Shown one piece after another: positions 1 to 64,000 of a stretch of 64,000 bases of DNA. Location: contig QCCH01000002.1 of assembly GCA_003281315.1 (NCBI GenBank), positions 1 to 64,000 of the forward strand, written 5' to 3'. Both the position numbers and the translations under genes were made by a program. Below the pieces are notes generated by a model, which saw only the letters and a list, made by a program, of their open reading frames with translations, had not been told where the DNA came from and did not search any database. This stretch comes from Prochlorococcus sp. AG-347-K20. Its GTDB lineage: Bacteria > Cyanobacteriota > Cyanobacteriia > PCC-6307 > Cyanobiaceae. Positions within the stretch are counted from its first letter, which is position 1; every line of letters starts with the position of its first letter.

Positions 1-1
1 A

Positions 2-1777
2 AAAAATCCTAAAAGACTTTTTAAAAGACTTTGGCAAACACTCATACCTATTTTTGCTTATATCTTCTCCGTTGGATGGGATAAATTAACTGGAAGATTG
101 AAAAATGAAGCTCAAGCAAGATTTAGAGCAAGAGAATTAACAAATTTGTTAGTTGAACTAGGACCCGCATTTGTTAAAGCAGGCCAAGCTTTATCAACAA
201 GACCAGATATAATTCCAGGGATTCTTTTAGAAGAACTATCTGAATTACAAGATCAACTCCCTGGGTTTGATGGAGATAAAGCTATGGAATTGATAGAAGA
301 AGATTTAGGGTCCAAAATAGATGAGATTTTTTTAGAAATTGATAAAGAACCAATTTCCGCTGCTTCTCTAGGACAAGTGCATAAAGCTAAATTAAAAAAT
401 GAAGAGGTCGTTGCAATAAAAGTACAAAGGCCAGGTTTAAGAGAACAAATAACTTTAGATCTTTACATAGTGAGAAATATTGCTTATTGGCTAAAAAACA
501 ATATCGGATTAATAAGAAGTGATCTAGTTGCTTTGATTGATGAATTAGGCAAGAGAGTTTTTGAAGAGATGGATTATTTAAATGAAGCTTCAAATGCAGA
601 AAAATTTAGAAATATGCACAAACATAACAAAATGATTGCCGTACCAAAAATTTATCCAGAAATAACTTCAAGAAGAGTTTTAGCAATGGAATGGATAGAC
701 GGTACAAAATTAACAAATTTAGAAGACGTAAAAAAATTAGGAATTAACCCTGATGAAATGATTGATATAGGGGTACAGTGCAGTTTAGAACAGCTTTTAG
801 AACATGGTTTTTTTCATGCAGACCCACATCCAGGTAATTTATTAGCCTTAGAAGATGGAAGATTATGTTATCTTGATTTTGGAATGATGAGCGAGGTTTC
901 TAGAGAATCTAGATCAGGATTAATTCAAGCAGTAGTACATTTAGTAAATAAAAACTTCGATAAATTGTCTCAAGATTTCGTAAAATTGGGATTTTTATCA
1001 GAGGAAGTTAATCTTGAACCCATTGTTCCAGCATTTCAAGATGTTTTCGTTAACGCTGTTGAACAAGGAGTTTCAAAAATGGATTTCAAAAGCGTTACAG
1101 ACGATATGTCTGGTGTTATGTATAAATTCCCTTTCAAACTACCTCCATATTATGCACTTATAATTAGGTCATTGCTTACATTAGAAGGAATAGCTTTAAG
1201 CGTAGATCCGAACTTCAAAATATTAGGCGCAGCTTATCCATATTTTGCAAGAAGATTAATGGAAGATCCTGATCCACAATTAAGAGAAAGTCTTAAAGAA
1301 ATGCTTTTTGATAATAAAAAATTTAAATGGGACCGTTTAGAAGATTTGCTATCTAACGCTGCAAAGCAAACAAATCTCGATTTAGAAAAACTTTTAGACG
1401 AAGTTGTAAATCTTCTATTTTCTCCTAATGGAGGATTTCTTAGAAATGAGATAGTTGAAGGTTTTACAAATCAAATAGATTTACTTAGTCTAAAAATATT
1501 GAAAAGTTTGAATAACTATCTTCCACAATCAATTAAATTAAATACTATTGAGGAAAATAACAGCTTAAGTGACCTTATAATGTATGTAGAGCCATTGAGA
1601 AACTTTTTAGAAATTTTACAAAAAGTACCAGGCTATTCAATTGACATTTTTCTCAAAAGAGTTCCCAGGCTCATAAATGAGCCTTACACAAAAGAAATGG
1701 GTATAACAATTGCGAAAAAGGTAACTGAAAAAGGAGTTGTAAGACTTGTTAAGATTGCCGCTGGTGCAAATATCTAA
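2..1777 (+). CDS. ABC1/AarF/UbiB-family atypical kinase (5' end outside window)
   Basis: Member of the ABC1 (AarF/UbiB/COQ8) atypical kinase family, linked in bacteria and plastids to quinone or prenyl-lipid metabolism. The frame is open to the window edge upstream of the TTG at 98, so the true start is missing. Counting from that TTG: the family KxGQ motif is at residues 27-30, the alanine-rich loop AASLGQV at 88-94, the ATP-site lysine in VAIKVQRPG at 108, the catalytic HADPHPGN at 240-247 and the metal-binding DFG at 260-262. The C-terminal 250 residues are family-typical and have no motif I can assign. The next gene begins directly after the stop codon, suggesting co-transcription. The family is certain; the substrate is unknown. 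Confidence 0.9.
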   Translation, partial: KNPKRLFKRLWQTLIPIFAYIFSVGWDKLTGRLKNEAQARFRARELTNLLVELGPAFVKAGQALSTRPDIIPGILLEELSELQDQLPGFDGDKAMELIEEDLGSKIDEIFLEIDKEPISAASLGQVHKAKLKNEEVVAIKVQRPGLREQITLDLYIVRNIAYWLKNNIGLIRSDLVALIDELGKRVFEEMDYLNEASNAEKFRNMHKHNKMIAVPKIYPEITSRRVLAMEWIDGTKLTNLEDVKKLGINPDEMIDIGVQCSLEQLLEHGFFHADPHPGNLLALEDGRLCYLDFGMMSEVSRESRSGLIQAVVHLVNKNFDKLSQDFVKLGFLSEEVNLEPIVPAFQDVFVNAVEQGVSKMDFKSVTDDMSGVMYKFPFKLPPYYALIIRSLLTLEGIALSVDPNFKILGAAYPYFARRLMEDPDPQLRESLKEMLFDNKKFKWDRLEDLLSNAAKQTNLDLEKLLDEVVNLLFSPNGGFLRNEIVEGFTNQIDLLSLKILKSLNNYLPQSIKLNTIEENNSLSDLIMYVEPLRNFLEILQKVPGYSIDIFLKRVPRLINEPYTKEMGITIAKKVTEKGVVRLVKIAAGANI

Positions 1778-2350
1778 ATGAAGTCTAGTAAATTTTTAAT
1801 ATTTAAAATATTTTTTCTTCTAGTAATTTATCCATTATTTTTTAATCTTCCAAAAGCTAATGCTGCTGAAGAAATTAAAATCACTTATAGCATATTCTCA
1901 AGAACAATTAAAGTAGACTCTTTAAAAACTTTTGCTAAAAAAGGTAAATCAACAAAAAAATTAAAAAAAATTTTAGAAGCAACCGGGTCTCCCGATAAAG
2001 AAATTAAAGCAGTTTTAAATAAAGATTTTGAAATTCCTATTACAATAGCAAGCAAATTAGTCTATTCTGAAGTAGGAAATGTTTTTTTAACAAGACTTTC
2101 ATCTATTATCCACCCACCCAGAGCTAATGATGAAAGAACAGGTATGTTGGCACTTAGGGCAAGCGTAATTCAAGGAATTAATCTAGGAAATGGAAAAATA
2201 AATCTGGTAAATTTTTTTGAAGCATACCCAACTAAAACTGTAATTTTAGATGTCAGCGCTTTGAGCAAAGTTATGAATAAAGTAGAATCTATTTCAGAAT
2301 TATTAACCTTTTTCGCCAATTCTCCTCTAGAAAAAATCAAAACAGATTAA
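1778..2350 (+). CDS. DUF1400 secreted protein
   Basis: A 190-residue protein with a clear N-terminal signal peptide: basic MKSSK, a hydrophobic stretch at residues 6-22, and a likely cleavage site at ANA-A near 29-30. The mature part resembles the cyanobacterial DUF1400 domain, which elsewhere often precedes an alpha/beta hydrolase domain. Here no hydrolase domain follows, and no GxSxG motif is seen. The ATG abuts the stop codon of the upstream ABC1 kinase, and thrC follows after 6 bases, so the three genes may form an operon. It is probably exported to the periplasm or thylakoid lumen. The function is unknown; the domain assignment is from memory of the family pattern. Confidence 0.75.
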   Translation: MKSSKFLIFKIFFLLVIYPLFFNLPKANAAEEIKITYSIFSRTIKVDSLKTFAKKGKSTKKLKKILEATGSPDKEIKAVLNKDFEIPITIASKLVYSEVGNVFLTRLSSIIHPPRANDERTGMLALRASVIQGINLGNGKINLVNFFEAYPTKTVILDVSALSKVMNKVESISELLTFFANSPLEKIKTD

Positions 2351-2356
2351 ACAACC

Positions 2357-3460
2357 ATGGTGTTATTAAATAAAATCAAAAATAAACTGCGTATTAACTA
2401 CAGAAAAAAAAGATGGCCAGGTCTAATAGAAGCTTATAAACAATATCTCCCAGTTACAAAGAAAACTCCTATTATTTCCCTCAATGAAGGAAATACACCA
2501 TTAATTTTAAGCGAGTCAATTAGCAACTTAATTGGCAATGGAACAAAGGTTTTTTTAAAATATGATGGCCTTAATCCAACAGGGTCTTTTAAAGATCGTG
2601 GTATGACTATGGCAATTAGCAAAGCAAAAGAAGAAGGCCGTGAAGCAGTAATTTGTGCAAGTACTGGAAACACTTCTGCAGCTGCTGCTGCATATGCTTC
2701 TAGAGGAGGATTAAAACCTTATGTTTTAATCCCAGAAGGATTTGTTGCACAAGGAAAGCTTGCTCAAGCATTAATGTATGGCGCTGAAATAATATCTATT
2801 AATGGAAACTTTGATAAGGCACTTGAAATAGTTAGAGATTTATCTTCAGAACATCCTGTAGAACTTGTTAACTCAGTTAATCCATATCGAATTCAAGGAC
2901 AAAAGACAGCAGCTTTTGAAATAGTTGATGACTTAGGTATGGCTCCTGATTGGCTTTGTATTCCAATGGGCAATGCAGGAAATATAACCGCTTATTGGAT
3001 GGGATTTAAAGAATATTCAAAAATAAAAAGAAATTTGAAATTACCGATTATGATGGGTTTTCAATCTGAAGGATCTGCTCCATTAGTCAAAAACATAATA
3101 GTTAAAGATCCAGAAACAATTGCAACTGCAATAAGAATTGGGAATCCTGTAAACAGAGAAAAAGCAAAAAAAGTAAGAAAAGAGAGCAAAGGAGACTTTC
3201 ATTCAGTTACAGATGAAGAAATAATCAATGCTTATAAAATCCTTGCCAAAGAGGGAGTCTTTTGTGAACCCGCCAGTGCAGCGTCAGTCGCTGGACTGAT
3301 TAAAAATAAAAATCGAATTCAGAAAGAATCCACTATTGTTTGTGTCCTTACCGGAAATGGCTTAAAAGATCCTGATTGCGCGATAAAAAACAACGATGCT
3401 ATTTTCAAGAAAAATATTGAACCTTCATTAAAAAATATAACTAAAATCTTAGGATATTAA
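2357..3460 (+). CDS. thrC: Threonine synthase
   Basis: PLP-dependent threonine synthase (O-phosphohomoserine to threonine), 367 residues, the short class found in cyanobacteria and Bacillus. The PLP lysine is K79 in GSFKDRGM. The phosphate-binding loop follows in [14 protein letters not shown], and the C-terminal LTGNGLKDP matches the family. The ATG at 2357 is the only sensible start, since the preceding gene ends at 2350. The gene is transcribed toward the probable replication origin and is the last gene before the 334-base gap. Confidence 0.95.
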
Positions 3461-3794
3461 AATCCAAATAAAATAGTGTCTGTGGAATGAAGGTAAAAAC
3501 AAACATCATTTGTTGAAAAATACATAATAAGTAATTCTATTTGTTGAATATTTTTTGCTTTATTCGAAAAATTTAAATTTATTCAACACATGAAATTTTT
3601 TTTCCACATTTTTTTATGCTTGTAAACTATTTAGAAAAGCTATTTAATTAAAGAATTCCACAGTTCCCACAAGAACTACTACTATTAAATTATTTATTTT
3701 ATTATTAATTTTTATATTAATGAAAGCAAAAAATTAATTTATTGAATTTAATTTACGAAAAAAGTATATTGTATTTGTAAAAAAGTTCCAAATT
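3461..3794. other. oriC: Probable replication origin (oriC) upstream of dnaN
   Basis: A 334-base gap with no plausible gene, unusually long for this genome. It contains several 9-mers close to the cyanobacterial DnaA box TTTTCCACA: an exact copy at 3600-3608, AATTCCACA at 3654-3662, CATTCCACA on the minus strand at 3481-3489, and TTTTCAACA on the minus strand at 3511-3519. The inverted pair TGTTGAATA (3542-3550) and TATTCAACA (3580-3588) also lies here. An almost pure A/T stretch at about 3685-3755 could be the unwinding element. Position next to dnaN agrees with where marine picocyanobacterial origins are placed. This is an inference from motifs and position. Confidence 0.6.
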
Positions 3795-4955
3795 ATGATG
3801 GAAATTATTTGTAATCAAAATGAGTTAAATAATGCTATACAACTAGTGAGCAAAGCAGTTGCTTCAAGACCAACGCATCCAATTCTTGCAAATATACTTT
3901 TAACTGCTGACGAAGGAACTAATAAAATTAGCATGACAGGATTTGATCTTAATTTAGGAATTCAAACCTCTTTCGATGGAACTGTCAAAAATAGTGGAGC
4001 TATTACTATTCCTTCAAAACTTTTATCCGAAATAGTAAACAAACTTCCTAATGAAACTCCTGTTTCTTTAGAAGTTGAAGAGAATTCAGATAATATCTTA
4101 ATTAAAAGTGATAGAGGTTCTTTTAATCTTAAAGGGATACCCTCTGATGAATATCCTAATTTACCATTTGTTGAAAGTGGTACTTCTTTGAATATTGATC
4201 CTAGTTCTTTTTTAAAGGCTTTAAAATCTACTATTTTTGCTAGTAGTAATGATGATTCAAAACTATTACTCACAGGCGTTAATTTCACATTTAAATCAAA
4301 TTATTTAGAGTCTGCTTCTACGGATGGTCATAGATTGGCTGTTGCTTTAATTGGTAATGAAGAACATATAGAAAATAGAGAAAACTTATCTTCAGATGAT
4401 GGAGATTTATCAGTTACTATTCCAACTAGATCATTAAGAGAAATTGAAAAACTAGTATCTTTGAGAAGTTTAGAAAATTCAATAAAGCTTTTTTATGATA
4501 AAGGTCAAGTAGTATTTATTTCTTCTAATCAAATAATTACTACAAGAACTCTAGAAGGTAATTATCCTAATTATTCGCAATTAATTCCTGATTCTTTTTC
4601 TAAAATTCTGAATTTTAATACAAAAAAATTAATTAATGCATTAGAGAGGATTGCTGTTTTAGCTGATCAGCAAAGTAGTGTTGTAAAGATTAAATTAGAT
4701 AATACAGATTTAGCTTCAATCAGCGCAGATGCCCAGGATATTGGAAATGCAAATGAATCAATACCTGTTTCTTACTCTGGAGAAAATTTTGATATTGCAT
4801 TTAACGTAAGATATCTGTTAGAGGGCTTAAAAGTTATTGCTTCAGAAAATGTACTTTTAAAGTGTAATATTGCAACTACCCCAGCTGTTTTTGTGCCAGA
4901 AGATAATCTTAATTCTTTTACTTATTTAGTTATGCCTGTCCAGGTTCGTTCTTAA
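3795..4955 (+). CDS. dnaN: DNA polymerase III beta subunit (sliding clamp)
   Basis: The beta clamp that tethers DNA polymerase III to DNA, 386 residues, the normal length for three tandem clamp domains. The C-terminus ends in the characteristic YLVMPVQVRS. The start has two consecutive ATG codons (3795 and 3798); the second would give MEIICNQ, the usual N-terminus, so 3798 is equally possible. It lies directly after the probable origin. The next gene starts one base after its stop codon. Confidence 0.96.
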   Translation: MMEIICNQNELNNAIQLVSKAVASRPTHPILANILLTADEGTNKISMTGFDLNLGIQTSFDGTVKNSGAITIPSKLLSEIVNKLPNETPVSLEVEENSDNILIKSDRGSFNLKGIPSDEYPNLPFVESGTSLNIDPSSFLKALKSTIFASSNDDSKLLLTGVNFTFKSNYLESASTDGHRLAVALIGNEEHIENRENLSSDDGDLSVTIPTRSLREIEKLVSLRSLENSIKLFYDKGQVVFISSNQIITTRTLEGNYPNYSQLIPDSFSKILNFNTKKLINALERIAVLADQQSSVVKIKLDNTDLASISADAQDIGNANESIPVSYSGENFDIAFNVRYLLEGLKVIASENVLLKCNIATTPAVFVPEDNLNSFTYLVMPVQVRS

Positions 4956-4956
4956 T

Positions 4957-5664
4957 TTGAAATTACCTAAAGAAATTTTTTTAAGTGAATTACTAAATTA
5001 TAGTGTTAAGGGTAATATGGGCCTTAATTATGGAAATGGTGAAAATGTTTGGATGCATCCTCCAGTTCATCGAATTTTAGGATGGTATTCTCGTCCTTCA
5101 AATTTTGATTTAAAAAGAAATGTTTGGCGATTAAATCAAATTACTCAAATAATAGATAATGAAATTTATGTTAAAGGAGATCCAGCTATTTCTGATTTGG
5201 CAACTTTAAATAGGTTTCCAACTTTAATAGAAGCGAATCTGATAAATATCAATGGATCAAAAATAGGAGTTATAGCAGATTTTCTATTTGACATGAAAAC
5301 CGGAAATATTAAATATTATTTAGTTTCTAGATCTAATCTTAAGATTCCAGGTTCTAGTAGATGGAAATTAAATATTGAAAATATCAATGATCAACAACCG
5401 GGATTGGTATTTTGTGATAGTAATTCTTTGGATGATTTATCTTTAATCAAATCAAGTATTAAAAATCAATTCATGCAAAAAGGAAAAAAAATTATTGATA
5501 GATTTGATGATATGAAAAATATTGCTTCTAATAGATTAGAGGAATGGCTTGAAGAAGATGAAGATATTAGCCAAAATTTAGATTTTAAACAAAAAAGTTT
5601 TTATAATGAAGATAGAACATCAATACCGTTCAGTGAAAAAAAAGAAGATGATCCTTGGATATAA
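4957..5664 (+). CDS. PRC-barrel domain protein
   Basis: A 235-residue protein that starts with TTG immediately after dnaN and ends 3 bases before purL, so it is almost certainly co-transcribed with both. Residues about 75-125 (INGSKIGVIADFLFDMKTG and following) look like a PRC-barrel. That small beta fold occurs in RimM and in photosynthetic reaction-centre H subunits. The N-terminus contains MHPPVHRILGWYSRPS, and the C-terminal 60 residues are acidic and probably disordered. This gene commonly sits between dnaN and purL in marine picocyanobacteria. The precise role is unknown. Confidence 0.75.
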   Translation: MKLPKEIFLSELLNYSVKGNMGLNYGNGENVWMHPPVHRILGWYSRPSNFDLKRNVWRLNQITQIIDNEIYVKGDPAISDLATLNRFPTLIEANLININGSKIGVIADFLFDMKTGNIKYYLVSRSNLKIPGSSRWKLNIENINDQQPGLVFCDSNSLDDLSLIKSSIKNQFMQKGKKIIDRFDDMKNIASNRLEEWLEEDEDISQNLDFKQKSFYNEDRTSIPFSEKKEDDPWI

Positions 5665-5667
5665 AGA

Positions 5668-8007
5668 ATGATAAATCAAGAAAATCATGATCTTTATGAT
5701 CTTAATGAGGCATTGAAAGTTGAAAATTTAACACTTAATGATTACGAAGAAATTTGCAAAAGATTAAAGAGAAAACCTAATAGAACAGAACTAGGCATGT
5801 TTGGCGTCATGTGGTCTGAACATTGTTGTTATAGAAATTCAAAACCTTTACTATCTAAGTTTCCCACTAAAGGTAAAAATGTTTTAGTTGGACCTGGAGA
5901 AAATGCTGGAGTTATTGATGTTGGAAATAATCAAAAACTTGTTTTTAAAATAGAAAGTCATAATCATCCTTCTGCAATTGAACCCTTTCAAGGTGCAGCA
6001 ACAGGAGTAGGAGGGATTTTAAGAGATATATTTACAATGGGTGCAAGGCCAATTGCAGTATTAAATTCATTGAGATTCGGAAACCTTGATAAATCATCAA
6101 ATGTTGATTTACTGCGAGGAGTTGTATCCGGTATTGCCCATTACGGTAACTGTGTCGGAGTCCCGACTGTTGGAGGTGAAATTGACTTCGATGATAGTTA
6201 CTCTGGAAATCCTTTAGTAAATGTTATGGCTTTAGGACTTTTAGAGACTAATGAAATCGTTTGTTCTGGAGCTAAAAATATAGGATCACCAGTATTATAT
6301 GTTGGTAATACTACTGGCAGAGATGGAGTTGGTGGTGCTAGTTTTGCCAGCTCAGAATTAACTACAACCTCACTAGATGATAGACCAGCAGTTCAGGTAG
6401 GTGACCCCTTTATTGAAAAAAGTCTTATTGAAGCCTGTTTGGATGCTTTCAAATCAGGAGATGTAATTGCAGCTCAAGATATGGGTGCTGCAGGTTTAAC
6501 ATGCAGTAGTGCAGAAATGGCTGCAAATGGAAAATTAGGTATATCCATTGATTTAGATTTGGTTCCTTCTAGAGAAGATGATATGTCTCCATACCACTAT
6601 TTATTATCTGAATCGCAAGAGAGAATGTTGTTTGTTGTTAAAGAAGAAAAAATTAATGAGCTTATTGAAAAATTTAAAAAGTGGGGATTATATGCCAATG
6701 TAATTGGTCAAGTTATTGGAACTAATGAGGTAATTATTTCTCATAAAGGTAAAATTGTTGCCCAAATACCTACTTCTGCGTTGTCGGATGATACTCCTGT
6801 TAATTTTCACAACGTGATCAATAATCCACCTGATTATCTTTTAAAGAAATGGGAATGGAAAGAAAATGATTTACCTGAAATTTATGACCAAAAAATATTT
6901 TCATTGAAGGAAAATAAGAATTTTTCTTATTCAGAAATTATTTTAAAACTACTCTCTAATCCCTCAATAGCTTCTAAACAATGGATTTATAAACAATATG
7001 ACTCTCAAGTGCAAGCAAATACAGTTTTTAAACCAGGAAAATCAGATGCAGCTGTAATAAGACTAAGGGAACAAAATAAAAAAAATAAAAGTAAAGTATT
7101 TTCTGGTGTTGCAGCTTCCGTTGATTGTAATAGTAGATGGGTTGCTCTTGATCCTTTTAGAGGAACTATTGCTGCTGTCGCAGAATCCTCTAGAAATGTA
7201 AGTTGTGTTGGGGCTGAGCCAGTAGCAATTACGAATAATTTAAATTTTTCTTCTCCCGAAAAGAAAATAGGATATTGGCAACTGTCATCTTCATGCAATG
7301 CAATTACTGAAGCCTGTAAAGCTTTAGAAACTCCAGTAACAGGAGGTAATGTTTCTTTATACAATGAGTCAAAAAATAAAGATAATGTAATTACTCCCAT
7401 TAATCCTACTCCTGTTATTGGAATGGTTGGAAAAATAGATAATGTCGAAAAAGCTATAAGTAGTGAATGGAAAAATATTGATGATCAAATCTGGTTAATT
7501 GGTTCTTATAAATCAGATACAACCATTGCAGCTAGTTCTTACTTGGAATATTTTCATGGACAAATCACAGGACGGCCTCCAAAAATAGATTTGCTCGATG
7601 AAAAGTTTTGTCAGAGTTTTTTAAGAAATGCTATTTCAAAAAGTTTTGTAGTTTCTTCTCATGATATCAGCGATGGCGGTTTAGCTATAGCGTTAGCAGA
7701 GTCTTGTATTTTGTCCGGAAAAGGTGCAAAGATAGAATTAAAGAAAGATTTAATTAGAGATGATAATTTATTGTTTGCAGAAGGAGGTTCTAGAATTATT
7801 TTTTCAATTAGCAAAATGAAACAAAATGAATGGCTTAATTATTTAAATCAAAATCAAATAAATTTACCATCAAGTGTTTATGTAAAAAAAATAGGAAATG
7901 TATCGTCTGAAACGCTTAATATAAAAATTCAAGATGAAAATATTTGCAATATTAGGGTTGAGGAATTATCCGAAAAATTTAATAATAGTATTTCAGGTTA
8001 CTTTTAA
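5668..8007 (+). CDS. purL: Phosphoribosylformylglycinamidine synthase subunit PurL
   Basis: Catalyses the fourth step of purine synthesis (FGAR to FGAM), together with the PurQ glutaminase and PurS, which are not in this window. At 779 residues it is the small, B. subtilis-type PurL. Visible family segments are MWSEHCCYRNSKPLL near the N-terminus, the metal/ATP segment KIESHNHPSAIEPFQGAATG, and a second AIRS-like half with SHDISDGGLAIALAES. It lies in a dnaN - PRC - purL - purF run on one strand, with purF starting 47 bases downstream. Confidence 0.96.
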   Translation: MINQENHDLYDLNEALKVENLTLNDYEEICKRLKRKPNRTELGMFGVMWSEHCCYRNSKPLLSKFPTKGKNVLVGPGENAGVIDVGNNQKLVFKIESHNHPSAIEPFQGAATGVGGILRDIFTMGARPIAVLNSLRFGNLDKSSNVDLLRGVVSGIAHYGNCVGVPTVGGEIDFDDSYSGNPLVNVMALGLLETNEIVCSGAKNIGSPVLYVGNTTGRDGVGGASFASSELTTTSLDDRPAVQVGDPFIEKSLIEACLDAFKSGDVIAAQDMGAAGLTCSSAEMAANGKLGISIDLDLVPSREDDMSPYHYLLSESQERMLFVVKEEKINELIEKFKKWGLYANVIGQVIGTNEVIISHKGKIVAQIPTSALSDDTPVNFHNVINNPPDYLLKKWEWKENDLPEIYDQKIFSLKENKNFSYSEIILKLLSNPSIASKQWIYKQYDSQVQANTVFKPGKSDAAVIRLREQNKKNKSKVFSGVAASVDCNSRWVALDPFRGTIAAVAESSRNVSCVGAEPVAITNNLNFSSPEKKIGYWQLSSSCNAITEACKALETPVTGGNVSLYNESKNKDNVITPINPTPVIGMVGKIDNVEKAISSEWKNIDDQIWLIGSYKSDTTIAASSYLEYFHGQITGRPPKIDLLDEKFCQSFLRNAISKSFVVSSHDISDGGLAIALAESCILSGKGAKIELKKDLIRDDNLLFAEGGSRIIFSISKMKQNEWLNYLNQNQINLPSSVYVKKIGNVSSETLNIKIQDENICNIRVEELSEKFNNSISGYF

Positions 8008-8054
8008 ATATGAAAAATATTTCTCAACTATTAATCTTTTTAAGATATTAAATT

Positions 8055-9515
8055 ATGTGCGGAATAGTTGGAATCGTTTCTTCAGATGATGTAAATCAAC
8101 AAATTTACGATAGTCTTTTGCTTTTGCAGCACAGAGGTCAAGATTCAACAGGAATAGCCACAATGGAAAATACTGTTTTTCATATACATAAGGCTAAAGG
8201 TCAGGTTAATACTGCTTATAGAACGAGAGATATGAGGAATTTAATCGGTAAAATTGGACTAGGTCATGTTAGGTATGCAACAAAGGGATCAGCAGAAAGT
8301 GTAGAAGAAGCACAGCCTTTTTACGTTAATGCTCCCTATGGAATCGTTTTGATACATAATGGAAATTTGACTAATACCAGAGATTTAGAAAAACAATTAT
8401 TTAATATTGACAAGCGACATACAAATTCCTCAAGTGATACTGAAATGTTGTTAAATGTATTTGCGACAGAATTACAAGAACAAATTAATAATCAAGAATT
8501 AGAACCTGATATTATTTTTAATGCGGTCAAATCTTTACATAAAAGAATTCAGGGATCATATGCTTCAATCGCATTAATTTCTGGACATGGTTTATTAGCA
8601 TTCAGAGATCCTTTCGGCATAAGGCCCTTAGTTATAGGAAAAAGACTTTCATTAAGCACAAAAAAAGAAGAGTGGATGGTTGCTAGTGAATCTCTAGTGC
8701 TTGAGAATAACGATTATCAAGTAGTGAGAGATGTAGATCCTGGAGAAGCTATTTTTATAAATCTTAATGGGGAGTTTTTTTCTAAGCAATGTTCTGAAAA
8801 TCCAATGTTATTTCCCTGTGCTTTTGAATATGTTTATTTAGCTAGGCCAGATTCAATCATGAATGGAATTTCAGTGTATAAAGCACGTCTAAAGATGGGA
8901 GATTATCTGGCAGAAACAATAAAAGAGACAATTAATTGTGGAGATATTGATGTAGTTATGCCTATTCCTGATTCTTCTCGACCTGCAGCAATGCAAGTTG
9001 CAAGACAGTTAGGGATAGAATATAGGGAAGGCTTTTTTAAAAACAGATATGTTGGTCGAACATTCATAATGCCTGGTCAACAGAAACGTAAGAAATCTGT
9101 AAGACAGAAATTAAATGCTATGAGTGCAGAGTTTAAAAATAAAAATGTATTAATTGTTGATGACTCAATAGTAAGAGGCACTACATCAAAGGAAATTGTC
9201 CAAATGGCTAAAGATGCAGGTGCAAATAAAGTTTATTTTACATCAGCTGCTCCTCCAGTTCGTTATCCTCATGTTTATGGAATTAATATGCCTAAAAGAG
9301 ATGAATTAATAGCTTACGATAGAACAATAAGTGAAATTGCTGATCATCTTGAAATTGATAATCTTGTTTATCAAAGTGTTCAAAGTTTGCGAAAATCTAT
9401 AATAAGTGATTCCCCTATTAAAGATTTGGAGATGAGTTGCTTTACTGGCTCTTATGTAACGGGAACAGTAAATCAAGAGTACTTAAATTGGGTTGAAAAT
9501 GAATATAAATCCTAG
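8055..9515 (+). CDS. purF: Amidophosphoribosyltransferase
   Basis: The first committed enzyme of purine synthesis (PRPP plus glutamine to phosphoribosylamine), 486 residues. The glutaminase nucleophile is Cys2, exposed once Met1 is removed ([10 protein letters not shown]), so there is no longer propeptide. The PRPP-binding loop is [13 protein letters not shown]. Cysteines such as FPCAFEY and EMSCFTG fall where the Fe-S type enzymes have ligands. The stop codon overlaps that of the convergent topoisomerase gene in the palindrome CTAG at 9512-9515. Confidence 0.96.
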
Positions 9516-11953
9516 TTGAGAAATTTTTTAAGTCGGAAACAATTTTCAAGGAATTCATCATTTTCTAATTTTAAAAAATCAATTAGAAAATTTGATTTGT
9601 TGGATTTGAAATTTAATTTATTGAGGTCCAATCTTGCAGATTTGTTTTTATTAGTTTCAATATCAAGGTAATGGTTACTTGTCATTATTTTTAGAAAGTG
9701 ATCGTTTTTAAGCTGGGTTTTTTCATTTAAATAACCTAAACTGTATTCATTTGAGTAATAAATTTCATTACTATTTATACAAAATATTTTTCCTCGTTTA
9801 GATATTAAAAAAATATTTTCTCCATTATGATATGTACAACAAGAAACTATTTTTTCAGTCGGTAAAAGTTTTGTAAGTAGAAGTCCTTGGGCTTGTTTAG
9901 AAGTTGGTGTTAAATTTTTATTTGATAAATTAAAGCTAAAAATTCTTCCTATTGACGTTAATATTATTAAATCTTTGTTCTCATTAGAAATAAATGAATC
10001 AATTGTTTTTAAATTATTTTTTAATTTTGTAATTGTAAAAGATCTATTACTTTTAATCATATCTTCATCAAATAAAACCTTTTTAAATTTTCCATCTGAA
10101 TTTAAGATGCATAAATAATTTTTAATTTCCTTTTTTATTGAATGAAAATTTATTATTTCATTAGGATGAATATTTCCAAGAATTTTATTATCTAATTTAT
10201 AGTCTTTATTAAAATTTGACTCCCAATCAATTGGAAAAACTTTTCCTGTATTTGTAATTCCAATCAATTTTATATTTTTTTCAATATTGCATATAAATTT
10301 TTGAATATTTTTATTATCTATAATTTTATTCATAACTTCAAATGATTTCTTGTAATTACTTAAAATCATTCTTTTTAAATAAAGTCTATTGTCTATGCAT
10401 AATTTAGTTTTTTTATTTATAAAGTCTTCTAATATTTGGTTATTAAGTGTTTCTAATTCTTCATTTGGATTTATATTTTTAATTATTTTTGTTTTTCGTT
10501 TAACATTATATTTTTGCTTTAATATCAATAATTCTTCTATAAGTAATTTAAGTAATAATTCTCTCTCATTCAATAATTTTTGAAAATTACTCTTTTTTTC
10601 TTCTAAATTTTTTATTTCATTATCAATTTGATTCTTTTCTAGATTTGTTAATTTTCTTAGAGGCATATCTAAAACTGAATTTGCTTGTTTTTCACTTAAG
10701 AAAAATTTTTTAATTAATTTTGATTTAGCTTCAAAAGAATTTTCCGATTCTTCAATAATTTCGACAACTTTTTTTATGTTTTTTGTTGCTTTAGATAACC
10801 CTTCTGATATTTCTAGTTTTTCAAGAGTATTTTTTAGAAAATAATAAGTTCTTTTTCTAATTATTTCTTCTCTAAATTCAAGAAAATAGTTGAGATATTT
10901 TTTTAAGTTTAGTTGTACAGGCTTACCTTTAATTAAAGCTAAGAATATTGCTCCAAAGTTCGTTTGGAGAGTCGTTCTTTTATATAAAGAAGAAATAACA
11001 AGTTCAGAATTAGAATCTTTTTTTAGCTCTATTACAATTCTCATTCCATCTCTATCACTTTCATCTCTAATATCAGAGATCCCATTAATTTTTCCTGAAT
11101 TAACAAGTTCTGCGAGTTTTTCAATCCAACCTGCTTTGTTGATTTGGTAAGGAAGTTCCTTAATAATTAGAGCATTCCTTTTATGTTTCCCCTTTCCTAA
11201 ATTTACTTCTTCCGTATTTATAACTCCTCTTATCGTTAAAGACCCTTTTCCTGTTTCATAAAGTTCTTCTATCGCTTGATTATAAATTAATTCTCCGCCT
11301 GTAGGAAAATCAGGTCCTTTAATAATGTTAGAGAGTTTTTTATCACTTAAATCTTTATTTTTTACTAATGCAACTAGACCATCTACAACTTCGCCTAGGT
11401 TGTGTGGAGGTATATTTGTTGCCATACCAACAGCAATACCTGATGAGCCGTTTAATAATAAAAATGGAAGTTGGGCTGGAAGAATATCTGGTTCTTTTTG
11501 AGAACCGTCAAAGTTATTTGAAAAGGGTACTGTTTCTGATCCAATTTCTTCAAGAAATCCTTTATTGGCTATTGGAGCTAATCTGGTCTCAGTATATCTC
11601 ATGGCTGCCGGTGGATCATTATCCACAGATCCAAAATTTCCATGGCCTTCAAGAGTAGGATATTTAGTTGAAAAATTTTGTACTAGCTTTACCAATGCAT
11701 CATATACTGCTTGATCTCCGTGAGGATGATACTTTCCAAGTACATCTCCAACAACTCTCGCACACTTCCTAAATGGCTTGTCAGGTGTTAAACCTAATTC
11801 GTACATTGCAAATATGATTCTTCTCTGTACAGGCTTAAGACCGTCTCTTGCATCTGGCAGAGCACGTCCAACTATTACGCTCATTGCATACTCCAAATAA
11901 GAACGTTGCATTTCTTCTTGAAGTGAGATAGAAGTGAAGTTTGTCTTATCCAT
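9512..11953 (-). CDS. Type IIA topoisomerase A subunit (second GyrA/ParC-like)
   Basis: Breakage-rejoining subunit of a type II topoisomerase, 813 residues. The N-terminal half is well conserved, with catalytic Tyr120 preceded by Arg119 ([10 protein letters not shown]) and the quinolone-region-like [16 protein letters not shown] around 73-88. The C-terminal half, from about residue 480, is lysine-rich and diverged, and the canonical GyrA box (QRRGGKG) is not visible. A ParC-like or decatenating role is therefore more likely than supercoiling. Picocyanobacteria carry a second gyrA-like gene at this position, next to purF. No B subunit is in this window. Confidence 0.85.
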
Positions 11954-12039
11954 TAGAACGCAAAATTGAATAATTATTGATTAACTAAATTAAGACTAAT
12001 AGGTAAAACAATATTTTCCAGTATTGAAAATTAAGATGA

Positions 12040-12894
12040 TTAACCTATTTTGGATTTTGCCATTATTACATCATTTTTAAGTAGTTCATTTTGTAAAAGA
12101 ATTTCTGTAGAGGCTTGTAATTTTTCTCCCCATAACTGTTGTTTTCTATAATCATAATTGACATATTTGGGATTTTTAGCCAAAGCTTTTTTTGCTAGCT
12201 TAATTGCTAATTGAGTATTATTGGTTTTTATACATGAGGCCAGACCTAGTAATGGTTCAGCATTTTCTTCAATTGAGATTGCACTTTCAAAAAGTTTGAT
12301 TGATAAATTTATATTGTTTCTTTCGAAAAAAGCTAAACCTTGATTATTGATTGCTTGCCAGAAATCAGGTTTAATTTTTATAGATTTATCAAACAATTTG
12401 ATAGCTCCCAAGTAATTTTTTTCCATTAAAAAAATATTGCCTAATTGAAAAATAGCTTTGTGGTTATTAGGTTCAATTTTTATACCTTTTTCTAAAGCGC
12501 TTTTTGCCTGTGTCCGTTCTGAAATTTTTAAGTAAACATTACTTTTAGCAAAATATATTTCGCTAATGTTTGGATTGATCTGTTCTGCCTTATTTAGAGA
12601 ATTTAATGCTTTTTTGTATTTCTTGTTAGCTATCTGTGCTTCAGCTAAAATTAACCATAGTTTTTCATTTTTTGCATTTATTTTTACAGCTAATTTGGCT
12701 AAGTTAAGACTGTCTTCATATTGACCAAAATAAAGTAGTTGATACGCATTTTTGCCAATATTTAAACTTTGCTTCTGCAATTTTTTTATTGTTGGAGAAT
12801 AATAATAGGGAACTATTGCTTGAAGTTTCTCTATTTGAAAAAAGTAAAAAAAGATCAAGGAGATCCAGATTGTTTTGTTTAAAAACTTTTTCAT
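12040..12894 (-). CDS. TPR-repeat protein
   Basis: A 284-residue protein with an N-terminal hydrophobic segment (residues 8-24, TIWISLIFFYFFQIEKL) followed by at least five tetratricopeptide repeats at about residues 40-215. Examples are LWLILAEAQIANKKYKKALNS and AIFQLGNIFLMEKNYLGAI. The leader suggests export or a membrane anchor. Its ATG overlaps the stop codon of queG by 4 bases, so the two are translationally coupled. The partner protein is unknown. This gene follows the topoisomerase and queG in related genomes. Confidence 0.8.
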   Translation of the reverse strand: MKKFLNKTIWISLIFFYFFQIEKLQAIVPYYYSPTIKKLQKQSLNIGKNAYQLLYFGQYEDSLNLAKLAVKINAKNEKLWLILAEAQIANKKYKKALNSLNKAEQINPNISEIYFAKSNVYLKISERTQAKSALEKGIKIEPNNHKAIFQLGNIFLMEKNYLGAIKLFDKSIKIKPDFWQAINNQGLAFFERNNINLSIKLFESAISIEENAEPLLGLASCIKTNNTQLAIKLAKKALAKNPKYVNYDYRKQQLWGEKLQASTEILLQNELLKNDVIMAKSKIG

Positions 12895-13877
12895 TTTTTA
12901 ATTTTTTTATTCTTTAAATTCGCTTGTATGTTTCTTTTCCACATCCATGGTTTAATTCTTTTTAAAGTAGTTCCTTTAAGATTTTCTTGCCACGTTTTAT
13001 CGTCCCAATTGAGGGACTCAATATTAAGATTTTTAAACCATTCTTTCGGTGTAGTTTCATAATTATTGTTGTAAGGCACCGATTTATTCCATGGACATAC
13101 ATCTTGACAAATATCACATCCTGCGACCCATCCATCTAAATTTTTTGCAATTTTCTTTGGAATAGTTTTATTTCTGCTTTCTATTGTGTGATATGCAATG
13201 CATAAATTTGATTGTATTACAAAGGGTTCTACTATTGCCTTTGTGGGACAATTTTCAATACAAATATCACATTTTCCACAAAGTGATTGATGAGGTTTAT
13301 CTGGAATTAAATCTTCTGTGAGAATCATAAAACCCAAAGTAAACCAAGAACCATTTTTTTTGTTGATTAAATTACTATTTTTACCTATCCATCCAATTCC
13401 TGCCTCTTCAGCCCATGCTTTTTCAAGAAGCGGAGAGGTGTCAACACATATTTTCCATTTGCAATCAGGAATTTCTAGGTTGATCCATTTACCAATATTC
13501 TTTAATTTTTTGTAAATCACTTTATGATAATCTTCTCCTTGGCTAAATTTAGCTACCTTGAGGAAATTATTGTTGTTATTTTGTGAATTAATGTAAGTAA
13601 ATCCAACGCTTAAAATACTTTTTGCGTCTTCAAAAAGTTTGCCTATATTTCTTCTTTTTTCTGCTTCCATCCATTTCATTTCAGCATGGTGGTTATTGGA
13701 TAGCCATCTTTCTAATGCATTAGTTCTTAATTTTATGCGCGAACTTCCTGGTATTGAAGCTATTCCAGCAATTGTAAAACCTTCAAAAATAGCCCTATCT
13801 TTTAATTTTTTACTTAATTCTTTTTTGTCTTTATTTGTATCAATCATTTCTTTATTTTTTATAGCATTTCTTTTCAA
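12891..13877 (-). CDS. queG: Epoxyqueuosine reductase
   Basis: The last step of queuosine synthesis in tRNA: reduction of epoxyqueuosine using cobalamin and two 4Fe-4S clusters. Both ferredoxin-like cysteine motifs are present: CGKCDICIENCP, and CDICQDVCPWN together with an upstream cysteine. The conserved segment CVDTSPLLEKAWAEEAGIGWIGKNSN is the family signature. The protein is 328 residues long. A later start at Met12 (MIDTNKDKK) is possible. B12 dependence fits the presence of cbiD in this genome. Confidence 0.93.
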   Translation of the reverse strand: MKRNAIKNKEMIDTNKDKKELSKKLKDRAIFEGFTIAGIASIPGSSRIKLRTNALERWLSNNHHAEMKWMEAEKRRNIGKLFEDAKSILSVGFTYINSQNNNNNFLKVAKFSQGEDYHKVIYKKLKNIGKWINLEIPDCKWKICVDTSPLLEKAWAEEAGIGWIGKNSNLINKKNGSWFTLGFMILTEDLIPDKPHQSLCGKCDICIENCPTKAIVEPFVIQSNLCIAYHTIESRNKTIPKKIAKNLDGWVAGCDICQDVCPWNKSVPYNNNYETTPKEWFKNLNIESLNWDDKTWQENLKGTTLKRIKPWMWKRNIQANLKNKKIKK

Positions 13878-13994
13878 AGTTATTTTTTGGAGACTAAGCT
13901 TATAAATAATATAGATATATTTAAGAAAAAATATATCCTAACTTAGTAAAAACAGTTAAATTATAAGTAAAGTTATTATAGTTAAAAGGTAATT

Positions 13995-14729
13995 TTGGTT
14001 GAATCTAATCAAAATCAAGATTCGAATTTAGGATCTAGGCTTCAACAAGATCTCAAAAATGATCTAATAGCAGGATTGTTGGTTGTAATACCTTTAGCAA
14101 CAACCATCTGGCTGTCATCATTAGTTAGTAAATTCGTTTTAACGTTAGTTACTTCAATTCCGAAGCAACTAAATCCGTTTATCACTCTAAATCCTTTATT
14201 ACAAGATTTAATAAATCTCACCTTAGGTTTAACTGTTCCTTTATTAGCTATTTTGCTTATAGGTTTGATGGCAAGAAATTTTGTAGGAAGATGGTTATTG
14301 GAATTTGGAGAGGGTACTTTATCAAAAATTCCAGTAGCTGGAGCGGTTTATAAAACTCTTAAACAATTGTTAGAAACTTTTTTAAGTAATAAATCTAATA
14401 GATTTAGACGAGTTGTTTTAGTTGAATATCCTCGTGAGGGTCTATATAGTGTAGGCTTTGTAACTGGAGACGTTGGACCTTCTCTACAGCCAGAATTGGA
14501 AGAAAAGTTACTTAGTGTTTTCATACCTACAGCACCAAACCCAACTACTGGTTGGTATACACTTGTTCCTGAGTCTTCTGTTAAGGATTTGGATATTTCT
14601 GTTGAAGATGCTTTTAGAACAATAATTTCTGCTGGGATAGTTAATCCAGATGAGAAAAATAATACTACGAATCCAACATTTTCAAAATTATTTTCTCAGT
14701 TAAGAGCTTCTACTAATACTTCTTCTTAA
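13995..14729 (+). CDS. DUF502 membrane protein
   Basis: A 244-residue protein of the DUF502 family. Two transmembrane segments are visible, at about residues 25-50 (LIAGLLVVIPLATTIWLSSL) and 74-97. A conserved soluble region follows, with VAGAVYKTLKQLLETFLSN and VFIPTAPNPTTGWYTLVPE. The start is TTG; no in-frame ATG gives a better fit. It is divergent from queG across a 117-base A/T-rich gap that must contain both promoters. nusB follows with no gap. Plant relatives (COV family) are linked to vascular patterning; the bacterial function is unknown. Confidence 0.8.
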   Translation: MVESNQNQDSNLGSRLQQDLKNDLIAGLLVVIPLATTIWLSSLVSKFVLTLVTSIPKQLNPFITLNPLLQDLINLTLGLTVPLLAILLIGLMARNFVGRWLLEFGEGTLSKIPVAGAVYKTLKQLLETFLSNKSNRFRRVVLVEYPREGLYSVGFVTGDVGPSLQPELEEKLLSVFIPTAPNPTTGWYTLVPESSVKDLDISVEDAFRTIISAGIVNPDEKNNTTNPTFSKLFSQLRASTNTSS

Positions 14730-14732
14730 TTG

Positions 14733-15350
14733 ATGCATAATAAATCCCTTTCTAGAGAATTATCTTTAATTTCTCTTGGCCTCATCAAAGATAAAGGTGA
14801 TTTTAAATTAAATAAATTTCAGATAGAAGAAATTTTTGAATCTGCTTTGGATTCTTTAATAAACCATTGCAGAGAGGAATTAGATAATTGCGAGTCAGAG
14901 TTAGAAAATGCTTCACAAAAAATATTGGATAGTGAATTGCATGAGGGTGTTGACTCCTCTTATTCAAATGTTCGAGATGAGTTAAAAAAATCTCTGATAA
15001 AAATTGAAACTGTAATGAATACACTCTCTGTCACTTTAGACTTTCCAAAATTAATTATTTCCAGTGGTCAAAAAGATATTAGAGAGGATGTAAATCAAAG
15101 GATTTGTAATATATTGAATAATCTTAAAACTATTGATTCTGATATTGATCAAGTAATGGATGGCTGGAGATTAAAAAGATTACCAAGAATTGATAGAGAT
15201 ATTCTGCGTCTGGCTTACGTAGATATCAACTTTTTAAATACACCTTTAGCTGTAGCTTGTGATGAGGCCGTTAATTTAGCTAATAAATATAGTGATTTGC
15301 AAGGAAGAAAATTTATTAATGGAGTTTTAAGGAGATTACAAACAATTTAA
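14733..15350 (+). CDS. nusB: Transcription antitermination factor NusB
   Basis: NusB/S10 antitermination factor acting on ribosomal RNA transcription. Residues about 125-204 hold the NusB core (MDGWRLKRLPRIDRDILRLAYVDI and AVNLANKYSDLQGRKFINGVLRRL). About 110 residues of N-terminal extension precede it, as in other marine picocyanobacteria. I chose the ATG at 14733 over the TTG one codon earlier. The DUF502 stop is only 3 bases upstream, and ftsY follows on the same strand. Confidence 0.9.
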   Translation: MHNKSLSRELSLISLGLIKDKGDFKLNKFQIEEIFESALDSLINHCREELDNCESELENASQKILDSELHEGVDSSYSNVRDELKKSLIKIETVMNTLSVTLDFPKLIISSGQKDIREDVNQRICNILNNLKTIDSDIDQVMDGWRLKRLPRIDRDILRLAYVDINFLNTPLAVACDEAVNLANKYSDLQGRKFINGVLRRLQTI

Positions 15351-15416
15351 TTGTCATAATTATTTGATATAAATGAATAGTATTTTAAAAATTTTAATAA
15401 CGAACTATAGATAATA

Positions 15417-16700
15417 ATGACTAATACTGATAATTCTCGTGAATGGGCTGCTCAAGCTTATGCACTTTTAAAAAAACGACAGGAAGAGCAAAAGAAAGAA
15501 TTAGAAAAACAGGAAGAGCAAAAGAAAGAATTAGAAAAACAGGAAGAGCAAAAGAAAGAATTAGAAAAACAGGAAGAGCAAAAGAAAGAATTAGAAAAAC
15601 AGGAAGAGCAAAAGAAAGAATTGATTGATATTTCTAATAATGAAAATACTTCTAAACTGTCTCAAACTATTGACGAACCTCAATTAGGAGAATTTGATGA
15701 TAATTTTACTTGGTCTGCAATGGTATTAGCTTCTCAAGGAAAAAAAATAAATCAGATATCGATTGATGAAATTGATTGGTTAACTAAATTACGGAGAGGA
15801 TTAGAAGAAACCCGCAAAGGATTTGTTACTGAATTATTGGAAAAATTGGGAGATGATCCTCTTACTCCTGAATCTCTTGATGATTTAGAGACTCTATTAA
15901 TTAGAGCTGATGTAGGAATTGATTCAACCGATAAAGTTATAAGTTCTCTTAGAACAAAATTAAACGAGGAAGTCGTGGGTGGAGAAGCAGGAATAAAATT
16001 CTTGAAGAAGGAACTAAAATTCATTATCGATAAACCAATAAAAAATTCGGGTACTGATCTTTTAGTTCCACAAAAGGGTAAGTTAAATATCTGGTTATTA
16101 GTAGGAGTTAATGGTGTTGGTAAGACTACTACGTTAGGAAAATTAGCATATTTGTCATCAAAAAGTAATTATAAAACTTTGATAGCTGCTGCTGATACTT
16201 TTAGAGCGGCTGCAGTAGAACAGCTTAAAGTGTGGGGAGATAGAAGTAATGTTGATGTTATATCTAATCAATCAAAAAATGCTGATCCAGCTGCTGTAGT
16301 CTTTGATGCAATTAATTCTGCAAAAAAAAGAAATGTTGATTTATTACTTGTTGATACAGCGGGTAGATTGCAAACAAAAAATAATTTGATGGATGAATTA
16401 TCAAAAATAAAAAAAATTATTGATAAAAAAGTCCCAGAGGCAATTGTTGAATCATTATTAGTTTTAGATGCAAGTCAGGGTCAAAATGGTTTAAAGCAAG
16501 CAAAAAGTTTTGCTAAATCAGCAGATTTAAGTGGAGCAATTATTACTAAATTAGATGGCACTTCTAGAGGAGGAGTCTCTTTAGCTGTATCTGAAGAAGT
16601 AAATTTGCCTATAAGGTTTATTGGAGCTGGGGAAGGTATAAAAGATTTGCGACCATTTAATAGTTATGAATTTGTTGAGGCTTTGCTTGCAGATAAATAA
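15417..16700 (+). CDS. ftsY: Signal recognition particle receptor FtsY
   Basis: SRP receptor GTPase that delivers nascent membrane proteins to the translocon, 427 residues. The NG domain occupies about residues 120-427, with the P-loop GVNGVGKTTTLGKLA, the DTAGR motif in LLVDTAGRLQT, TKLDGTSRGG, and the C-terminal GIKDLRPFNSYEFVEALL. The N-terminal A-region is charged and is dominated by a perfect tandem repeat of the decapeptide EEQKKELEKQ (residues about 23-70). It probably forms a coiled coil or disordered membrane-contact region. The repeat is listed separately. Confidence 0.95.
   Translation: MTNTDNSREWAAQAYALLKKRQEEQKKELEKQEEQKKELEKQEEQKKELEKQEEQKKELEKQEEQKKELIDISNNENTSKLSQTIDEPQLGEFDDNFTWSAMVLASQGKKINQISIDEIDWLTKLRRGLEETRKGFVTELLEKLGDDPLTPESLDDLETLLIRADVGIDSTDKVISSLRTKLNEEVVGGEAGIKFLKKELKFIIDKPIKNSGTDLLVPQKGKLNIWLLVGVNGVGKTTTLGKLAYLSSKSNYKTLIAAADTFRAAAVEQLKVWGDRSNVDVISNQSKNADPAAVVFDAINSAKKRNVDLLLVDTAGRLQTKNNLMDELSKIKKIIDKKVPEAIVESLLVLDASQGQNGLKQAKSFAKSADLSGAIITKLDGTSRGGVSLAVSEEVNLPIRFIGAGEGIKDLRPFNSYEFVEALLADK
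15481..15621 (+). repeat. 30-bp perfect tandem repeat inside ftsY
   Basis: Four complete copies of a 30-base unit (15481-15510, 15511-15540, 15541-15570, 15571-15600) followed by 21 bases of a fifth. All copies are identical, including at synonymous positions. The unit encodes the decapeptide EEQKKELEKQ. Its length is a multiple of three, so gain or loss of copies keeps ftsY in frame. Confidence 0.97.
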
Positions 16701-16767
16701 ATATTTAATTAATTTTTTTTAAAAATTTAAATTTAATGTTAAAACATATTTATGTATTAGATTTGTT

Positions 16768-18111
16768 TTGAGAAATAATCAAAAAGAAAAAATATTTTCG
16801 AATAAATTTATCCAAAATTTTTTAGAAAATGATCCTAACGTTACTTTAAAAAATAAATATAAATTTGCTGAAATTGCATCCTCTCTAGCATATTATTTAA
16901 AATCATTTTCCAATATAAATAAATTACTGGATTATGTATGCTTAATTTTTAAACATATTTTTTCTGAGAATATAATTGTAATTATTCCTTTAAATTACGA
17001 GGGGGAGATATGGAATGAAAATATAAAAATTTCTGCTAATTATGAATATTTAACAATTCAAGAAAAAATTAAGATTTTTTTGAATCAATTTCATTTTTCA
17101 AAAAATTTTAAAATAAAAGAGATTCAAACTTTTGAAAATGCTTTAAAAAATAAATTTAAAGAATACAAAATCGATACAACAAAAATAATATCTAGAGGTA
17201 AATGTAGGGGATTTATCTATATTTTTAGCAAAGATATTCCCAGACAGTCGATTACTGAAGATAGTAATTTTAATTTTATAGAAAATTGTCTAGCTGTTGG
17301 ATTAGAAAATTACTACTTAATAAAAACTAAGAAAAAGCATGAAAAAGTAGATAGAGAAATTTCCACTGGTGCTGAAATTCAATCTCAATTATTGCCGGAT
17401 TATTGTCCAATTATCCATGGTATAGACTTGGCCGCACATTGTAGACCAGCTCTTCAGCTTGGTGGGGATTACTACGATTTTATGTGCTTAAAGACGAATA
17501 TCTCTGAAAAAAGAAAAGAAAAATCAAGATGGGCCTTTGTAATAGGTGATGTTATGGGTAAAGGTATTCCAGCTGGTCTTTTAATGACTATGTTACGAGG
17601 AATGCTACGTGCAGAGGTTCTTACAGGATTGCCTCCAGATAGAATTTTGCATGATTTGAATCAACTAGCAATAAATGATTTAGATCAATCGCATAGATTT
17701 GTGACATTATTTTACTCAGATTATGACCCTAGAACTAGAAAATTGAGATTCGCCAATGCAGCACATAATCCTCCTTTGCTTTGGAAAAGTTCAGATCAGA
17801 AAATTATTAAATTAGATGCAAAAGGATTTGTGCTTGGATTACAAAAAGATGCTGAATACCATTGTGGTGAAATTAAGCTTAATCAAAATGATTTAGTTCT
17901 TTACTACACAGATGGAGTAATTGATACTTCTAACTCTTTAGGGCAAAGATTTGATGAGGAAAGATTAATTAAAATCCTTACAAAATTATGCAAGCAATCT
18001 TATACATCCCAAGAAATTTTAAATAAAATATTTAAAAAGTTAGATGACTTTACAGGGCAAAATAGACATCTTGAAGATGATGCCTCGATGGTTATTTTTC
18101 AATTGAAATAG
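16768..18111 (+). CDS. PP2C-type (SpoIIE/RsbU-like) serine phosphatase
   Basis: A 447-residue protein with a C-terminal PP2C/SpoIIE phosphatase domain at about residues 200-447. The metal-binding aspartates lie in LGGDYYDF and IGDVMGKGIPAGL, the core contains FANAAHNPPLLW and YYTDGVIDT, and the final metal-site segment is LEDDASMVIF. The N-terminal 190 residues resemble a GAF-type sensory fold but are too diverged to be sure. The start is TTG. It may act in a partner-switching (anti-anti-sigma) pathway like RsbU. The target is not visible in this window. Confidence 0.85.
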   Translation: MRNNQKEKIFSNKFIQNFLENDPNVTLKNKYKFAEIASSLAYYLKSFSNINKLLDYVCLIFKHIFSENIIVIIPLNYEGEIWNENIKISANYEYLTIQEKIKIFLNQFHFSKNFKIKEIQTFENALKNKFKEYKIDTTKIISRGKCRGFIYIFSKDIPRQSITEDSNFNFIENCLAVGLENYYLIKTKKKHEKVDREISTGAEIQSQLLPDYCPIIHGIDLAAHCRPALQLGGDYYDFMCLKTNISEKRKEKSRWAFVIGDVMGKGIPAGLLMTMLRGMLRAEVLTGLPPDRILHDLNQLAINDLDQSHRFVTLFYSDYDPRTRKLRFANAAHNPPLLWKSSDQKIIKLDAKGFVLGLQKDAEYHCGEIKLNQNDLVLYYTDGVIDTSNSLGQRFDEERLIKILTKLCKQSYTSQEILNKIFKKLDDFTGQNRHLEDDASMVIFQLK

Positions 18112-18173
18112 ATATTTTTTGTCACTTACATAAAAAAATGCTTTATTAGAGATACTTAAAGTTACCAATTGAT

Positions 18174-19553
18174 ATGGCAAAAGTTTGGAGTAAAAGGTTT
18201 GATAATGCACTTGACCCTTTTATTGAAAAGTTTAATGCCTCAATTGTTTTTGATAGAAAGCTTATTTTAGAAGATTTAGATTGCTCGATTGCTCATGCGA
18301 AAATGCTTGGCAAAACTAAAGTTTTATCCTCTTCTGAATCTTTGCAAATTATTAATGGTTTAAAGTCAATAAAAGTTGAGTATTTAGAGGGTAGATTTAA
18401 TCCTGGTCCACCTTCTGAAGATATTCACTATTGCATAGAAGAAAAGCTGATAAGTTTGATAGGTGAAACTGGAAAAAAATTACATACAGGTAGAAGTAGA
18501 AATGATCAAGTTGGTACAGATATAAGATTGTGGCTAAGAAAAGAGATTGACAATATTGAAATACTGATAGTTGATTTGCAAAAATCCTTCTTAAATCTTG
18601 CAAAATCGAATATTTATACCTTAATTCCTGGATATACCCACATGCAAAGAGCTCAACCCTTATCTTTGGCTCATCATTTATTAGCTTACATAGAAATGCT
18701 CCAAAGAGACCGTGAAAGGTATAAGGAAGTACGTTCAAGAGTAAATATTTCTCCGTTAGGAGCTGCAGCATTAGCTGGAACAAAAATAAAAATTGATAGG
18801 CACTTTACTGCTGCAGAATTGGGTTTTAAAAAGATTTATAAAAACAGTATTGATGCTGTAAGTGATAGAGATTTTTGTATAGAGTTTGTTTCTGCCTCTG
18901 CTTTGTTGATGTCTCATTTAAGTAAAATTTCAGAGGAAATAATTTTATGGGTAACAGATGAATTTTCTTTTGCAAAATTAACAGATAAATGTGCTACAGG
19001 AAGTAGCTTAATGCCCCAGAAAAAAAATCCTGACGTTCCAGAATTGATAAGAGGTAAGACAGGAAGAGTGTATGGACATCTTCAGGCATTGTTAACGATG
19101 GTCAAAGGTGTACCTCTTTCATACAATAAGGATTTTCAAGAAGATAAAGAGCCATTATTTGATACTGCAGAAACAATATCTTCTTGTATTAGAGCAATGA
19201 CAATTCTAATTAATGAAGGCATTGAATTTAATATTAAAAATCTATCTTTTTCTGTAGAAAACGACTTTTCTAATGCTACTGATTTGGCAGATTATTTAGT
19301 TGGTAAAGATGTTCCTTTTAGGACCGCTTATCAAGTTGTTGGTCAAATTGTTAGATATTGCTTGGAAAGAAAAATATTATTTAAAAATCTCAAAATTGAT
19401 GAATTTAAAAAATTTCATCCCGGATTTGATGAGGATGTATTTGTAGATCTTAAACCTCTTAATGTCGTTAAATCAAGAAATAGCGAAGGTGGTACAGGTT
19501 TTGTTCAGGTAGAAAAAGAGGTGAATAATTGGCAAAAAAGATTGTTACTTTGA
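18174..19553 (+). CDS. argH: Argininosuccinate lyase
   Basis: The last step of arginine synthesis: argininosuccinate to arginine plus fumarate. The 459 residues match the family length. The fumarase/ASL superfamily signature with the catalytic serine loop is [15 protein letters not shown]. The N-terminal [17 protein letters not shown] and [14 protein letters not shown]-type segment are also present. argJ, another arginine gene, lies far away at 59.3 kb, so the pathway is dispersed as usual in cyanobacteria. Confidence 0.96.
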
Positions 19554-19665
19554 ATCTCAATTATTTTTCTACAACAAGGGTATGCTTTGAAGTAGAATAG
19601 TAGAGCAACGTTATTAGGCTACTCATCGTAGTTTTTTTTAAGGTAAATTTTTTGTTGAGTTTAAA

Positions 19666-20211
19666 GTGAGTATTTTTGTTGGCAATTTGCCGTTCCGCGC
19701 AGAGCGTGAAGATGTTACACAATTGTTTGCCCCTTTTGGGGAGGTTTTAAATTGTTCTCTTCCCTTGGAGAGAGATACTGGAAGGAAAAGAGGCTTTGCA
19801 TTTATTGAAATGGCAAATGAAGCGATCGAGTCAACAGCTATTGATGGTTTGCAAGGCACGGAACTTATGGGTAGACCATTAAGAATTAATAAAGCTGAGC
19901 CAAGAGGTTCTGGTGGATCTCGCAGAGGAGGAAGAGGTGGCTATGGTGGCGGTAATAACGGTGGTGGCTATGGTGGCGGTAATAACGGCGGTGGCTATAG
20001 TGGCGGTAATAACAGTGGTGGCTACAGTGGTGGCTACAGTGGCGGTAATTCTGGATTTAATAGCTCCAATGCTAATAAATCTTCTGGAGCAGAAGGTTGG
20101 GAAGACAGAAGTTATGGAAATTCTTCAGAAAATTCTGAATATGAGAATGGTAGGAGTAGAAGAAAAAGAGGAGTTTCGAATGGGAGCAATGCTTCAAATG
20201 AGACAAATTAG
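19666..20211 (+). CDS. Glycine-rich RRM RNA-binding protein
   Basis: A 181-residue cyanobacterial Rbp-type protein with one RNA recognition motif at residues 2-78: RNP2 is IFVGNL (3-8) and RNP1 is RKRGFAFIEM. The RRM is followed by a Gly/Asn/Tyr-rich tail and a basic end (RSRRKRG). The start codon is GTG at 19666. Relatives in cyanobacteria are cold-induced and bind RNA; some help localise mRNAs to membranes. The last four bases overlap the stop codon of the convergent dus gene. Confidence 0.9.
   Translation: MSIFVGNLPFRAEREDVTQLFAPFGEVLNCSLPLERDTGRKRGFAFIEMANEAIESTAIDGLQGTELMGRPLRINKAEPRGSGGSRRGGRGGYGGGNNGGGYGGGNNGGGYSGGNNSGGYSGGYSGGNSGFNSSNANKSSGAEGWEDRSYGNSSENSEYENGRSRRKRGVSNGSNASNETN
19936..20048 (+). 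repeat. Gly-rich tandem repeat in RRM protein tail
   Basis: Degenerate 27-base repeats encoding GGYGGGNNG-type units (GGYGGGNNG, GGYGGGNNG, GGYSGGNNS, GGYSGGYSG). The first copies are nearly identical and later ones carry A/G and C/T changes, so the array is older or less homogenised than the ftsY repeat. Low-complexity Gly/Asn/Tyr tails of this sort often mediate weak self-association. Confidence 0.85.
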
Positions 20212-21212
20212 TAACCCATTTCTTCAAGCGCTGTCGTTAATTTAAATAGATATTCAATATTTAATTCTTTTTTTATAGATTTATTTGAAATTTGATTTCT
20301 CCAAATTTTGGCTTTTGGTATACCTTCAACTAAATTTATAAGATGTTTACAAATATCCCAAGATTTTCCTCCATTGCTTAAATGAGCTTCTATGTATGGA
20401 ATTAAGGAGAATATAATATTTGAAGCAGTTTTGGGTTTTGTATCAATTCCATAAATCTTTTGGTCAATTTCAGACCATCTTAAAGGATGTTTATATATTG
20501 ACCGCCCGATCATGACCCCATCAAAATCATTTAAGGCTTTTAATGATTCGTTGATATTTGTTAAACCCCCATTGATTTCTATTAATAATTTTGGATTTGA
20601 TTTTTTCAATTTTTTTACTATCTCATAATTTAGTGGAGGTATGGTCCTATTTTGTTTTGGATTTAGACCTTTTAATATGGCTTTCCTTGCATGAACTGTG
20701 AATCTGTCTGCACCAGCATTTGCGATAATTCTTACGAAATTATTCAAGTTAACGAAACTATCATCATTGTCTACACCGATTCTGTGTTTGATCGTAACAG
20801 GTAAATTGCAATTATTTTTTAAGGATTCTATACACTTTGCTACTTTTTCAGGGTCTTTCATAAGTGAAGCGCCAAAATTCCCAGAACAGACCCTTGGACT
20901 CGGACAACCTACATTAAAATTTATTTCGTCATAACCCCAATCCTGTGCAATTTGGGCTGCTTCTTTAAGGATTTTAGGATCGTCCCCGCCAAACTGAATC
21001 GATATCGGGTGTTCTTCACTATTAAAATCTAGAAAATTTTCTTTTTTATAAGTATAAACTAAACTCTGGGCCACAATCATTTCCGTATATAAGAGAGCCT
21101 CAGAACTTATTTTTCTCATTATCATTCTGAAATGTTTATCAGTACAATCCATCATTGGAGCAATACTTAATTTATGAATATTTTTAATAGAATTAGGTTG
21201 AATGTAATTCAT
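20208..21212 (-). CDS. dusA: tRNA-dihydrouridine synthase (DusA type)
   Basis: Flavin-dependent reduction of uridine to dihydrouridine in tRNA D-loops. The 334 residues fit the DusA branch. Visible are the N-terminal LSIAPMMDCTDKHFRMIMR, the catalytic cysteine region FNVGCPSPRVCSGNFGASLM, VTIKHRIGVDN, and the FMN phosphate-binding end FDGVMIGRSIYKHP. It is convergent with the RRM gene, with a 4-base overlap (TTAG) at the stops, and divergent from msrB by 22 bases. Confidence 0.9.
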   Translation of the reverse strand: MNYIQPNSIKNIHKLSIAPMMDCTDKHFRMIMRKISSEALLYTEMIVAQSLVYTYKKENFLDFNSEEHPISIQFGGDDPKILKEAAQIAQDWGYDEINFNVGCPSPRVCSGNFGASLMKDPEKVAKCIESLKNNCNLPVTIKHRIGVDNDDSFVNLNNFVRIIANAGADRFTVHARKAILKGLNPKQNRTIPPLNYEIVKKLKKSNPKLLIEINGGLTNINESLKALNDFDGVMIGRSIYKHPLRWSEIDQKIYGIDTKPKTASNIIFSLIPYIEAHLSNGGKSWDICKHLINLVEGIPKAKIWRNQISNKSIKKELNIEYLFKLTTALEEMGY

Positions 21213-21234
21213 TACTTTTTTGTGATTTAAATAT

Positions 21235-21729
21235 ATGAATCAATTTCTATCAAGAAGATCTTTTATTCTAATTCCTATTATGTCAATCTTAAAAAAAATC
21301 TTTGAGCCTAGGCAAGTATTAGCATCTTCACGTGCTTTTAAAGAAGAGTGGAATTTATCAAAAGATGAATGGAAAGCTAGGCTTAGCCCAGAATCTTATT
21401 ATATTTTGAGGGAGGAAGGCACTGAAAGGGCTTTCAGCAGTCAATTAAATAATGAGAAAAGAAATGGGATTTTTCAATGTGCAGGATGCGATTTGCCACT
21501 TTTTTCCTCAGATAAAAAGTACGATAGTGGTACAGGATGGCCAAGTTTTTGGGACTCAATTCAAGGATCAGTAGAAACAAAAGTTGATTTCAAGTTAATT
21601 GTCCCAAGAACCGAATATCATTGCTCTAGATGCGGAGGTCATCAAGGACATGTCTTCAATGATGGGCCACTTCCTACTGGTAAACGATACTGTAACAATG
21701 GATTAGCATTAAAGTTCGTTCCTGATTAA
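21235..21729 (+). CDS. msrB: Peptide-methionine (R)-S-oxide reductase, Tat-like leader
   Basis: MsrB repairs oxidised methionine (R-sulfoxide). Present are the structural zinc cysteines CAGCD and CSRCGGH, the segment GTGWPSFWD, and the catalytic cysteine in RYCNNGLAL near the C-terminus, so it is a Cys (not Sec) enzyme. The N-terminal 35 residues are an extension with a twin arginine (SRRSF) and a hydrophobic stretch [10 protein letters not shown]. This resembles a Tat signal and suggests export to the lumen or periplasm. A cytoplasmic form starting downstream cannot be excluded. Confidence 0.9.
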
Positions 21730-21803
21730 ATATTTGTGCGGCCTTCCGCAACTTGTTTTGTGCATCACTTTGTTGGAGAATAGTTTTATTAAATTTTAGA
21801 AAA

Positions 21804-22523
21804 ATGATTGAAAACCAATCAGATAATATTGATAATAAAGAAAATGATCTTTCTAACCAGGATAATGCCCCTGAAGATATATCATCTACCCAAAATTCAA
21901 CCACCGAAAATGATGAATTATCTTCTCAAAAAACAGAAGAAATAAATACTGAAGAATTAAAAAATACTATTTCAAATAATGATGCAAGATTAGAACAATT
22001 AGAAAAAGAGCATGAAACATTAAAAAATCAATATGTAAGGATTTCAGCAGATTTTGATAATTTTAGAAAAAGACAGTCTAGGGATCAGGACGATTTAAAA
22101 ATTCAGCTCGTTTCAAAGACTTTAACTGCAATACTTCCTATTGTTGATAATTTTGAGAGAGCAAGACAACAACTTAAACCAGAAACTCAAGAAGCTCAAG
22201 CTCTTCATAGAAGTTATCAAGGATTGTATAAACAATTGGTAGAAGTTTTAAAACAACAGGGAGTGTCATCGATGAGAGTTGTTGGTCAACAATTTGACCC
22301 AAATTTGCATGAAGCTGTATTAAGAGAGCCTAGTGAAGAGTTTGAAGAGGATTTTATCATTGAAGAATTGCAGCGAGGATATCATTTGGAAGGTAAGGTT
22401 TTGAGACATGCATTAGTGAAGGTTTCTATGGGACCTGGCAAACAAAATTCACAACAGGAAGTAGAAAAGGATACAGTTGAAGGGGATGTTGATTCAGAGG
22501 TAAATACTTCTGAAGATGTATAA
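21804..22523 (+). CDS. grpE: Nucleotide exchange factor GrpE
   Basis: Cochaperone that releases ADP from DnaK. I chose the ATG at 21804 (MIENQSDN, 239 residues). An upstream in-frame ATG at 21753 would add 17 residues ([13 protein letters not shown]) unlike any GrpE. The order is an acidic disordered N-terminus, a long helix at about residues 60-110, and the C-terminal beta domain with [19 protein letters not shown] and [17 protein letters not shown]. dnaJ follows 29 bases downstream on the same strand; dnaK is not in this window. Confidence 0.93.
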
Positions 22524-22552
22524 ATTCCAAATTCTTATTTGAGCATTATCTA

Positions 22553-23677
22553 ATGGCTGATTTTTACCAAATACTTGGAGTTTCAAGAGATGCTGATGCG
22601 GATACCTTAAAAAGGGCTTATAGAAAATTAGCAAGACAATATCATCCTGATGTTAATAAAGAGCCTGGTGCTGAAGATAAATTTAAAGAAATTGGCAAGG
22701 CTTATGAAGCATTAGCTGATCCTGAAACAAGAGCTAGATATGACCAGTTTGGAGAGGCTGGCCTTGGAGGTGCGGCTGGAATGCCTGACATGGGCGATAT
22801 GGGTGGCTTTGCAGATTTATTTGAAACTTTTTTTAACGGCTTTGGTGGACAAAATCCCCAGGGAGGAAGAACTCAAAGAAGAGGCCCTCAACAAGGAGAT
22901 GATTTAAGGTATGACCTTAATGTTGACTTTAAAGATGCAATATTTGGACAACAAAGAGAAATTAAAATTCCTCATCTTGAGAAATGCGAAGTCTGTAGGG
23001 GAACAGGAGCCAAACCAGGTACCGGACCAAAAACTTGTTCAACGTGTGGGGGAAGTGGACAAGTTAGAAGAGCTACGAGAACACCTTTTGGTAATTTTAC
23101 ACAAGTAGCTGAATGTCCATCATGTAATGGAGCTGGTCAGATAATTGCAGATCCATGTGTAAGTTGCGGCGGTAATGGAGTAAAGCAAGTCCGCAAAAAA
23201 TTAAGAATTAATATTCCTGCAGGAGTTGATACAGGTACTAAATTAAGAGTTTCCGGAGAGGGTAATATTGGTTTGAAAGGAGGTCCACCTGGAGATCTTT
23301 ATGTTTTTATCAAGGTTAAGAATGATCCAAAACTTAAAAGAGATGGTGTGACTATTTACTCAGAAATAGATGTGAGTTATTTACAGGCCATTTTAGGCGA
23401 TACTGTTGAAGTTACTACAGTTGATGGAAATGTTAATTTAAAAATTCCAAGTGGTACTCAGCCAAATACAACTCTTTCACTCGAGAATAAAGGGGTACCT
23501 AGACTTGGTAATCCGGTTGCTAGAGGAAATCATGAAGTCTTAGTAAAGGTAAAATTGCCAACTCGTATAACTGACGAAGAAAGAAAGCTTTTGGAGGGTT
23601 TAGCTTCTCAATATTCAGATAAAAATATTAATTCCAGTAGTGGACTTTTTAGTAAATTATTTGGTAAAGAATCCTAA
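22553..23677 (+). CDS. dnaJ: Chaperone DnaJ (Hsp40)
   Basis: Type I DnaJ, 374 residues. It has an N-terminal J domain with HPD in QYHPDVN, a Gly/Phe-rich linker (about residues 75-115), and four zinc-binding CxxCxGxG repeats ([32 protein letters not shown]). C-terminal substrate-binding domains follow. It is downstream of grpE, and its stop codon shares one base with the next gene's ATG (TAATG). Confidence 0.96.
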
Positions 23678-23907
23678 TGACTTCTTTAAAGCATTTGGAT
23701 CTTAAATCTGTTCCATGTCCTTTAAATGTTGTCAAAATCAAATTGGCTTTGGAGAAATTATCCAAAAATGAACATCTTATAGTTGAATTAGATAAAGGTG
23801 AACAAGAAGAAATGGTATTAAATAACTTAAAAGATATGGGATGTCGGTTTAAAGTAATCAAAGAAAATGAAAAATTTATAAAAATAAAAATATTGAATGA
23901 AAATTAA
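23677..23907 (+). CDS. TusA/SirA-family sulfurtransferase-like protein
   Basis: A 76-residue protein with the TusA-type N-terminus LDLKSVPCPLNVVKIKLAL. The conserved cysteine of the CPxP motif is present, but the motif reads CPLN. The beta-alpha-beta length fits the family, which relays sulfur for tRNA thiolation or moves cysteine-bound groups. It overlaps dnaJ by one base and rsgA by 11 bases, so the three are translationally coupled. The actual substrate is unknown. Confidence 0.8.
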   Translation: MTSLKHLDLKSVPCPLNVVKIKLALEKLSKNEHLIVELDKGEQEEMVLNNLKDMGCRFKVIKENEKFIKIKILNEN

Positions 23908-24814
23908 TAGTAAAAATTTAGGTTTAGTTACGAAAAAATTTAATGATTTCTTTTTAGTTGACTTAAAAAATCAAGAAAACTATGAAAATAGTGACAAATT
24001 TTTATGTAAGGTGAGGAAGTCTATAAATTTTAAGGATCAGTTAATTTATGTCGGTGACGAAGTAATAATTGAAAATATCGATTTAAAAAGTAAACGCGCA
24101 TTAATCACAAGTCTTAAAAAAAGAAAAAATTTATTAGTTAGACCCTCAGTTGCAAATATTTCTAACATATATATCACTTTTTCAGTTGAAGAGCCAGAGT
24201 TAAATTTATCTCAAGTTAATAGGTTTTTGATATCAGCAGAATCTATGGGTGTTGAAGTTTCACTAGTTTTGACAAAATGTGATTTAATTTCAGGTGCAAG
24301 AAGATCTTCCTTAATTGATAAATTTGAGCAATGGGGTTATCAAACAATAACTTTAAATTTAGAGAGATCTGATTACTTTAATAATTTATTAGCTGAGTTA
24401 AAGCAAAAAAAGTGTTCAATTTTTATGGGCCCATCAGGTGTTGGCAAAACTACTTTGCTTAATATGATAATTCCAGGTCTTAAAAAGAGTACTGCTCCAG
24501 TTTCAAATAAAATTAAGAGAGGTAAAAATACTACTCGAAATGTTGAGTTATTTTCTATATCGAATCAAAGTTACATTGTGGATACTCCTGGTTTTAATAT
24601 GCAACCTCTAGAGGTTGATATTAAATTGTTACCAAATCTTTATTCAGAAATTCATAAACAGGTCATCGAAGAAGGAATTAGGTGTAAATTTCGTAACTGC
24701 TTACATTTAAAAGATGAGGGATGTAATTTAAATAAATCTTTCGAAAGATATTCTTTTTATAAAGAAATGATTGAGTCTTCTAAGAGTCACTATTATCAAA
24801 ACCAGGAAGATTAA
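23897..24814 (+). CDS. rsgA: Ribosome biogenesis GTPase RsgA
   Basis: Circularly permuted GTPase that helps mature the 30S subunit, 305 residues. The order is an N-terminal OB-fold (about 1-65), then the G domain with permuted motifs: TKCD (G4) before [12 protein letters not shown] (G1) and DTPGF (G3). A C-terminal zinc knuckle with [14 protein letters not shown] follows. It overlaps the upstream TusA-like gene by 11 bases and, convergently, the ybaB gene by 35 bases. Confidence 0.95.
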
Positions 24815-25130
24815 GATTTAATCCACCAGTCAAATCATTCATCCTTTCTTTCATAGTTGTGGTTGATAATTCATGCGCCTTTTGAATAGCTTGTAGAATG
24901 TTCTGCTCTATTTGTTCTTTATTTGCATTTAAGATATTTTCTTGTACTTCTACCTTTAAAGGAAGTTGGTTTCCACTTATCCAGACTTTTATCATTTCAT
25001 CATCACTTTTGCCTTCAATCTCCATATTTTCAAGTTCATCTTGTAATTTTTGAGCATCTTGCTGAATTTGTTTAGCTTTTTTAAAAGCTTCTGTAAGCTG
25101 TCCAAAGTTAGGAAGTCCAAAACCCGCCAT
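24780..25130 (-). CDS. YbaB/EbfC nucleoid-associated protein
   Basis: A 116-residue DNA-binding nucleoid-associated protein of the YbaB/EbfC family. It begins with the typical [30 protein letters not shown] and contains [15 protein letters not shown]. It forms dimers in characterised relatives. Its 3' end overlaps rsgA by 35 bases, an unusually long convergent overlap even here. murB and murC lie upstream on the same strand (17 bases between murB stop and this ATG). Confidence 0.9.
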
Positions 25131-25147
25131 TTTGTAAAAACGTTTCT

Positions 25148-26041
25148 TTAATTAGGATAGTCAAAACCAATCATTCTTACTTCCGGTTGCAAATAAATAC
25201 CTTTGTTTTGTAGTACTTTTTGTTGAATTACTGTTATTAATTCATAAATATCTTTTGAACTTGCTGAAGAAGTGTTAATTATAAAATTTGAATGCATTGT
25301 AGAAATTTCAGCACCGCCAATTTTAAATCCCTTTAAACCCATATCATCAATTAATTTTGCTGCATAATTATTTTCAGGATTTTTAAAAACACTACCAAAA
25401 CTTGGTTGATGATATGGTTGTTTGTCAGTTTTTAATTTAAGGTTATTTTTGGTTGTTTGAATTAATTTTTCTAGATTTCCGTTAGGTTCAAAATGTAATC
25501 GCGCACTAATAATTGTTAAATCATTTCTTTGAAAAGAGCTAAATCTATACTCAAAATTGATATCTTTTTTTTCAATTTCGAGTTGTTCTTGAGTTCTATT
25601 ATTGATAACTTTTACGGAAATAAGATTTTTTGCTAGCGATAAATTACCTGTGCCAGCATTCATATAAATTGCTCCACCTAATGTTCCTGGAATTCCGACA
25701 GCCCATTCCCCTCCTTGTAATCCATTTTTAGCAAGAGAATTAGATAATGTCGGGAGCATTACACCTGCTTCAGCTTCAACAATTCCTGAATATGGCTCTA
25801 TTTTTAATGATTTCAATTTTTTTGTACACACAACTAAGCCTTTTATGAAAATATTATTTATTAAAAGATTTGAACCTGCGCCAATTATTTGACATTTTTG
25901 TTTGTTTAAATTAGCCCATTTTATAAGATATGAAAATTCTTTAATGCTTCTTGGCTCAGCAAAATATTCAGCTATCCCTCCCACTTTTATAGTTGTATAA
26001 CTGCTTAAATTACAGTTTTGAGAAAAATTATTTTTATTCAT
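25148..26041 (-). CDS. murB: UDP-N-acetylenolpyruvoylglucosamine reductase
   Basis: FAD-dependent second step of peptidoglycan precursor synthesis. The 297-residue protein shows the FAD-binding [19 protein letters not shown] and [10 protein letters not shown], then [16 protein letters not shown], and the type II MurB region [11 protein letters not shown] with the catalytic serine. The end contains QPEVRMIG. It sits 16 bases after murC on the minus strand, forming a murC-murB-ybaB unit. Confidence 0.95.
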
Positions 26042-26057
26042 AAATTAGTTATCAATT

Positions 26058-27467
26058 TTAATTGTTTTTTTTATTTAAAATTGACCAGAAATTATGACAA
26101 TCACCAGCTCCCATATTCAAAATTAAATCTCCTTTTTGAGTTAATTCGTAAAAATTCTTTGTAACTTCATAATAATTATTTATGTAACTAACATTTTTAT
26201 TTTTTTTATAAATCAGATCAGTGATAATTTTCGAAGTGATTTTATCTTCGTTTGCTTCTCCTGCTCCATATATACTGGTTACATAAATAACATCTGCTTT
26301 TGATAATTCTTCAGCGAATTCTTTAGTAAATTGCTTTACTCGAGAGTATCTATGAGGTTGAAATACTGCTAATAATCTACTTTTTTGATATTTATTATTA
26401 TGTTTTTGCTGGATCAATAATCTTCCTAATTTAATCGTCTCTTTTATTTCGTTTGGGTGATGAGCGTAATCATCATATAAAATTCTTTCATCTATTTGGC
26501 CTCTTAATTCAAATCTTTTTTTTGGCAGTTTCAGATATTTTATATTTTTCTTAATTTCTATAAAATCTACTCCTATCATTCTTGAAGCTGCTATTGCTGC
26601 GGTGATATTAGATAGATTGTGTAATCCTGGAATTGGAATATTTATACTACTAATAAAATTTCCATTTTCGTAATATTTTCCAATTGTATACTGTGAATTA
26701 ATTTCAGTCGGAATTATTGCATAAGCTACGTTTTTTGCCGTAGTGTTTGACCACTTACAATCAGAAAAAAAATTATTTCTTGAGTTTTCACAATCAAAAT
26801 TAAGTAATAATTTTTTCGAGTTTTTAGCGAAACTTTTAAAAGAAGATATGACTTCACTTAAATTAGAAAAGTGATCGCAATGATCAAAATCAATGTTATT
26901 GATTATTCCGATATCAGACTTATATTTGTTAATTGTTCCATCAGATTCGTCAACTTCAGCTACTAAGTATTTTGTATTTTCTAAATGACAATTAGAGTTG
27001 TAAATAGGAATTATTCCTCCAGTTATTGAAGAAGAATTACGTGTACATAACTCAAGTATTGTAGAAAGAAATGTGCTGGTTGATGTTTTTCCGTGGCTGC
27101 CTGCTACAGATAATGCAGTATAAGTGCGCATTAGCATTGAAAGTATCTCTGCACGATGTTTTATTGTTAAATTTTTTTCTCTGCAGTACGAAAATTCTTC
27201 ATTTTCTGGCTTGATCGCGGAGCTTACAACAAAATTAATAAATTTGTTGGTAAATTTTGAAATTACAAATTCAATATTTTGTCGAACTTGAGAAGTAAAG
27301 ATTACTGCACCTAATTTCTCCAATTTATTAGTTTCATTGTTTTTAACTAAATCAGATCCTGAAACTGAACAACCTTTTTTAAGTAAACCTATTGCTAATG
27401 CTGACATCCCAATACCTCCAATCCCAATAAAATGAAAATGGCTTTTCAACAGTAATTCTTTATTCAA
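26058..27467 (-). CDS. murC: UDP-N-acetylmuramate--L-alanine ligase
   Basis: Adds L-alanine to UDP-MurNAc, 469 residues. The N-terminal Rossmann segment is HFIGIGGIGMSALA, the ATP loop is VAGSHGKTSTSTFL, and the C-terminal domain has DDYAHHPNEIKETI and FQPHRYSR. It is first in the minus-strand murC-murB-ybaB cluster and divergent from gap2 across a 192-base gap. Confidence 0.96.
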   Translation of the reverse strand: MNKELLLKSHFHFIGIGGIGMSALAIGLLKKGCSVSGSDLVKNNETNKLEKLGAVIFTSQVRQNIEFVISKFTNKFINFVVSSAIKPENEEFSYCREKNLTIKHRAEILSMLMRTYTALSVAGSHGKTSTSTFLSTILELCTRNSSSITGGIIPIYNSNCHLENTKYLVAEVDESDGTINKYKSDIGIINNIDFDHCDHFSNLSEVISSFKSFAKNSKKLLLNFDCENSRNNFFSDCKWSNTTAKNVAYAIIPTEINSQYTIGKYYENGNFISSINIPIPGLHNLSNITAAIAASRMIGVDFIEIKKNIKYLKLPKKRFELRGQIDERILYDDYAHHPNEIKETIKLGRLLIQQKHNNKYQKSRLLAVFQPHRYSRVKQFTKEFAEELSKADVIYVTSIYGAGEANEDKITSKIITDLIYKKNKNVSYINNYYEVTKNFYELTQKGDLILNMGAGDCHNFWSILNKKNN

Positions 27468-27594
27468 TGTTTATCTTTCACTTAAATCAAAATAACTTCT
27501 AGGTAAAATTTTGCTATTTTTTCTTAAAAAAAAATGTTTTTTTCCTTGAATTAATACAAAACTAGACTTATTTGCTTAATAAATCAAAAAAACC

Positions 27595-27623
27595 TTACGT
27601 TATTGCACAAAATTCAGTATGAT
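27595..27623 (+). promoter_or_regulatory. Candidate sigma-70-type promoter for gap2
   Basis: TATGAT at 27618-27623, with TTACGT 17 bases upstream at 27595-27600 and 36 bases before the gap2 ATG. The spacing is ideal and the -10 box is one change from consensus. In so A/T-rich a background this is only a candidate; no start-site data are visible. Confidence 0.4.
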
Positions 27624-27659
27624 CAGCAACTTAGGTTAATCATTTAGAAATTATTAGTT

Positions 27660-28682
27660 ATGACTTTGCGTGTTGCAATTAACGGCTTTGGCAGAATTGG
27701 TCGAAACTTTATGCGTTGTTGGCTTAGTAGAGGAGCTTACACCAATATTGAAGTAGTAGGAATTAACGTTACCTCAGATCCTAAGACTAATGCTCATCTA
27801 TTAAAGTATGACTCAGTCCTTGGTCAACTTGATGGTGTTGATATTCAATATACTGATGATACTTTTGTAATTAATAACAAGACAATTAAATGTTTCTCTG
27901 ATAGAAACCCAATGAATCTCCCTTGGAAAGACTGGGGTGTAGATTTGGTTATTGAATCTACTGGAGTATTTAATACAGACGTAGGAGCGAGTAAGCACTT
28001 AGATGTAGGAGCAAAAAAAGTCATCTTAACTGCTCCTGGTAAAGGTGATGGCGTTGGTACTTATGTGGTTGGAGTCAATGCTGATACATATAAACACAAA
28101 GATTATGATATTTTGAGTAATGCTAGTTGTACAACGAACTGTTTAGCTCCAGTTGTTAAAGTTTTAGACCAAACTTTTGGGATTAACAAAGGTTTGATGA
28201 CTACAATTCATAGTTATACAGGGGATCAAAGAATTTTAGATAATAGTCATAGAGATCTTAGAAGAGCTAGAGCCGCTGCTACAAACATAGTTCCTACTTC
28301 TACAGGTGCTGCGAAAGCAGTAGCACTTGTATATCCAGAAATGAAAGGTAAATTAACAGGAATTGCAATGAGAGTTCCAACTCCTAACGTTTCAGCAGTA
28401 GATTTTGTTTTTGAATCTTCTAAATCTGTCACGGCTGAAGAAGTTAATAATTCCCTCAAGGAAGCATCTTTAAGTTCAATGAAAGGCATTATTAAGTATG
28501 GAGATGAACCACTAGTTTCAAGCGATTATGCAGGTACGAATGAATCATCAATTGTAGATAGTGATCTTACTATGTGTATTGGAGATAATCTTGTAAAGGT
28601 CCTTGCATGGTACGACAATGAGTGGGGTTACAGCCAAAGAGTTGTAGATTTAGCAGAGATTGTTGCCAAAAATTGGGAGTAA
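27660..28682 (+). CDS. gap2: Glyceraldehyde-3-phosphate dehydrogenase Gap2 (Calvin cycle)
   Basis: The photosynthetic, NAD(P)H-dual GAPDH of cyanobacteria, 340 residues, reducing 1,3-bisphosphoglycerate in carbon fixation. It has the N-terminal [18 protein letters not shown], the catalytic cysteine C157 in [13 protein letters not shown], and the C-terminal [16 protein letters not shown]. The sequence is of the Gap2 rather than the glycolytic Gap1 type, judged from overall resemblance. The convergent thiL begins at the very next base after its stop. Confidence 0.95.
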
Positions 28683-29669
28683 TTAAAAGTGTTTGAAAGG
28701 TGCGTTATTAAATAATTTGTTTTTTTTATTATCTTTAAATTCTATTGATGGTTCACCATCAACAAAAAAACCAATCTCGTTAATATCTTTATCAAGTTTA
28801 GATAAATTCTCTGCCCATTTTTTTGGCAAAGAGAAAACTAATTCATAATCTTCACCTCCAAAAAAATAATATTCGTCCCATTTATCTCCTTTAGGCCAAT
28901 CCTTATCTTTAGGTATTTTTTCATAATTAATGATCGCTTTACAGCTGCTAGCTATTGCTAAATCTTGTAAGGCTTGAAATAAACCATCACTGCTATCAGT
29001 ACATCCTATTCTCCTTATTTTTTTATTGGAGCGAGTTTTAAGGAGATTGTTTAGAAAATTTGGGTAAACTTTTGGGCGACAAAAATGTTCAATGGACTTA
29101 ATGATTAATCTTTCCTTAAGAGAAAATTCATTATTGAAATTAATTTTATTTTGTATCAAAAATCCCAGTTTGCTAAGACCATGTATTCCTGTAGTTAAGA
29201 TTATATCTCCGGGCTTACATGCGTTTCTTCGTAATTCAATTTCACCTTGAATGCCAAAGGCCGTAATTGAAATGATTTTTTCATTTCCCTTTGAGCAATC
29301 TCCTCCTAGAATCACTCCGCCATATTCTTTCAATGCTCTATTTATTCCTTTGTATAATTCTTCAACCCAAATCCACTCAGTTCTAGCAGGTAGAACTAGG
29401 CTTATTGTAATACCTATAGTTTTTTTGCTTCCACTGGATAATAAGTCAGAGATGTTGCTAACAACTGCCTTCCACCCAAGGTCCCCAGGACAAATAGTAA
29501 TGTCATTGAAATGAACATTTTCTACCAGAGAATCAGTATTGATTAGTAAATTTTCATTTTTAGTTTTGATTAAAGCGCAATCATCTGAAATTTGGTTTTT
29601 AGGCATAAATTTTCCTAGCCTATTTATTAATTCTTTTTCCCCTATATCTTCTAATATTTCTTTATGCAT
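28683..29669 (-). CDS. thiL: Thiamine-monophosphate kinase
   Basis: Phosphorylates TMP to thiamine diphosphate, 328 residues, of the AIR-synthase-like ATPase fold. Visible are ISDDCALI, INTDSLVENVHF, VSNISDLLSSGSKK, ILGGDCSKG, and CTDSSDGLFQAL near the catalytic loop, with FFGGEDYELVF. Its ATG overlaps the end of the cyclophilin gene upstream by 8 bases, so the two are probably co-transcribed. Confidence 0.92.
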   Translation of the reverse strand: MHKEILEDIGEKELINRLGKFMPKNQISDDCALIKTKNENLLINTDSLVENVHFNDITICPGDLGWKAVVSNISDLLSSGSKKTIGITISLVLPARTEWIWVEELYKGINRALKEYGGVILGGDCSKGNEKIISITAFGIQGEIELRRNACKPGDIILTTGIHGLSKLGFLIQNKINFNNEFSLKERLIIKSIEHFCRPKVYPNFLNNLLKTRSNKKIRRIGCTDSSDGLFQALQDLAIASSCKAIINYEKIPKDKDWPKGDKWDEYYFFGGEDYELVFSLPKKWAENLSKLDKDINEIGFFVDGEPSIEFKDNKKNKLFNNAPFKHF

Positions 29670-30753
29670 TTAATTTGAGGTTTTCAATCCCTTCTAAAAC
29701 ATCAATTGAAATTATTGTGTCATCTTTAGTAAGCTCTTCTAATACCTCAAATCCATCTATAACGTAACCAAAGGCAGCATTCCTCCCGTCAATTAAATTG
29801 CGACCGGCAGGATTTAATTCTGCTTCATATAAAAAGAAGAAAAATTGCGATGAGCCATCATCTACTGCGGTATTTGAATGGGACCATCCTAGAGTTCCAA
29901 GTGTTGCAAAAGGTAATGTTGGCGTCTCTGTGTAAAAACCTAAATCTTCAAAAGTTTGATTATAAAAAGTTTCTTTTTCATCAGGAATTCTAATTTCTAG
30001 GGGAACGTGACGTTCTTCGTTTGTTTCAGGATCTACATAACCAATATCTTCACCAATTGGATCCCCTGTTTGCAGTACAAAAAATTCTTCTGCTCTGTTA
30101 ATAGGTAAATTTTCGTAGAATTTTTTTGAAGATAAATCTATAAATGCTCCTGCCGTAAGTGGGGCGTTAAATCCATCCACAATAGCTTGCATATCTCCTT
30201 TGGAAGTCTTTATATTAACTTTTGCTCTGCCCAGTAATCTTGGTAAATTATCAAATTCTTGCGGAATAGAGTATGGAAATTCATTTGGTAGAAAATATTC
30301 TTCCAATCCACCTATTTTATCTAAAGCATCTCTTCGGGTTGCAATAAATGAGTATTTATCCTTTGCTTTAGAATAATCTTGAAGACTATCAAAATTTTCT
30401 TTGAGCTCTAAAAATGTTTTTTCAGAAATTTTCTTTTTATCTTTTGGTAATTCTTGAATAATTTTACTCTGGTATTTTTTTAGTAAAGATTGACATTTTG
30501 TAACAGTTTTTGTAAGAGCGGGCCATCTTCCTCCCCTCACAAGGTCACTAGTTTCTTCCAATTTGTGTTGAAGTTCTTGCAACTCAACTTGCTTGATAGG
30601 GAGTGCGTTTCTGAGGATTGCACTAGGGTCTTTTACTGCATTTCCAGTAGGTAAATCAGCTAGTACTTGAATCGGTTTTAAGAGAAAAACCTGTAAAATT
30701 ACAATCGATAGAATTAAGAAAAGTTTGTTCTGATTTGATAAGAATTTTTGCAT
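29662..30753 (-). CDS. Lumenal cyclophilin-type peptidyl-prolyl isomerase (TLP40/CYP38-like)
   Basis: A 363-residue protein with a signal peptide (hydrophobic residues 11-28, cleavage near VLA-D). An N-terminal helical domain (about 40-180) is followed by a cyclophilin domain from about 185 onward. The isomerase part shows SSQFFFFLYEAELNPAGRNLIDGRNAAFGYVIDG; the Trp and His residues of active cyclophilins are not clearly conserved. This matches the cyanobacterial relatives of chloroplast TLP40/CYP38, which help photosystem II assembly. It is followed by thiL (8-base overlap) and divergent from efp by 43 bases. Confidence 0.85.
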   Translation of the reverse strand: MQKFLSNQNKLFLILSIVILQVFLLKPIQVLADLPTGNAVKDPSAILRNALPIKQVELQELQHKLEETSDLVRGGRWPALTKTVTKCQSLLKKYQSKIIQELPKDKKKISEKTFLELKENFDSLQDYSKAKDKYSFIATRRDALDKIGGLEEYFLPNEFPYSIPQEFDNLPRLLGRAKVNIKTSKGDMQAIVDGFNAPLTAGAFIDLSSKKFYENLPINRAEEFFVLQTGDPIGEDIGYVDPETNEERHVPLEIRIPDEKETFYNQTFEDLGFYTETPTLPFATLGTLGWSHSNTAVDDGSSQFFFFLYEAELNPAGRNLIDGRNAAFGYVIDGFEVLEELTKDDTIISIDVLEGIENLKLNA

Positions 30754-30796
30754 AGCACTCTTGCAGGTTTATTATCCTTAGGGATGTAATACAGGA

Positions 30797-31357
30797 ATGA
30801 TTTCCAGTAACGATTTTCGCACAGGTACTACCATCGAATTGGATGGACAAGTTTGGCGTGTTGTAGAATTTCTACATGTCAAGCCTGGCAAGGGTTCTGC
30901 TTTCGTGCGAACAAAATTAAAATCAGTTCAAAGCGGCAACGTGGTTGAAAAAACTTTTCGAGCCGGAGAATCAGTACAGCAGGCTATCCTTGAGAAGTCT
31001 AACCTGCAGCATACTTATGTGGAGTCTGGTGATTATGTTTTTATGGATATGACAAGTTTTGAAGAGACAAGACTCAGCTCTGAACAAATCGGTAAAGGTG
31101 CAAAGTATTTGAAAGAGGGAATGGAGGTTAATGTAATTTTTCATAATGGTAAAGTTTTAGAAGTAGAACTTCCAATATCTATTACTTTGAAAGTTACAGA
31201 GACTGATCCTGGAGTTAAAGGTGATACTGCTAGTGGGGGCACGAAACCAGCTATTCTAGAAACAGGTGCTCAAGTTATGGTTCCTTTATTTATTTCTGTA
31301 GGAGAAATGATTAAAGTTGATACTCGTAATGATAGTTATCTTGGACGTGAAAATTAA
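30797..31357 (+). CDS. efp: Translation elongation factor P
   Basis: EF-P relieves ribosome stalling at proline runs. Its 186 residues hold three beta-barrel domains. The tip loop that can be modified is [17 protein letters not shown], with lysine in place of arginine at the modification point. The C-terminus [10 protein letters not shown] matches typical EF-P. Its stop codon shares one base with the accB start (TAATGG), a gene pairing typical of cyanobacteria. Confidence 0.96.
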
Positions 31358-31863
31358 TGGCTATGAAATTAGATCATGATGACTTAAATCGCTTAATAGA
31401 GAAAATCTCTACAAGTGATATACAAGAGTTCTTGCTAGAGGGAGAAGATTTTAAACTTGAAATAAAAAGGAATGTATTTGATCAGAACCAAGTTATTAAT
31501 AATTTAGTTTCTAATACTTCATCTGATAAGCAAACAATTGCTAATCAAAAAAGTATTAATGACAATATCCCAGCTACTAATGAGCCTGAAGCGCCTCAGG
31601 TGGCACCCCCAGGACGTTCTGACCTAACTGAAATTACCTCTCCTATGGTAGGTACATTTTATAGGGCTGCAGCGCCTGATGAGGAGCCATTTGTTGAAGT
31701 AGGGAATAATGTTAAGGTCGGTCAAACCATTTGTATTTTGGAAGCAATGAAGTTAATGAATGAAATTGAATCTGAATTTAACGCTGAAATAGTAGAGATT
31801 CTCGTTGAAAATGGAACACCAGTTGAATTTGGTCAAGTTTTAATGCGTGTTAAGCAGTCTTGA
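31357..31863 (+). CDS. accB: Biotin carboxyl carrier protein of acetyl-CoA carboxylase
   Basis: Carries biotin between the carboxylase and transferase parts of acetyl-CoA carboxylase in fatty acid synthesis. The 168 residues end in a biotinyl domain with biotin lysine K132 in EAMKLMN. A Pro/Ala-rich linker (about residues 65-90) joins it to the N-terminal helical part. It is coupled to efp by a one-base overlap and convergent with pdxA with a 24-base overlap. Confidence 0.96.
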
Positions 31864-32874
31864 ATTGTGAGTCATTTCTACGGCAGCCTTAATAGCCTCA
31901 ATCATGCTCTGAGGTTGAGCAATTCCTTTGCCAGCAATATCAAATCCCGTTCCATGATCCGGAGATGTTCTTATAAAAGGTAAACCGATTGTGGTATTGA
32001 CTGAGTAATTAAGAGCAATCACTTTCATTGGTATTAAACCTTGATCATGATACATAGCAAGAATGCCATCATGTTTTTCAGCATTTTTGTCATTCCAGGC
32101 TTTTACGGAAGAATTCCAGCAACTATCTGGTGATAAAGGGCCTAATAATTTAATAGCTCTATTCTTTTCATTCCACGTAATTAATGAATTATTGAGCCAA
32201 TCTTTTTCTTCATGACCTAAAACACCCTCTTCGCCAGCATGAGGGTTTAATCCTGCTACTTTTAAAGTAGGTTTATCAGTGTATGTATTACAAAAATCTT
32301 TGAACAGATCTAATTTAGAGTGGATTAATTCTGTTGTTAATGTCTTGGGAACCTCAGAAAGGGCTATGTGGGTTGTAGCTAGTAAAGTATTAAATCTCCA
32401 ACCTGTAATTGGTGATTTTGCTGTGAATAACATTCCAACGTTTTTTACTCCACATGATTTTGCTAGTACTTCAGTCTGACCAGAGAAGTAATGACCTGCT
32501 AGTGACCATGATTTCTTGCAAATTGGTCCAGTTACAAGTGCTGAATCGGGATATTGTTTTACAATTTCTATTGCTTTTATTAAATATTGGAAACTTGAAT
32601 TGCCGTAACTTGATTTAGTGTCATTATTTGATGAAGAAATTTCTAGATCATCTATTTTGAAATTTTTAGGATTTGCAAGGTTTTTTAATCCTAAGGATCT
32701 GAAATATTTATATGCATTATGTAGATTTTTTTTTGATCCAACTAATATAAAATCAATATTTTCTGGAATCTCATTAGAACAAAGTGCTTTCAAGATTATT
32801 TCAGGTCCAATACCTGACTCATCTCCTACGCTTATTACTATCTTCAATATTTTTTTTGGTTTTTTAAAATTCAT
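31840..32874 (-). CDS. pdxA: 4-hydroxythreonine-4-phosphate dehydrogenase
   Basis: Zinc-dependent step of pyridoxal phosphate synthesis in the DXP-dependent route, 344 residues. The metal histidines lie in [20 protein letters not shown] and [12 protein letters not shown]. The N-terminal [11 protein letters not shown] matches the family. It overlaps accB convergently by 24 bases. The SDR-type gene lies 23 bases upstream on the same strand. Confidence 0.93.
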
Positions 32875-32897
32875 AAAAAGTTTTTAAATTTATTTTT

Positions 32898-33776
32898 TTA
32901 ACTATTCAGAAAGCAATTTTTTAAGCCTAATTTATAATTTTTATAAATTAGTTTATATCCGAGGGTTTTGCATAAAAGTTTGTTCGAAACTTTTCTATTT
33001 TCCATCCAAAAAGATTGAGCTATAGGGGATAATTCATCTTTTGCAGTCTCAAATAATATTGGTTTTGGCATTGTTAACCCAAGTAAATCGTAGCAATATT
33101 GAATAACTTCTATCTGAGAACAAGGTTCATCATCAGCAATATTAATGATTTGGTGAAACTTTAAATTATCTTTATTTTGTAATAAATAAATAATTGCATG
33201 TGTAATATCAGCAACATGAATCCTTGAAAATACTTGAGATTTTTTTAAAATGACCCGAATTTTTTGATTTTTGATTGCTTCAAACGTGGATCTTCCAGGT
33301 CCATATATGCCAGGTAATCTAAAAATTTGCACGGGCAAACTAGATTCAATCCATTTTGTTTCGCAATTTAATCTATTGAGGCTTCTTTTTTGCAAAGGAT
33401 TAGGCTGATCTATCTCAGAAACCCAACCACCTGCGGTGTTTCCATATACTCCTGTGGTAGATAAATATCCAACCCATTCAAGGGATAAATCTTGTAGTTT
33501 ACTTTGAAGGCTTTCTAATACTGGATCATTTCCATTTTTGTCAGGAGGTATGCAACTAAGAATATGCGTGACTCCATCAAAAATTTTATCATCAGGAACC
33601 ACGTCTATTTCACTGTTGAAAATAAAACTATTTGGATCTTTATTTGCAGATCTTGAGCTTGTTAAAACAGTACAACCAAAATTTCTAATAGTTTTTGCAA
33701 AAAAACTACCGCTGAAACCACATCCCAAGATTAAAAATTTATTTTTATTTCCGAGTGTACTTGCAGGTTTTTTCAT
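32898..33776 (-). CDS. NAD-dependent epimerase/dehydratase-like (SDR) protein
   Basis: A 292-residue extended-SDR protein with an N-terminal Rossmann motif GCGFSGSFFAKTI, YLSTTGVYGN in the catalytic Tyr position, and FRLPGIYGPGRSTFEAI. Overall it resembles YeeZ-like nucleoside-diphosphate-sugar epimerases; the exact substrate is unknown. The canonical YxxxK lysine is not evident, because the segment reads YGNTAGG. It is probably in one transcript with pdxA downstream. Confidence 0.75.
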   Translation of the reverse strand: MKKPASTLGNKNKFLILGCGFSGSFFAKTIRNFGCTVLTSSRSANKDPNSFIFNSEIDVVPDDKIFDGVTHILSCIPPDKNGNDPVLESLQSKLQDLSLEWVGYLSTTGVYGNTAGGWVSEIDQPNPLQKRSLNRLNCETKWIESSLPVQIFRLPGIYGPGRSTFEAIKNQKIRVILKKSQVFSRIHVADITHAIIYLLQNKDNLKFHQIINIADDEPCSQIEVIQYCYDLLGLTMPKPILFETAKDELSPIAQSFWMENRKVSNKLLCKTLGYKLIYKNYKLGLKNCFLNS

Positions 33777-33808
33777 ACTGGGCTAAAGTAGTACATATGT
33801 ATTAATAA

Positions 33809-34039
33809 ATGATGAAGACAGCTCTTGAGCCCGATTTAAAATCAAAAACTTTCTTTATTAGCAAAAGTTACCCTCGTCTTATTGAGAAAGAAGTAAGTTT
33901 AATTAATTTTAAATTCTACCAAAAGTTATTTGTCATTCTTATTTCATTTTCGATAATTTTAATATTCCCAGAATCGCCAAGAGAATTGGAAAATATATGT
34001 GAGAATTATAACTCTAGAAAAATATGTAATGTTTGGTAG
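33809..34039 (+). CDS. Small single-pass membrane protein, unknown
   Basis: A 76-residue protein with one hydrophobic segment (about residues 42-54, KLFVILISFSIILIF) and two C-terminal cysteines (ENICENYNSRKICNVW). The first two codons are both ATG. It is divergent from the SDR gene and ends at the base before the convergent HNH gene's stop. It is not recognised as any named family. The tight packing and clean start support a real gene. Confidence 0.6.
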   Translation: MMKTALEPDLKSKTFFISKSYPRLIEKEVSLINFKFYQKLFVILISFSIILIFPESPRELENICENYNSRKICNVW

Positions 34040-34441
34040 TCAAGCTGCTTTATATTTTGTTTGTTCTTTTTCGTGATTTTTATTTTTTACTTTAAAGTTT
34101 GGATTAGCCCATTGTAGTAATCTAATAGCTAATCTTAAATCTCCTTCTAACCAAGCTCTAATTGCCATTGCTCTTCTTGGATCATAAAATTTTTGCCTTC
34201 TATACCAATATAAAGCATTTTCATTTGATTTATCTCCATTACAGGAAAGACATGCAGGGACACAGTTTTCTGTTGTACTTAATCCTCCTTGGCTTTGAGG
34301 AATTACATGATCAATAGATTCAGATGGTTTTCCGCAATATATACAACTTTTTCCTGTAAACCTATGAATAGATTTTCGCCATTGTCTAAATCTGAACTTA
34401 GGACATAAATCCTCTAAAAACACCGCATCATTAATATGCAT
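34040..34441 (-). CDS. HNH endonuclease-family protein
   Basis: A 133-residue protein with an HNH nuclease core: zinc cysteine pair CIYCGKPS, then the catalytic SIDHVIPQSQGG, then ENCVPACLSCNGDKSNE with the second cysteine pair. The order CxxC - DHxxP - N - CxxCN is that of standalone HNH proteins, which are widespread in cyanobacteria next to no defence system. No phage or restriction genes lie nearby, so a host repair or nucleic-acid processing role is as likely as mobility. Confidence 0.85.
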   Translation of the reverse strand: MHINDAVFLEDLCPKFRFRQWRKSIHRFTGKSCIYCGKPSESIDHVIPQSQGGLSTTENCVPACLSCNGDKSNENALYWYRRQKFYDPRRAMAIRAWLEGDLRLAIRLLQWANPNFKVKNKNHEKEQTKYKAA

Positions 34442-34605
34442 TCAGAATATTTAGTTAAATAAATAATGGCTTGAATATATTAAAAGTCAACATTTATTTA
34501 TGCTTTTTAGCCTAAATTTTTTATTAAAAATATGAATTAGTGTGCGTAGATACAAAATAATAATTTTTTAATTTAGAAAAAATTATTATCTTTCTGAAAT
34601 CTATA

Positions 34606-35082
34606 TTAATAACTATATCTATCAAGTGTTTCATCAGAAAATTCATCAGAAAATTCATCAGACAATTGCTTATTAGTTTCTTCTAATTCTTTTTCTAATT
34701 GTTTTCTTTTGTTCTCTTTTTCTTTTGCTTCTTTTTCTTGTCTTTTTTCTTCTTTTTGTAATTCTCTTTCTAGTTTCCTATTGGGATGAAGATTATCTAA
34801 GTATTCAACACAATAACTAAATTTTGCATTTTCTCTTATAACTGTTTCAGTAATTTGTGATGCTGCTCTTTTTGGGGAGATTTTGAAAATCCCTCCTTTT
34901 TGTTGTTTGATATAGGTATATGCTGCTTCCCAACTACTTTCATGGTCATTCCCACCATCTCTCATGGTACAAAAAATTTCTGCTCCAAATGTGGTTGCAT
35001 TTACTTTCGATATCGTAATTGTTAAAGGAGTAAAAATTCCTAAAGTTAGTAATATTAGTTTTTGATAATTGAGTCTTGGCAT
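34606..35082 (-). CDS. Secreted coiled-coil protein, unknown
   Basis: A 158-residue protein with a signal peptide (hydrophobic LILLTLGIFTPLTITI, cleavage near VNA-T). A conserved-looking core with two cysteines (CTMRDGGNDHESSWEAAYTYI and FSYCVEYL) follows. Residues about 105-140 are a highly charged Glu/Lys helix. The tail is a repeated SDEF unit. The function is not recognised. The cysteine-containing core may be an intramolecular disulfide domain in the periplasm. Confidence 0.7.
   Translation of the reverse strand: MPRLNYQKLILLTLGIFTPLTITISKVNATTFGAEIFCTMRDGGNDHESSWEAAYTYIKQQKGGIFKISPKRAASQITETVIRENAKFSYCVEYLDNLHPNRKLERELQKEEKRQEKEAKEKENKRKQLEKELEETNKQLSDEFSDEFSDETLDRYSY
34631..34663 (-). 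repeat. 12-bp tandem repeat coding SDEF
   Basis: About 2.7 copies of TCATCAGAAAAT (plus-strand reading), giving SDEFSDEFSDE in the C-terminus of the secreted protein on the minus strand. The first two copies are identical. Confidence 0.85.
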
Positions 35083-35138
35083 TTAACTTTTTTCTTCTAT
35101 TTAAAAATATCTTTTATTAATAATATGTCTATAGAAAT

Positions 35139-35651
35139 TTAAGATTTTATTATTCCAAATAAGTTTAAGCACTTAACAACTAAAGGAAGAATTAGAAGAA
35201 CGGTTATCAATCTCACTGCGTGTAGAGTTGCTACTGCAGCTCCTACTCCATATTCTGACCCCACAAGACTCATGCCGCTAATACCTCCTGGAGCAGCCCC
35301 TAGAATTGTTGTTATTACATCTATATTAAGTAATCTGCTTGTCCATAATCCAATCGCCAATCCTGTAATAACTAAAGTAAAAGTAATTAAAATAGCCGGT
35401 CTCCATAAGTTTTGAAGATCGACTAATGAGTCTTGAGTTAACGATGTGCCAATTACTGTGCCAATTCCAATTTCTAATACTGTTCTCGTGCTAATTGGCC
35501 AATCTGCTATACCCACTTTACCGCTTATGCTAAGAATGCTTGCTCCTATTAAAGCGCCTGCAAGAGGAGCTGCTGGGATACCTGTTTTTAGAGCTAATGT
35601 TCCAAAAATGGCACCGGCAATTAGATAATAAATTAGATTTATGTTTGGCAT
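35139..35651 (-). CDS. AbrB-duplication family membrane protein
   Basis: A 170-residue hydrophobic protein with about five membrane segments. Glycine-rich turns such as LGAAPGGISGMSLVGSEYGV are typical of the AbrB/TIGR03082 duplication domain (sometimes annotated as ammonia monooxygenase-like transport protein). Full-length relatives carry two such units, about 350 residues. This one is a single unit, as is common in cyanobacteria. The transported substrate is unknown. Confidence 0.75.
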   Translation of the reverse strand: MPNINLIYYLIAGAIFGTLALKTGIPAAPLAGALIGASILSISGKVGIADWPISTRTVLEIGIGTVIGTSLTQDSLVDLQNLWRPAILITFTLVITGLAIGLWTSRLLNIDVITTILGAAPGGISGMSLVGSEYGVGAAVATLHAVRLITVLLILPLVVKCLNLFGIIKS

Positions 35652-35784
35652 AAATATTATAGATGTTTGGTCATAATATTAGAAAATATTTTTTTTGCTT
35701 GGGTTTATAGTCAAATTATATTTTTCTTTTCCTCTCGTAATGTCCCCTTTTTTTGGCATAATAATAACCAAAGCATGAATTTTT

Positions 35785-35982
35785 ATGTCTTCACAAATTT
35801 CATATAAAGATAATAAAAACCGAATAAAGAAAAAATTATCTTTTTTTGAGGGTGGCCATCAGCTCGAAAAATTAGAGTTTGCCCTTGCAATAGCACAAAC
35901 TAACGGTGATGAAAAAAAATCGATCGTTCTTAGAAAAAAGATTGTTGAATTAGGTGGAAATGTAGAAGAGCCAGGAACCTAA
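35785..35982 (+). CDS. Small conserved-looking hypothetical protein
   Basis: A 65-residue, highly charged protein (SFFEGGHQLEKLEFALAIAQTNGDEKKSIVLRKKIVELGGN) with a probable helix-turn-helix-like pair of helices but no recognised motif. The ATG is clear. It ends one base before the convergent aminotransferase stop. Codon use matches the core genes. The function is unknown. Confidence 0.65.
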   Translation: MSSQISYKDNKNRIKKKLSFFEGGHQLEKLEFALAIAQTNGDEKKSIVLRKKIVELGGNVEEPGT

Positions 35983-35983
35983 C

Positions 35984-37147
35984 TTAATTTCCTTCAAGAT
36001 ATCTTGAGGCTACAACTAATGCTTCTCCAGCTTGTTGGGCTGTAATTTTACCTAGGCTGAGAAGAGTACGACTTATAGCAGAAATTACCGTAATAATATC
36101 TCTATCATTAACATAACCTAAGTGTCCGACTCTAAATATTTTCCCCTTTAAATGATCTTGACCACCAGCAAGTAAAATATCAAAATTATTTTTTATTGTT
36201 TTTCTAAACTCTTCAGCATCTACTCCTTCTGTTTTTATTGCAGTAATTGAAGGGCTTAAATAATTTTCATCAGCAAATAATTTTAGATTTAAAGCCTTTA
36301 CAGCATTGCTCATTGCTAGTTTATGTTTATTGTGTCTGAGGAAAATGTTATCTAATCCTTCTTCTCTCATCATTTGTAAAGATTCATCTAAAGCAAAAAC
36401 TAAATTAACTGCTGGAGTATATGGATTACTATTATTTAAGAGACTTTTTCTGTAGGATTTTAAATTTAAATAAAATTTTGGTAAATTAGATTTTTCCGCA
36501 GCTTTCCATGCTTTTTGGCTCACTGCTATAAAACTAAGCCCTGGAGGTATCATATATCCCTTTTGTGATCCTGAAGCAACGATATCTAATTTCCATTTAT
36601 CTACAGGTACATTGCAAGCTCCAAGACTTGTAACGCAGTCAACAATTGATAAAGCTGTCTTGTGTTCGCGAATATATGAACTTATAGTTTCTAGATCATT
36701 AATTACACCTGTTGAGGTTTCAGAATGAGTCAAAATAACTGCCTTTATTTCTTTGCCTTTATCTTCCTCTAATAATTTTTTGAATTCTTTGGGATCAAGT
36801 GGAGTTCCCCATTCGGAATCAATTTTTATTACATCTAAACCAAATTCTTTAGCAACTTTTACCCATCTTTCGCCAAATTTTCCATTTTCTCCACAAATTA
36901 CTTTATCTCCTCTACTTAAGGTATTGACTATTCCAGCCTCCATCGCGGCGGTCCCACTACCAGTGATTGTTAGAACATCATTTTGAGTTTGATGAAGCCA
37001 CTGTAAATTTTTAGTAGTACTCTCTACGATATCTTGGAATTCTTTACTTCGATGACCTATTGGATGCTTACTTAATGCTTGTAAAACTTTTTCTGGAACT
37101 GGTGTGGGTCCAGGAATCATCAATGATAATTTTTGTTGTATGGCCAC
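35984..37147 (-). CDS. Alanine--glyoxylate/serine--glyoxylate-type aminotransferase
   Basis: A class V PLP aminotransferase, 387 residues. The PLP lysine is in SGSQKGYMIPPGLSF, with the N-terminal LMIPGPTPVPEKVLQALSKHPIGHRS that marks this group. In cyanobacteria it is often annotated as soluble hydrogenase small (tritium-exchange) subunit. The sequence supports an aminotransferase of photorespiratory glyoxylate metabolism. It is divergent from cbiD, with 60 bases between them. Confidence 0.9.
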   Translation of the reverse strand: MAIQQKLSLMIPGPTPVPEKVLQALSKHPIGHRSKEFQDIVESTTKNLQWLHQTQNDVLTITGSGTAAMEAGIVNTLSRGDKVICGENGKFGERWVKVAKEFGLDVIKIDSEWGTPLDPKEFKKLLEEDKGKEIKAVILTHSETSTGVINDLETISSYIREHKTALSIVDCVTSLGACNVPVDKWKLDIVASGSQKGYMIPPGLSFIAVSQKAWKAAEKSNLPKFYLNLKSYRKSLLNNSNPYTPAVNLVFALDESLQMMREEGLDNIFLRHNKHKLAMSNAVKALNLKLFADENYLSPSITAIKTEGVDAEEFRKTIKNNFDILLAGGQDHLKGKIFRVGHLGYVNDRDIITVISAISRTLLSLGKITAQQAGEALVVASRYLEGN

Positions 37148-37207
37148 TTTTTGTTAAATAGGTCATTCTTAGATTAGTTCTCATTATATATTTTTCAATT
37201 ACTTGAT

Positions 37208-38320
37208 TTGAAAAAAGGATTTTCTTTACCTTTGTGGGTTGCTGGAGCTGCTAGATCAGCATTAAAAAAACTAGTAGGGGTACCATTTAAGAATTATGAA
37301 CTAATAAAAATTCCTAATGAAAAAAAAGAAATAAAAATTGAGATTCATTCTGTTGGTTTACTTAAAGATGACTCGCATGCATTAGGAATTACCTTTGCAA
37401 AGTCAGGCTTAGATCTTGACATTACACAAAACTTAGAAATATGGACAATAGTCTCTTTAGAAAAAATTTCTTTTAATAATCCTGTTCAAACAGTTCCAAT
37501 AAATATTATTGCAGGATCTGGTGTAGGTATAAAAGAAGAAACATCAGAGATATGCATTTCTAATTTTGCAAAAGAAGTTTTATATAAAAATTTATTAGAT
37601 AGTATTCCTGAGGGCTTTAATTTGAAATTAGAAATTATTTTCCCAAAGGGATCATTTTTAGCTGAAAGAACTAGTAATAAGTCATTTGGTATTGTTAATG
37701 GATTATCTATTATTGGTACCTCTGCTGAGACTTATTCGAGTGCTTCACCTGATCAATTAGACGAGGCTAAAACTAATCTAGAAAAATTAATAAAGAATAA
37801 TTTTAAAGGGAAAGTTGTTTTTGTTATTGGTGAAAATGGGTTAAATTTGGCCAAAGCTTATAATATTAATTTGCCAATTATCAAAATTGGAAATTGGATA
37901 GGACCATTATTAGTTGATGCTGCAATAAAAAAAGTTAAAACTGTAATTCTTTTTGGTTATCACGGGAAATTAATTAAATTAGCAGGCGGTATATTTCATA
38001 CACATAATCATTTGGCTGATGCAAGAATCGAGATTCTTGTTTATTTAGCCGTTCAAGAAAAGTTACCACATGAAATAATAGTTGAATTATCTCAGTTAGA
38101 TAATCTTGAGAATGCATTACAATTTCTCGAAAGATTTAATAAATCTTTAGCTGATAAATTATTTAAGAATTTATCAAATACGATCGAGAAGCGTTCTTTT
38201 ACTTATGTAAATAGGTATGTAAAAACCGATATGGAAATCGCATCAATCATTTTTGATAGAAAAAGAAAAATTAGGTGGGCTGGAATTAAAGGCAATAATT
38301 ATATTTCTTATTTTCAATGA
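37208..38320 (+). CDS. cbiD: Cobalt-precorrin-5B (C1)-methyltransferase
   Basis: Anaerobic (early cobalt insertion) cobalamin pathway enzyme, 370 residues, starting at TTG. Present are the N-terminal FSLPLWVAGAARSALKKLVG (TTGxxAAAAAKAA in other CbiDs), IIAGSGVGI, FPKGSFLAERTSNKSFGIVNGLSIIGTSAE, and GYHGKLIKLAGGIFHTHNHLADAR near the C-terminus. Cobalamin synthesis in this organism fits the B12-dependent queG. guaA follows 54 bases downstream. Confidence 0.92.
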   Translation: MKKGFSLPLWVAGAARSALKKLVGVPFKNYELIKIPNEKKEIKIEIHSVGLLKDDSHALGITFAKSGLDLDITQNLEIWTIVSLEKISFNNPVQTVPINIIAGSGVGIKEETSEICISNFAKEVLYKNLLDSIPEGFNLKLEIIFPKGSFLAERTSNKSFGIVNGLSIIGTSAETYSSASPDQLDEAKTNLEKLIKNNFKGKVVFVIGENGLNLAKAYNINLPIIKIGNWIGPLLVDAAIKKVKTVILFGYHGKLIKLAGGIFHTHNHLADARIEILVYLAVQEKLPHEIIVELSQLDNLENALQFLERFNKSLADKLFKNLSNTIEKRSFTYVNRYVKTDMEIASIIFDRKRKIRWAGIKGNNYISYFQ

Positions 38321-38374
38321 GATTAATTTGTGATTCATTATGCTTTTGTAAATAAATTGAGTTAACTTTTATAC

Positions 38375-39961
38375 ATGAGTCAAATAATTTTAAAAAAAGA
38401 ACGAGATCCTTCAATATTAATTTTGGATTTCGGATCTCAATATTCTGAATTGATTGCTAGAAGAATTAGAGAAACTAATGTTTTTTCTCTTGTAGTAAGT
38501 AATTACATTTCAATTGAGGAAATTAAAAATATTAACCCTAAAGGGATTATTTTGAGCGGAGGCCCAAATTCTGTATATGAAAAAAATGCGCCTAAATGTG
38601 AAAAAAAAATTTTTGATTTAGGAATTCCCATTCTTGGCATATGCTATGGAATGCAATTAATGGTCAAAGAACTTGGAGGATCTGTTATTTCAGCAACCAA
38701 AAGAGCTGAATATGGTAGAGCACCAATAAATATAGATCAAGATTCTGACCTCCTTTCTGATGTGGAAGATAAATCAATTATGTGGATGAGTCATGGTGAT
38801 TCTATTAATTGTTTGCCAGATGGATTTAATAAAATTGCTCATACCGAGAACACACTCCATGCAGCAATTTCAAATGATTTAAAGAAATTATTTGGCGTAC
38901 AATTTCATCCTGAAGTTATTCATTCAGAGTTTGGGATGACAGTAATTAAAAATTTTGTTTATAAAATTTCTTCTTGTGCGGCTGATTGGACAACCGAAAC
39001 CTATATAGAGGAAACTATTCCAAGGATAAGAGAGCAAGTTGGTAATAAAAAAGTTTTGCTTGCCTTATCTGGAGGAGTTGATTCTTCAACTCTTGCTTTT
39101 CTTCTCAATAAAGCTATTGGAAATCAGCTTACATGCATGTTTATAGACCAAGGTTTCATGAGAAAAGGTGAACCAGAATTTCTAATGAATTTTTTTGATA
39201 AGAAATTTCATATAAAAGTTGAATATATAAATGCAAGGGAAAGGTTTATTGCCAAATTAAAAGGTATTACTGATCCAGAACAAAAAAGAAAAATTATAGG
39301 TGAAGAATTTATTAGAGTATTTGAGGAAGAGAGTAATAGATTGGGACCTTTTCAGTATTTAGCCCAAGGTACTCTTTATCCTGATGTTATTGAAAGTGCT
39401 GGTACTAATATTGATTCCAAGACAGGTGAAAGAATAGCTGTAAAAATAAAAAGTCATCATAATGTGGGTGGATTGCCAAAAGATTTACAATTTAAATTAG
39501 TTGAGCCATTAAGAAAACTTTTTAAGGATGAAGTCCGAAAAGTTGGAGCTGCATTAGGTTTGCCTGATGAAATTATAAAAAGGCATCCATTCCCAGGACC
39601 AGGTTTAGCTATAAGAATTTTAGGAGACGTGAATAATGAAAAACTTGATTGTTTAAGAGATGCAGACTGGATAGTAAGAGATGAAATTAAAAAAGCAGGA
39701 CTTTACAATGATATTTGGCAAGCTTTTGCAGTATTGCTACCTGTAAAAACAGTAGGAGTTATGGGTGATAAAAGGACTTATGCATGGCCAATAGTTTTAC
39801 GTTGTGTATCTAGTGAAGATGGTATGACAGCCGATTGGTCAAAAATTCCTCTTCAGATTTTGGAGAGGATTGCAAATAGAATCGTAAACGAAGTAAGTTC
39901 AGTTAATAGAGTTGTTTATGATATTACAAGTAAACCTCCTGGAACTATTGAGTGGGAATAA
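38375..39961 (+). CDS. guaA: GMP synthase (glutamine-hydrolysing)
   Basis: Converts XMP to GMP. It has an N-terminal glutaminase domain with nucleophile C90 in GICYGMQLM and the His/Glu of [13 protein letters not shown]. An ATP-pyrophosphatase domain with LSGGVDSST follows, and the C-terminal dimer domain ends in the invariant PPGTIEWE. The 528 residues are the normal length. The last 17 bases (39945-39961) are repeated in degenerate form at 42942-42958. The 3' end of guaA is a known insertion site for genomic islands. Confidence 0.97.
39945..39961 (+). repeat. Left attachment-like site (guaA 3' end)
   Basis: CTATTGAGTGGGAATAA, the terminal codons of guaA. It is matched at 15 of 17 positions by 42942-42958, and the similarity extends to 19 of 23 positions if CTGGAA/CTGGTT upstream is included. 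Confidence 0.6.
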
Positions 39962-40057
39962 ATTGCTTTTAAGAACCCAGTTATAACTTGATTTTATCGG
40001 TTTATCACGCACACAAATTCAAGATCTAAATACCTGATACCAGGGGTTTTCATATGG

Positions 40058-40081
40058 TCGGTTTGTCACGAGTTTGTCACG
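40058..40081 (+). repeat. Left pair of GTTTGTCACG direct repeats
   Basis: GTTTGTCACG at 40061-40070 and again at 40072-40081, spaced exactly 11 bases apart and preceded by TCG. A related single copy, TCGGTTTATCACG, lies at 39997-40009. The same pair occurs at 42858-42878. The layout resembles arm-type binding sites of tyrosine recombinases; this is inference. Confidence 0.75.
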
Positions 40082-40201
40082 AAACTAATTGACCGTCTCT
40101 TAAGAGAAATCGTTTAAAGTCTGTTTTCTCTACACTTTGATAATCAAAAGAAAAAATTTTTTTCATATCCTCTATATAAAGTTTTCCTAAAAGTTTATGC
40201 A

Positions 40202-40666
40202 TTGAAAATACGAAATGTCATATTTAAATTCAGAAGTAAAAATTACCCTTTGAAAGAAAAAGTAGTTTCTATAAACAAGAATAAAATTCCAGAAATTGAT
40301 TCTCTAGGATTTATGTGCAAGCAATTAGAATCTTTTCCAAATTTAGAAAGAAAAGTTCTTCAATTAAGATTAGGTTTAGGGGAACCTTTTGAAATTCTCC
40401 ATACAATCGATGAAATAGCAGAAATATTAAATGAGTCAAAAGAAACAATAGAGAAAAACTTTGCAACAGGTATGAAAAGAATGAGTGATATTTGTAATCA
40501 AGAAAGAATAAAACAAGAAAATGAAGATACTCATAACGAAATCAGATTACAAATGCACAATAGAGTAATTAAAAAACTTCGATCACTCAAAGAAGAATGG
40601 AAACTAGATAATATTAGTCAGGTAACAGAAAGAATTATGCTTGCTTTTTTTAAAAATGATATTTGA
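40202..40666 (+). CDS. Sigma-70 region 4-like DNA-binding protein
   Basis: A 154-residue protein starting at TTG. Residues about 38-95 (QLESFPNLERKVLQLRLGLGEPFEILHTIDEIAEILNESKETIEKNFATGMKRM) follow the sigma factor region 4 pattern: a region 4.1-like helix with LRLGL, then a helix-turn-helix like TxxEIAxxLxxSxExIxxxxxxxxxxM. No region 2 is visible, so it cannot act as a full sigma factor on its own. It may be a regulator or co-sigma. The C-terminal 45 residues form another helical unit. It is the first gene inside the guaA element. Confidence 0.6.
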   Translation: MKIRNVIFKFRSKNYPLKEKVVSINKNKIPEIDSLGFMCKQLESFPNLERKVLQLRLGLGEPFEILHTIDEIAEILNESKETIEKNFATGMKRMSDICNQERIKQENEDTHNEIRLQMHNRVIKKLRSLKEEWKLDNISQVTERIMLAFFKNDI

Positions 40667-40698
40667 GACAGAAATACCAATATGATTTCAAAAATAAT

Positions 40699-41004
40699 CT
40701 ATAAATTTTCAAATATAATTGTTTCTTTATTAGGCGTATTAATAACAATTTTGAAGCAAAATTCTGCTAAATGATCGTCTAATATTTTTTTTGCCAAATT
40801 AAAACTGAAGATATTTCCGTTGATTCTTTGCTCTCTCTCAACTTGCAAAAGTTTATACTCATCATCTTTTAACTCTTTTAGAATGATAATTTTTCTATCA
40901 TGATCTCGTCTATATGGAATGCCAACATGATCTAGATCAATCATTTGATTGAAAGGATCATCTAAGTGACAATCAATTAAATATTTGGTTTGGGATTTTT
41001 CCAT
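40699..41004 (-). CDS. Hypothetical protein of the guaA element
   Basis: A 101-residue protein, ATG start at 41004, not recognised. It is acidic at the N-terminus (YLIDCHLDDPFNQMIDLDHVGIPYRRDHDRKI), followed by alternating beta/helix-like segments and a single cysteine-containing strand (FCFKIVINTPNKETIIF). It lies between the two sigma-like genes on the minus strand, apparently downstream of the 41116-41715 gene. Confidence 0.5.
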   Translation of the reverse strand: MEKSQTKYLIDCHLDDPFNQMIDLDHVGIPYRRDHDRKIIILKELKDDEYKLLQVEREQRINGNIFSFNLAKKILDDHLAEFCFKIVINTPNKETIIFENL

Positions 41005-41019
41005 TACATATTAAATTAA

Positions 41020-41100
41020 GTTTTTTTAAAAGTTTTTCAGCAAAAATATCCAAAAGCAGAAGATATTTATGTAATACAAGATTTATTTAAAGGTAAGTAA
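41020..41100 (+). pseudogene. Truncated 3' end of a YVIQDLFK-family gene
   Basis: An in-frame stretch ending in QQKYPKAEDIYVIQDLFKGK-stop, with a stop codon at 41017-41019 just upstream and no start codon. It matches the C-terminus of the intact 51-residue gene at 60678-60833 (KQKYPTAEDVYVIQDLFKRK). The 50 bases 41041-41090 differ from 60774-60823 at four positions. It is probably a broken copy left in the element. Confidence 0.75.
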
Positions 41101-41115
41101 TAATTTTTAAGAATC

Positions 41116-41715
41116 TTAATTCGCATTCTTTAAGTTACTGATATGACCCTCAATTATTAAACGTGCAAATGTGATAAATTTTTTTTCCTTTAGTACTAAC
41201 TTTGTGATTATTGCTTTATCACTTACTCCTTCTTCAGTAATTTTATTATAGAAATATACTGCTTTCTCTAAGGCAGTAACCCCCTCTGCTAAAAGGTCTT
41301 CAATATTATCACTCTCATTTTTAAATTTGTTAGCAGTTTTAATGATATGCAGCACTAATTGATCAGTATCCTCTGTAGGTTTGTACTCCTCACTTTGCAA
41401 AGTACTATCGACAAATAAATCATATCTTGCTTTTTTATAATCATTTCTTGTCACATATATTTTTATAGTTTCTGTAAGTGAATTTAGTGTTTCTTTTGAG
41501 ATGCTTCTTTTGAGTGATTTATCTTTTTCATTTGTTTTGAGATTTATTTTTTTCAGTGCTATTTGTTCAATTTTTATTACCCTTTCTTTTGAGATATTTA
41601 ATTTTTTTCCTATATCACTATGGGTATGGCGTTCATTATCATTTAAACCAAATCTTAATTCGAGGACTCTTAATTCTGTTTCCTCCAAATAAGACAGAAA
41701 ATCAGTTGGGAACAT
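41116..41715 (-). CDS. Sigma-70-like protein with regions 4 and 2 in swapped order
   Basis: A 199-residue protein. Residues 5-55 match sigma region 4: LEETELRVLELRFGL, then the helix-turn-helix HSDIGKKLNISKERVIKIEQIALKKI. Residues about 118-197 match region 2: LVLHIIKTANKF, then DNIEDLLAEGVTALEKAVYFY like the DLIQEGNIGLxxAVxxF of region 2.2, then KKFITFARLIIEGHISNLKN like the FSTYAxxxIxGxIxxxLR of regions 2.3-2.4. About 18 extra residues separate the region 2 parts. In known sigma factors region 2 precedes region 4, so the order here is reversed, as in a circular permutation. The assignment is by eye; region 4 is firmer than region 2. Confidence 0.6.
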   Translation of the reverse strand: MFPTDFLSYLEETELRVLELRFGLNDNERHTHSDIGKKLNISKERVIKIEQIALKKINLKTNEKDKSLKRSISKETLNSLTETIKIYVTRNDYKKARYDLFVDSTLQSEEYKPTEDTDQLVLHIIKTANKFKNESDNIEDLLAEGVTALEKAVYFYNKITEEGVSDKAIITKLVLKEKKFITFARLIIEGHISNLKNAN

Positions 41716-41876
41716 TTATTTAAGATTTTAATAGTAGATCATAATTTACTTATCGAGTTAATTTGTTCAAAATATATGAAAATTTAGGTTGTATTTGATT
41801 TATTTAAATCAAGAAATAAAAATTGTTTGCACTTTCTCCAAAGTTCGCTTATATAAGTTTCCCAAAAAAAATAATA

Positions 41877-42773
41877 ATGAGTGAAGACAGCATTAATGGT
41901 ACAACGAAAGTCATTGGTGAGATATTAAGTACCAAATTTGAAGAAATTAAAAATATCGCTATTGGTAATACTTGCGACTCTGGAATTCCAGTATCTTTTT
42001 ATGATTACGATGCAATGACTCAAGGACTTCCTAGAGGGGGTTTAATTGTTCTTGGTGGAAGACCTGCAATGGGCAAGACATCATTTTCTTTAAATATCGC
42101 ATTGAATGTTGCTAAGACTCAAAATCTTCCTATTTGTCTTTTTCATTTAGAAATTAGCAAGGAACAAATATCTAATCGACTTTTGTCAATGGAATTGGGA
42201 ATTGAATCTGGGCGATTAAGAACGGGCAGATTACAACAAGATGAATGGTTTGCATTAGATGAAGGAATTAATTCTTTGAGTAAATTACCTTTGCATATCA
42301 CCGATAAACCAATTAGTTCTATTCAGGAGATGCAATCAATCTGCCAGAAAATTAAAGAGGAATCGACAAAAAAAAGTTTAGGACTTGTAATTCTTGATTA
42401 TGTCCAATTACTTGATTACCTCCCTATATCAGATGTTTCCAATAGAGAAGAGTATTTATTGAAATTAGCGAAGAGTCTTAAAAGAATGGCAGAAGAACTA
42501 AATGTTCCTGTTATTGTTATTTCTCAACTAAGTAAGGATGTAGAGAAAAGAAGAAATAAAAGACCAATGTTAAGTGATATTAGAGACTTTGAACCTCTTG
42601 AGGTTTATTCAGACATTATTACCATGATTTATAGAGATGAATATTACAACCCAGATACTGAAGATAGAGGCATTGCTGAAATTATTACTTGTAAACATAG
42701 AAATGGACCTTTAGGAACAGTTAAATTATTATTTGAACCGCAATTTACAAGGTATAGAAATCTTGCTGCTTAA
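41877..42773 (+). CDS. DnaB-type helicase C-terminal (RecA) domain protein
   Basis: A protein of about 298 residues from the ATG at 41877; an upstream TTG at 41823 would add 18. It matches only the ATPase half of replicative helicase DnaB: Walker A GRPAMGKTSFSLNIA, Walker B LVILDYVQLL, ISQLSKDVEKRRNKRPMLSDIRD, YRDEYYNPDTEDRGIAEII and CKHRNGPLGTVKLLF. The N-terminal primase-interacting domain is absent. The usual SDLRESGxIEQDAD stretch has become SDIRDFEPLEVYSD. It could be a phage- or plasmid-style replication protein of the guaA element, or a regulator derived from DnaB. Confidence 0.8.
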   Translation: MSEDSINGTTKVIGEILSTKFEEIKNIAIGNTCDSGIPVSFYDYDAMTQGLPRGGLIVLGGRPAMGKTSFSLNIALNVAKTQNLPICLFHLEISKEQISNRLLSMELGIESGRLRTGRLQQDEWFALDEGINSLSKLPLHITDKPISSIQEMQSICQKIKEESTKKSLGLVILDYVQLLDYLPISDVSNREEYLLKLAKSLKRMAEELNVPVIVISQLSKDVEKRRNKRPMLSDIRDFEPLEVYSDIITMIYRDEYYNPDTEDRGIAEIITCKHRNGPLGTVKLLFEPQFTRYRNLAA

Positions 42774-42854
42774 ATTCATAAAGTTGAAAATAAAAACGTA
42801 TTCTCTACAATTAGTTCATATAACTACAACGCAAAGTATAAGGAATGGAAGTAA

Positions 42855-42878
42855 TCGGTTTGTCACGGGTTTGTCACA
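42855..42878 (+). repeat. Right pair of GTTTGTCAC direct repeats
   Basis: GTTTGTCACG at 42858-42867 and GTTTGTCACA at 42869-42878, with the same 11-base spacing and TCG leader as the left pair at 40058-40081. Over the 23 bases 42855-42877 there is one mismatch to 40058-40080. Both pairs point the same way. Confidence 0.75.
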
Positions 42879-42941
42879 GGAATTGCCACTTCAAAGAATT
42901 CAATGATACCAATAGGTTTCAATGTTTAAAATCAACTGGTT

Positions 42942-42958
42942 CTACTGAGTGGGAGTAA
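42942..42958 (+). repeat. Right attachment-like site (guaA end remnant)
   Basis: CTACTGAGTGGGAGTAA, a degenerate copy of the last 17 bases of guaA, in the same orientation and coding for TEWE-stop in the same frame. It marks the probable right border of the element. TGATACCAATAGGTTT at 42904-42919, 16 bases before the extended match, is shared with the argJ insertion. Confidence 0.6.
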
Positions 42959-43031
42959 GTCTTCAAATTTTAAAAAAAAATTTAAAGTTTTTTACTTAAG
43001 CAAGAAATTTTTAAATGAGATTTAAAATCTA

Positions 43032-43745
43032 ATGCCCGATATTATTAAATTAAGTCGATCTACAGTTGAGAAATATCTTAGTTGCCCAAGATGTTGTGTA
43101 CTTGATAAAAAATATCAAATAAAACCGCCATCATTGCCATTTACTTTAAATATAGCTGTAGATAATTTATGTAAAAATGAATTTGATTATTATAGAAAAA
43201 TTCAGGAGCCGCATCCTTTATTTATTGAATATGGAATTGATGCTGTGCCTTTCAAACACAAAGATTTAGAACGTTGGAGAAGTAATTTTCAAGGGATAAG
43301 ATATAAGTCAATTGAACACAGCTATGACTTTGGTGGAGCTGTAGATGATATTTGGCAGAAAAAAAATGGTCATCTTATTATCGTTGATGTAAAAGCAACA
43401 TCTAGAATTAATTTTGATTGGTTTGATACTTTTAATAAATACGAATATGCAAAAGCTTATAAAAGACAGTTAGAAATGTATCAGTGGTTGTTTAAAAAAA
43501 ACGGTTTTCATGTGGCTAAAGAAGCTTATCTTTTATATTTCAATGGCAAGAAAAATGAAGAGTTTTTTAATAACCAATTAAATTTTGACGTACACTTAAT
43601 TAAATTAGATTGTTCTACTTCATGGGTAGAAAATAAGATAATTGATACTGTGAATTTATTGCGTTCGGATAACTTCCCCAAACCTTCTTTAAATTGTGAA
43701 TACTGTAATTATTTAAAGAAGCGTTGGCAGTTGTCGATAACTTAA
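43032..43745 (+). CDS. PD-(D/E)XK nuclease-superfamily (Cas4/RecB-like) protein
   Basis: A 237-residue protein with the RecB/Cas4-type nuclease pattern. It starts with LSRSTVEKYLSCPRCCVLDKKY; the catalytic core is GGAVDDIWQKKNGHLIIVDVKATS (D and DxK positions), and a downstream motif is KRQLEMYQWLF (QxxxY). A C-terminal cysteine pair CEYCNY, together with N-terminal cysteines, could bind a 4Fe-4S cluster as in Cas4 and AddB. No cas genes or CRISPR array are in the window, so a repair role is more likely. It lies just outside the right border of the guaA element. Confidence 0.75.
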   Translation: MPDIIKLSRSTVEKYLSCPRCCVLDKKYQIKPPSLPFTLNIAVDNLCKNEFDYYRKIQEPHPLFIEYGIDAVPFKHKDLERWRSNFQGIRYKSIEHSYDFGGAVDDIWQKKNGHLIIVDVKATSRINFDWFDTFNKYEYAKAYKRQLEMYQWLFKKNGFHVAKEAYLLYFNGKKNEEFFNNQLNFDVHLIKLDCSTSWVENKIIDTVNLLRSDNFPKPSLNCEYCNYLKKRWQLSIT

Positions 43746-43825
43746 TATTCGTAGGATAATTTTTTATATTTCTGGAAAAATAGTGAATAAAAGATAATCT
43801 TTAAATAGATTATTAATTTAGACTT

Positions 43826-44434
43826 TTGATAAAATCGAAAAATTCTGAAAGAAAGATAACTAATCATCTCCAACAAGATGTAGTGAAGGTATCTGGTAAA
43901 ACAATTTTTATTAATCCTTTTTTATATTGGCGGAGATTTGACGAAAATACTAATAGATGGCTTAGAGAACCTGGTCAAATGTCAGAGGATCAAATCTCAC
44001 CAAATAGGAACCGTTTTTATCCAGAAATAGAGTGGGCTGATCTAAGTCATGAGCAAAAGCTCATAAAAGATGCAACTGTTGAGATGTTTTTAAAAACTCT
44101 TGAATTGATAAGTACATTTCATCCTTATCTTAGTTCCGGACAATTATTAGAAGTGGAGAGAAAAATGGCAATTATAAAAAAGATTCCTTTCGAAAAGTGG
44201 GTAACAAAATCTTTCGCTAAAAAAGCGAGATTGCTAGAAAATGAAAAAAGAAAATTTCAAAGAGAAAGATTTTATAGTAGCTGGAGGGAATGGTTCACTC
44301 TAGTAAATACTCAACAAGCCATTTTGCCGTTAATCGTCATGATATTTATTTCTTCATTCATAGGATGGTCTTTAGGGATATCAAAGAATAGTTGTAATCC
44401 ATATTTTGAACAAAATATAGAACAATTAAATTAA
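43826..44434 (+). CDS. Membrane-anchored hypothetical protein
   Basis: A 202-residue protein starting at TTG. It has a soluble N-terminal part with FINPFLYWRRFDENTNRWLREPGQMSEDQ and a central helix-rich region, EVERKMAIIKKIPFEKWVTKSFAKKARLLENEKRK. One C-terminal membrane segment (about residues 168-188, AILPLIVMIFISSFIGWSLGI) follows. I do not recognise a named family. Topology suggests a cytoplasmic domain tethered by its tail. Confidence 0.65.
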   Translation: MIKSKNSERKITNHLQQDVVKVSGKTIFINPFLYWRRFDENTNRWLREPGQMSEDQISPNRNRFYPEIEWADLSHEQKLIKDATVEMFLKTLELISTFHPYLSSGQLLEVERKMAIIKKIPFEKWVTKSFAKKARLLENEKRKFQRERFYSSWREWFTLVNTQQAILPLIVMIFISSFIGWSLGISKNSCNPYFEQNIEQLN

Positions 44435-44541
44435 TTTCTTTTTGATCTTTTTTAAGTATCTAAGTTAATAAAATTTTGAAAAAATAAATTTTTTATTTAA
44501 AATTAGATTAATTGAAATAATTGTCTAAAAAGTATAAGTTT

Positions 44542-44685
44542 ATGAGTGAAAATTTAAATTCAAATAATATCGATAATGATGAGTTGAATCTCATCACTGA
44601 AGACAGTGATTATACAGATCTAATCACTAGACTTAATGAGCTAAAATCAACCATTGCTTTATTAGAAAAAACAATATTTAAATAA
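44542..44685 (+). CDS. 47-residue acidic coiled-coil protein
   Basis: A short gene with a clean ATG and the sequence pattern MSENLNSNNIDNDELNLITED followed by a heptad-like stretch LITRLNELKSTIALLEKTIFK. The N-terminal half is acidic. It sits in the 262-base gap between the membrane protein and PBP2 and ends 11 bases before the PBP2 start, with A/T-rich but non-repetitive codons. It is not recognised; its position and start make it a credible small gene. Confidence 0.6.
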   Translation: MSENLNSNNIDNDELNLITEDSDYTDLITRLNELKSTIALLEKTIFK

Positions 44686-44696
44686 ATTTTATATTT

Positions 44697-46487
44697 TTGA
44701 TAAAAACAAGTCCTAATAAAAAACTTATTTCATTAAAGAGACAACCTTTAGTATTACTTATTTTTTCTTCTATATCATTTTTATTGATTCTATGTAGGTT
44801 AATTTTTTTACAACTTTTAAATTATGAATCTTTTAAGAAGCTGTCAGATGAGAATAGGATCAGACTTATTGCTTCACAGCCAATACGCGGAAGAATACTA
44901 GATAAAAATGGTTATGTCTTAGCAGATAGTAGAGTTAAATATTCTTTAATAGTAAAGCCTCAATCTGTTAATAAAAGCAATTGGGAAAAACATAAATCAA
45001 GTATTTCTAACTTATTAAATATTGATAGTAATGTAATTCAAAAAAAATATTCTGATGGTCTAATAAATCAGAAACTTTCAGTAATTATTCTTGATGATTT
45101 AAATGTAGATCAAATAATAAAATTTCAGGAGAATGAAAGTACTTTAATTAGTTTTGAAATAGCTACCAAATTAATTAGAAATTATCCTTATAAATCCCTT
45201 GCTGCCCATGTAATTGGTTATACTCAGCCAATTACTGAATTAGAATTTAAATTCTTATCTAAGAATGGTTATAAATTAAATGACTTAATCGGTAGAACTG
45301 GTATTGAATATGTTTACGAAGATTTTATAAGAGGTGAATGGGGTGGAGAAATGGTTGAAGTAAATTCATTAGGAAAATTTCAAAGATCATTGGGTATAAG
45401 ACCTCCAGTTCAAGGTAATGATATTGAACTAACACTAGACCTTAATCTGCAATTAGTTGCTGAGGAAGTTCTTAAAGATAAAAAAGCTGGAGCCATAATA
45501 GTTATGGATCCAAGAGATGGTGCAATAAAAGCAATGACAAGTAAACCTACATTTGATTTAAATTTTTTTTCAAAGGATTTTAAACCTGAGAAAGAATATA
45601 ATAAACTTTTTAATTCTCCTGAAAAACCATTATTTAATAGAGCATTAAATGCCTACGATCCAGGAAGCGTTTGGAAAATTGTAACGGCTTTAGCTGGCTT
45701 GGAAAGTGGAAAATTCCCTAGAGAAACCATGTTAGATACGAAACCATGTATAACTTATGGAAGCCAATGTTTTAGAGAGCATAATGATTTAGGCTTTGGG
45801 GTAATAGGCTATGAAGATGCTTTAAGAGTTTCAAGTAATACATTTTTTTATCAAGTAGGTTATGGAGTAGGAGTTGATGAAATTCATAAGGTCTCACGAA
45901 AGCTTGGTTTTAATTCTTTATCTGGAATTGAAATTTCTGAACAAGAAAATATAGGATTAGTAGCTAGTAGTGAATGGGCTAAAGAAGGCAGAGGATGGGG
46001 GCAACCAGGAAGAACCCCTTGGGTTCCAGAAGATATTGCTAGTATGTCTATCGGACAATTTGTTGTGCAAGTTACCCCTATTCAAATAGCTAGAGCATAT
46101 GCTGCAATTGCAAATGGAGGTTATTTAGTTACTCCTTATTTAGTTAAAAAAGGTGAAGAAAATCTTTCAGATAAAAAACTTATTAAAATCGATATTGATT
46201 CAAATAATATTCAGTTGATAAAAAGTGGTCTCAGAAAAGTAGTCGAGTCTGGCACAGGAGTATCAATTAATTATGGAGTTTCAAATTTACCTCCAGTTTC
46301 AGGCAAAACTGGAACTGCTGAAGATGGTGAAGGCGGATTAGATCACGCTTGGTTCGTTTGCTTTACTCCCTCTGAAAAAAGCGAATTACTAATAGTTGCT
46401 TTTGCACAAAATACTCCTGGTGGAGGATCTGTTCATGCACTGCCTATGGCTAGAGAAATTTTGAAAGTTTGGAATGAAAAAAAATGA
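44697..46487 (+). CDS. Penicillin-binding protein 2-type transpeptidase
   Basis: A class B PBP, 596 residues, that cross-links peptidoglycan; the overall layout is PBP2 (MrdA)-like. One N-terminal membrane segment (about residues 17-38) is followed by a dimerisation domain with RGRILDKNGYVLADSR. In the transpeptidase domain the catalytic serine S324 is in DPGSVWKIV (SxxK), SSNTFF gives SxN, and SGKTGTAE gives KTG. The start is TTG. It follows the 47-residue gene by 11 bases and is convergent with the FMN reductase. Confidence 0.92.
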   Translation: MIKTSPNKKLISLKRQPLVLLIFSSISFLLILCRLIFLQLLNYESFKKLSDENRIRLIASQPIRGRILDKNGYVLADSRVKYSLIVKPQSVNKSNWEKHKSSISNLLNIDSNVIQKKYSDGLINQKLSVIILDDLNVDQIIKFQENESTLISFEIATKLIRNYPYKSLAAHVIGYTQPITELEFKFLSKNGYKLNDLIGRTGIEYVYEDFIRGEWGGEMVEVNSLGKFQRSLGIRPPVQGNDIELTLDLNLQLVAEEVLKDKKAGAIIVMDPRDGAIKAMTSKPTFDLNFFSKDFKPEKEYNKLFNSPEKPLFNRALNAYDPGSVWKIVTALAGLESGKFPRETMLDTKPCITYGSQCFREHNDLGFGVIGYEDALRVSSNTFFYQVGYGVGVDEIHKVSRKLGFNSLSGIEISEQENIGLVASSEWAKEGRGWGQPGRTPWVPEDIASMSIGQFVVQVTPIQIARAYAAIANGGYLVTPYLVKKGEENLSDKKLIKIDIDSNNIQLIKSGLRKVVESGTGVSINYGVSNLPPVSGKTGTAEDGEGGLDHAWFVCFTPSEKSELLIVAFAQNTPGGGSVHALPMAREILKVWNEKK

Positions 46488-46509
46488 AATTTTATTAGGT
46501 TTTAAATCT

Positions 46510-47034
46510 TTATGTTTTTAATTTTTTCATTTGTAAAAGTCTTTGAATAATATCTTCAATAGTTTTTGTATCTATAGGTTTACTATATGAGGACAAAAGT
46601 TGTCTTCCTAATACTTGACTTCCTAAATGCACTAATTGAATGCGTAATGAGGTCAGTAGTTCTAACCCTATGCCACCAGAAAATGTTGCAATTGCAATCG
46701 GTTGACCATTAAATAAATTCCTAAAGTCATCTCCAGAAATAGAAAGCCATGCTATGAAGTTGGTGAGAATGGGAGGTATAGATCCATTATATTCAGGCGC
46801 ACAAATCACCCACTTTTCAATCTTGAAAAGCTTTTTTTTTAATTCTTCTATTTCACTTGGAATATTTTCTTTGCTGTGAATTCTTGGATTAAATAATGGA
46901 ATATCAAGAGTAGTAAGATCTAAAATTTCAGAACTTATTTTAAGTTCATTACTTTTTTCAAGAAATTTTTCAGAAAGTTCTAGATTTTTGCCACAACTAG
47001 CCGTAATAATTATTAGGTCTTTTGTTTCAGTCAT
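46510..47034 (-). CDS. NADPH-dependent FMN reductase-family protein
   Basis: A 174-residue flavodoxin-like quinone/FMN reductase. The N-terminal IITASCGKNLELSEKF resembles the GSxRxxSxN phosphate loop, and CAPEYNGSIPPILTNFIAWLS is the family signature. It is on the same strand as, and just downstream of, the flavodiiron pair, so it may help supply reduced flavin or serve electron transfer. That link is inferred from position only. Confidence 0.82.
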   Translation of the reverse strand: MTETKDLIIITASCGKNLELSEKFLEKSNELKISSEILDLTTLDIPLFNPRIHSKENIPSEIEELKKKLFKIEKWVICAPEYNGSIPPILTNFIAWLSISGDDFRNLFNGQPIAIATFSGGIGLELLTSLRIQLVHLGSQVLGRQLLSSYSKPIDTKTIEDIIQRLLQMKKLKT

Positions 47035-47051
47035 AAATTAGATAAATAAAT

Positions 47052-48854
47052 TTAATAGTTAGCACCTGTTTTGCGGTGATGAACTGCCGTTAGACTATCG
47101 GATTTTAGTATATTACCGTGTAGTACTTCGGCGTAAATTACCCAATGATCTCCACATTCCATTCTCTCTTTTACAGAAGCATCTAACCATGCGAGCGATT
47201 CAGGAATGATTATCTGTTCATTAGGAGTTAATTCAATATTTATTCCTTCAAATCTATCTTCTCCAGGTGCAAAGGGCTTTGTGAATCTTTTCAAAGGTTC
47301 CTTAAAATCTTTTTCACTAAGAATATTTAATGCGAATGAATCTCCTATTTGCAAAAGAGACTCTACCGATCTATCTTTTGCTACTGCAATACTTAAGCCG
47401 GGAGGAGAAAAACTCGCTTGACTAACCCAAGATGCAAGCATAGCACCTTTAATATTATTCTCATCTTTGCCTTTAGAGGCTGTCAGGACACAAAGTGAAC
47501 CAATTACTCTTCCAAGAGCTTGTAGCTTTGGATCCGTTTTGCTAGTAATCATTCCAGTATCTGATTTTCTGGGTTTTTTCTTTGCTGTTTTAATAATTTT
47601 TCTTCCAAAGTGAGTTCCTATTTCTTCTAATTCTTTAATCTTTGGTTTATTTGGACTGAATTTAATTCTTATAGGGTCAAAACTAAACTTAAAACCACCG
47701 TCTTTTAATTTTGTTTCAAGTAAATCTATAGCTTCGCCGCTCCAGCCAAAACTGCCAAAGATTCCCACTGGCTTATCTCTATTACCCTCTGCTAACAAAG
47801 TTCCTAGTGCACTAACTATTGGAGTTGGGGCGTGACCACCCAATGTGGGTGAGCCTATTAAATATCCATCAGCATTTTGGATTGATTTTACAATTACATC
47901 ATTAGGTGTGAATTCACAATTAATACTTTCAACTTCTACAGAAGTTCTATTTATCCCTTTAGCCAATGCATCACCTATCGAGGCTGTATTTCCATATGCA
48001 CTAGCATATATCAGCGCGATCTTAGGATTATTTGTTGAGAGATTTTCTCCCCATCTAATATAGTCATTTAAAAAGCTTTTTAAGCTGTACTCGATCGCGG
48101 GACCATGTAATGGTGCAATAGTTTTAATGTCATAATCTGCAATTTTTTCAGTTATTGATACTACTTGATTAGACATTGGTGCCATCAAGCAATCATAAAA
48201 ATGTTTCCTATCAATTTCTGTACTAACTCGATTTGTTTCAGACCAATATTTAGATGCAATGTGTGCAGAGAAAAATTTTTCACTAAGAAGTATTTCTTGA
48301 TTACGTTCATAAATTATCAGACCACCAGGCCAACGTGCTGTTGGAATAGGAATTAACTCTAGTGAGATGTTATCTAATTCTAAATTAAGTTCTTTTTTGA
48401 TTATTTTTATTTCAGGTAATTGAATTTCAATAAAGTTTTCAAAGGTAGGATTTCTTTGGTTCCAAAGTTCGCTAATAAGCTTATAACCTGGATTTGAGCA
48501 AGTAATAGTTGTGTTTTGAAATTGGGTACTTATATTCTTTATAGTTTCAATAATTTGGGGATTAATATGACCAGAAATGAAGTTGATTTTATCTAATTTA
48601 AATTGATCGCAAAACTTAGAAATTATTCTATTAAACGAATCTAAATATTTTTTCTCAGGTGGATGAATAATAAAAAGTTCCTCATGACTTCTAATGAAAA
48701 AAGTATTAAAAGAGGTTCCTTTTTCAAGGTTAAATTCAAGTTCAAATCTTTCTTTATTTTGGTCTAAGAATCTTACACAAGAAAAATTTTCAGTAATTTC
48801 AAATTCTGATAAATCTTGATTTTCTGCAAGTACGCCTATATTAATATCTGACAT
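47052..48854 (-). CDS. flv1: Flavodiiron protein, Flv1-like
   Basis: One of a pair of cyanobacterial flavodiiron proteins, 600 residues: metallo-beta-lactamase-like diiron domain, flavodoxin domain (IALIYASAYGNTASIGDALAKGI), then a flavin-reductase domain. The diiron ligands are degenerate: the usual HxExDH motif reads SGHINPQIIE. That is typical of Flv1 rather than the ligand-complete Flv3. Flv1 and Flv3 form a heterodimer that reduces O2 to water, draining electrons after photosystem I without making H2O2. flv3 lies 16 bases upstream. Confidence 0.9.
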   Translation of the reverse strand: MSDINIGVLAENQDLSEFEITENFSCVRFLDQNKERFELEFNLEKGTSFNTFFIRSHEELFIIHPPEKKYLDSFNRIISKFCDQFKLDKINFISGHINPQIIETIKNISTQFQNTTITCSNPGYKLISELWNQRNPTFENFIEIQLPEIKIIKKELNLELDNISLELIPIPTARWPGGLIIYERNQEILLSEKFFSAHIASKYWSETNRVSTEIDRKHFYDCLMAPMSNQVVSITEKIADYDIKTIAPLHGPAIEYSLKSFLNDYIRWGENLSTNNPKIALIYASAYGNTASIGDALAKGINRTSVEVESINCEFTPNDVIVKSIQNADGYLIGSPTLGGHAPTPIVSALGTLLAEGNRDKPVGIFGSFGWSGEAIDLLETKLKDGGFKFSFDPIRIKFSPNKPKIKELEEIGTHFGRKIIKTAKKKPRKSDTGMITSKTDPKLQALGRVIGSLCVLTASKGKDENNIKGAMLASWVSQASFSPPGLSIAVAKDRSVESLLQIGDSFALNILSEKDFKEPLKRFTKPFAPGEDRFEGINIELTPNEQIIIPESLAWLDASVKERMECGDHWVIYAEVLHGNILKSDSLTAVHHRKTGANY

Positions 48855-48870
48855 TTTAAAGGCTTATTTT

Positions 48871-50646
48871 TTAATAGTGATTAGCAACTTTTCTGTGATG
48901 AACTGCTGTCTTGCATGATAAGTCAGAAACATTACCGTTTTCAACAATTCCGTAAATTATCCAATGGTCTGGAGTCTCCAGTCTTGAACTGACTTTACAA
49001 TCTAAAAAGGCGAGTGAATCTGAGAGAACAGGTCCTCCTTCAGCGATGTTGCTAATTACATCTACATCCGCAAATCTATCAGCTCCAGGAGCAAATCTTT
49101 TTAAAAAATGTCTGAACATTTTTTGATAGTTATCTTCTCTCAAGATATTCACAACAAAACCTTTACCAACTTGCATATATGATTCAATAGCTCTATCTTT
49201 TGCTACTGCAACTGTAATACCTGGTGGAGAAAAGCTTGCTTGACTAACCCAACTTGCGACCATTGCACTTTGTCTAAATGTCGAACCTTCCCCTTGACTA
49301 GCTGTTACTACATATAATCCTCCACTTAATCTACCTAACGCTTTATCTAAATTTGAATCAAGGCTCTTCATAGAGGCAATATTCTTCTTTTTATTGATCA
49401 ATTGACCCAAATCAGTTCCAGCTTCTTCGAATTGTTGATAAACAATCGGATCTGGAATGTTTTTAACTCTTAGGGGAGAGAAAGCTTCTTTTTGACCAAG
49501 TTCTCTTAATTTATTTGCTAAGGAATCTATGGGTTCATCATTTCCACCAAATGCATCATAAACTGCAGTAAATTGTTTTGGCTTTAGTGCTGCAAATAAA
49601 GTACCGAGAGATTCTTTTAATTCATTATCTGAGTCTACAGGCCATGTGGGAATGACTACTGCTTTTGATTCGGAAATTAAACTTGTTAATTCTTGCGGGT
49701 CAGAAGATCTTAGATCAATTAACTGAACCTGAGCATCTGCTTTGCTTATTCCATGAGATATCGCTTGACTGAGTCGATCACAATAACCATAGTCGCTTAT
49801 GTAGCAGACTGACACAAAATCATTGCCTTTGCTTTTATTGCTACTCCATTCTAGATATTTTCCTTTCCAAAAATTGACCTGATTATGGAGCAAAGGCCCA
49901 TGACCAACAGCTATTGTTTTTAATTCAGGTAGCTTATCTATTCTTTTAATTGCCTGCATAACGCTTCTAGCGTTTGGACCCATAAGGCAATCGTAATAAA
50001 AACGGAAATCATCGTATATTTCTTTTTGATCAGTGTCAAAAAATTCGTCAGAACAATAATGGAGTCCAAAAGCATCGCATGTATAGAGAACATTTGTGCT
50101 GTGATCATATGAAAATATGGTATCTGGCCAATGCAAATTTGGTGCACTTATAAATTCAATATTATGTTCTAAACCACTATTAGGATTAGTTCCGAGATTT
50201 AAAAACTCTCCACTCTTAACCTCTAGTCGTTTAAAGGGAATATGTATTTGGTCTTCAATAAATTTAAGTGCTAATTTTGATCCAACTACTGTGATATTTT
50301 GGTTTAATTCTAAAAGATTACCTATTAAACCAGAATGATCAGGTTCTGTATGGCTAGTAATTAGATAATCAACTTCTTGCGGATTTACCTTTTTCAGTAA
50401 TTCTTCAAACCATAATTCTTCAAACTTTGCGTGACTAGTATCAATGATTGCTAGTTTCTCGCCTTTAATAATAAAACTATTGTAAGTAGTTCCATTTCTT
50501 AAACCAAATTCAATATCAAATCTACTGCGATCCCAATCCAAAGATCTTATGGCACAAGAATCATCAGCAAAGTTTTGAGATTGAACCGTCAACTTGTTAT
50601 TAGTTTGTGCCAATTTAGAATTACTTGTCTGGGCAGAGGCTATCAT
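48871..50646 (-). CDS. flv3: Flavodiiron protein, Flv3-like
   Basis: A 591-residue flavodiiron protein with intact diiron ligands: TSHTEPDHSGLIG (HxExDH), LHWPDTIF, TCDAFGLH and VGHGPLLH. A flavodoxin domain (VCYISDYGYCDRLSQAISHGI) and a C-terminal flavin reductase domain follow. Complete ligands next to a degenerate partner fit Flv3 of the photoprotective Flv1/Flv3 pair. It is the first gene of the minus-strand flv3-flv1-FMN reductase unit, divergent from alaS across 119 bases. Confidence 0.92.
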   Translation of the reverse strand: MIASAQTSNSKLAQTNNKLTVQSQNFADDSCAIRSLDWDRSRFDIEFGLRNGTTYNSFIIKGEKLAIIDTSHAKFEELWFEELLKKVNPQEVDYLITSHTEPDHSGLIGNLLELNQNITVVGSKLALKFIEDQIHIPFKRLEVKSGEFLNLGTNPNSGLEHNIEFISAPNLHWPDTIFSYDHSTNVLYTCDAFGLHYCSDEFFDTDQKEIYDDFRFYYDCLMGPNARSVMQAIKRIDKLPELKTIAVGHGPLLHNQVNFWKGKYLEWSSNKSKGNDFVSVCYISDYGYCDRLSQAISHGISKADAQVQLIDLRSSDPQELTSLISESKAVVIPTWPVDSDNELKESLGTLFAALKPKQFTAVYDAFGGNDEPIDSLANKLRELGQKEAFSPLRVKNIPDPIVYQQFEEAGTDLGQLINKKKNIASMKSLDSNLDKALGRLSGGLYVVTASQGEGSTFRQSAMVASWVSQASFSPPGITVAVAKDRAIESYMQVGKGFVVNILREDNYQKMFRHFLKRFAPGADRFADVDVISNIAEGGPVLSDSLAFLDCKVSSRLETPDHWIIYGIVENGNVSDLSCKTAVHHRKVANHY

Positions 50647-50765
50647 AGAATAATTAGCTTTATAAATTAACTTTAGTTATATAGAATATAAATTCGCGTG
50701 ATTATCTTTGCGAAATAACAGAAATTACGCTTTTCTTTAATTTTTAATCTTCTTATTCTGGATAA

Positions 50766-53426
50766 ATGACATCTCAATTAATAAAAAAAATTGTTACTGG
50801 AGATGAGATAAGAAATGCTTTTTTAAAATTTTACAGTGAAAAATTACATAAAATCATTCCAAGTGCATCTTTGATTCCAGATGACCCTACGGTTATGCTC
50901 ACAATTGCTGGAATGCTACCTTTTAAACCAGTTTTTTTAGGTTTAAAAGAAAGACCATCTAAAAGGGCTACATCTAGCCAAAAGTGTATCAGAACAAACG
51001 ATATAGAAAACGTTGGAGTTACAGCTAGACACCACACTTTTTTTGAAATGCTTGGTAATTTCTCTTTTGGAGATTATTTTAAACGAGAGGCTATTCAATG
51101 GGCTTGGGAATTAGTTACTAATATTTATCAACTTTCTGTTGAAAATATAATTGTGAGTGTTTTTCACGAAGACGAAGAGTCTGCAAAAATTTGGAGAGAT
51201 GAAATTGGTATTCATCCAGATAGGATAGTTAAACTAGGTGAGGAAGATAATTTTTGGTCATCTGGCAAAACAGGTCCATGTGGACCTTGTTCAGAACTTT
51301 ATTATGATTTTCATCCTGAAAAGGGTCTGCAGAATATTGATTTAGAAGATGGAGATCGTTTTATTGAATTTTATAATCTTGTTTTTATGCAATATAATCG
51401 TGACCCTAATGGAAAATTGACAGATTTAAAATTTAAAAATATTGATACAGGAATGGGTCTTGAAAGGATGGCTCAAATACTACAAAAAAAGCAAAATAAT
51501 TATGAGACAGATTTAATATTTCCTATTATTCAAACAATTTGTGAGATTGCAAATATTGATTATTTTTCTTCAGATGATAAAAACAAAATTTCTTTAAAAA
51601 TCATTGGTGATCATACAAGAGCTGTTATTCATTTAATTTCTGATGGAGTATCAGCAAGTAATCTCGGTAGGGGATATATATTAAGAAGGCTTATTAGAAG
51701 AATGGTCAGACATGGCAGATTATTAGGTATAACAAATGAATTTTTACCTCATATTGCTACTGTCGGAATTAACTTAATGCAAAATAATTATCCTGATTTA
51801 AAAAATAATAATGATTTAATTTTGAATGAGATAAAAATTGAAGAAATAAGATTTAGGGAAACTCTTGAAAGAGGAGAGAAATTGCTAGATGAGTTAATTT
51901 CTTCAGGGCAGAAATTAATTTCTGGTTTTAAAGCTTTTGAACTTTATGATACTTATGGATTTCCTCTAGAACTTACTGTAGAAATTGCTGAAGAACATAG
52001 TATCAGTGTAGATGTAAAGGGTTTTGAAGAAGAAATGAATGTACAAAAAGAGAGAGCTAAAGCTGCTTCAAGTAATATTGATTTGACATTAGAGGGATCA
52101 TTAGAGCGAGAAATAGATCTTTTTAACAAAACTGTTTTTAATGGTTATGATTCACTCCTTTCGGAAGCTGAAATAAAGGGTATATTCTTGGATTCAACAT
52201 TAGTTAAGGAAGCAAGTGAAGGCCAGAAAGTTTTAATTGTTCTTGATCAGACAACTTTTTATGGAGAATCTGGCGGGCAAGTTGGTGATATTGGAACGAT
52301 ATTTTCAAACGATATTGAGGTCTTGGTTGATAATGTCATGCGAAAGAAAAATGTTTTTTTACATCATGGAACGATCAAAAAAGGAAAATTAACTGTTGGA
52401 CAAAAAGTTAAGACTAATGTTAGCTCCTCTAATAGAGCTAAAGCTGCTGTAAATCATACAGCTACTCATTTATTACAATCTGCACTTAAATCAGTTATTA
52501 ATGAAAGTGTTGGACAAAAAGGTTCATTAGTAGCTTTTAATAAATTACGATTTGACTTTAATTCCTCTAATCCTATTTCTAAAGATCAAATTTCTAAGAT
52601 TGAGACTTTAGTTAATTCTTGGATTATGGAAAATCATGCCCTAGAAATAAAAAATATGTCTAAGAGTAAGGCTCTTGAAAAGGGCGCAGTCGCCATGTTT
52701 GGAGAAAAATATGATGATGAAGTGCGCGTTGTTAATGTACCGGGAGTTTCAATGGAACTTTGTGGTGGCACACATGTTAAAACTACATCCGAATTAGGTT
52801 CTTTCAAAATAATTAGTGAGGAAGGGATCTCAGCTGGAGTCAGAAGAATCGAAGCAGTATCAGGCCAATCAGCATTAGAATATTACAGTGATAGAAATGC
52901 ATTAGTAAACCAACTAAGTGATTTGTTAAAAGCAAATCCTAATCAACTTTTTGAAAGGGTTAATAATTTGCAAGCAGAGCTTATTAATAAGAATAAAGAG
53001 ATACAAAAAATGAAAGATGAAATTGCATATTTTAAATACTCTTCTATAAAATCATCCGCAGAAATAGTAAATTCTTTTTCAATTTTAGTAAATCAGATTG
53101 ATGGCTTAGATGGGAATTCTTTGCAATCTGCAGCACTTAATTTAACTTCTCATTTGGAAAATAAAGCAATAGTGATTCTTGGGGGAATACCAAATCCAGA
53201 AAATAGAAAGTTGTTATTTGTAGTTTCTTTAGGTGATGATGCAGTAAAAATAGGATTGCATGCAGGTAAATTAATTAATGAGATTGCAAGAATTTGTTCG
53301 GGAGGTGGAGGAGGAAAGCCTAACTTTGCTCAAGCAGGTGCTAAAGATATTGATAAGTTAAGTGATGCTTTAGATTATGCTAAAAATTATTTGCAAAAAA
53401 CATTAGCTAGTCATTCTGATAAATAA
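50766..53426 (+). CDS. alaS: Alanyl-tRNA synthetase
   Basis: Charges tRNA-Ala; the 886 residues match the full-length bacterial enzyme. The aminoacylation domain has [31 protein letters not shown] and [10 protein letters not shown]. The editing domain has zinc ligands in NHTATHLLQ and MELCGGTHV, and the C-terminal DHHA1 domain has [14 protein letters not shown]. It also charges the alanine acceptor arm of tmRNA found at 63.4 kb. It overlaps speA convergently by 16 bases. Confidence 0.97.
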
Positions 53427-55357
53427 CTACTTTTTCTGAGACTAATTTCGATTTGATCCATTAATTTCCTTGCTTCTTCAATAGTTAATTTTTTTTGATC
53501 AATTGCTGATTCAGTATTAATTCTTATAGATTCAACCAAAGAAGCTGAACTGTAATCTAATAATTGTAAAATTTCAGATTTACTGTCCTCTTTAATAATA
53601 TTTCTGACCTTATATGAATTATCTTGATTTATGTCTATATGAACAACGTTGGTACTGCCAAATAAATTGTGCAAGTTTCCTAATGCTTCTTGATAGGCTC
53701 CAGTCATAAAAATTCCAATTAGGTAATCTTTATCTTCTTCTGGCTTATGCAAATTTAGTAGTGATTTAATTTTTCCATTATCAATAAAATTATTTAGTTT
53801 CCCATCTGAATCACAAGTTAAATCTGCAAAGTTGCCTTTGCAGAACGGCTCCTCTAAGTGCCTATGTATTGGTACTATTGGAAAAATTTGATTTATTGCC
53901 CAGCTATCAGGAATAGATTTAAATATAGATAAATTAGCATAATAAGTTGATGCAAGAGTTTCTGTAATTTCAGATAAATCAGGGTGATTGATTTCATCAT
54001 TATTCAGGTTATTAGAAATTTCTTTTGCGCAAGCCCAAGTAAGTTCTTCGGCATAAGCTCTTTCTGCCAAACTTAAAAATCCTAATCTAAAAGCGACTAA
54101 GCAATCTTCTTTAAACTTTTTTGCATCATTCCATAGTTCAATTATTTGAGATAAATTTATTTTTTTATTTTTAAGTTTTTTTAATTCATAGAAAGTATCA
54201 AGTAAATTTGAAATTATTAATTGTTGATTTTTTTTATCAAAAATTTGTAGTTTGGAACTGACATGACTTGTTCCTAAGACATTAAAAATTAAAACTGAAC
54301 AATGACTAATTATTGCTCTTCCACTTTCTGAGATTATGGTTGGATGCTTGATATTATTTAATTCACATGAATCCTTAATAGTTGCAATTACATCGTTAGC
54401 ATAATTTTGGAGAGAATAATTAGTAGAAGTGTTGGAGGAGGTTTTAGTTCCATCAAAATCTATTCCTAATCCACCCCCAACGTCGATATATTGCATTGGG
54501 GCTCCTAGTTTGCATAGTTCAACATATATTTGACTCGCTTCTTGTAATGCGTCTTTGATCACAGCAATATCACTTATTTGACTGCCTATATGAAAATGGA
54601 GCAATTTCATTTCGTTGATAAGATTTGCTTCTTTTAGTTCTTTTATTGTCAACATAATTTCTGGGATTGATAATCCAAATTTGGAATTATCTCCAATAGA
54701 TTTACCCCACCTACCACTACTTTTACTTGATAATTTTGCTCTTATTCCTATCAATGGAGTCGCGTTAAGTTCTTGAACTGCTTGAATAATTCTTTTTACC
54801 TCATCTCGTTGTTCAATAACTATTATTGGATTTTTGCCGAGTTTTCTGGCCAAAGTAGCAATCTCAATATATTTTTTATCTTTATATCCGTTGCATATTA
54901 ATAATGAATTTTGGTTTTCAAGAAGTGCAAGGCCAATTAATAGTTCTGATTTACTTCCTACTTCTAAACCAAAATTCCATTGGCTACCAAACTCTATTAT
55001 CTTTTCTAGGACATTTTTCTGTTGATTACATTTGACAGGAAAAACGCCTTGATAAATGTTCTTATATTTATAGGTTTTTATTGCTTTTAAAAAAGAGTCA
55101 TGTAATGCATTTATTCGATCTTTCAAGATATCATTAAATCTTATGATTAATGGAGGATTTATTTCTCTACTCTTAAGTTCTTTGACAAGCTTAAAAAGAT
55201 CAATCTTATTTTCAGATTTTATATCTTTAGTTACTGATATATTTCCTTTGGAATTTATAGAAAAATATTTATCTCCCCATTTGTCTATGTTATAAGTCGA
55301 AATACTATCTTCAATAGTCCATATATTCTTGAATTTTTTCGGCTCAAAATTGGTCAA
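53411..55357 (-). CDS. speA: Biosynthetic arginine decarboxylase
   Basis: PLP-dependent fold-III decarboxylase making agmatine for polyamines, 648 residues. The PLP lysine is in [13 protein letters not shown], glycine-rich LHFHIGSQ and [12 protein letters not shown] follow, and the C-terminal catalytic region has DLTCDSDG. Length and layout match the cyanobacterial/plant SpeA type rather than the ornithine enzyme. Convergent overlap of 16 bases with alaS. Confidence 0.94.
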
Positions 55358-55479
55358 TTTATGTCTTAGTGATTAATAAATGTTTTTGAAAATAACTTAA
55401 AACAATATCTTTTATTTTAATGATTACTTGCCAAGTTACCACCCAAAAGTTGAATATACATAGAGTGATTATTAACTAA

Positions 55480-55938
55480 ATGACCAAAGAGAGAACCTTT
55501 ATTGCAATTAAACCAGATGGAGTTCAAAGAGGATATGTTTCTGAGATTATTGGCAGATTTGAAAAAAAAGGATTTAAATTGGTTGGATTAAAGCAATTAA
55601 TTCCTTCAAAAGAACTTGCTCAAAATCATTATGGAGTACATAGAGAAAGACCCTTTTTTGGTGATTTAGTTGACTTTATTTCAAGTGGTCCTGTTGTAGC
55701 AATGGTGTGGGAAGGCGAAGGAGTTATTTTAAGTGCTAGAAAACTAATAGGTGCAACAAAACCTCTGGAAGCAGAGCCTGGAACAATTAGAGGTGATTTA
55801 GCTATTGATATTGGGAGGAATATTATTCATGGTTCTGATGGAGAAGATACAGCAAAATTTGAAATTGATCTATGGTTTAACGAAGAGGAATTATGTGAGT
55901 GGGAAACTTCTGATTCGAAATGGCGATCTGAAAATTAA
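55480..55938 (+). CDS. ndk: Nucleoside diphosphate kinase
   Basis: Equilibrates nucleoside triphosphates via a phospho-histidine. The 152 residues match the family, with [15 protein letters not shown] at the start and the active-site histidine in NIIHGSDG. The end [12 protein letters not shown] is usual for cyanobacterial Ndk. It ends 3 bases before the convergent oxidase gene and is divergent from speA by 122 bases. Confidence 0.97.
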
Positions 55939-55941
55939 AAT

Positions 55942-57051
55942 TTAAATCGCAAATCTATCTAAACTAAATTTTTCTAAAAAGCTTTTCTCTATTTCTTTGA
56001 GATTTTTATTTTGAACTATTTTCAAAAGAAGATCACTTGTTATTGCAGAAAATAAAACTCCATTTCTGTAATGTCCTGTAGCTATATAAAGATTTTCAAT
56101 TTTTGATTTTCCAATTATTGGTTTTAGATCTGGTGTGCAAGGTCTAAAGCCCCACCAATGTTCCATTTGTGGCCAATTAATAGCTTCTGGCAATAAAGAG
56201 CGAATGCCTTCTTGCAGTTGTTTTATTCCATTAGGAGTATTACCTTGATTAAATTTTGAATCTTTTTCAACTGTCGCTCCAACTATGATAAGTCCATCAT
56301 CACGGGGAACTAGATAAGTTTTTGGACCAAAAATAACCCTTTTCAAAAAATTTGTTGGACCTTGTATTGATAGCATTTGTCCCTTTACAGGAAAGACTGG
56401 AATCTTATTAAAAATTTTTTTACTCCATGCACCGCTGCATATAATTGCTTTTTCGCAGTTAATTTTTTTTATTTCCCCAGTGGCACATAAAACTTTTGCA
56501 CCTGTAATTTTGTTTTTTTCGAATGTCAAATCCTCTACTTCTGATCCCTCTTGAAATTCGACTCCATTCAAGGAGCATGCTCTCTCAAGAGCACGCATCA
56601 GTTTTCTTCGGTTATCTATTTGACCATCTTGTTCAAAAAGTAAACCATGTTTCCAAATAGAATTCATTCCATTGATTTCTGTTTGAAGATCTTTGTGATT
56701 TAAATATTTTCCATATTCATAAGTGGGAAACTCTTCAAGATCTTCTTTTTTTTTAAAAGGAACTACTATGCCACATTTTTTTAAACCGCATTCAATATTA
56801 CTATCTTGTTCAATACTTTGTATCCACTTTGGAATTAGATTTTGACTTTCTTGGCCAAATTTTAGTAATTCATCTTCGAGCCCTTCGGCATGAGTAGCTA
56901 ACATTCCTGCAGCCACAAATCCAGCTGATTCATTTCTGTTTTTGCTTAAAACTAAAACTTTGAAGTTATTTCTAGAAAATTCATAAGCAATAGATAAACC
57001 TAAAAGTCCACCTCCAATGATTAATATTGAATTTTTGGTATCTTGTGCCAT
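55942..57051 (-). CDS. FAD-dependent glycine/D-amino acid oxidase-like (ThiO)
   Basis: A DAO-family flavoprotein, 369 residues. The dinucleotide-binding IIGGGLLGLSIAYEFSR is at the N-terminus, and AAGMLATHAEGL and FRPCTPDLKPIIG lie toward the C-terminus. The resemblance is to glycine oxidase ThiO, which supplies the imine for thiazole synthesis in thiamine biosynthesis; thiL also lies in this window. A different small amine substrate is possible. Confidence 0.85.
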   Translation of the reverse strand: MAQDTKNSILIIGGGLLGLSIAYEFSRNNFKVLVLSKNRNESAGFVAAGMLATHAEGLEDELLKFGQESQNLIPKWIQSIEQDSNIECGLKKCGIVVPFKKKEDLEEFPTYEYGKYLNHKDLQTEINGMNSIWKHGLLFEQDGQIDNRRKLMRALERACSLNGVEFQEGSEVEDLTFEKNKITGAKVLCATGEIKKINCEKAIICSGAWSKKIFNKIPVFPVKGQMLSIQGPTNFLKRVIFGPKTYLVPRDDGLIIVGATVEKDSKFNQGNTPNGIKQLQEGIRSLLPEAINWPQMEHWWGFRPCTPDLKPIIGKSKIENLYIATGHYRNGVLFSAITSDLLLKIVQNKNLKEIEKSFLEKFSLDRFAI

Positions 57052-57130
57052 TTAAAAATTAATATTTTTATTTGTGTTTTGGTCCTCTTTTCCTTTATAT
57101 CCAATAATATTAATAAAGAGACTTTTAATA

Positions 57131-58603
57131 ATGAACAATTTAGAATCTTGGGAAGCTGTGATTGGTTTGGAAACTCATGTACAGCTTAATACGAAAAGTA
57201 AAATATTCACATCTGCGTCTACAGCTTTTGGTGATGCACCTAATACCCATATAGATCCTGTAGTTTGTGGGTTACCAGGAACTCTTCCAGTTCTGAATGA
57301 GACTGTTCTTGAGTATGCTGTAAAAACTTCGTTAGCATTAAATTTAAATGTTGCAGAACATTGTAAATTTGATAGAAAACAATATTTTTATCCTGATCTT
57401 CCTAAAAATTATCAAATTTCACAATTTGATGAGCCACTAGCTGAAAATGGTTGGTTAGAGGTTGAAATAATTGAAAAAGACAAAGAACCTTATATAAAAA
57501 AAATTGGTATAGAAAGGCTACATATGGAAGAAGACGCCGGAAAACTAGTCCATTCAGGAAGTGATAGATTAGCTGGCTCTAAGTATTCTTTAGTTGATTA
57601 CAATCGTGCCGGAATAGCACTTTGTGAGATTGTAAGTAAACCAGATATTAGATCAGGTAAAGAGGCATCTGAATATGCTTCAGAGATTAGAAGAACAGTT
57701 AGATATCTAGGGGTATCAGATGGAAATATGCAAGAGGGTTCATTACGCTGCGATGTCAATATTTCAGTTAGAAAAGGACCTAATGCTCCTTTTGGTACCA
57801 AAGTGGAAATAAAAAATATGAATTCATTTTCTGCAATTCAAAAGGCTTGTGATTATGAAATAGCCAGACAAATAGAAGTTTATGAAAATGGAGGAAAAAT
57901 TTTCCAAGAAACAAGGTTATGGGATGAAGCTAAGCAATTAACGAAAAGTATGAGATTAAAAGAAGGTAGCAGTGACTATAGATATTTTCCTGATCCTGAC
58001 TTAGGTCCAATTGAAATAACAAAAGCCCAACAAGAAATATGGTTTAAAGAACTACCAGAATTACCTTCAAAGAAAAGATATAAATATATAAGTCAATTTG
58101 GGTTGTCTGCATATGATGCAAGGGTAATTTCTGATGAAATAAGCATGGCAAACTTTTTTGAAGCAACAGTAGCAAATGGTGCTGAGGCTAAACTAGCTTC
58201 AAATTGGGTAACAAGTGATATTGTGGGCTATTTAAAATCAAACAAACTAAGTTTTAGTGAATTAAAGCTTAGTCCTGAAAATCTTGCTGAAATGATTAAC
58301 ATGATTTCAAAAAATATAATTAGTGGAAAAATTGCAAAAGAAATTTTACCTGAACTTATTCAAAAAAATATTTCCCCGAAAAAATTAGTAGAAGAAAAAG
58401 GGTTGGCAATGATATCTGATTCTTCAAGTATTTCACCAATAATTGATGAACTTATAAATGAACATCCAAATGAAGTTCAAGCATTTAAAAATGGCAAAAC
58501 TAAGTTACTTGGTTTTTTTGTTGGTCAACTTATGAAAAGAACAAAAGGTAAAGCTGACCCTAAACTTGCAAATAAACTTCTTATGGAAAAATTAAATAGC
58601 TAA
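57131..58603 (+). CDS. gatB: Aspartyl/glutamyl-tRNA amidotransferase subunit B
   Basis: Part of the GatCAB complex that turns mischarged Glu-tRNA-Gln into Gln-tRNA-Gln. I chose the ATG at 57131 (MNNLESWEAVIGLETHVQL, 490 residues, the family length); a GTG at 57074 would add 19 unconserved residues. Signatures are GLETHVQL, QYFYPDLPKNYQISQFD, HMEEDAGKL and GSLRCDVNISVR, with the C-terminal GatB/Yqey tail. gatA and gatC are elsewhere. It ends 3 bases from the convergent coaE stop. Confidence 0.95.
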   Translation: MNNLESWEAVIGLETHVQLNTKSKIFTSASTAFGDAPNTHIDPVVCGLPGTLPVLNETVLEYAVKTSLALNLNVAEHCKFDRKQYFYPDLPKNYQISQFDEPLAENGWLEVEIIEKDKEPYIKKIGIERLHMEEDAGKLVHSGSDRLAGSKYSLVDYNRAGIALCEIVSKPDIRSGKEASEYASEIRRTVRYLGVSDGNMQEGSLRCDVNISVRKGPNAPFGTKVEIKNMNSFSAIQKACDYEIARQIEVYENGGKIFQETRLWDEAKQLTKSMRLKEGSSDYRYFPDPDLGPIEITKAQQEIWFKELPELPSKKRYKYISQFGLSAYDARVISDEISMANFFEATVANGAEAKLASNWVTSDIVGYLKSNKLSFSELKLSPENLAEMINMISKNIISGKIAKEILPELIQKNISPKKLVEEKGLAMISDSSSISPIIDELINEHPNEVQAFKNGKTKLLGFFVGQLMKRTKGKADPKLANKLLMEKLNS

Positions 58604-58606
58604 AGC

Positions 58607-59224
58607 TTAAAGAAGCTCTTTTATCGTATTGATCCATTTATTTTGATCATCCGAATTCTCTAAAATAATATCTGATAATTTTCTTTTTTCTTCAAAACTT
58701 AATTGAAAATTTATCAATTCATATGCTTCTTTTTCGCTAATTTTATCTCTTGTGATAAGTCTGTTCTTTTGTATTTCTTTAGGACATTTAACTAACCATA
58801 TTTCAGTGCAAATATCTTCAAATTTTGCTTCAAACAATAATGGAATAACCAATACTATAGTTTGATTATTTCTGTATTGACTGCATTCTTCTATCATTCT
58901 TTCTTTAATTAAGGGGTGAAGTAGTTTTTCAATCCATTCCTTGCTTGCTGAATGTTTAAAAATAATTTTCCTTAAAAGTTTTCTGTTTATTTCCCTTTCT
59001 GAATTGCTTTTATTATCAATAATTTTATTTCCAAAATAATCTAAAATTTTCTTATATCCATATGTGTTTGGTTTGATTAATTCTCTTGAAAAATGATCTG
59101 CATCTAATATTGGTATGTTTTTATGTTTTCTTATGTAATTAGTTATGGTTGTCTTCCCACTTGCAATACCTCCTGTTAAACCAATCCTTCTTTGGTTGTT
59201 TTTTAATTTTTGAAGAATATCCAT
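58607..59224 (-). CDS. coaE: Dephospho-CoA kinase
   Basis: The last step of coenzyme A synthesis, 205 residues, P-loop IGLTGGIASGKTTITNYI at residues about 17-33. DADHFSRELI follows, then LVIPLLFEAKFEDICTEIWLV, and the substrate-contact end segment. Divergent from argJ by 76 bases. Confidence 0.93.
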   Translation of the reverse strand: MDILQKLKNNQRRIGLTGGIASGKTTITNYIRKHKNIPILDADHFSRELIKPNTYGYKKILDYFGNKIIDNKSNSEREINRKLLRKIIFKHSASKEWIEKLLHPLIKERMIEECSQYRNNQTIVLVIPLLFEAKFEDICTEIWLVKCPKEIQKNRLITRDKISEKEAYELINFQLSFEEKRKLSDIILENSDDQNKWINTIKELL

Positions 59225-59300
59225 ATAATTAATAATAATCTAATTACTTAGTTTCTTAAGTATTAAAGAGTAGTTAGTATGAATTAAAATACCAAAAAAT

Positions 59301-60539
59301 TTGAGCCAGTTAGATTCCAATTGGTCGTTTGTTGATGACAGTAAGGTAATACCCAAGGGGTTTCTTTTTGCTGGGATATCTGCTGGTTTAAAAGCTTCTA
59401 ATAAAAAAGATTTAGCACTAATACTCGCTCCAGAAGGAAGTATTTTTAGTGGGATGTTTACTCAATCAATTGTTCGAGCTTCTTGTGTGGATATTTGTGA
59501 GGAAAGGATTAAAACAACTTCAGGTTTTGTAAGAGCAATACTAATTAATTCTGGTCAAGCAAATGCATGTACGGGAAATCTTGGCATTCAACATTTTCAA
59601 ATTGCTACAGGAAAGATTGCGGAACTTTTAGGTATAAAAGAAGAAGAAGTTTTAATGTGCTCAACTGGTGTAATTGGTGTTCCAATACAAATAAATGATT
59701 TAGTAAAAAATTTACCGAATTTAGTTAGTGATTTAAAGGGTAATAATTTTGCAAATGCAGCAGAAGCAATTTTAACTACTGATTTGACTTTGAAAAAAGT
59801 GTCAATAGAGACGATTATTCAAGGTAGAAAAATAAAAATAGCAGGATTTGCAAAAGGTTCAGGAATGATTTGCCCCAACATGGCTACAATGCTTGCTTTT
59901 CTAACCTGTGATGCGGGTATTCAAAAAGAAGAATGGGACAAAATGATTGCTATTGCGGTTCAAAAATCTTTTAATGCAATATCAGTTGATGGAGAGACAA
60001 GCACAAATGATTCTTTTGTTGGAATAAATGCAGGAGAGAAAATTGAAAAAAGGTTTTTTCCAATTATCCAGCAAGGGATTGATATTGTATGTCAGAACTT
60101 GGCAAAAAATATTGCAAGGGATGGAGAGGGAGCAAATTGTTTATTAGAAGTTTTGGTTCAAGGAGCAAAAAATACAGATGATGCAATTATTCTCGCGAAA
60201 TCTATCTGTAATTCTGCCTTGGTAAAAACTGCGATACATGGTTGTGATCCGAATTGGGGACGAATCATTTCTGCTGCAGGTAATTCTGGAGTTAAATTTA
60301 ATTTTAATGACGTTGACTTGTGTATAGGAAACGCCCAGATTTTGGAAAAAGGCAAGTTAAATAAATATGATCCACAAAAAGTCACAGACTATATTAAGTC
60401 CAGAATGAAAGGTAGATATTTAGTAGATGATATTGTAAAAATTATGATTAATCTAAATTCTGGCGAATCGAAAGGTACAGCTTGGGGGTGCGATCTTTCT
60501 AAAAAATATGTTGAAATAAATAGCGAATATACGACTTGA
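59301..60539 (+). CDS. argJ: Glutamate N-acetyltransferase / ornithine acetyltransferase
   Basis: Bifunctional arginine pathway enzyme that recycles the acetyl group. The autocleavage site that makes the alpha and beta chains is before nucleophile T196 in GMICPNMATMLAF. The start is TTG at 59301, and the 412 residues match the family. The last 21 bases end in the repeat AATAGCGAATATAC (60519-60532) plus GACTTGA. The 14-mer recurs at 60989-61002, marking an insertion. Confidence 0.95.
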   Translation: MSQLDSNWSFVDDSKVIPKGFLFAGISAGLKASNKKDLALILAPEGSIFSGMFTQSIVRASCVDICEERIKTTSGFVRAILINSGQANACTGNLGIQHFQIATGKIAELLGIKEEEVLMCSTGVIGVPIQINDLVKNLPNLVSDLKGNNFANAAEAILTTDLTLKKVSIETIIQGRKIKIAGFAKGSGMICPNMATMLAFLTCDAGIQKEEWDKMIAIAVQKSFNAISVDGETSTNDSFVGINAGEKIEKRFFPIIQQGIDIVCQNLAKNIARDGEGANCLLEVLVQGAKNTDDAIILAKSICNSALVKTAIHGCDPNWGRIISAAGNSGVKFNFNDVDLCIGNAQILEKGKLNKYDPQKVTDYIKSRMKGRYLVDDIVKIMINLNSGESKGTAWGCDLSKKYVEINSEYTT

Positions 60540-60677
60540 TTCAAATCCATTGTAGGACGGTCGATTTCAGTGATCTAAATTATATAACGATGTTATAATC
60601 CTTGATTTCCACATAAAAATTATTTGTTAAAGAAATTCAGTTTTTCTAAAATAGTGAGTAATAAGTTTTTGTTATTA

Positions 60678-60833
60678 ATGAAAAAATATTTAATTTCTGG
60701 TTTAGTTGACACTTATAGAATCAAATTAAATTTATTTGCTTTATCTCCAAATAGTGCAATAAGTATTTTTAAACAAAAGTATCCAACCGCAGAAGATGTT
60801 TATGTAATACAAGATTTATTTAAGAGAAAATAA
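60678..60833 (+). CDS. 51-residue YVIQDLFK-family small protein
   Basis: An ATG at 60678 gives 51 residues, starting MKKYLISGLVDTYRIKLNLFALSP and ending in KQKYPTAEDVYVIQDLFKRK. An upstream TTG at 60624 would add 18. It reads like a compact alpha/beta domain, but no named family is recognised. It is homologous at its C-terminus to the broken copy in the guaA element (41020-41100), with 46 of 50 bases identical in that part. It is the only gene in the argJ insertion. Confidence 0.6.
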   Translation: MKKYLISGLVDTYRIKLNLFALSPNSAISIFKQKYPTAEDVYVIQDLFKRK

Positions 60834-60862
60834 TATTTATATTTATTCTTTAGTAGCACTTT

Positions 60863-60934
60863 TATAACACTAGTTCAGTGATATCAATGGGTTTGACCCT
60901 GTGGAAAAAGGTTTGTAACACCTATATAACACTA
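60863..60934 (+). repeat. TATAACACTA direct repeats and 11-bp pair
   Basis: TATAACACTA occurs at 60863-60872 and 60925-60934. GTTTGTAACAC (60911-60921) and CTATATAACAC (60922-60932) form an 11-base tandem pair, which parallels the GTTTGTCAC pairs at the guaA locus. TGATATCAATGGGTTT at 60879-60894 and TGATACCAATAGATTT at 60956-60971 flank the pair. Confidence 0.6.
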
Positions 60935-60988
60935 ATTTTGGAAGTAAGAACCTAGTGATACCAATAGATTTGGGAGTATATATGTATT

Positions 60989-61002
60989 AATAGCGAATAT
61001 AC
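60989..61002 (+). repeat. Right copy of argJ end repeat
   Basis: AATAGCGAATATAC, identical to 60519-60532 in argJ. Its last base is the first base of the complement of the stop codon of the convergent small membrane protein gene, so the insertion separates two genes whose ends once probably met. Confidence 0.65.
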
Positions 61003-61244
61003 TATTTAATTTTTAGTAAATCTAATGGTAGATATTCATTTATATAGAGAAAAAGTATTGTTAAAGTTCCAATTACAGAGCCTATAAAACCTCCAAAAAA
61101 ATTAACTAATAATCCAGATTGTCTAATCGTTGCTTCTTCGTTCTTTTCTTCTTCAAAATTAGAAGAATCAACTACTTTTAAGCGCTGATTGGTTGTTGGT
61201 TGTTTAAGTTGTTGGTGTCGGATGAGGGCTTCGAAATCAGGCAT
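61002..61244 (-). CDS. Small membrane protein overlapping parA-like gene
   Basis: Starting at the ATG at 61244 (MPDFEALIRHQQLKQPTTN) it has 80 residues; an earlier start at 61268 is possible. It is charged for about 45 residues, with one C-terminal membrane segment (LLVNFFGGFIGSVIGTLTILFLYI). It overlaps the end of the ParA-like gene by 67 bases in another frame, so the two are probably coupled. It could be a membrane anchor or partner for the ATPase; this is inferred from overlap only. Confidence 0.6.
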   Translation of the reverse strand: MPDFEALIRHQQLKQPTTNQRLKVVDSSNFEEEKNEEATIRQSGLLVNFFGGFIGSVIGTLTILFLYINEYLPLDLLKIK

Positions 61245-61849
61245 GGAATTTGTGAGGCAATTGAACAATAAGCAGACCAGCCCGTCATTCGACGAGGATC
61301 TGATCTACCTAAATCGTCTACAGCTTCAAATACAGCATTGCCCGAGGCTTCGGCTTTATCAAATGCTGAAAGTAAGGGGATAAATGTATCAAAAACATAT
61401 AAACCAAAATTTTCTAGAGCTGCTTTGGCTTGTTGCGCTGCTTTTTGCTGTCTAAAATCAACTTTTACTATTACTACAGCATGGTTAACTTTTAAGTTGC
61501 TTAATAAATTAGCTAGTTCAACAGTTAATTCTACCGATCTCGCTTTTGCAGTTGTAGGTAAGATAACTAAATCTGAACCATACGCTAAGTGTTTAAGTTC
61601 TTCTTGATCACTGCTAGCCTGGCCATCAGTTATTACAATTTCTGATGATCTTGATGCTTTAGCAGCTGAACTGACGGGGAAAACTGGAAATGGAAGATTG
61701 CCTCTTGATGCGTATGCTAAAGCAGATCTATTCTTGTCGGCATCGACTATGCAAACTTTTTTACCTTCAGAATGCCAAACACTAGCAAGATGAATACTGG
61801 TACAGGTCTTGGCCACCCCCCCTTTTTGTCCGCAAACGGTAATGAACAA
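61178..61849 (-). CDS. ParA/MinD-family ATPase
   Basis: A 223-residue P-loop ATPase starting at TTG. The deviant Walker A is CGQKGGVAKTCTSIHLA (KGGxxKT), VCIVDADKNRSALAYAS gives the A' motif, and the switch region IVITDGQAS has Gly-Gln where DxPxG is usual. The C-terminal region contains DPRRMTGWSAYCSIASQI. It is short and lacks a DNA-binding domain. There is no parB nearby, so it may position a cell structure rather than segregate the chromosome. Orphan ParA proteins of this kind position carboxysomes or chemoreceptors in other bacteria. Confidence 0.8.
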   Translation of the reverse strand: MFITVCGQKGGVAKTCTSIHLASVWHSEGKKVCIVDADKNRSALAYASRGNLPFPVFPVSSAAKASRSSEIVITDGQASSDQEELKHLAYGSDLVILPTTAKARSVELTVELANLLSNLKVNHAVVIVKVDFRQQKAAQQAKAALENFGLYVFDTFIPLLSAFDKAEASGNAVFEAVDDLGRSDPRRMTGWSAYCSIASQIPCLISKPSSDTNNLNNQQPISA

Positions 61850-62000
61850 TTTTTTATTTTTATTTCTCTTACTTTGGAGAATAATTTCTTAATGTCAAGG
61901 GAAATTGATTTTTCATGCTTTAAAAACTTATTTTTTGAAATATTTTTAAGAAGTTAATATTTTTAGATAACCTTATAAAGTTCCTTATTTAATTTGACTA

Positions 62001-62963
62001 GTGAAGAAAAGAATTGGATTAGGTACGTGGTCTTGGGGGAATAAACTTTTCTGGAGTTACCAATCTACAAATGACGATGATTTACGTGAGACATATGATG
62101 AAGCTTTACGAAGAGGTTTAGATCTAATTGATACTGCAGATTCTTACGGTACTGGTAATCTTCAGGGTAGAAGTGAATTTTTGATAGGAAAATTTTTACT
62201 AAATACTCCTTCAGCAAGGAAAAAAAGAATTCAAGTTGCAACCAAACTTGCACCTTATCCCTGGAGAATAGGTAAGAGAGGTTTTAATAAACCTTTTTTG
62301 AAAAGTTTAGAAAGACTTAATAACAAATTAGATATAGTGCAATTACATTGGTCAACTGCAAAATACAATCCTTGGCAGGAATTAGGACTGTTGAATAATC
62401 TTTGCGATTTAAAAGATGAAGGCTTTGATTTTCAAATAGGTTTATCAAATATAGGCCCTAAAAGATTGATGAAATTAATTAATTTCTTAGCAAAAAGAGA
62501 TCAGAACCTAAAGAGTGTTCAAATACAGTTTTCTTTACTTGCTCCCGATTTAGAAAAACAATATCAGGTAAAAAAAATTTGCGACGAAAATAATATTGAT
62601 TTTTTTGCTTATAGTCCTTTGTCCTTTGGAATACTTTGTATTGATCCAGATAAAGAACAGAATAAAGAAAAAAGTTTTATTCGCAATGCATTATTTGAAA
62701 ACTATAAAAAACCAACATATGAATTGCGGAAGTGTTTAAAAAGAATTGCATATCAAAGATCAGTTTCCCAAGCGCAAGTAGCAATTAATTGGTGTTGTTA
62801 TCAAGGAGCTATTCCGCTCGTTGGAATGCGAAAAAAATCTCAAGTTATAGATGTATCGAATGTATTCAAGTGGAATTTAAATAAAAGTGAATTTAAAGAA
62901 CTTCAGGAATTGTCAAAAAAATGTTTAAAAAAAATGCCTAAAAATCCTTTTTCAAGTATTTAA
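62001..62963 (+). CDS. Aldo/keto reductase
   Basis: An NADPH-dependent (beta/alpha)8-barrel oxidoreductase, 320 residues, starting at GTG. Conserved positions include LDLIDTADSYGTG (catalytic Asp and Tyr), VATKLAPYPW (Lys), VQLHWS (His), and AINWCCYQGAIPLVGMRK near the C-terminal coenzyme site. The substrate is not predictable. It is divergent from the parA-like gene by 151 bases. Confidence 0.88.
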   Translation: MKKRIGLGTWSWGNKLFWSYQSTNDDDLRETYDEALRRGLDLIDTADSYGTGNLQGRSEFLIGKFLLNTPSARKKRIQVATKLAPYPWRIGKRGFNKPFLKSLERLNNKLDIVQLHWSTAKYNPWQELGLLNNLCDLKDEGFDFQIGLSNIGPKRLMKLINFLAKRDQNLKSVQIQFSLLAPDLEKQYQVKKICDENNIDFFAYSPLSFGILCIDPDKEQNKEKSFIRNALFENYKKPTYELRKCLKRIAYQRSVSQAQVAINWCCYQGAIPLVGMRKKSQVIDVSNVFKWNLNKSEFKELQELSKKCLKKMPKNPFSSI

Positions 62964-62971
62964 TTAAATTT

Positions 62972-63109
62972 TTAGCTAGATATTTTCTTATTTTTTTTTA
63001 TTTCATAACCACTATTCCATAGTTCATTGGGAAATTTTTCGCCAGTGAATCTAATAACATTTGGTTTGAGATTTATTATCAAGTCATTTAATTTTTTATT
63101 AGATTCCAT
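62972..63109 (-). CDS. 45-residue small protein
   Basis: A short minus-strand gene: ATG at 63109 down to TAA at 62972, reading MESNKKLNDLIINLKPNV then IRFTGEKFPNELWNSGYEIKK. The composition (Trp, Gly, Pro, Phe-Thr-Gly) is richer than random A/T translation, and a run of conserved-looking residues supports real coding. It is convergent with the aldo/keto reductase (8 bases between). The family is not recognised. Confidence 0.55.
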   Translation of the reverse strand: MESNKKLNDLIINLKPNVIRFTGEKFPNELWNSGYEIKKNKKISS

Positions 63110-63264
63110 TTTGCAAGATTCGATTTTTTAATAAGATAAATTAATTTAAAACTTATCTTCTCAGTATTTATACTTATAAAATTAAAAAAATTCTTTTTAA
63201 TACAAGCATTAGCAGCAATATTTACACACTAATAAATTATCTATTACAACTTCTTAGTTATTTC

Positions 63265-63290
63265 AAAAAAGTGGAGTCCTTCCAGACTCC
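63265..63290 (-). terminator. Rho-independent terminator of the tmRNA gene
   Basis: On the minus strand a six-base stem GGAGTC / GACTCC closes a six-base loop and is followed by AC and six T. It lies just past the tmRNA coding piece. Confidence 0.8.
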
Positions 63291-63545
63291 TCGTATCATT
63301 TGGTTGATAAGGCTGATATAACCCCATCTCCTTTAGGATCAAGCAGCAACTGGTGCTGTTTGACGGGAGAAACTAACGATTTTGTTAGCATTTGTGTTTT
63401 TGCTCTAACCGAGCCGGCTTCAGTCACCTTCCTTATGCCCCGTCGAAACCATTACAACCCCAAATAGTGGAGTTGAGCGGAATCGAACCGCTGTCCGAAA
63501 CATCGGTTGAGATCACCTAGTCCAATTGGACATTTATATTCTGAC
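63291..63545 (-). ncRNA. ssrA: Two-piece (permuted) tmRNA
   Basis: Read on the minus strand, the tRNA-like 3' end (GCGGTTCGATTCCGC T-arm, then CAACTCCA ending at 63468) comes first. Six bases later comes the 5' half, starting GGGGTTGTAATGG at 63461. GGGGUUG can pair with CAACUCC to make the acceptor stem. The tag frame at 63389-63339 encodes ANKIVSFSRQTAPVAA-stop. This swapped order means the RNA is processed into two pieces, as known for alpha-cyanobacteria. CCA is not encoded. The outer ends are approximate. It rescues stalled ribosomes with SmpB. Confidence 0.92.
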
Positions 63546-63591
63546 AGGCAAAATGGTTATTGAATAGTTTTTTTACTAAGTTTTATCGTAT

Positions 63592-64000
63592 ATGAATGTA
63601 GTGGCATCATCTCCGGAGGGACTAGAGAAATCTTTAGCAGAAGAAATTTCTAATTTAGGCGGATTTAATATTAATACTTATAAAAGATTTATTAATTTTG
63701 AATGTGATTTTGAAACTTTTTATAGAGTTCATTTCTATTCCAGATTAGCTTTTCGTTTTTATAGAGAAATTGCAAGTTTTAATTGCTATGACAGGCAATC
63801 TTTATATGCGGGGGTTAGAGATTCATTTGATTGGTTAAATTGGTTGCACTTTGATAAAACGTTTAATGTTCAAGTAACTGGGAGAACATCTTCTTTAAGT
63901 CATACTCATTTCACTGCTCTTGAAGTAAAAAATTCTATAACTGATTTGCAACAGGCAGTTTGGAATAAAAGATCAAATATTTCTCTAGATAATCCTGATT
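63592..64000 (+). CDS. THUMP-domain rRNA methyltransferase (3' end outside window)
   Basis: The first 136 codons of a gene that runs off the window. The sequence MNVVASSPEGLEKSLAEEISNLG and the following FYRVHFYSRLAFRFYREI, VTGRTSSLSHTHFTALEVKNSITDLQ resemble the ferredoxin-like and THUMP region of RlmL/RlmK-type 23S rRNA guanine-N2 methyltransferases (COG0116). The catalytic domain is not in view, so the assignment rests on the N-terminal part. It is divergent from the tmRNA gene. Confidence 0.75.
   Translation, partial: MNVVASSPEGLEKSLAEEISNLGGFNINTYKRFINFECDFETFYRVHFYSRLAFRFYREIASFNCYDRQSLYAGVRDSFDWLNWLHFDKTFNVQVTGRTSSLSHTHFTALEVKNSITDLQQAVWNKRSNISLDNPD

Follow-up and report, generated by a model that had tools for sequence, protein, structure and literature searches.

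Putative attachment-site ends of two integrase-less units behind guaA and argJ in Prochlorococcus

The window analysed here, i.e. the whole 64,000-nucleotide stretch of Prochlorococcus sp. AG-347-K20, contains insertions at the 3′ ends of two protein-coding genes. The open reading frame of the GMP synthase gene guaA spans 38375..39961 (plus strand, as for all features below unless indicated) and is followed by an insertion of approximately 3.0 kb, at both ends of which the guaA-type core GAGTGGGA is duplicated. Repeat analysis places the attL-side core (ATTGAGTGGGAATAA) at 39947..39961 and the attR-side core (ACTGAGTGGGAGTAA) at 42944..42958, 2,997 bp apart, the latter within an extended gene-end copy covering 42929-42958. 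The site was empty in 10 of 16 fetched loci that had been picked for a single core, with a gap of 70-75 bp as compared to 3,070 bp in the window. Comparison with these empty sites in relatives reveals an exact insertion at the target gene: the present guaA 3′ end is the core copy from the element side, and the attR-side core is the host's original gene end, the downstream flank being as in the empty sites.

The left end of this insert begins with a degenerate arm pair (GGTTTATCACGCACAC, 39999..40014), visible in the sequence, which falls under the lag-11 threshold applied below and lies where other left ends have their pair at +49 to +54. A TGATACC motif (40035..40050), detected as a repeat and with related left motifs that score, separates it from the second, repeated arm pair GGTTTGTCACG-AGTTTGTCAC (40060..40080; core ~112 bp away). 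On the right, the repeated arm pair GGTTTGTCACG-GGTTTGTCAC (42857..42877; core 87 bp away) precedes a TGATACC motif read from the sequence at 42904..42919, which is the 16-mer of the earlier note. The cargo comprises an open reading frame with weak sigma-70 region 4 similarity (40202..40666; Pfam E = 7.7e-4, below cut-off; PHROG sigma factor, 4.1e-6), a 101-aa frame of no convincing family in Pfam and PHROG searches (40699..41004, minus strand), a frame with a sigma-70 region 4 (41116..41715, minus strand; Pfam E = 3.1e-10), and a gene for a 297-aa protein with a DnaB-like helicase C-terminal domain (41880..42773; Pfam DnaB_C, 2.9e-80).

The second target gene, argJ, has its open reading frame at 59301..60539 and contains the repeated attL-side core AATAGCGAATATACGAC (60519..60535), next to which the left arm is degenerate. 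The right end consists of an outer repeated arm pair (GTAGCACTTTTATAACACTA, 60853..60872) and outer motif (TGATATCAATGGGTTT, 60879..60894, from sequence), followed by an inner arm pair found by pattern search (TTTGTAACACCTATATAACACTA, 60912..60934) and the motif TGATACCAATAGATTT (60956..60971), evident from the sequence and the motif model and again corresponding to the earlier 16-mer. The attR-side core AATAGCGAATATACTAT, located by core search at 60989..61005, opens the gene-end copy at 60989, and the two core copies are 470 bp apart. The unit encloses a frame of 51 aa from ATG (60678..60833), relatives of which are found beside many argJ right ends; a tRNA-Thr integrase also adjoins relatives of this frame. 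The repeat pairs, 16-mers and duplicated gene ends that the earlier note described at guaA and argJ are all present in the sequence where it placed them. It had missed the guaA left pairs (40060-40080 and the degenerate 39999-40014) and the second argJ right pair (60853-60872). Open reading frame and Pfam analysis showed that both window units lack an integrase gene, and a search of their own genome found no integrase of the guaA or argJ type.

The same arrangement recurs in relatives. In a pattern-free test, a 9-mer repeated at lag 11 was found just upstream of the core at 70 of 86 non-gene guaA cores (right ends), as compared to ≤4 for each of the remaining lags between 8 and 16 and 0 at lag 11 in the interior control. 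The repeat was likewise present in 35/43 cases in loci selected via core or integrase rather than arms. Among the 16/86 right ends without a clear lag-11 repeat, four have cores (L071, L201, L202, L205) that resemble fortuitous matches within a gene. Distinct left flanks had at least one lag-11 pair in 76/121 cases, the first pair starting at +49 to +54 in 50 flanks, +111 to +113 in nine and +122 to +126 in 14. At argJ, a strict version (8 of 9) returned 5/16 right ends and 11/28 left flanks; the common argJ pair GTAACACC/TATAACAC scores 7 of 9, below this cut, and at locus L163 the gene-end core was missed and a distal core taken as the gene end. The arm words themselves differ between guaA and argJ sites and among elements at one site, and in genome G009 the left pair (CTCACC) differs from the nearest right pair (CACATG).

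A TGATACC motif model trained on 15 distinct guaA ends matched 11 and missed 8 of the 19 distinct ends belonging to other guaA types, with 1/41 in the interior. With a broader window and additional loci, it also matched 8 of 12 distinct argJ ends (interior 0/21), two of the 12 being apparently argJ gene ends that the filter had passed; an earlier argJ test, in a narrower window that cut the motif, gave 2/5. The signal was weaker at left ends (guaA 10/69, 3.5 expected; argJ 5/18, 0.9 expected), and two flv left ends did not match (scores of 1.0 and −0.7). As judged from sequence comparison, the shared layout of lag-11 repeats, TGATACC motif and duplicated gene end is a general, putative attachment-site architecture in these relatives.

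The earlier note had proposed scanning for the 16-mer near duplicated gene ends. Among 200 genus genomes, six contained exact copies, at seven sites in all (reversed control, 0), and the proposed association held for four of these sites (two in the window, L011 and L012) and failed for the other three (L009, L010, L013), which have no adjoining arm pair or core. The exact 16-mer is consequently a poor marker and was rejected as such. A third near match in the window's own genome (L003) lies in the neighbourhood seen at L010, with no lag-11 pair. The end layout, unlike the exact 16-mer, is a good marker. The guaA arm pair was found in 30/266 genomes (reversed control, 0) and the argJ pair in 25/265 (reversed control, 1). 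Taking the best locus per genome, a guaA core lay ≤150 bp from the guaA pair in 28 of 30 genomes, as compared to 259/1500 for a random point in those loci, and an argJ core equally close to the argJ pair in 24 of 25. With ≤2 mismatches the guaA word was detected in 9/206 family genomes, the reversed control matching in four; a guaA-type core adjoins it in five genomes outside the genus (G372, G420, G349, G303, G378), and the matches in G436 and G401, beside which there is no such core, are probably due to chance. In viral contigs, neither arm pattern was matched exactly, and the guaA integrase profile found no relative.

The recombinase that accompanies such gene ends, for which the earlier note had suggested looking, is in relatives a tyrosine integrase adjoining guaA, argJ or flv. 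In the genus, all five close integrases of full length are encoded directly behind guaA, as are the six best matches in the wider family (two of the six with an internal stop); 11 more distant integrases adjoin an argJ core. In a 35-protein tree the guaA set forms one clade (9 rows, support 100/100), as does the argJ set (11 rows, 99/94). Since the two sets fall into separate supported clades, target choice appears strict by lineage. Of the earlier reading, the site-specific insertion of both units at the 3′ ends of genes, their common end layout and the relatedness of the recombinases are retained, whereas a single machinery with relaxed target choice is not supported. One relaxed integrase serving guaA, argJ and further gene ends could account for the layout and motif common to both genes. 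It could also explain a shared helicase gene, the copy in the window's guaA unit being 87.8% identical over 957 bp to a gene in an argJ unit of genome G104; cargo is, by this resemblance, common to guaA and argJ units. However, such an integrase is very improbable considering the split by target into supported clades, the differing arm words and the position behind guaA of all 11 best guaA-type matches seen with a neighbour. The target is rather, as far as the tree and gene neighbourhoods indicate, a lineage trait of the integrase, each lineage being apparently dedicated to one gene.

Among solved structures, the guaA integrases come closest to an "Int protein" (6en0, 5.5e-7) and to Xer-type chains. 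A structure predicted for one integrase from its sequence alone had a mean pLDDT of 34.5, too low to be of use. A ~389-aa PF00589 protein encoded beside hemH was considered as the recombinase and set aside as less probable, as nothing ties it to the cores, to which the dedicated integrases are tied; it seems widespread among the matches listed, and in G000 the gene runs off the end of its contig.

In combination, these observations suggest, with a probability of roughly 0.8, that the window structures represent attL and attR ends of two units without an integrase, belonging to guaA- and argJ-specific branches of a tyrosine-integrase element superfamily in Prochlorococcus and its family. This assessment includes the following model of recombination and mobilization. 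By analogy with lambda-type systems, the N-terminal domain of the integrase would bind the arm repeats and strand exchange would occur within the gene-end core. The TGATACC motif could serve as a bending site for a host factor of the HU/IHF type, because it presumably resembles the IHF consensus and one HU/IHF-family protein is encoded in the window's genome. Units lacking an integrase may be moved by an integrase that reads their own arm word, wherever one occurs, or may travel with a complete element next to them.

Integrase-less units are the prevailing form at guaA, where 75 of 81 core-bounded units have none of these integrases and about half contain one gene. These units form tandem, integron-like arrays, with restriction and other defence-like genes among the cargo. 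A further, tentative reading, for which the odds are somewhat short of even, is a distributed cassette system: the integrase-less, often single-gene guaA and argJ units would stay mobilizable via an 11-bp arm word matching integrases in few cells or in related genera, a host bending protein would read TGATACC, and arm words would be swappable, so that one gene end could serve many integrases and cargo could cross arrays. Arm words of integrase-less units do recur in integrase-bearing elements, and GTAACACC-type arms adjoin argJ cores with an integrase at L230, L232 and L245. An 8.8-kb guaA element in genome G276 has an intact integrase frame and the same left and right geometry, with another arm word. 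Among 265 genomes of the genus and 261 of the family, an integrase-similarity search found no integrase with the window's guaA word (GTTTGTCACG), nor was one found in five array stretches of other genera carrying that word.

It is also possible, if less likely than not, that the window units are dead remnants, decaying after loss of the integrase, and that arrays lengthen as complete elements insert and are then cut back by deletions. The degenerate first left arm, the lack of a guaA- or argJ-type integrase in the genome, broken or partial integrases behind guaA (G078, G475) and behind guaA-type cores (G349, G420), and 11 scar-like guaA units of <250 bp would all be consistent with decay. Against this, arm pairs, motif and core spacing are retained in most units examined, nearly all of them integrase-less; a restriction-modification unit occurs in two genomes with 97.4% identity, at a different place in each array; and there are the arm words common to both kinds of element. 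RecA-dependent recombination between repeated cores and arms, with no integrase involved, would be expected to yield units that meet directly at the arm pair and lack an intervening core, and such joints do occur (L053/L075). As the sole process it is unlikely, leaving unexplained both the exact empty sites and the integrase clades tied to the same cores.

Attachment sites of mobilizable, integrase-less units, the reading preferred here, have known parallels in guaA islands, cis-mobilizable elements and additive islands. According to excerpts of the respective reports, the guaA islands ICERspD18B and GIsul2 occupy the guaA 3′ end, with the GAGTGGGA core within a direct repeat and a site-specific integrase (PMC7775301, PMC9376610), and the GIsul2 integrase also mobilizes an integrase-less internal unit (PMC9376610). 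Site and core are the same in the present system, which differs in that its integrases form a clade of cyanobacterial proteins, its units are mostly small and stand in tandem arrays, and arms and motif follow a common geometry. Among the six proteins scanned of the guaA element in G228, none belonged to an AlpA or conjugation family. Cis-mobilizable elements, as outlined in part of PMC5704250, have attL and attR, lack integration genes and stand in tandem at one gene end. The window units likewise keep putative attL/attR ends without integration genes, a likeness that concerns the ends, and here small units recur with retained arms. The ssrA islands of Dehalococcoides are described in sections of PMC3146451 as tandem at one gene end, with or without an integration module; they use a serine recombinase, as opposed to the tyrosine integrase and protein-gene targets found here.

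Tycheposons, from the same host group, are portrayed in extracts of PMC10872708 as cargo-carrying elements with a tyrosine recombinase and tRNA-gene borders. The window units are instead bordered by the ends of guaA and argJ; neither contains a tyrosine recombinase, and no tRNA gene lies at their borders, ARAGORN detecting only a tmRNA (63248-63557) in the window. The additive flexible genomic islands in those extracts consist of cargo blocks separated by recurring tRNA-Lys end copies (PMC10872708). Here guaA and argJ ends take that place, with the putative attachment-site architecture. Integrons line up short units, many of them with a single gene, behind a common site. The guaA arrays are similar, but have gene-end cores, most with arm pairs, and a rare integrase that is not of the IntI type; no IntI-type integrase was found in the window units, and the guaA integrases reach IntI4 only at E = 0.13. 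Apparently new are the argJ family, the common end architecture and the repeat words common to integrase-bearing and integrase-less units. The literature surveyed, covered in part, contained no report of argJ as an integration site or of such arrays.

Prochlorococcus has small genomes with, classically, few mobile elements. Small cassettes at the ends of housekeeping genes, lineage-tied integrases, and arm words linking cassettes to integrases would form a code from which one could read who can move what. The system supplies concrete sets of integrase, arm word and core for tests of gene flow, including that of restriction and other defence-like cargo.

The genome carrying the window measures 1.51 Mb in 30 contigs, the window being bases 1–64,000 of contig 2. 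Behind both guaA and argJ the earlier note had described an arm pair (a short direct repeat at lag 11; 42,858–42,878 and 60,911–60,932), a 16-bp element, here the TGATACC motif (42,904–42,919 and 60,956–60,971), and a duplicated gene 3′ end, the core (at 42,936 and 60,989), and all of these end features were located in the sequence at these positions. The copies of the gene end are spaced 2,997 bp apart at guaA and 470 bp apart at argJ. The guaA unit comprises a sigma-70 region 4 ORF, a second ORF weakly matching that region, an ORF of 101 aa and a DnaB-like helicase gene, and the argJ unit a single short ORF of 51 aa counted from ATG. An integrase was absent from both window units, as judged from their ORFs and a family scan, and across the whole genome PF00589 matched one protein, weakly; it is encoded at a contig end, next to a hemH-like gene. 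Among the matches listed, many genus genomes (Prochlorococcus-type relatives) have a PF00589 protein some 389 aa long, of which the window's genome has a partial copy beside hemH (L156, contig 22). The names flv (flavodiiron-like), trmD, hemH, mreB, murA and petM were assigned from the appearance of the proteins. An insertion site at guaA with GAGTGGGA was already known (PMC7775301); tycheposons are described as having tRNA borders (PMC10872708), whereas the window units have none.

A set of 16 guaA loci was drawn from genomes having only one exact copy of the core, a sample that favours likely empty sites, and in 10 of them the guaA stop lies 70–75 bp from the next gene start, the distance in the window being 3,070 bp. 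The other six comprise two without a guaA end, three without a downstream gene in the stretch and one of 2,118 bp. In five of the ten empty sites (L258, L263, L265, L266 and L270) the flank is almost identical to the right flank in the window (GAGTGGGAGTAAGTCTTCAAATTT...), so the right-hand guaA copy represents the original gene end of the host, and the present guaA end came with the element. In combination, these comparisons reveal an insertion at guaA that is, at sequence level, exact.

The guaA pair was found with at most 1 mismatch in 30/266 genus genomes (reversed control 0) and the argJ pair with at most 3 mismatches in 25/265 (reversed control 1). Taking one best locus per genome, a guaA core lay within 150 bp of the pair in 28/30 loci, with 259/1500 for random points there, and an argJ core within 150 bp of the argJ pair in 24/25. 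A word-independent test looked upstream of every non-gene guaA core for a 9-mer repeated at a given lag. At lag 11 it was passed by 70/86 guaA right ends, and at the other lags from 8 to 16 by at most 4; the interior control window gave no pass at lag 11 and no more than 2 at any of the others. Half of the 86 ends derive from loci found via the arms; in the half chosen by core or integrase, 35/43 passed at lag 11. Four of the 16 failures (L071, L201, L202 and L205) look like chance cores within a murA-like gene. Core-bounded stretches of about 7 kb, with mreB-like and murA-like genes recognized by eye, were seen at guaA in L201 (G216), L202 (G198), L203 (G159) and L205 (G124).

Several arm words occur at guaA ends (GTTTGTCACG, GTTTTACGTG, GTTTGTTGCG, GTTTCACGTG, GTTTCCCGTG, TCACACA and others), and each keeps to a small number of fixed distances from the core: 84–88 bp at most ends and 66 at some for the GTTTGTCACG pair, 87 or 75 bp for the GTTTTACGTG pair, and 94–97 bp for the GTTTCACGTG and GTTTCCC words, with 106 in two overlapping loci. 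On the left, 76/121 distinct flanks contain an arm pair, starting at +49 to +54 in 50, +111 to +113 in 9 and +122 to +126 in 14; two pairs spaced by 58–72 bp were present in 17 flanks (9 at 61–62 bp) and in 0/128 of a control stretch. The preferred period at argJ ends was again lag 11, the strict test being passed by 5/16 right ends and 11/28 left flanks, with at most 1 pass at any other lag. In some tandem guaA units (L053/L075 of G230) the junction is the arm pair itself without an intervening core, as homologous recombination might leave it.

The TGATACC motif was followed with a weight matrix from 15 distinct guaA ends (consensus GTCAATGATACCAATGACTTTGAA), run on ends outside the training set; scores above the 95% level of shuffles were taken as matches. 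These were obtained in 11/19 distinct guaA ends of other types, several of them on the opposite strand at offset 51–52, versus 1/41 interior stretches, and in 8/12 distinct argJ ends versus 0/21 interior stretches. Matches across end types indicate a motif common to elements with differing arm words and targets, though not to every end type, and arm repeats, motif and core stand in a set order at most ends. The motif resembles the Escherichia coli IHF consensus, WATCAANNNNTTR, and is positioned like the IHF sites of lambda, between arms and core. One HU/IHF-family protein is present in the window genome; a host factor of this type would bind at the motif and the integrase at the arm repeats.

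A 454-aa integrase query gave matches in 11/265 genus genomes. Immediately behind guaA are five full-length close matches (G096, G009, G228, G027 and G021) and a fragment (G078); more distant integrases follow an flv gene (G054, G200, G141 and G173) or lie near trmD (G088 and G200). A profile from the five full-length guaA-side integrases matched 33/261 genomes of the wider cyanobacterial family; among the 25 loci listed, the integrase stands beside a guaA core in 6, an argJ core in 11, the flv gene end in 2 and none of these in 6. In a maximum-likelihood tree of 35 integrases, the 9 guaA integrases form one clade (100/100) and the 11 argJ integrases another (99/94), so that target choice follows lineage; the 6 flv-site integrases need 2 changes, since a further integrase of unknown site groups with them. 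The proposal of a single machinery with relaxed target choice was thus not borne out: the integrases split by target, in lineages tied to guaA or argJ.

Integrase-bearing elements have the same geometry. The 8.8-kb guaA element of G276 begins with the integrase and ends with a resolvase-like gene (called by eye); its left side has GTTTCACACG arm pairs at distances of about 52 and 114 bp from the core, separated by a TATCAAGGGTTTT motif, and its right side has one pair. In G228, G096, G009 and G027 the integrase is first or nearly so and the arm words are their own; resolvase families were found in the G228 and G096 elements. G009 fits less cleanly: its left pair, CTCACC, does not match the one preceding the nearest right core, and it recurs at the core after that. 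At argJ, GTAACACC-type pairs and a scoring motif both lie on the integrase-facing side of the core in L232 and L245, and in L230 such a pair and the motif flank the core on opposite sides; the words of all three are close to the window argJ word. In L244 the integrase directly follows argJ itself. Arm words of integrase-bearing elements recur in integrase-less units: for example, the GTTTGTTGCG word is common to G228, with integrase, and to the integrase-less L074, L078, L150, L207, L209 and L211, as is GTTTCCCGTG to G096 and the integrase-less L204. No integrase with the window guaA word was found in the genus and family searches; with at most 2 mismatches the word occurs in 9/206 family genomes (reversed control 4), and it lies beside a guaA-type core in 5 genomes outside the genus, where five stretches from four genomes held at most a short integrase fragment.

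At least two copies of the guaA core ATTGAGTGGGARTR on one strand were counted by hand in 56/265 genomes, the reversed pattern giving 3 single matches. Across 53 guaA loci, some overlapping, 81 core-bounded units were delimited, of which 5 contain a full integrase, 1 a fragment and 75 none, a pattern that establishes, as far as gene content goes, arrays of integrase-less units. Units of 250 bp or more number 70, with a median length of 1.9 kb; 37 of these contain just one ORF of at least 100 aa. Eleven guaA units are shorter than 250 bp; those of about 154 bp (L084, L085 and L194–L199) consist almost only of arm pair, motif and core, and such very short units may represent either scars or minimal attachment sites. 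It is possible, though somewhat improbable, that most window-like units are dead remnants. A restriction-modification unit is 97.4% identical between G025 and G104, although it occupies the second position in one array and the first position in the other, and the window helicase gene is 87.8% identical over 957 bp to a copy in an argJ unit of G104, adjoining a relative of the window 51-aa ORF.

Other relatives of this ORF stand beside an integrase adjoining a tRNA-Thr gene (L125, L137 and L146), which suggests that the small protein may belong to recombination modules. A recurrent guaA cargo (L069, L074–L078, L206, L209 and others) is a secreted-looking protein starting MKKRTAFIGAILSLIPLGQPL, in some cases with a TPR-like body; by a strict start pattern it occurs in 14/70 units, with similar 5′ regions and varied bodies. 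In L213, L214, L217, L161 and L166, the guaA or argJ cargo includes DNA methyltransferases with a putative restriction enzyme, a Mokosh-like helicase and a type IIG-like restriction protein.

Precedents exist in the definition of the cis-mobilizable element, CIME (PMC5704250), in ssrA islands that lie in tandem, some having an integration module and others none (PMC3146451), and in GIsul2, whose integrase mobilizes a unit lacking its own integrase at guaA itself (PMC9376610). The integrase-less units at guaA and argJ would move in trans or by accretion.
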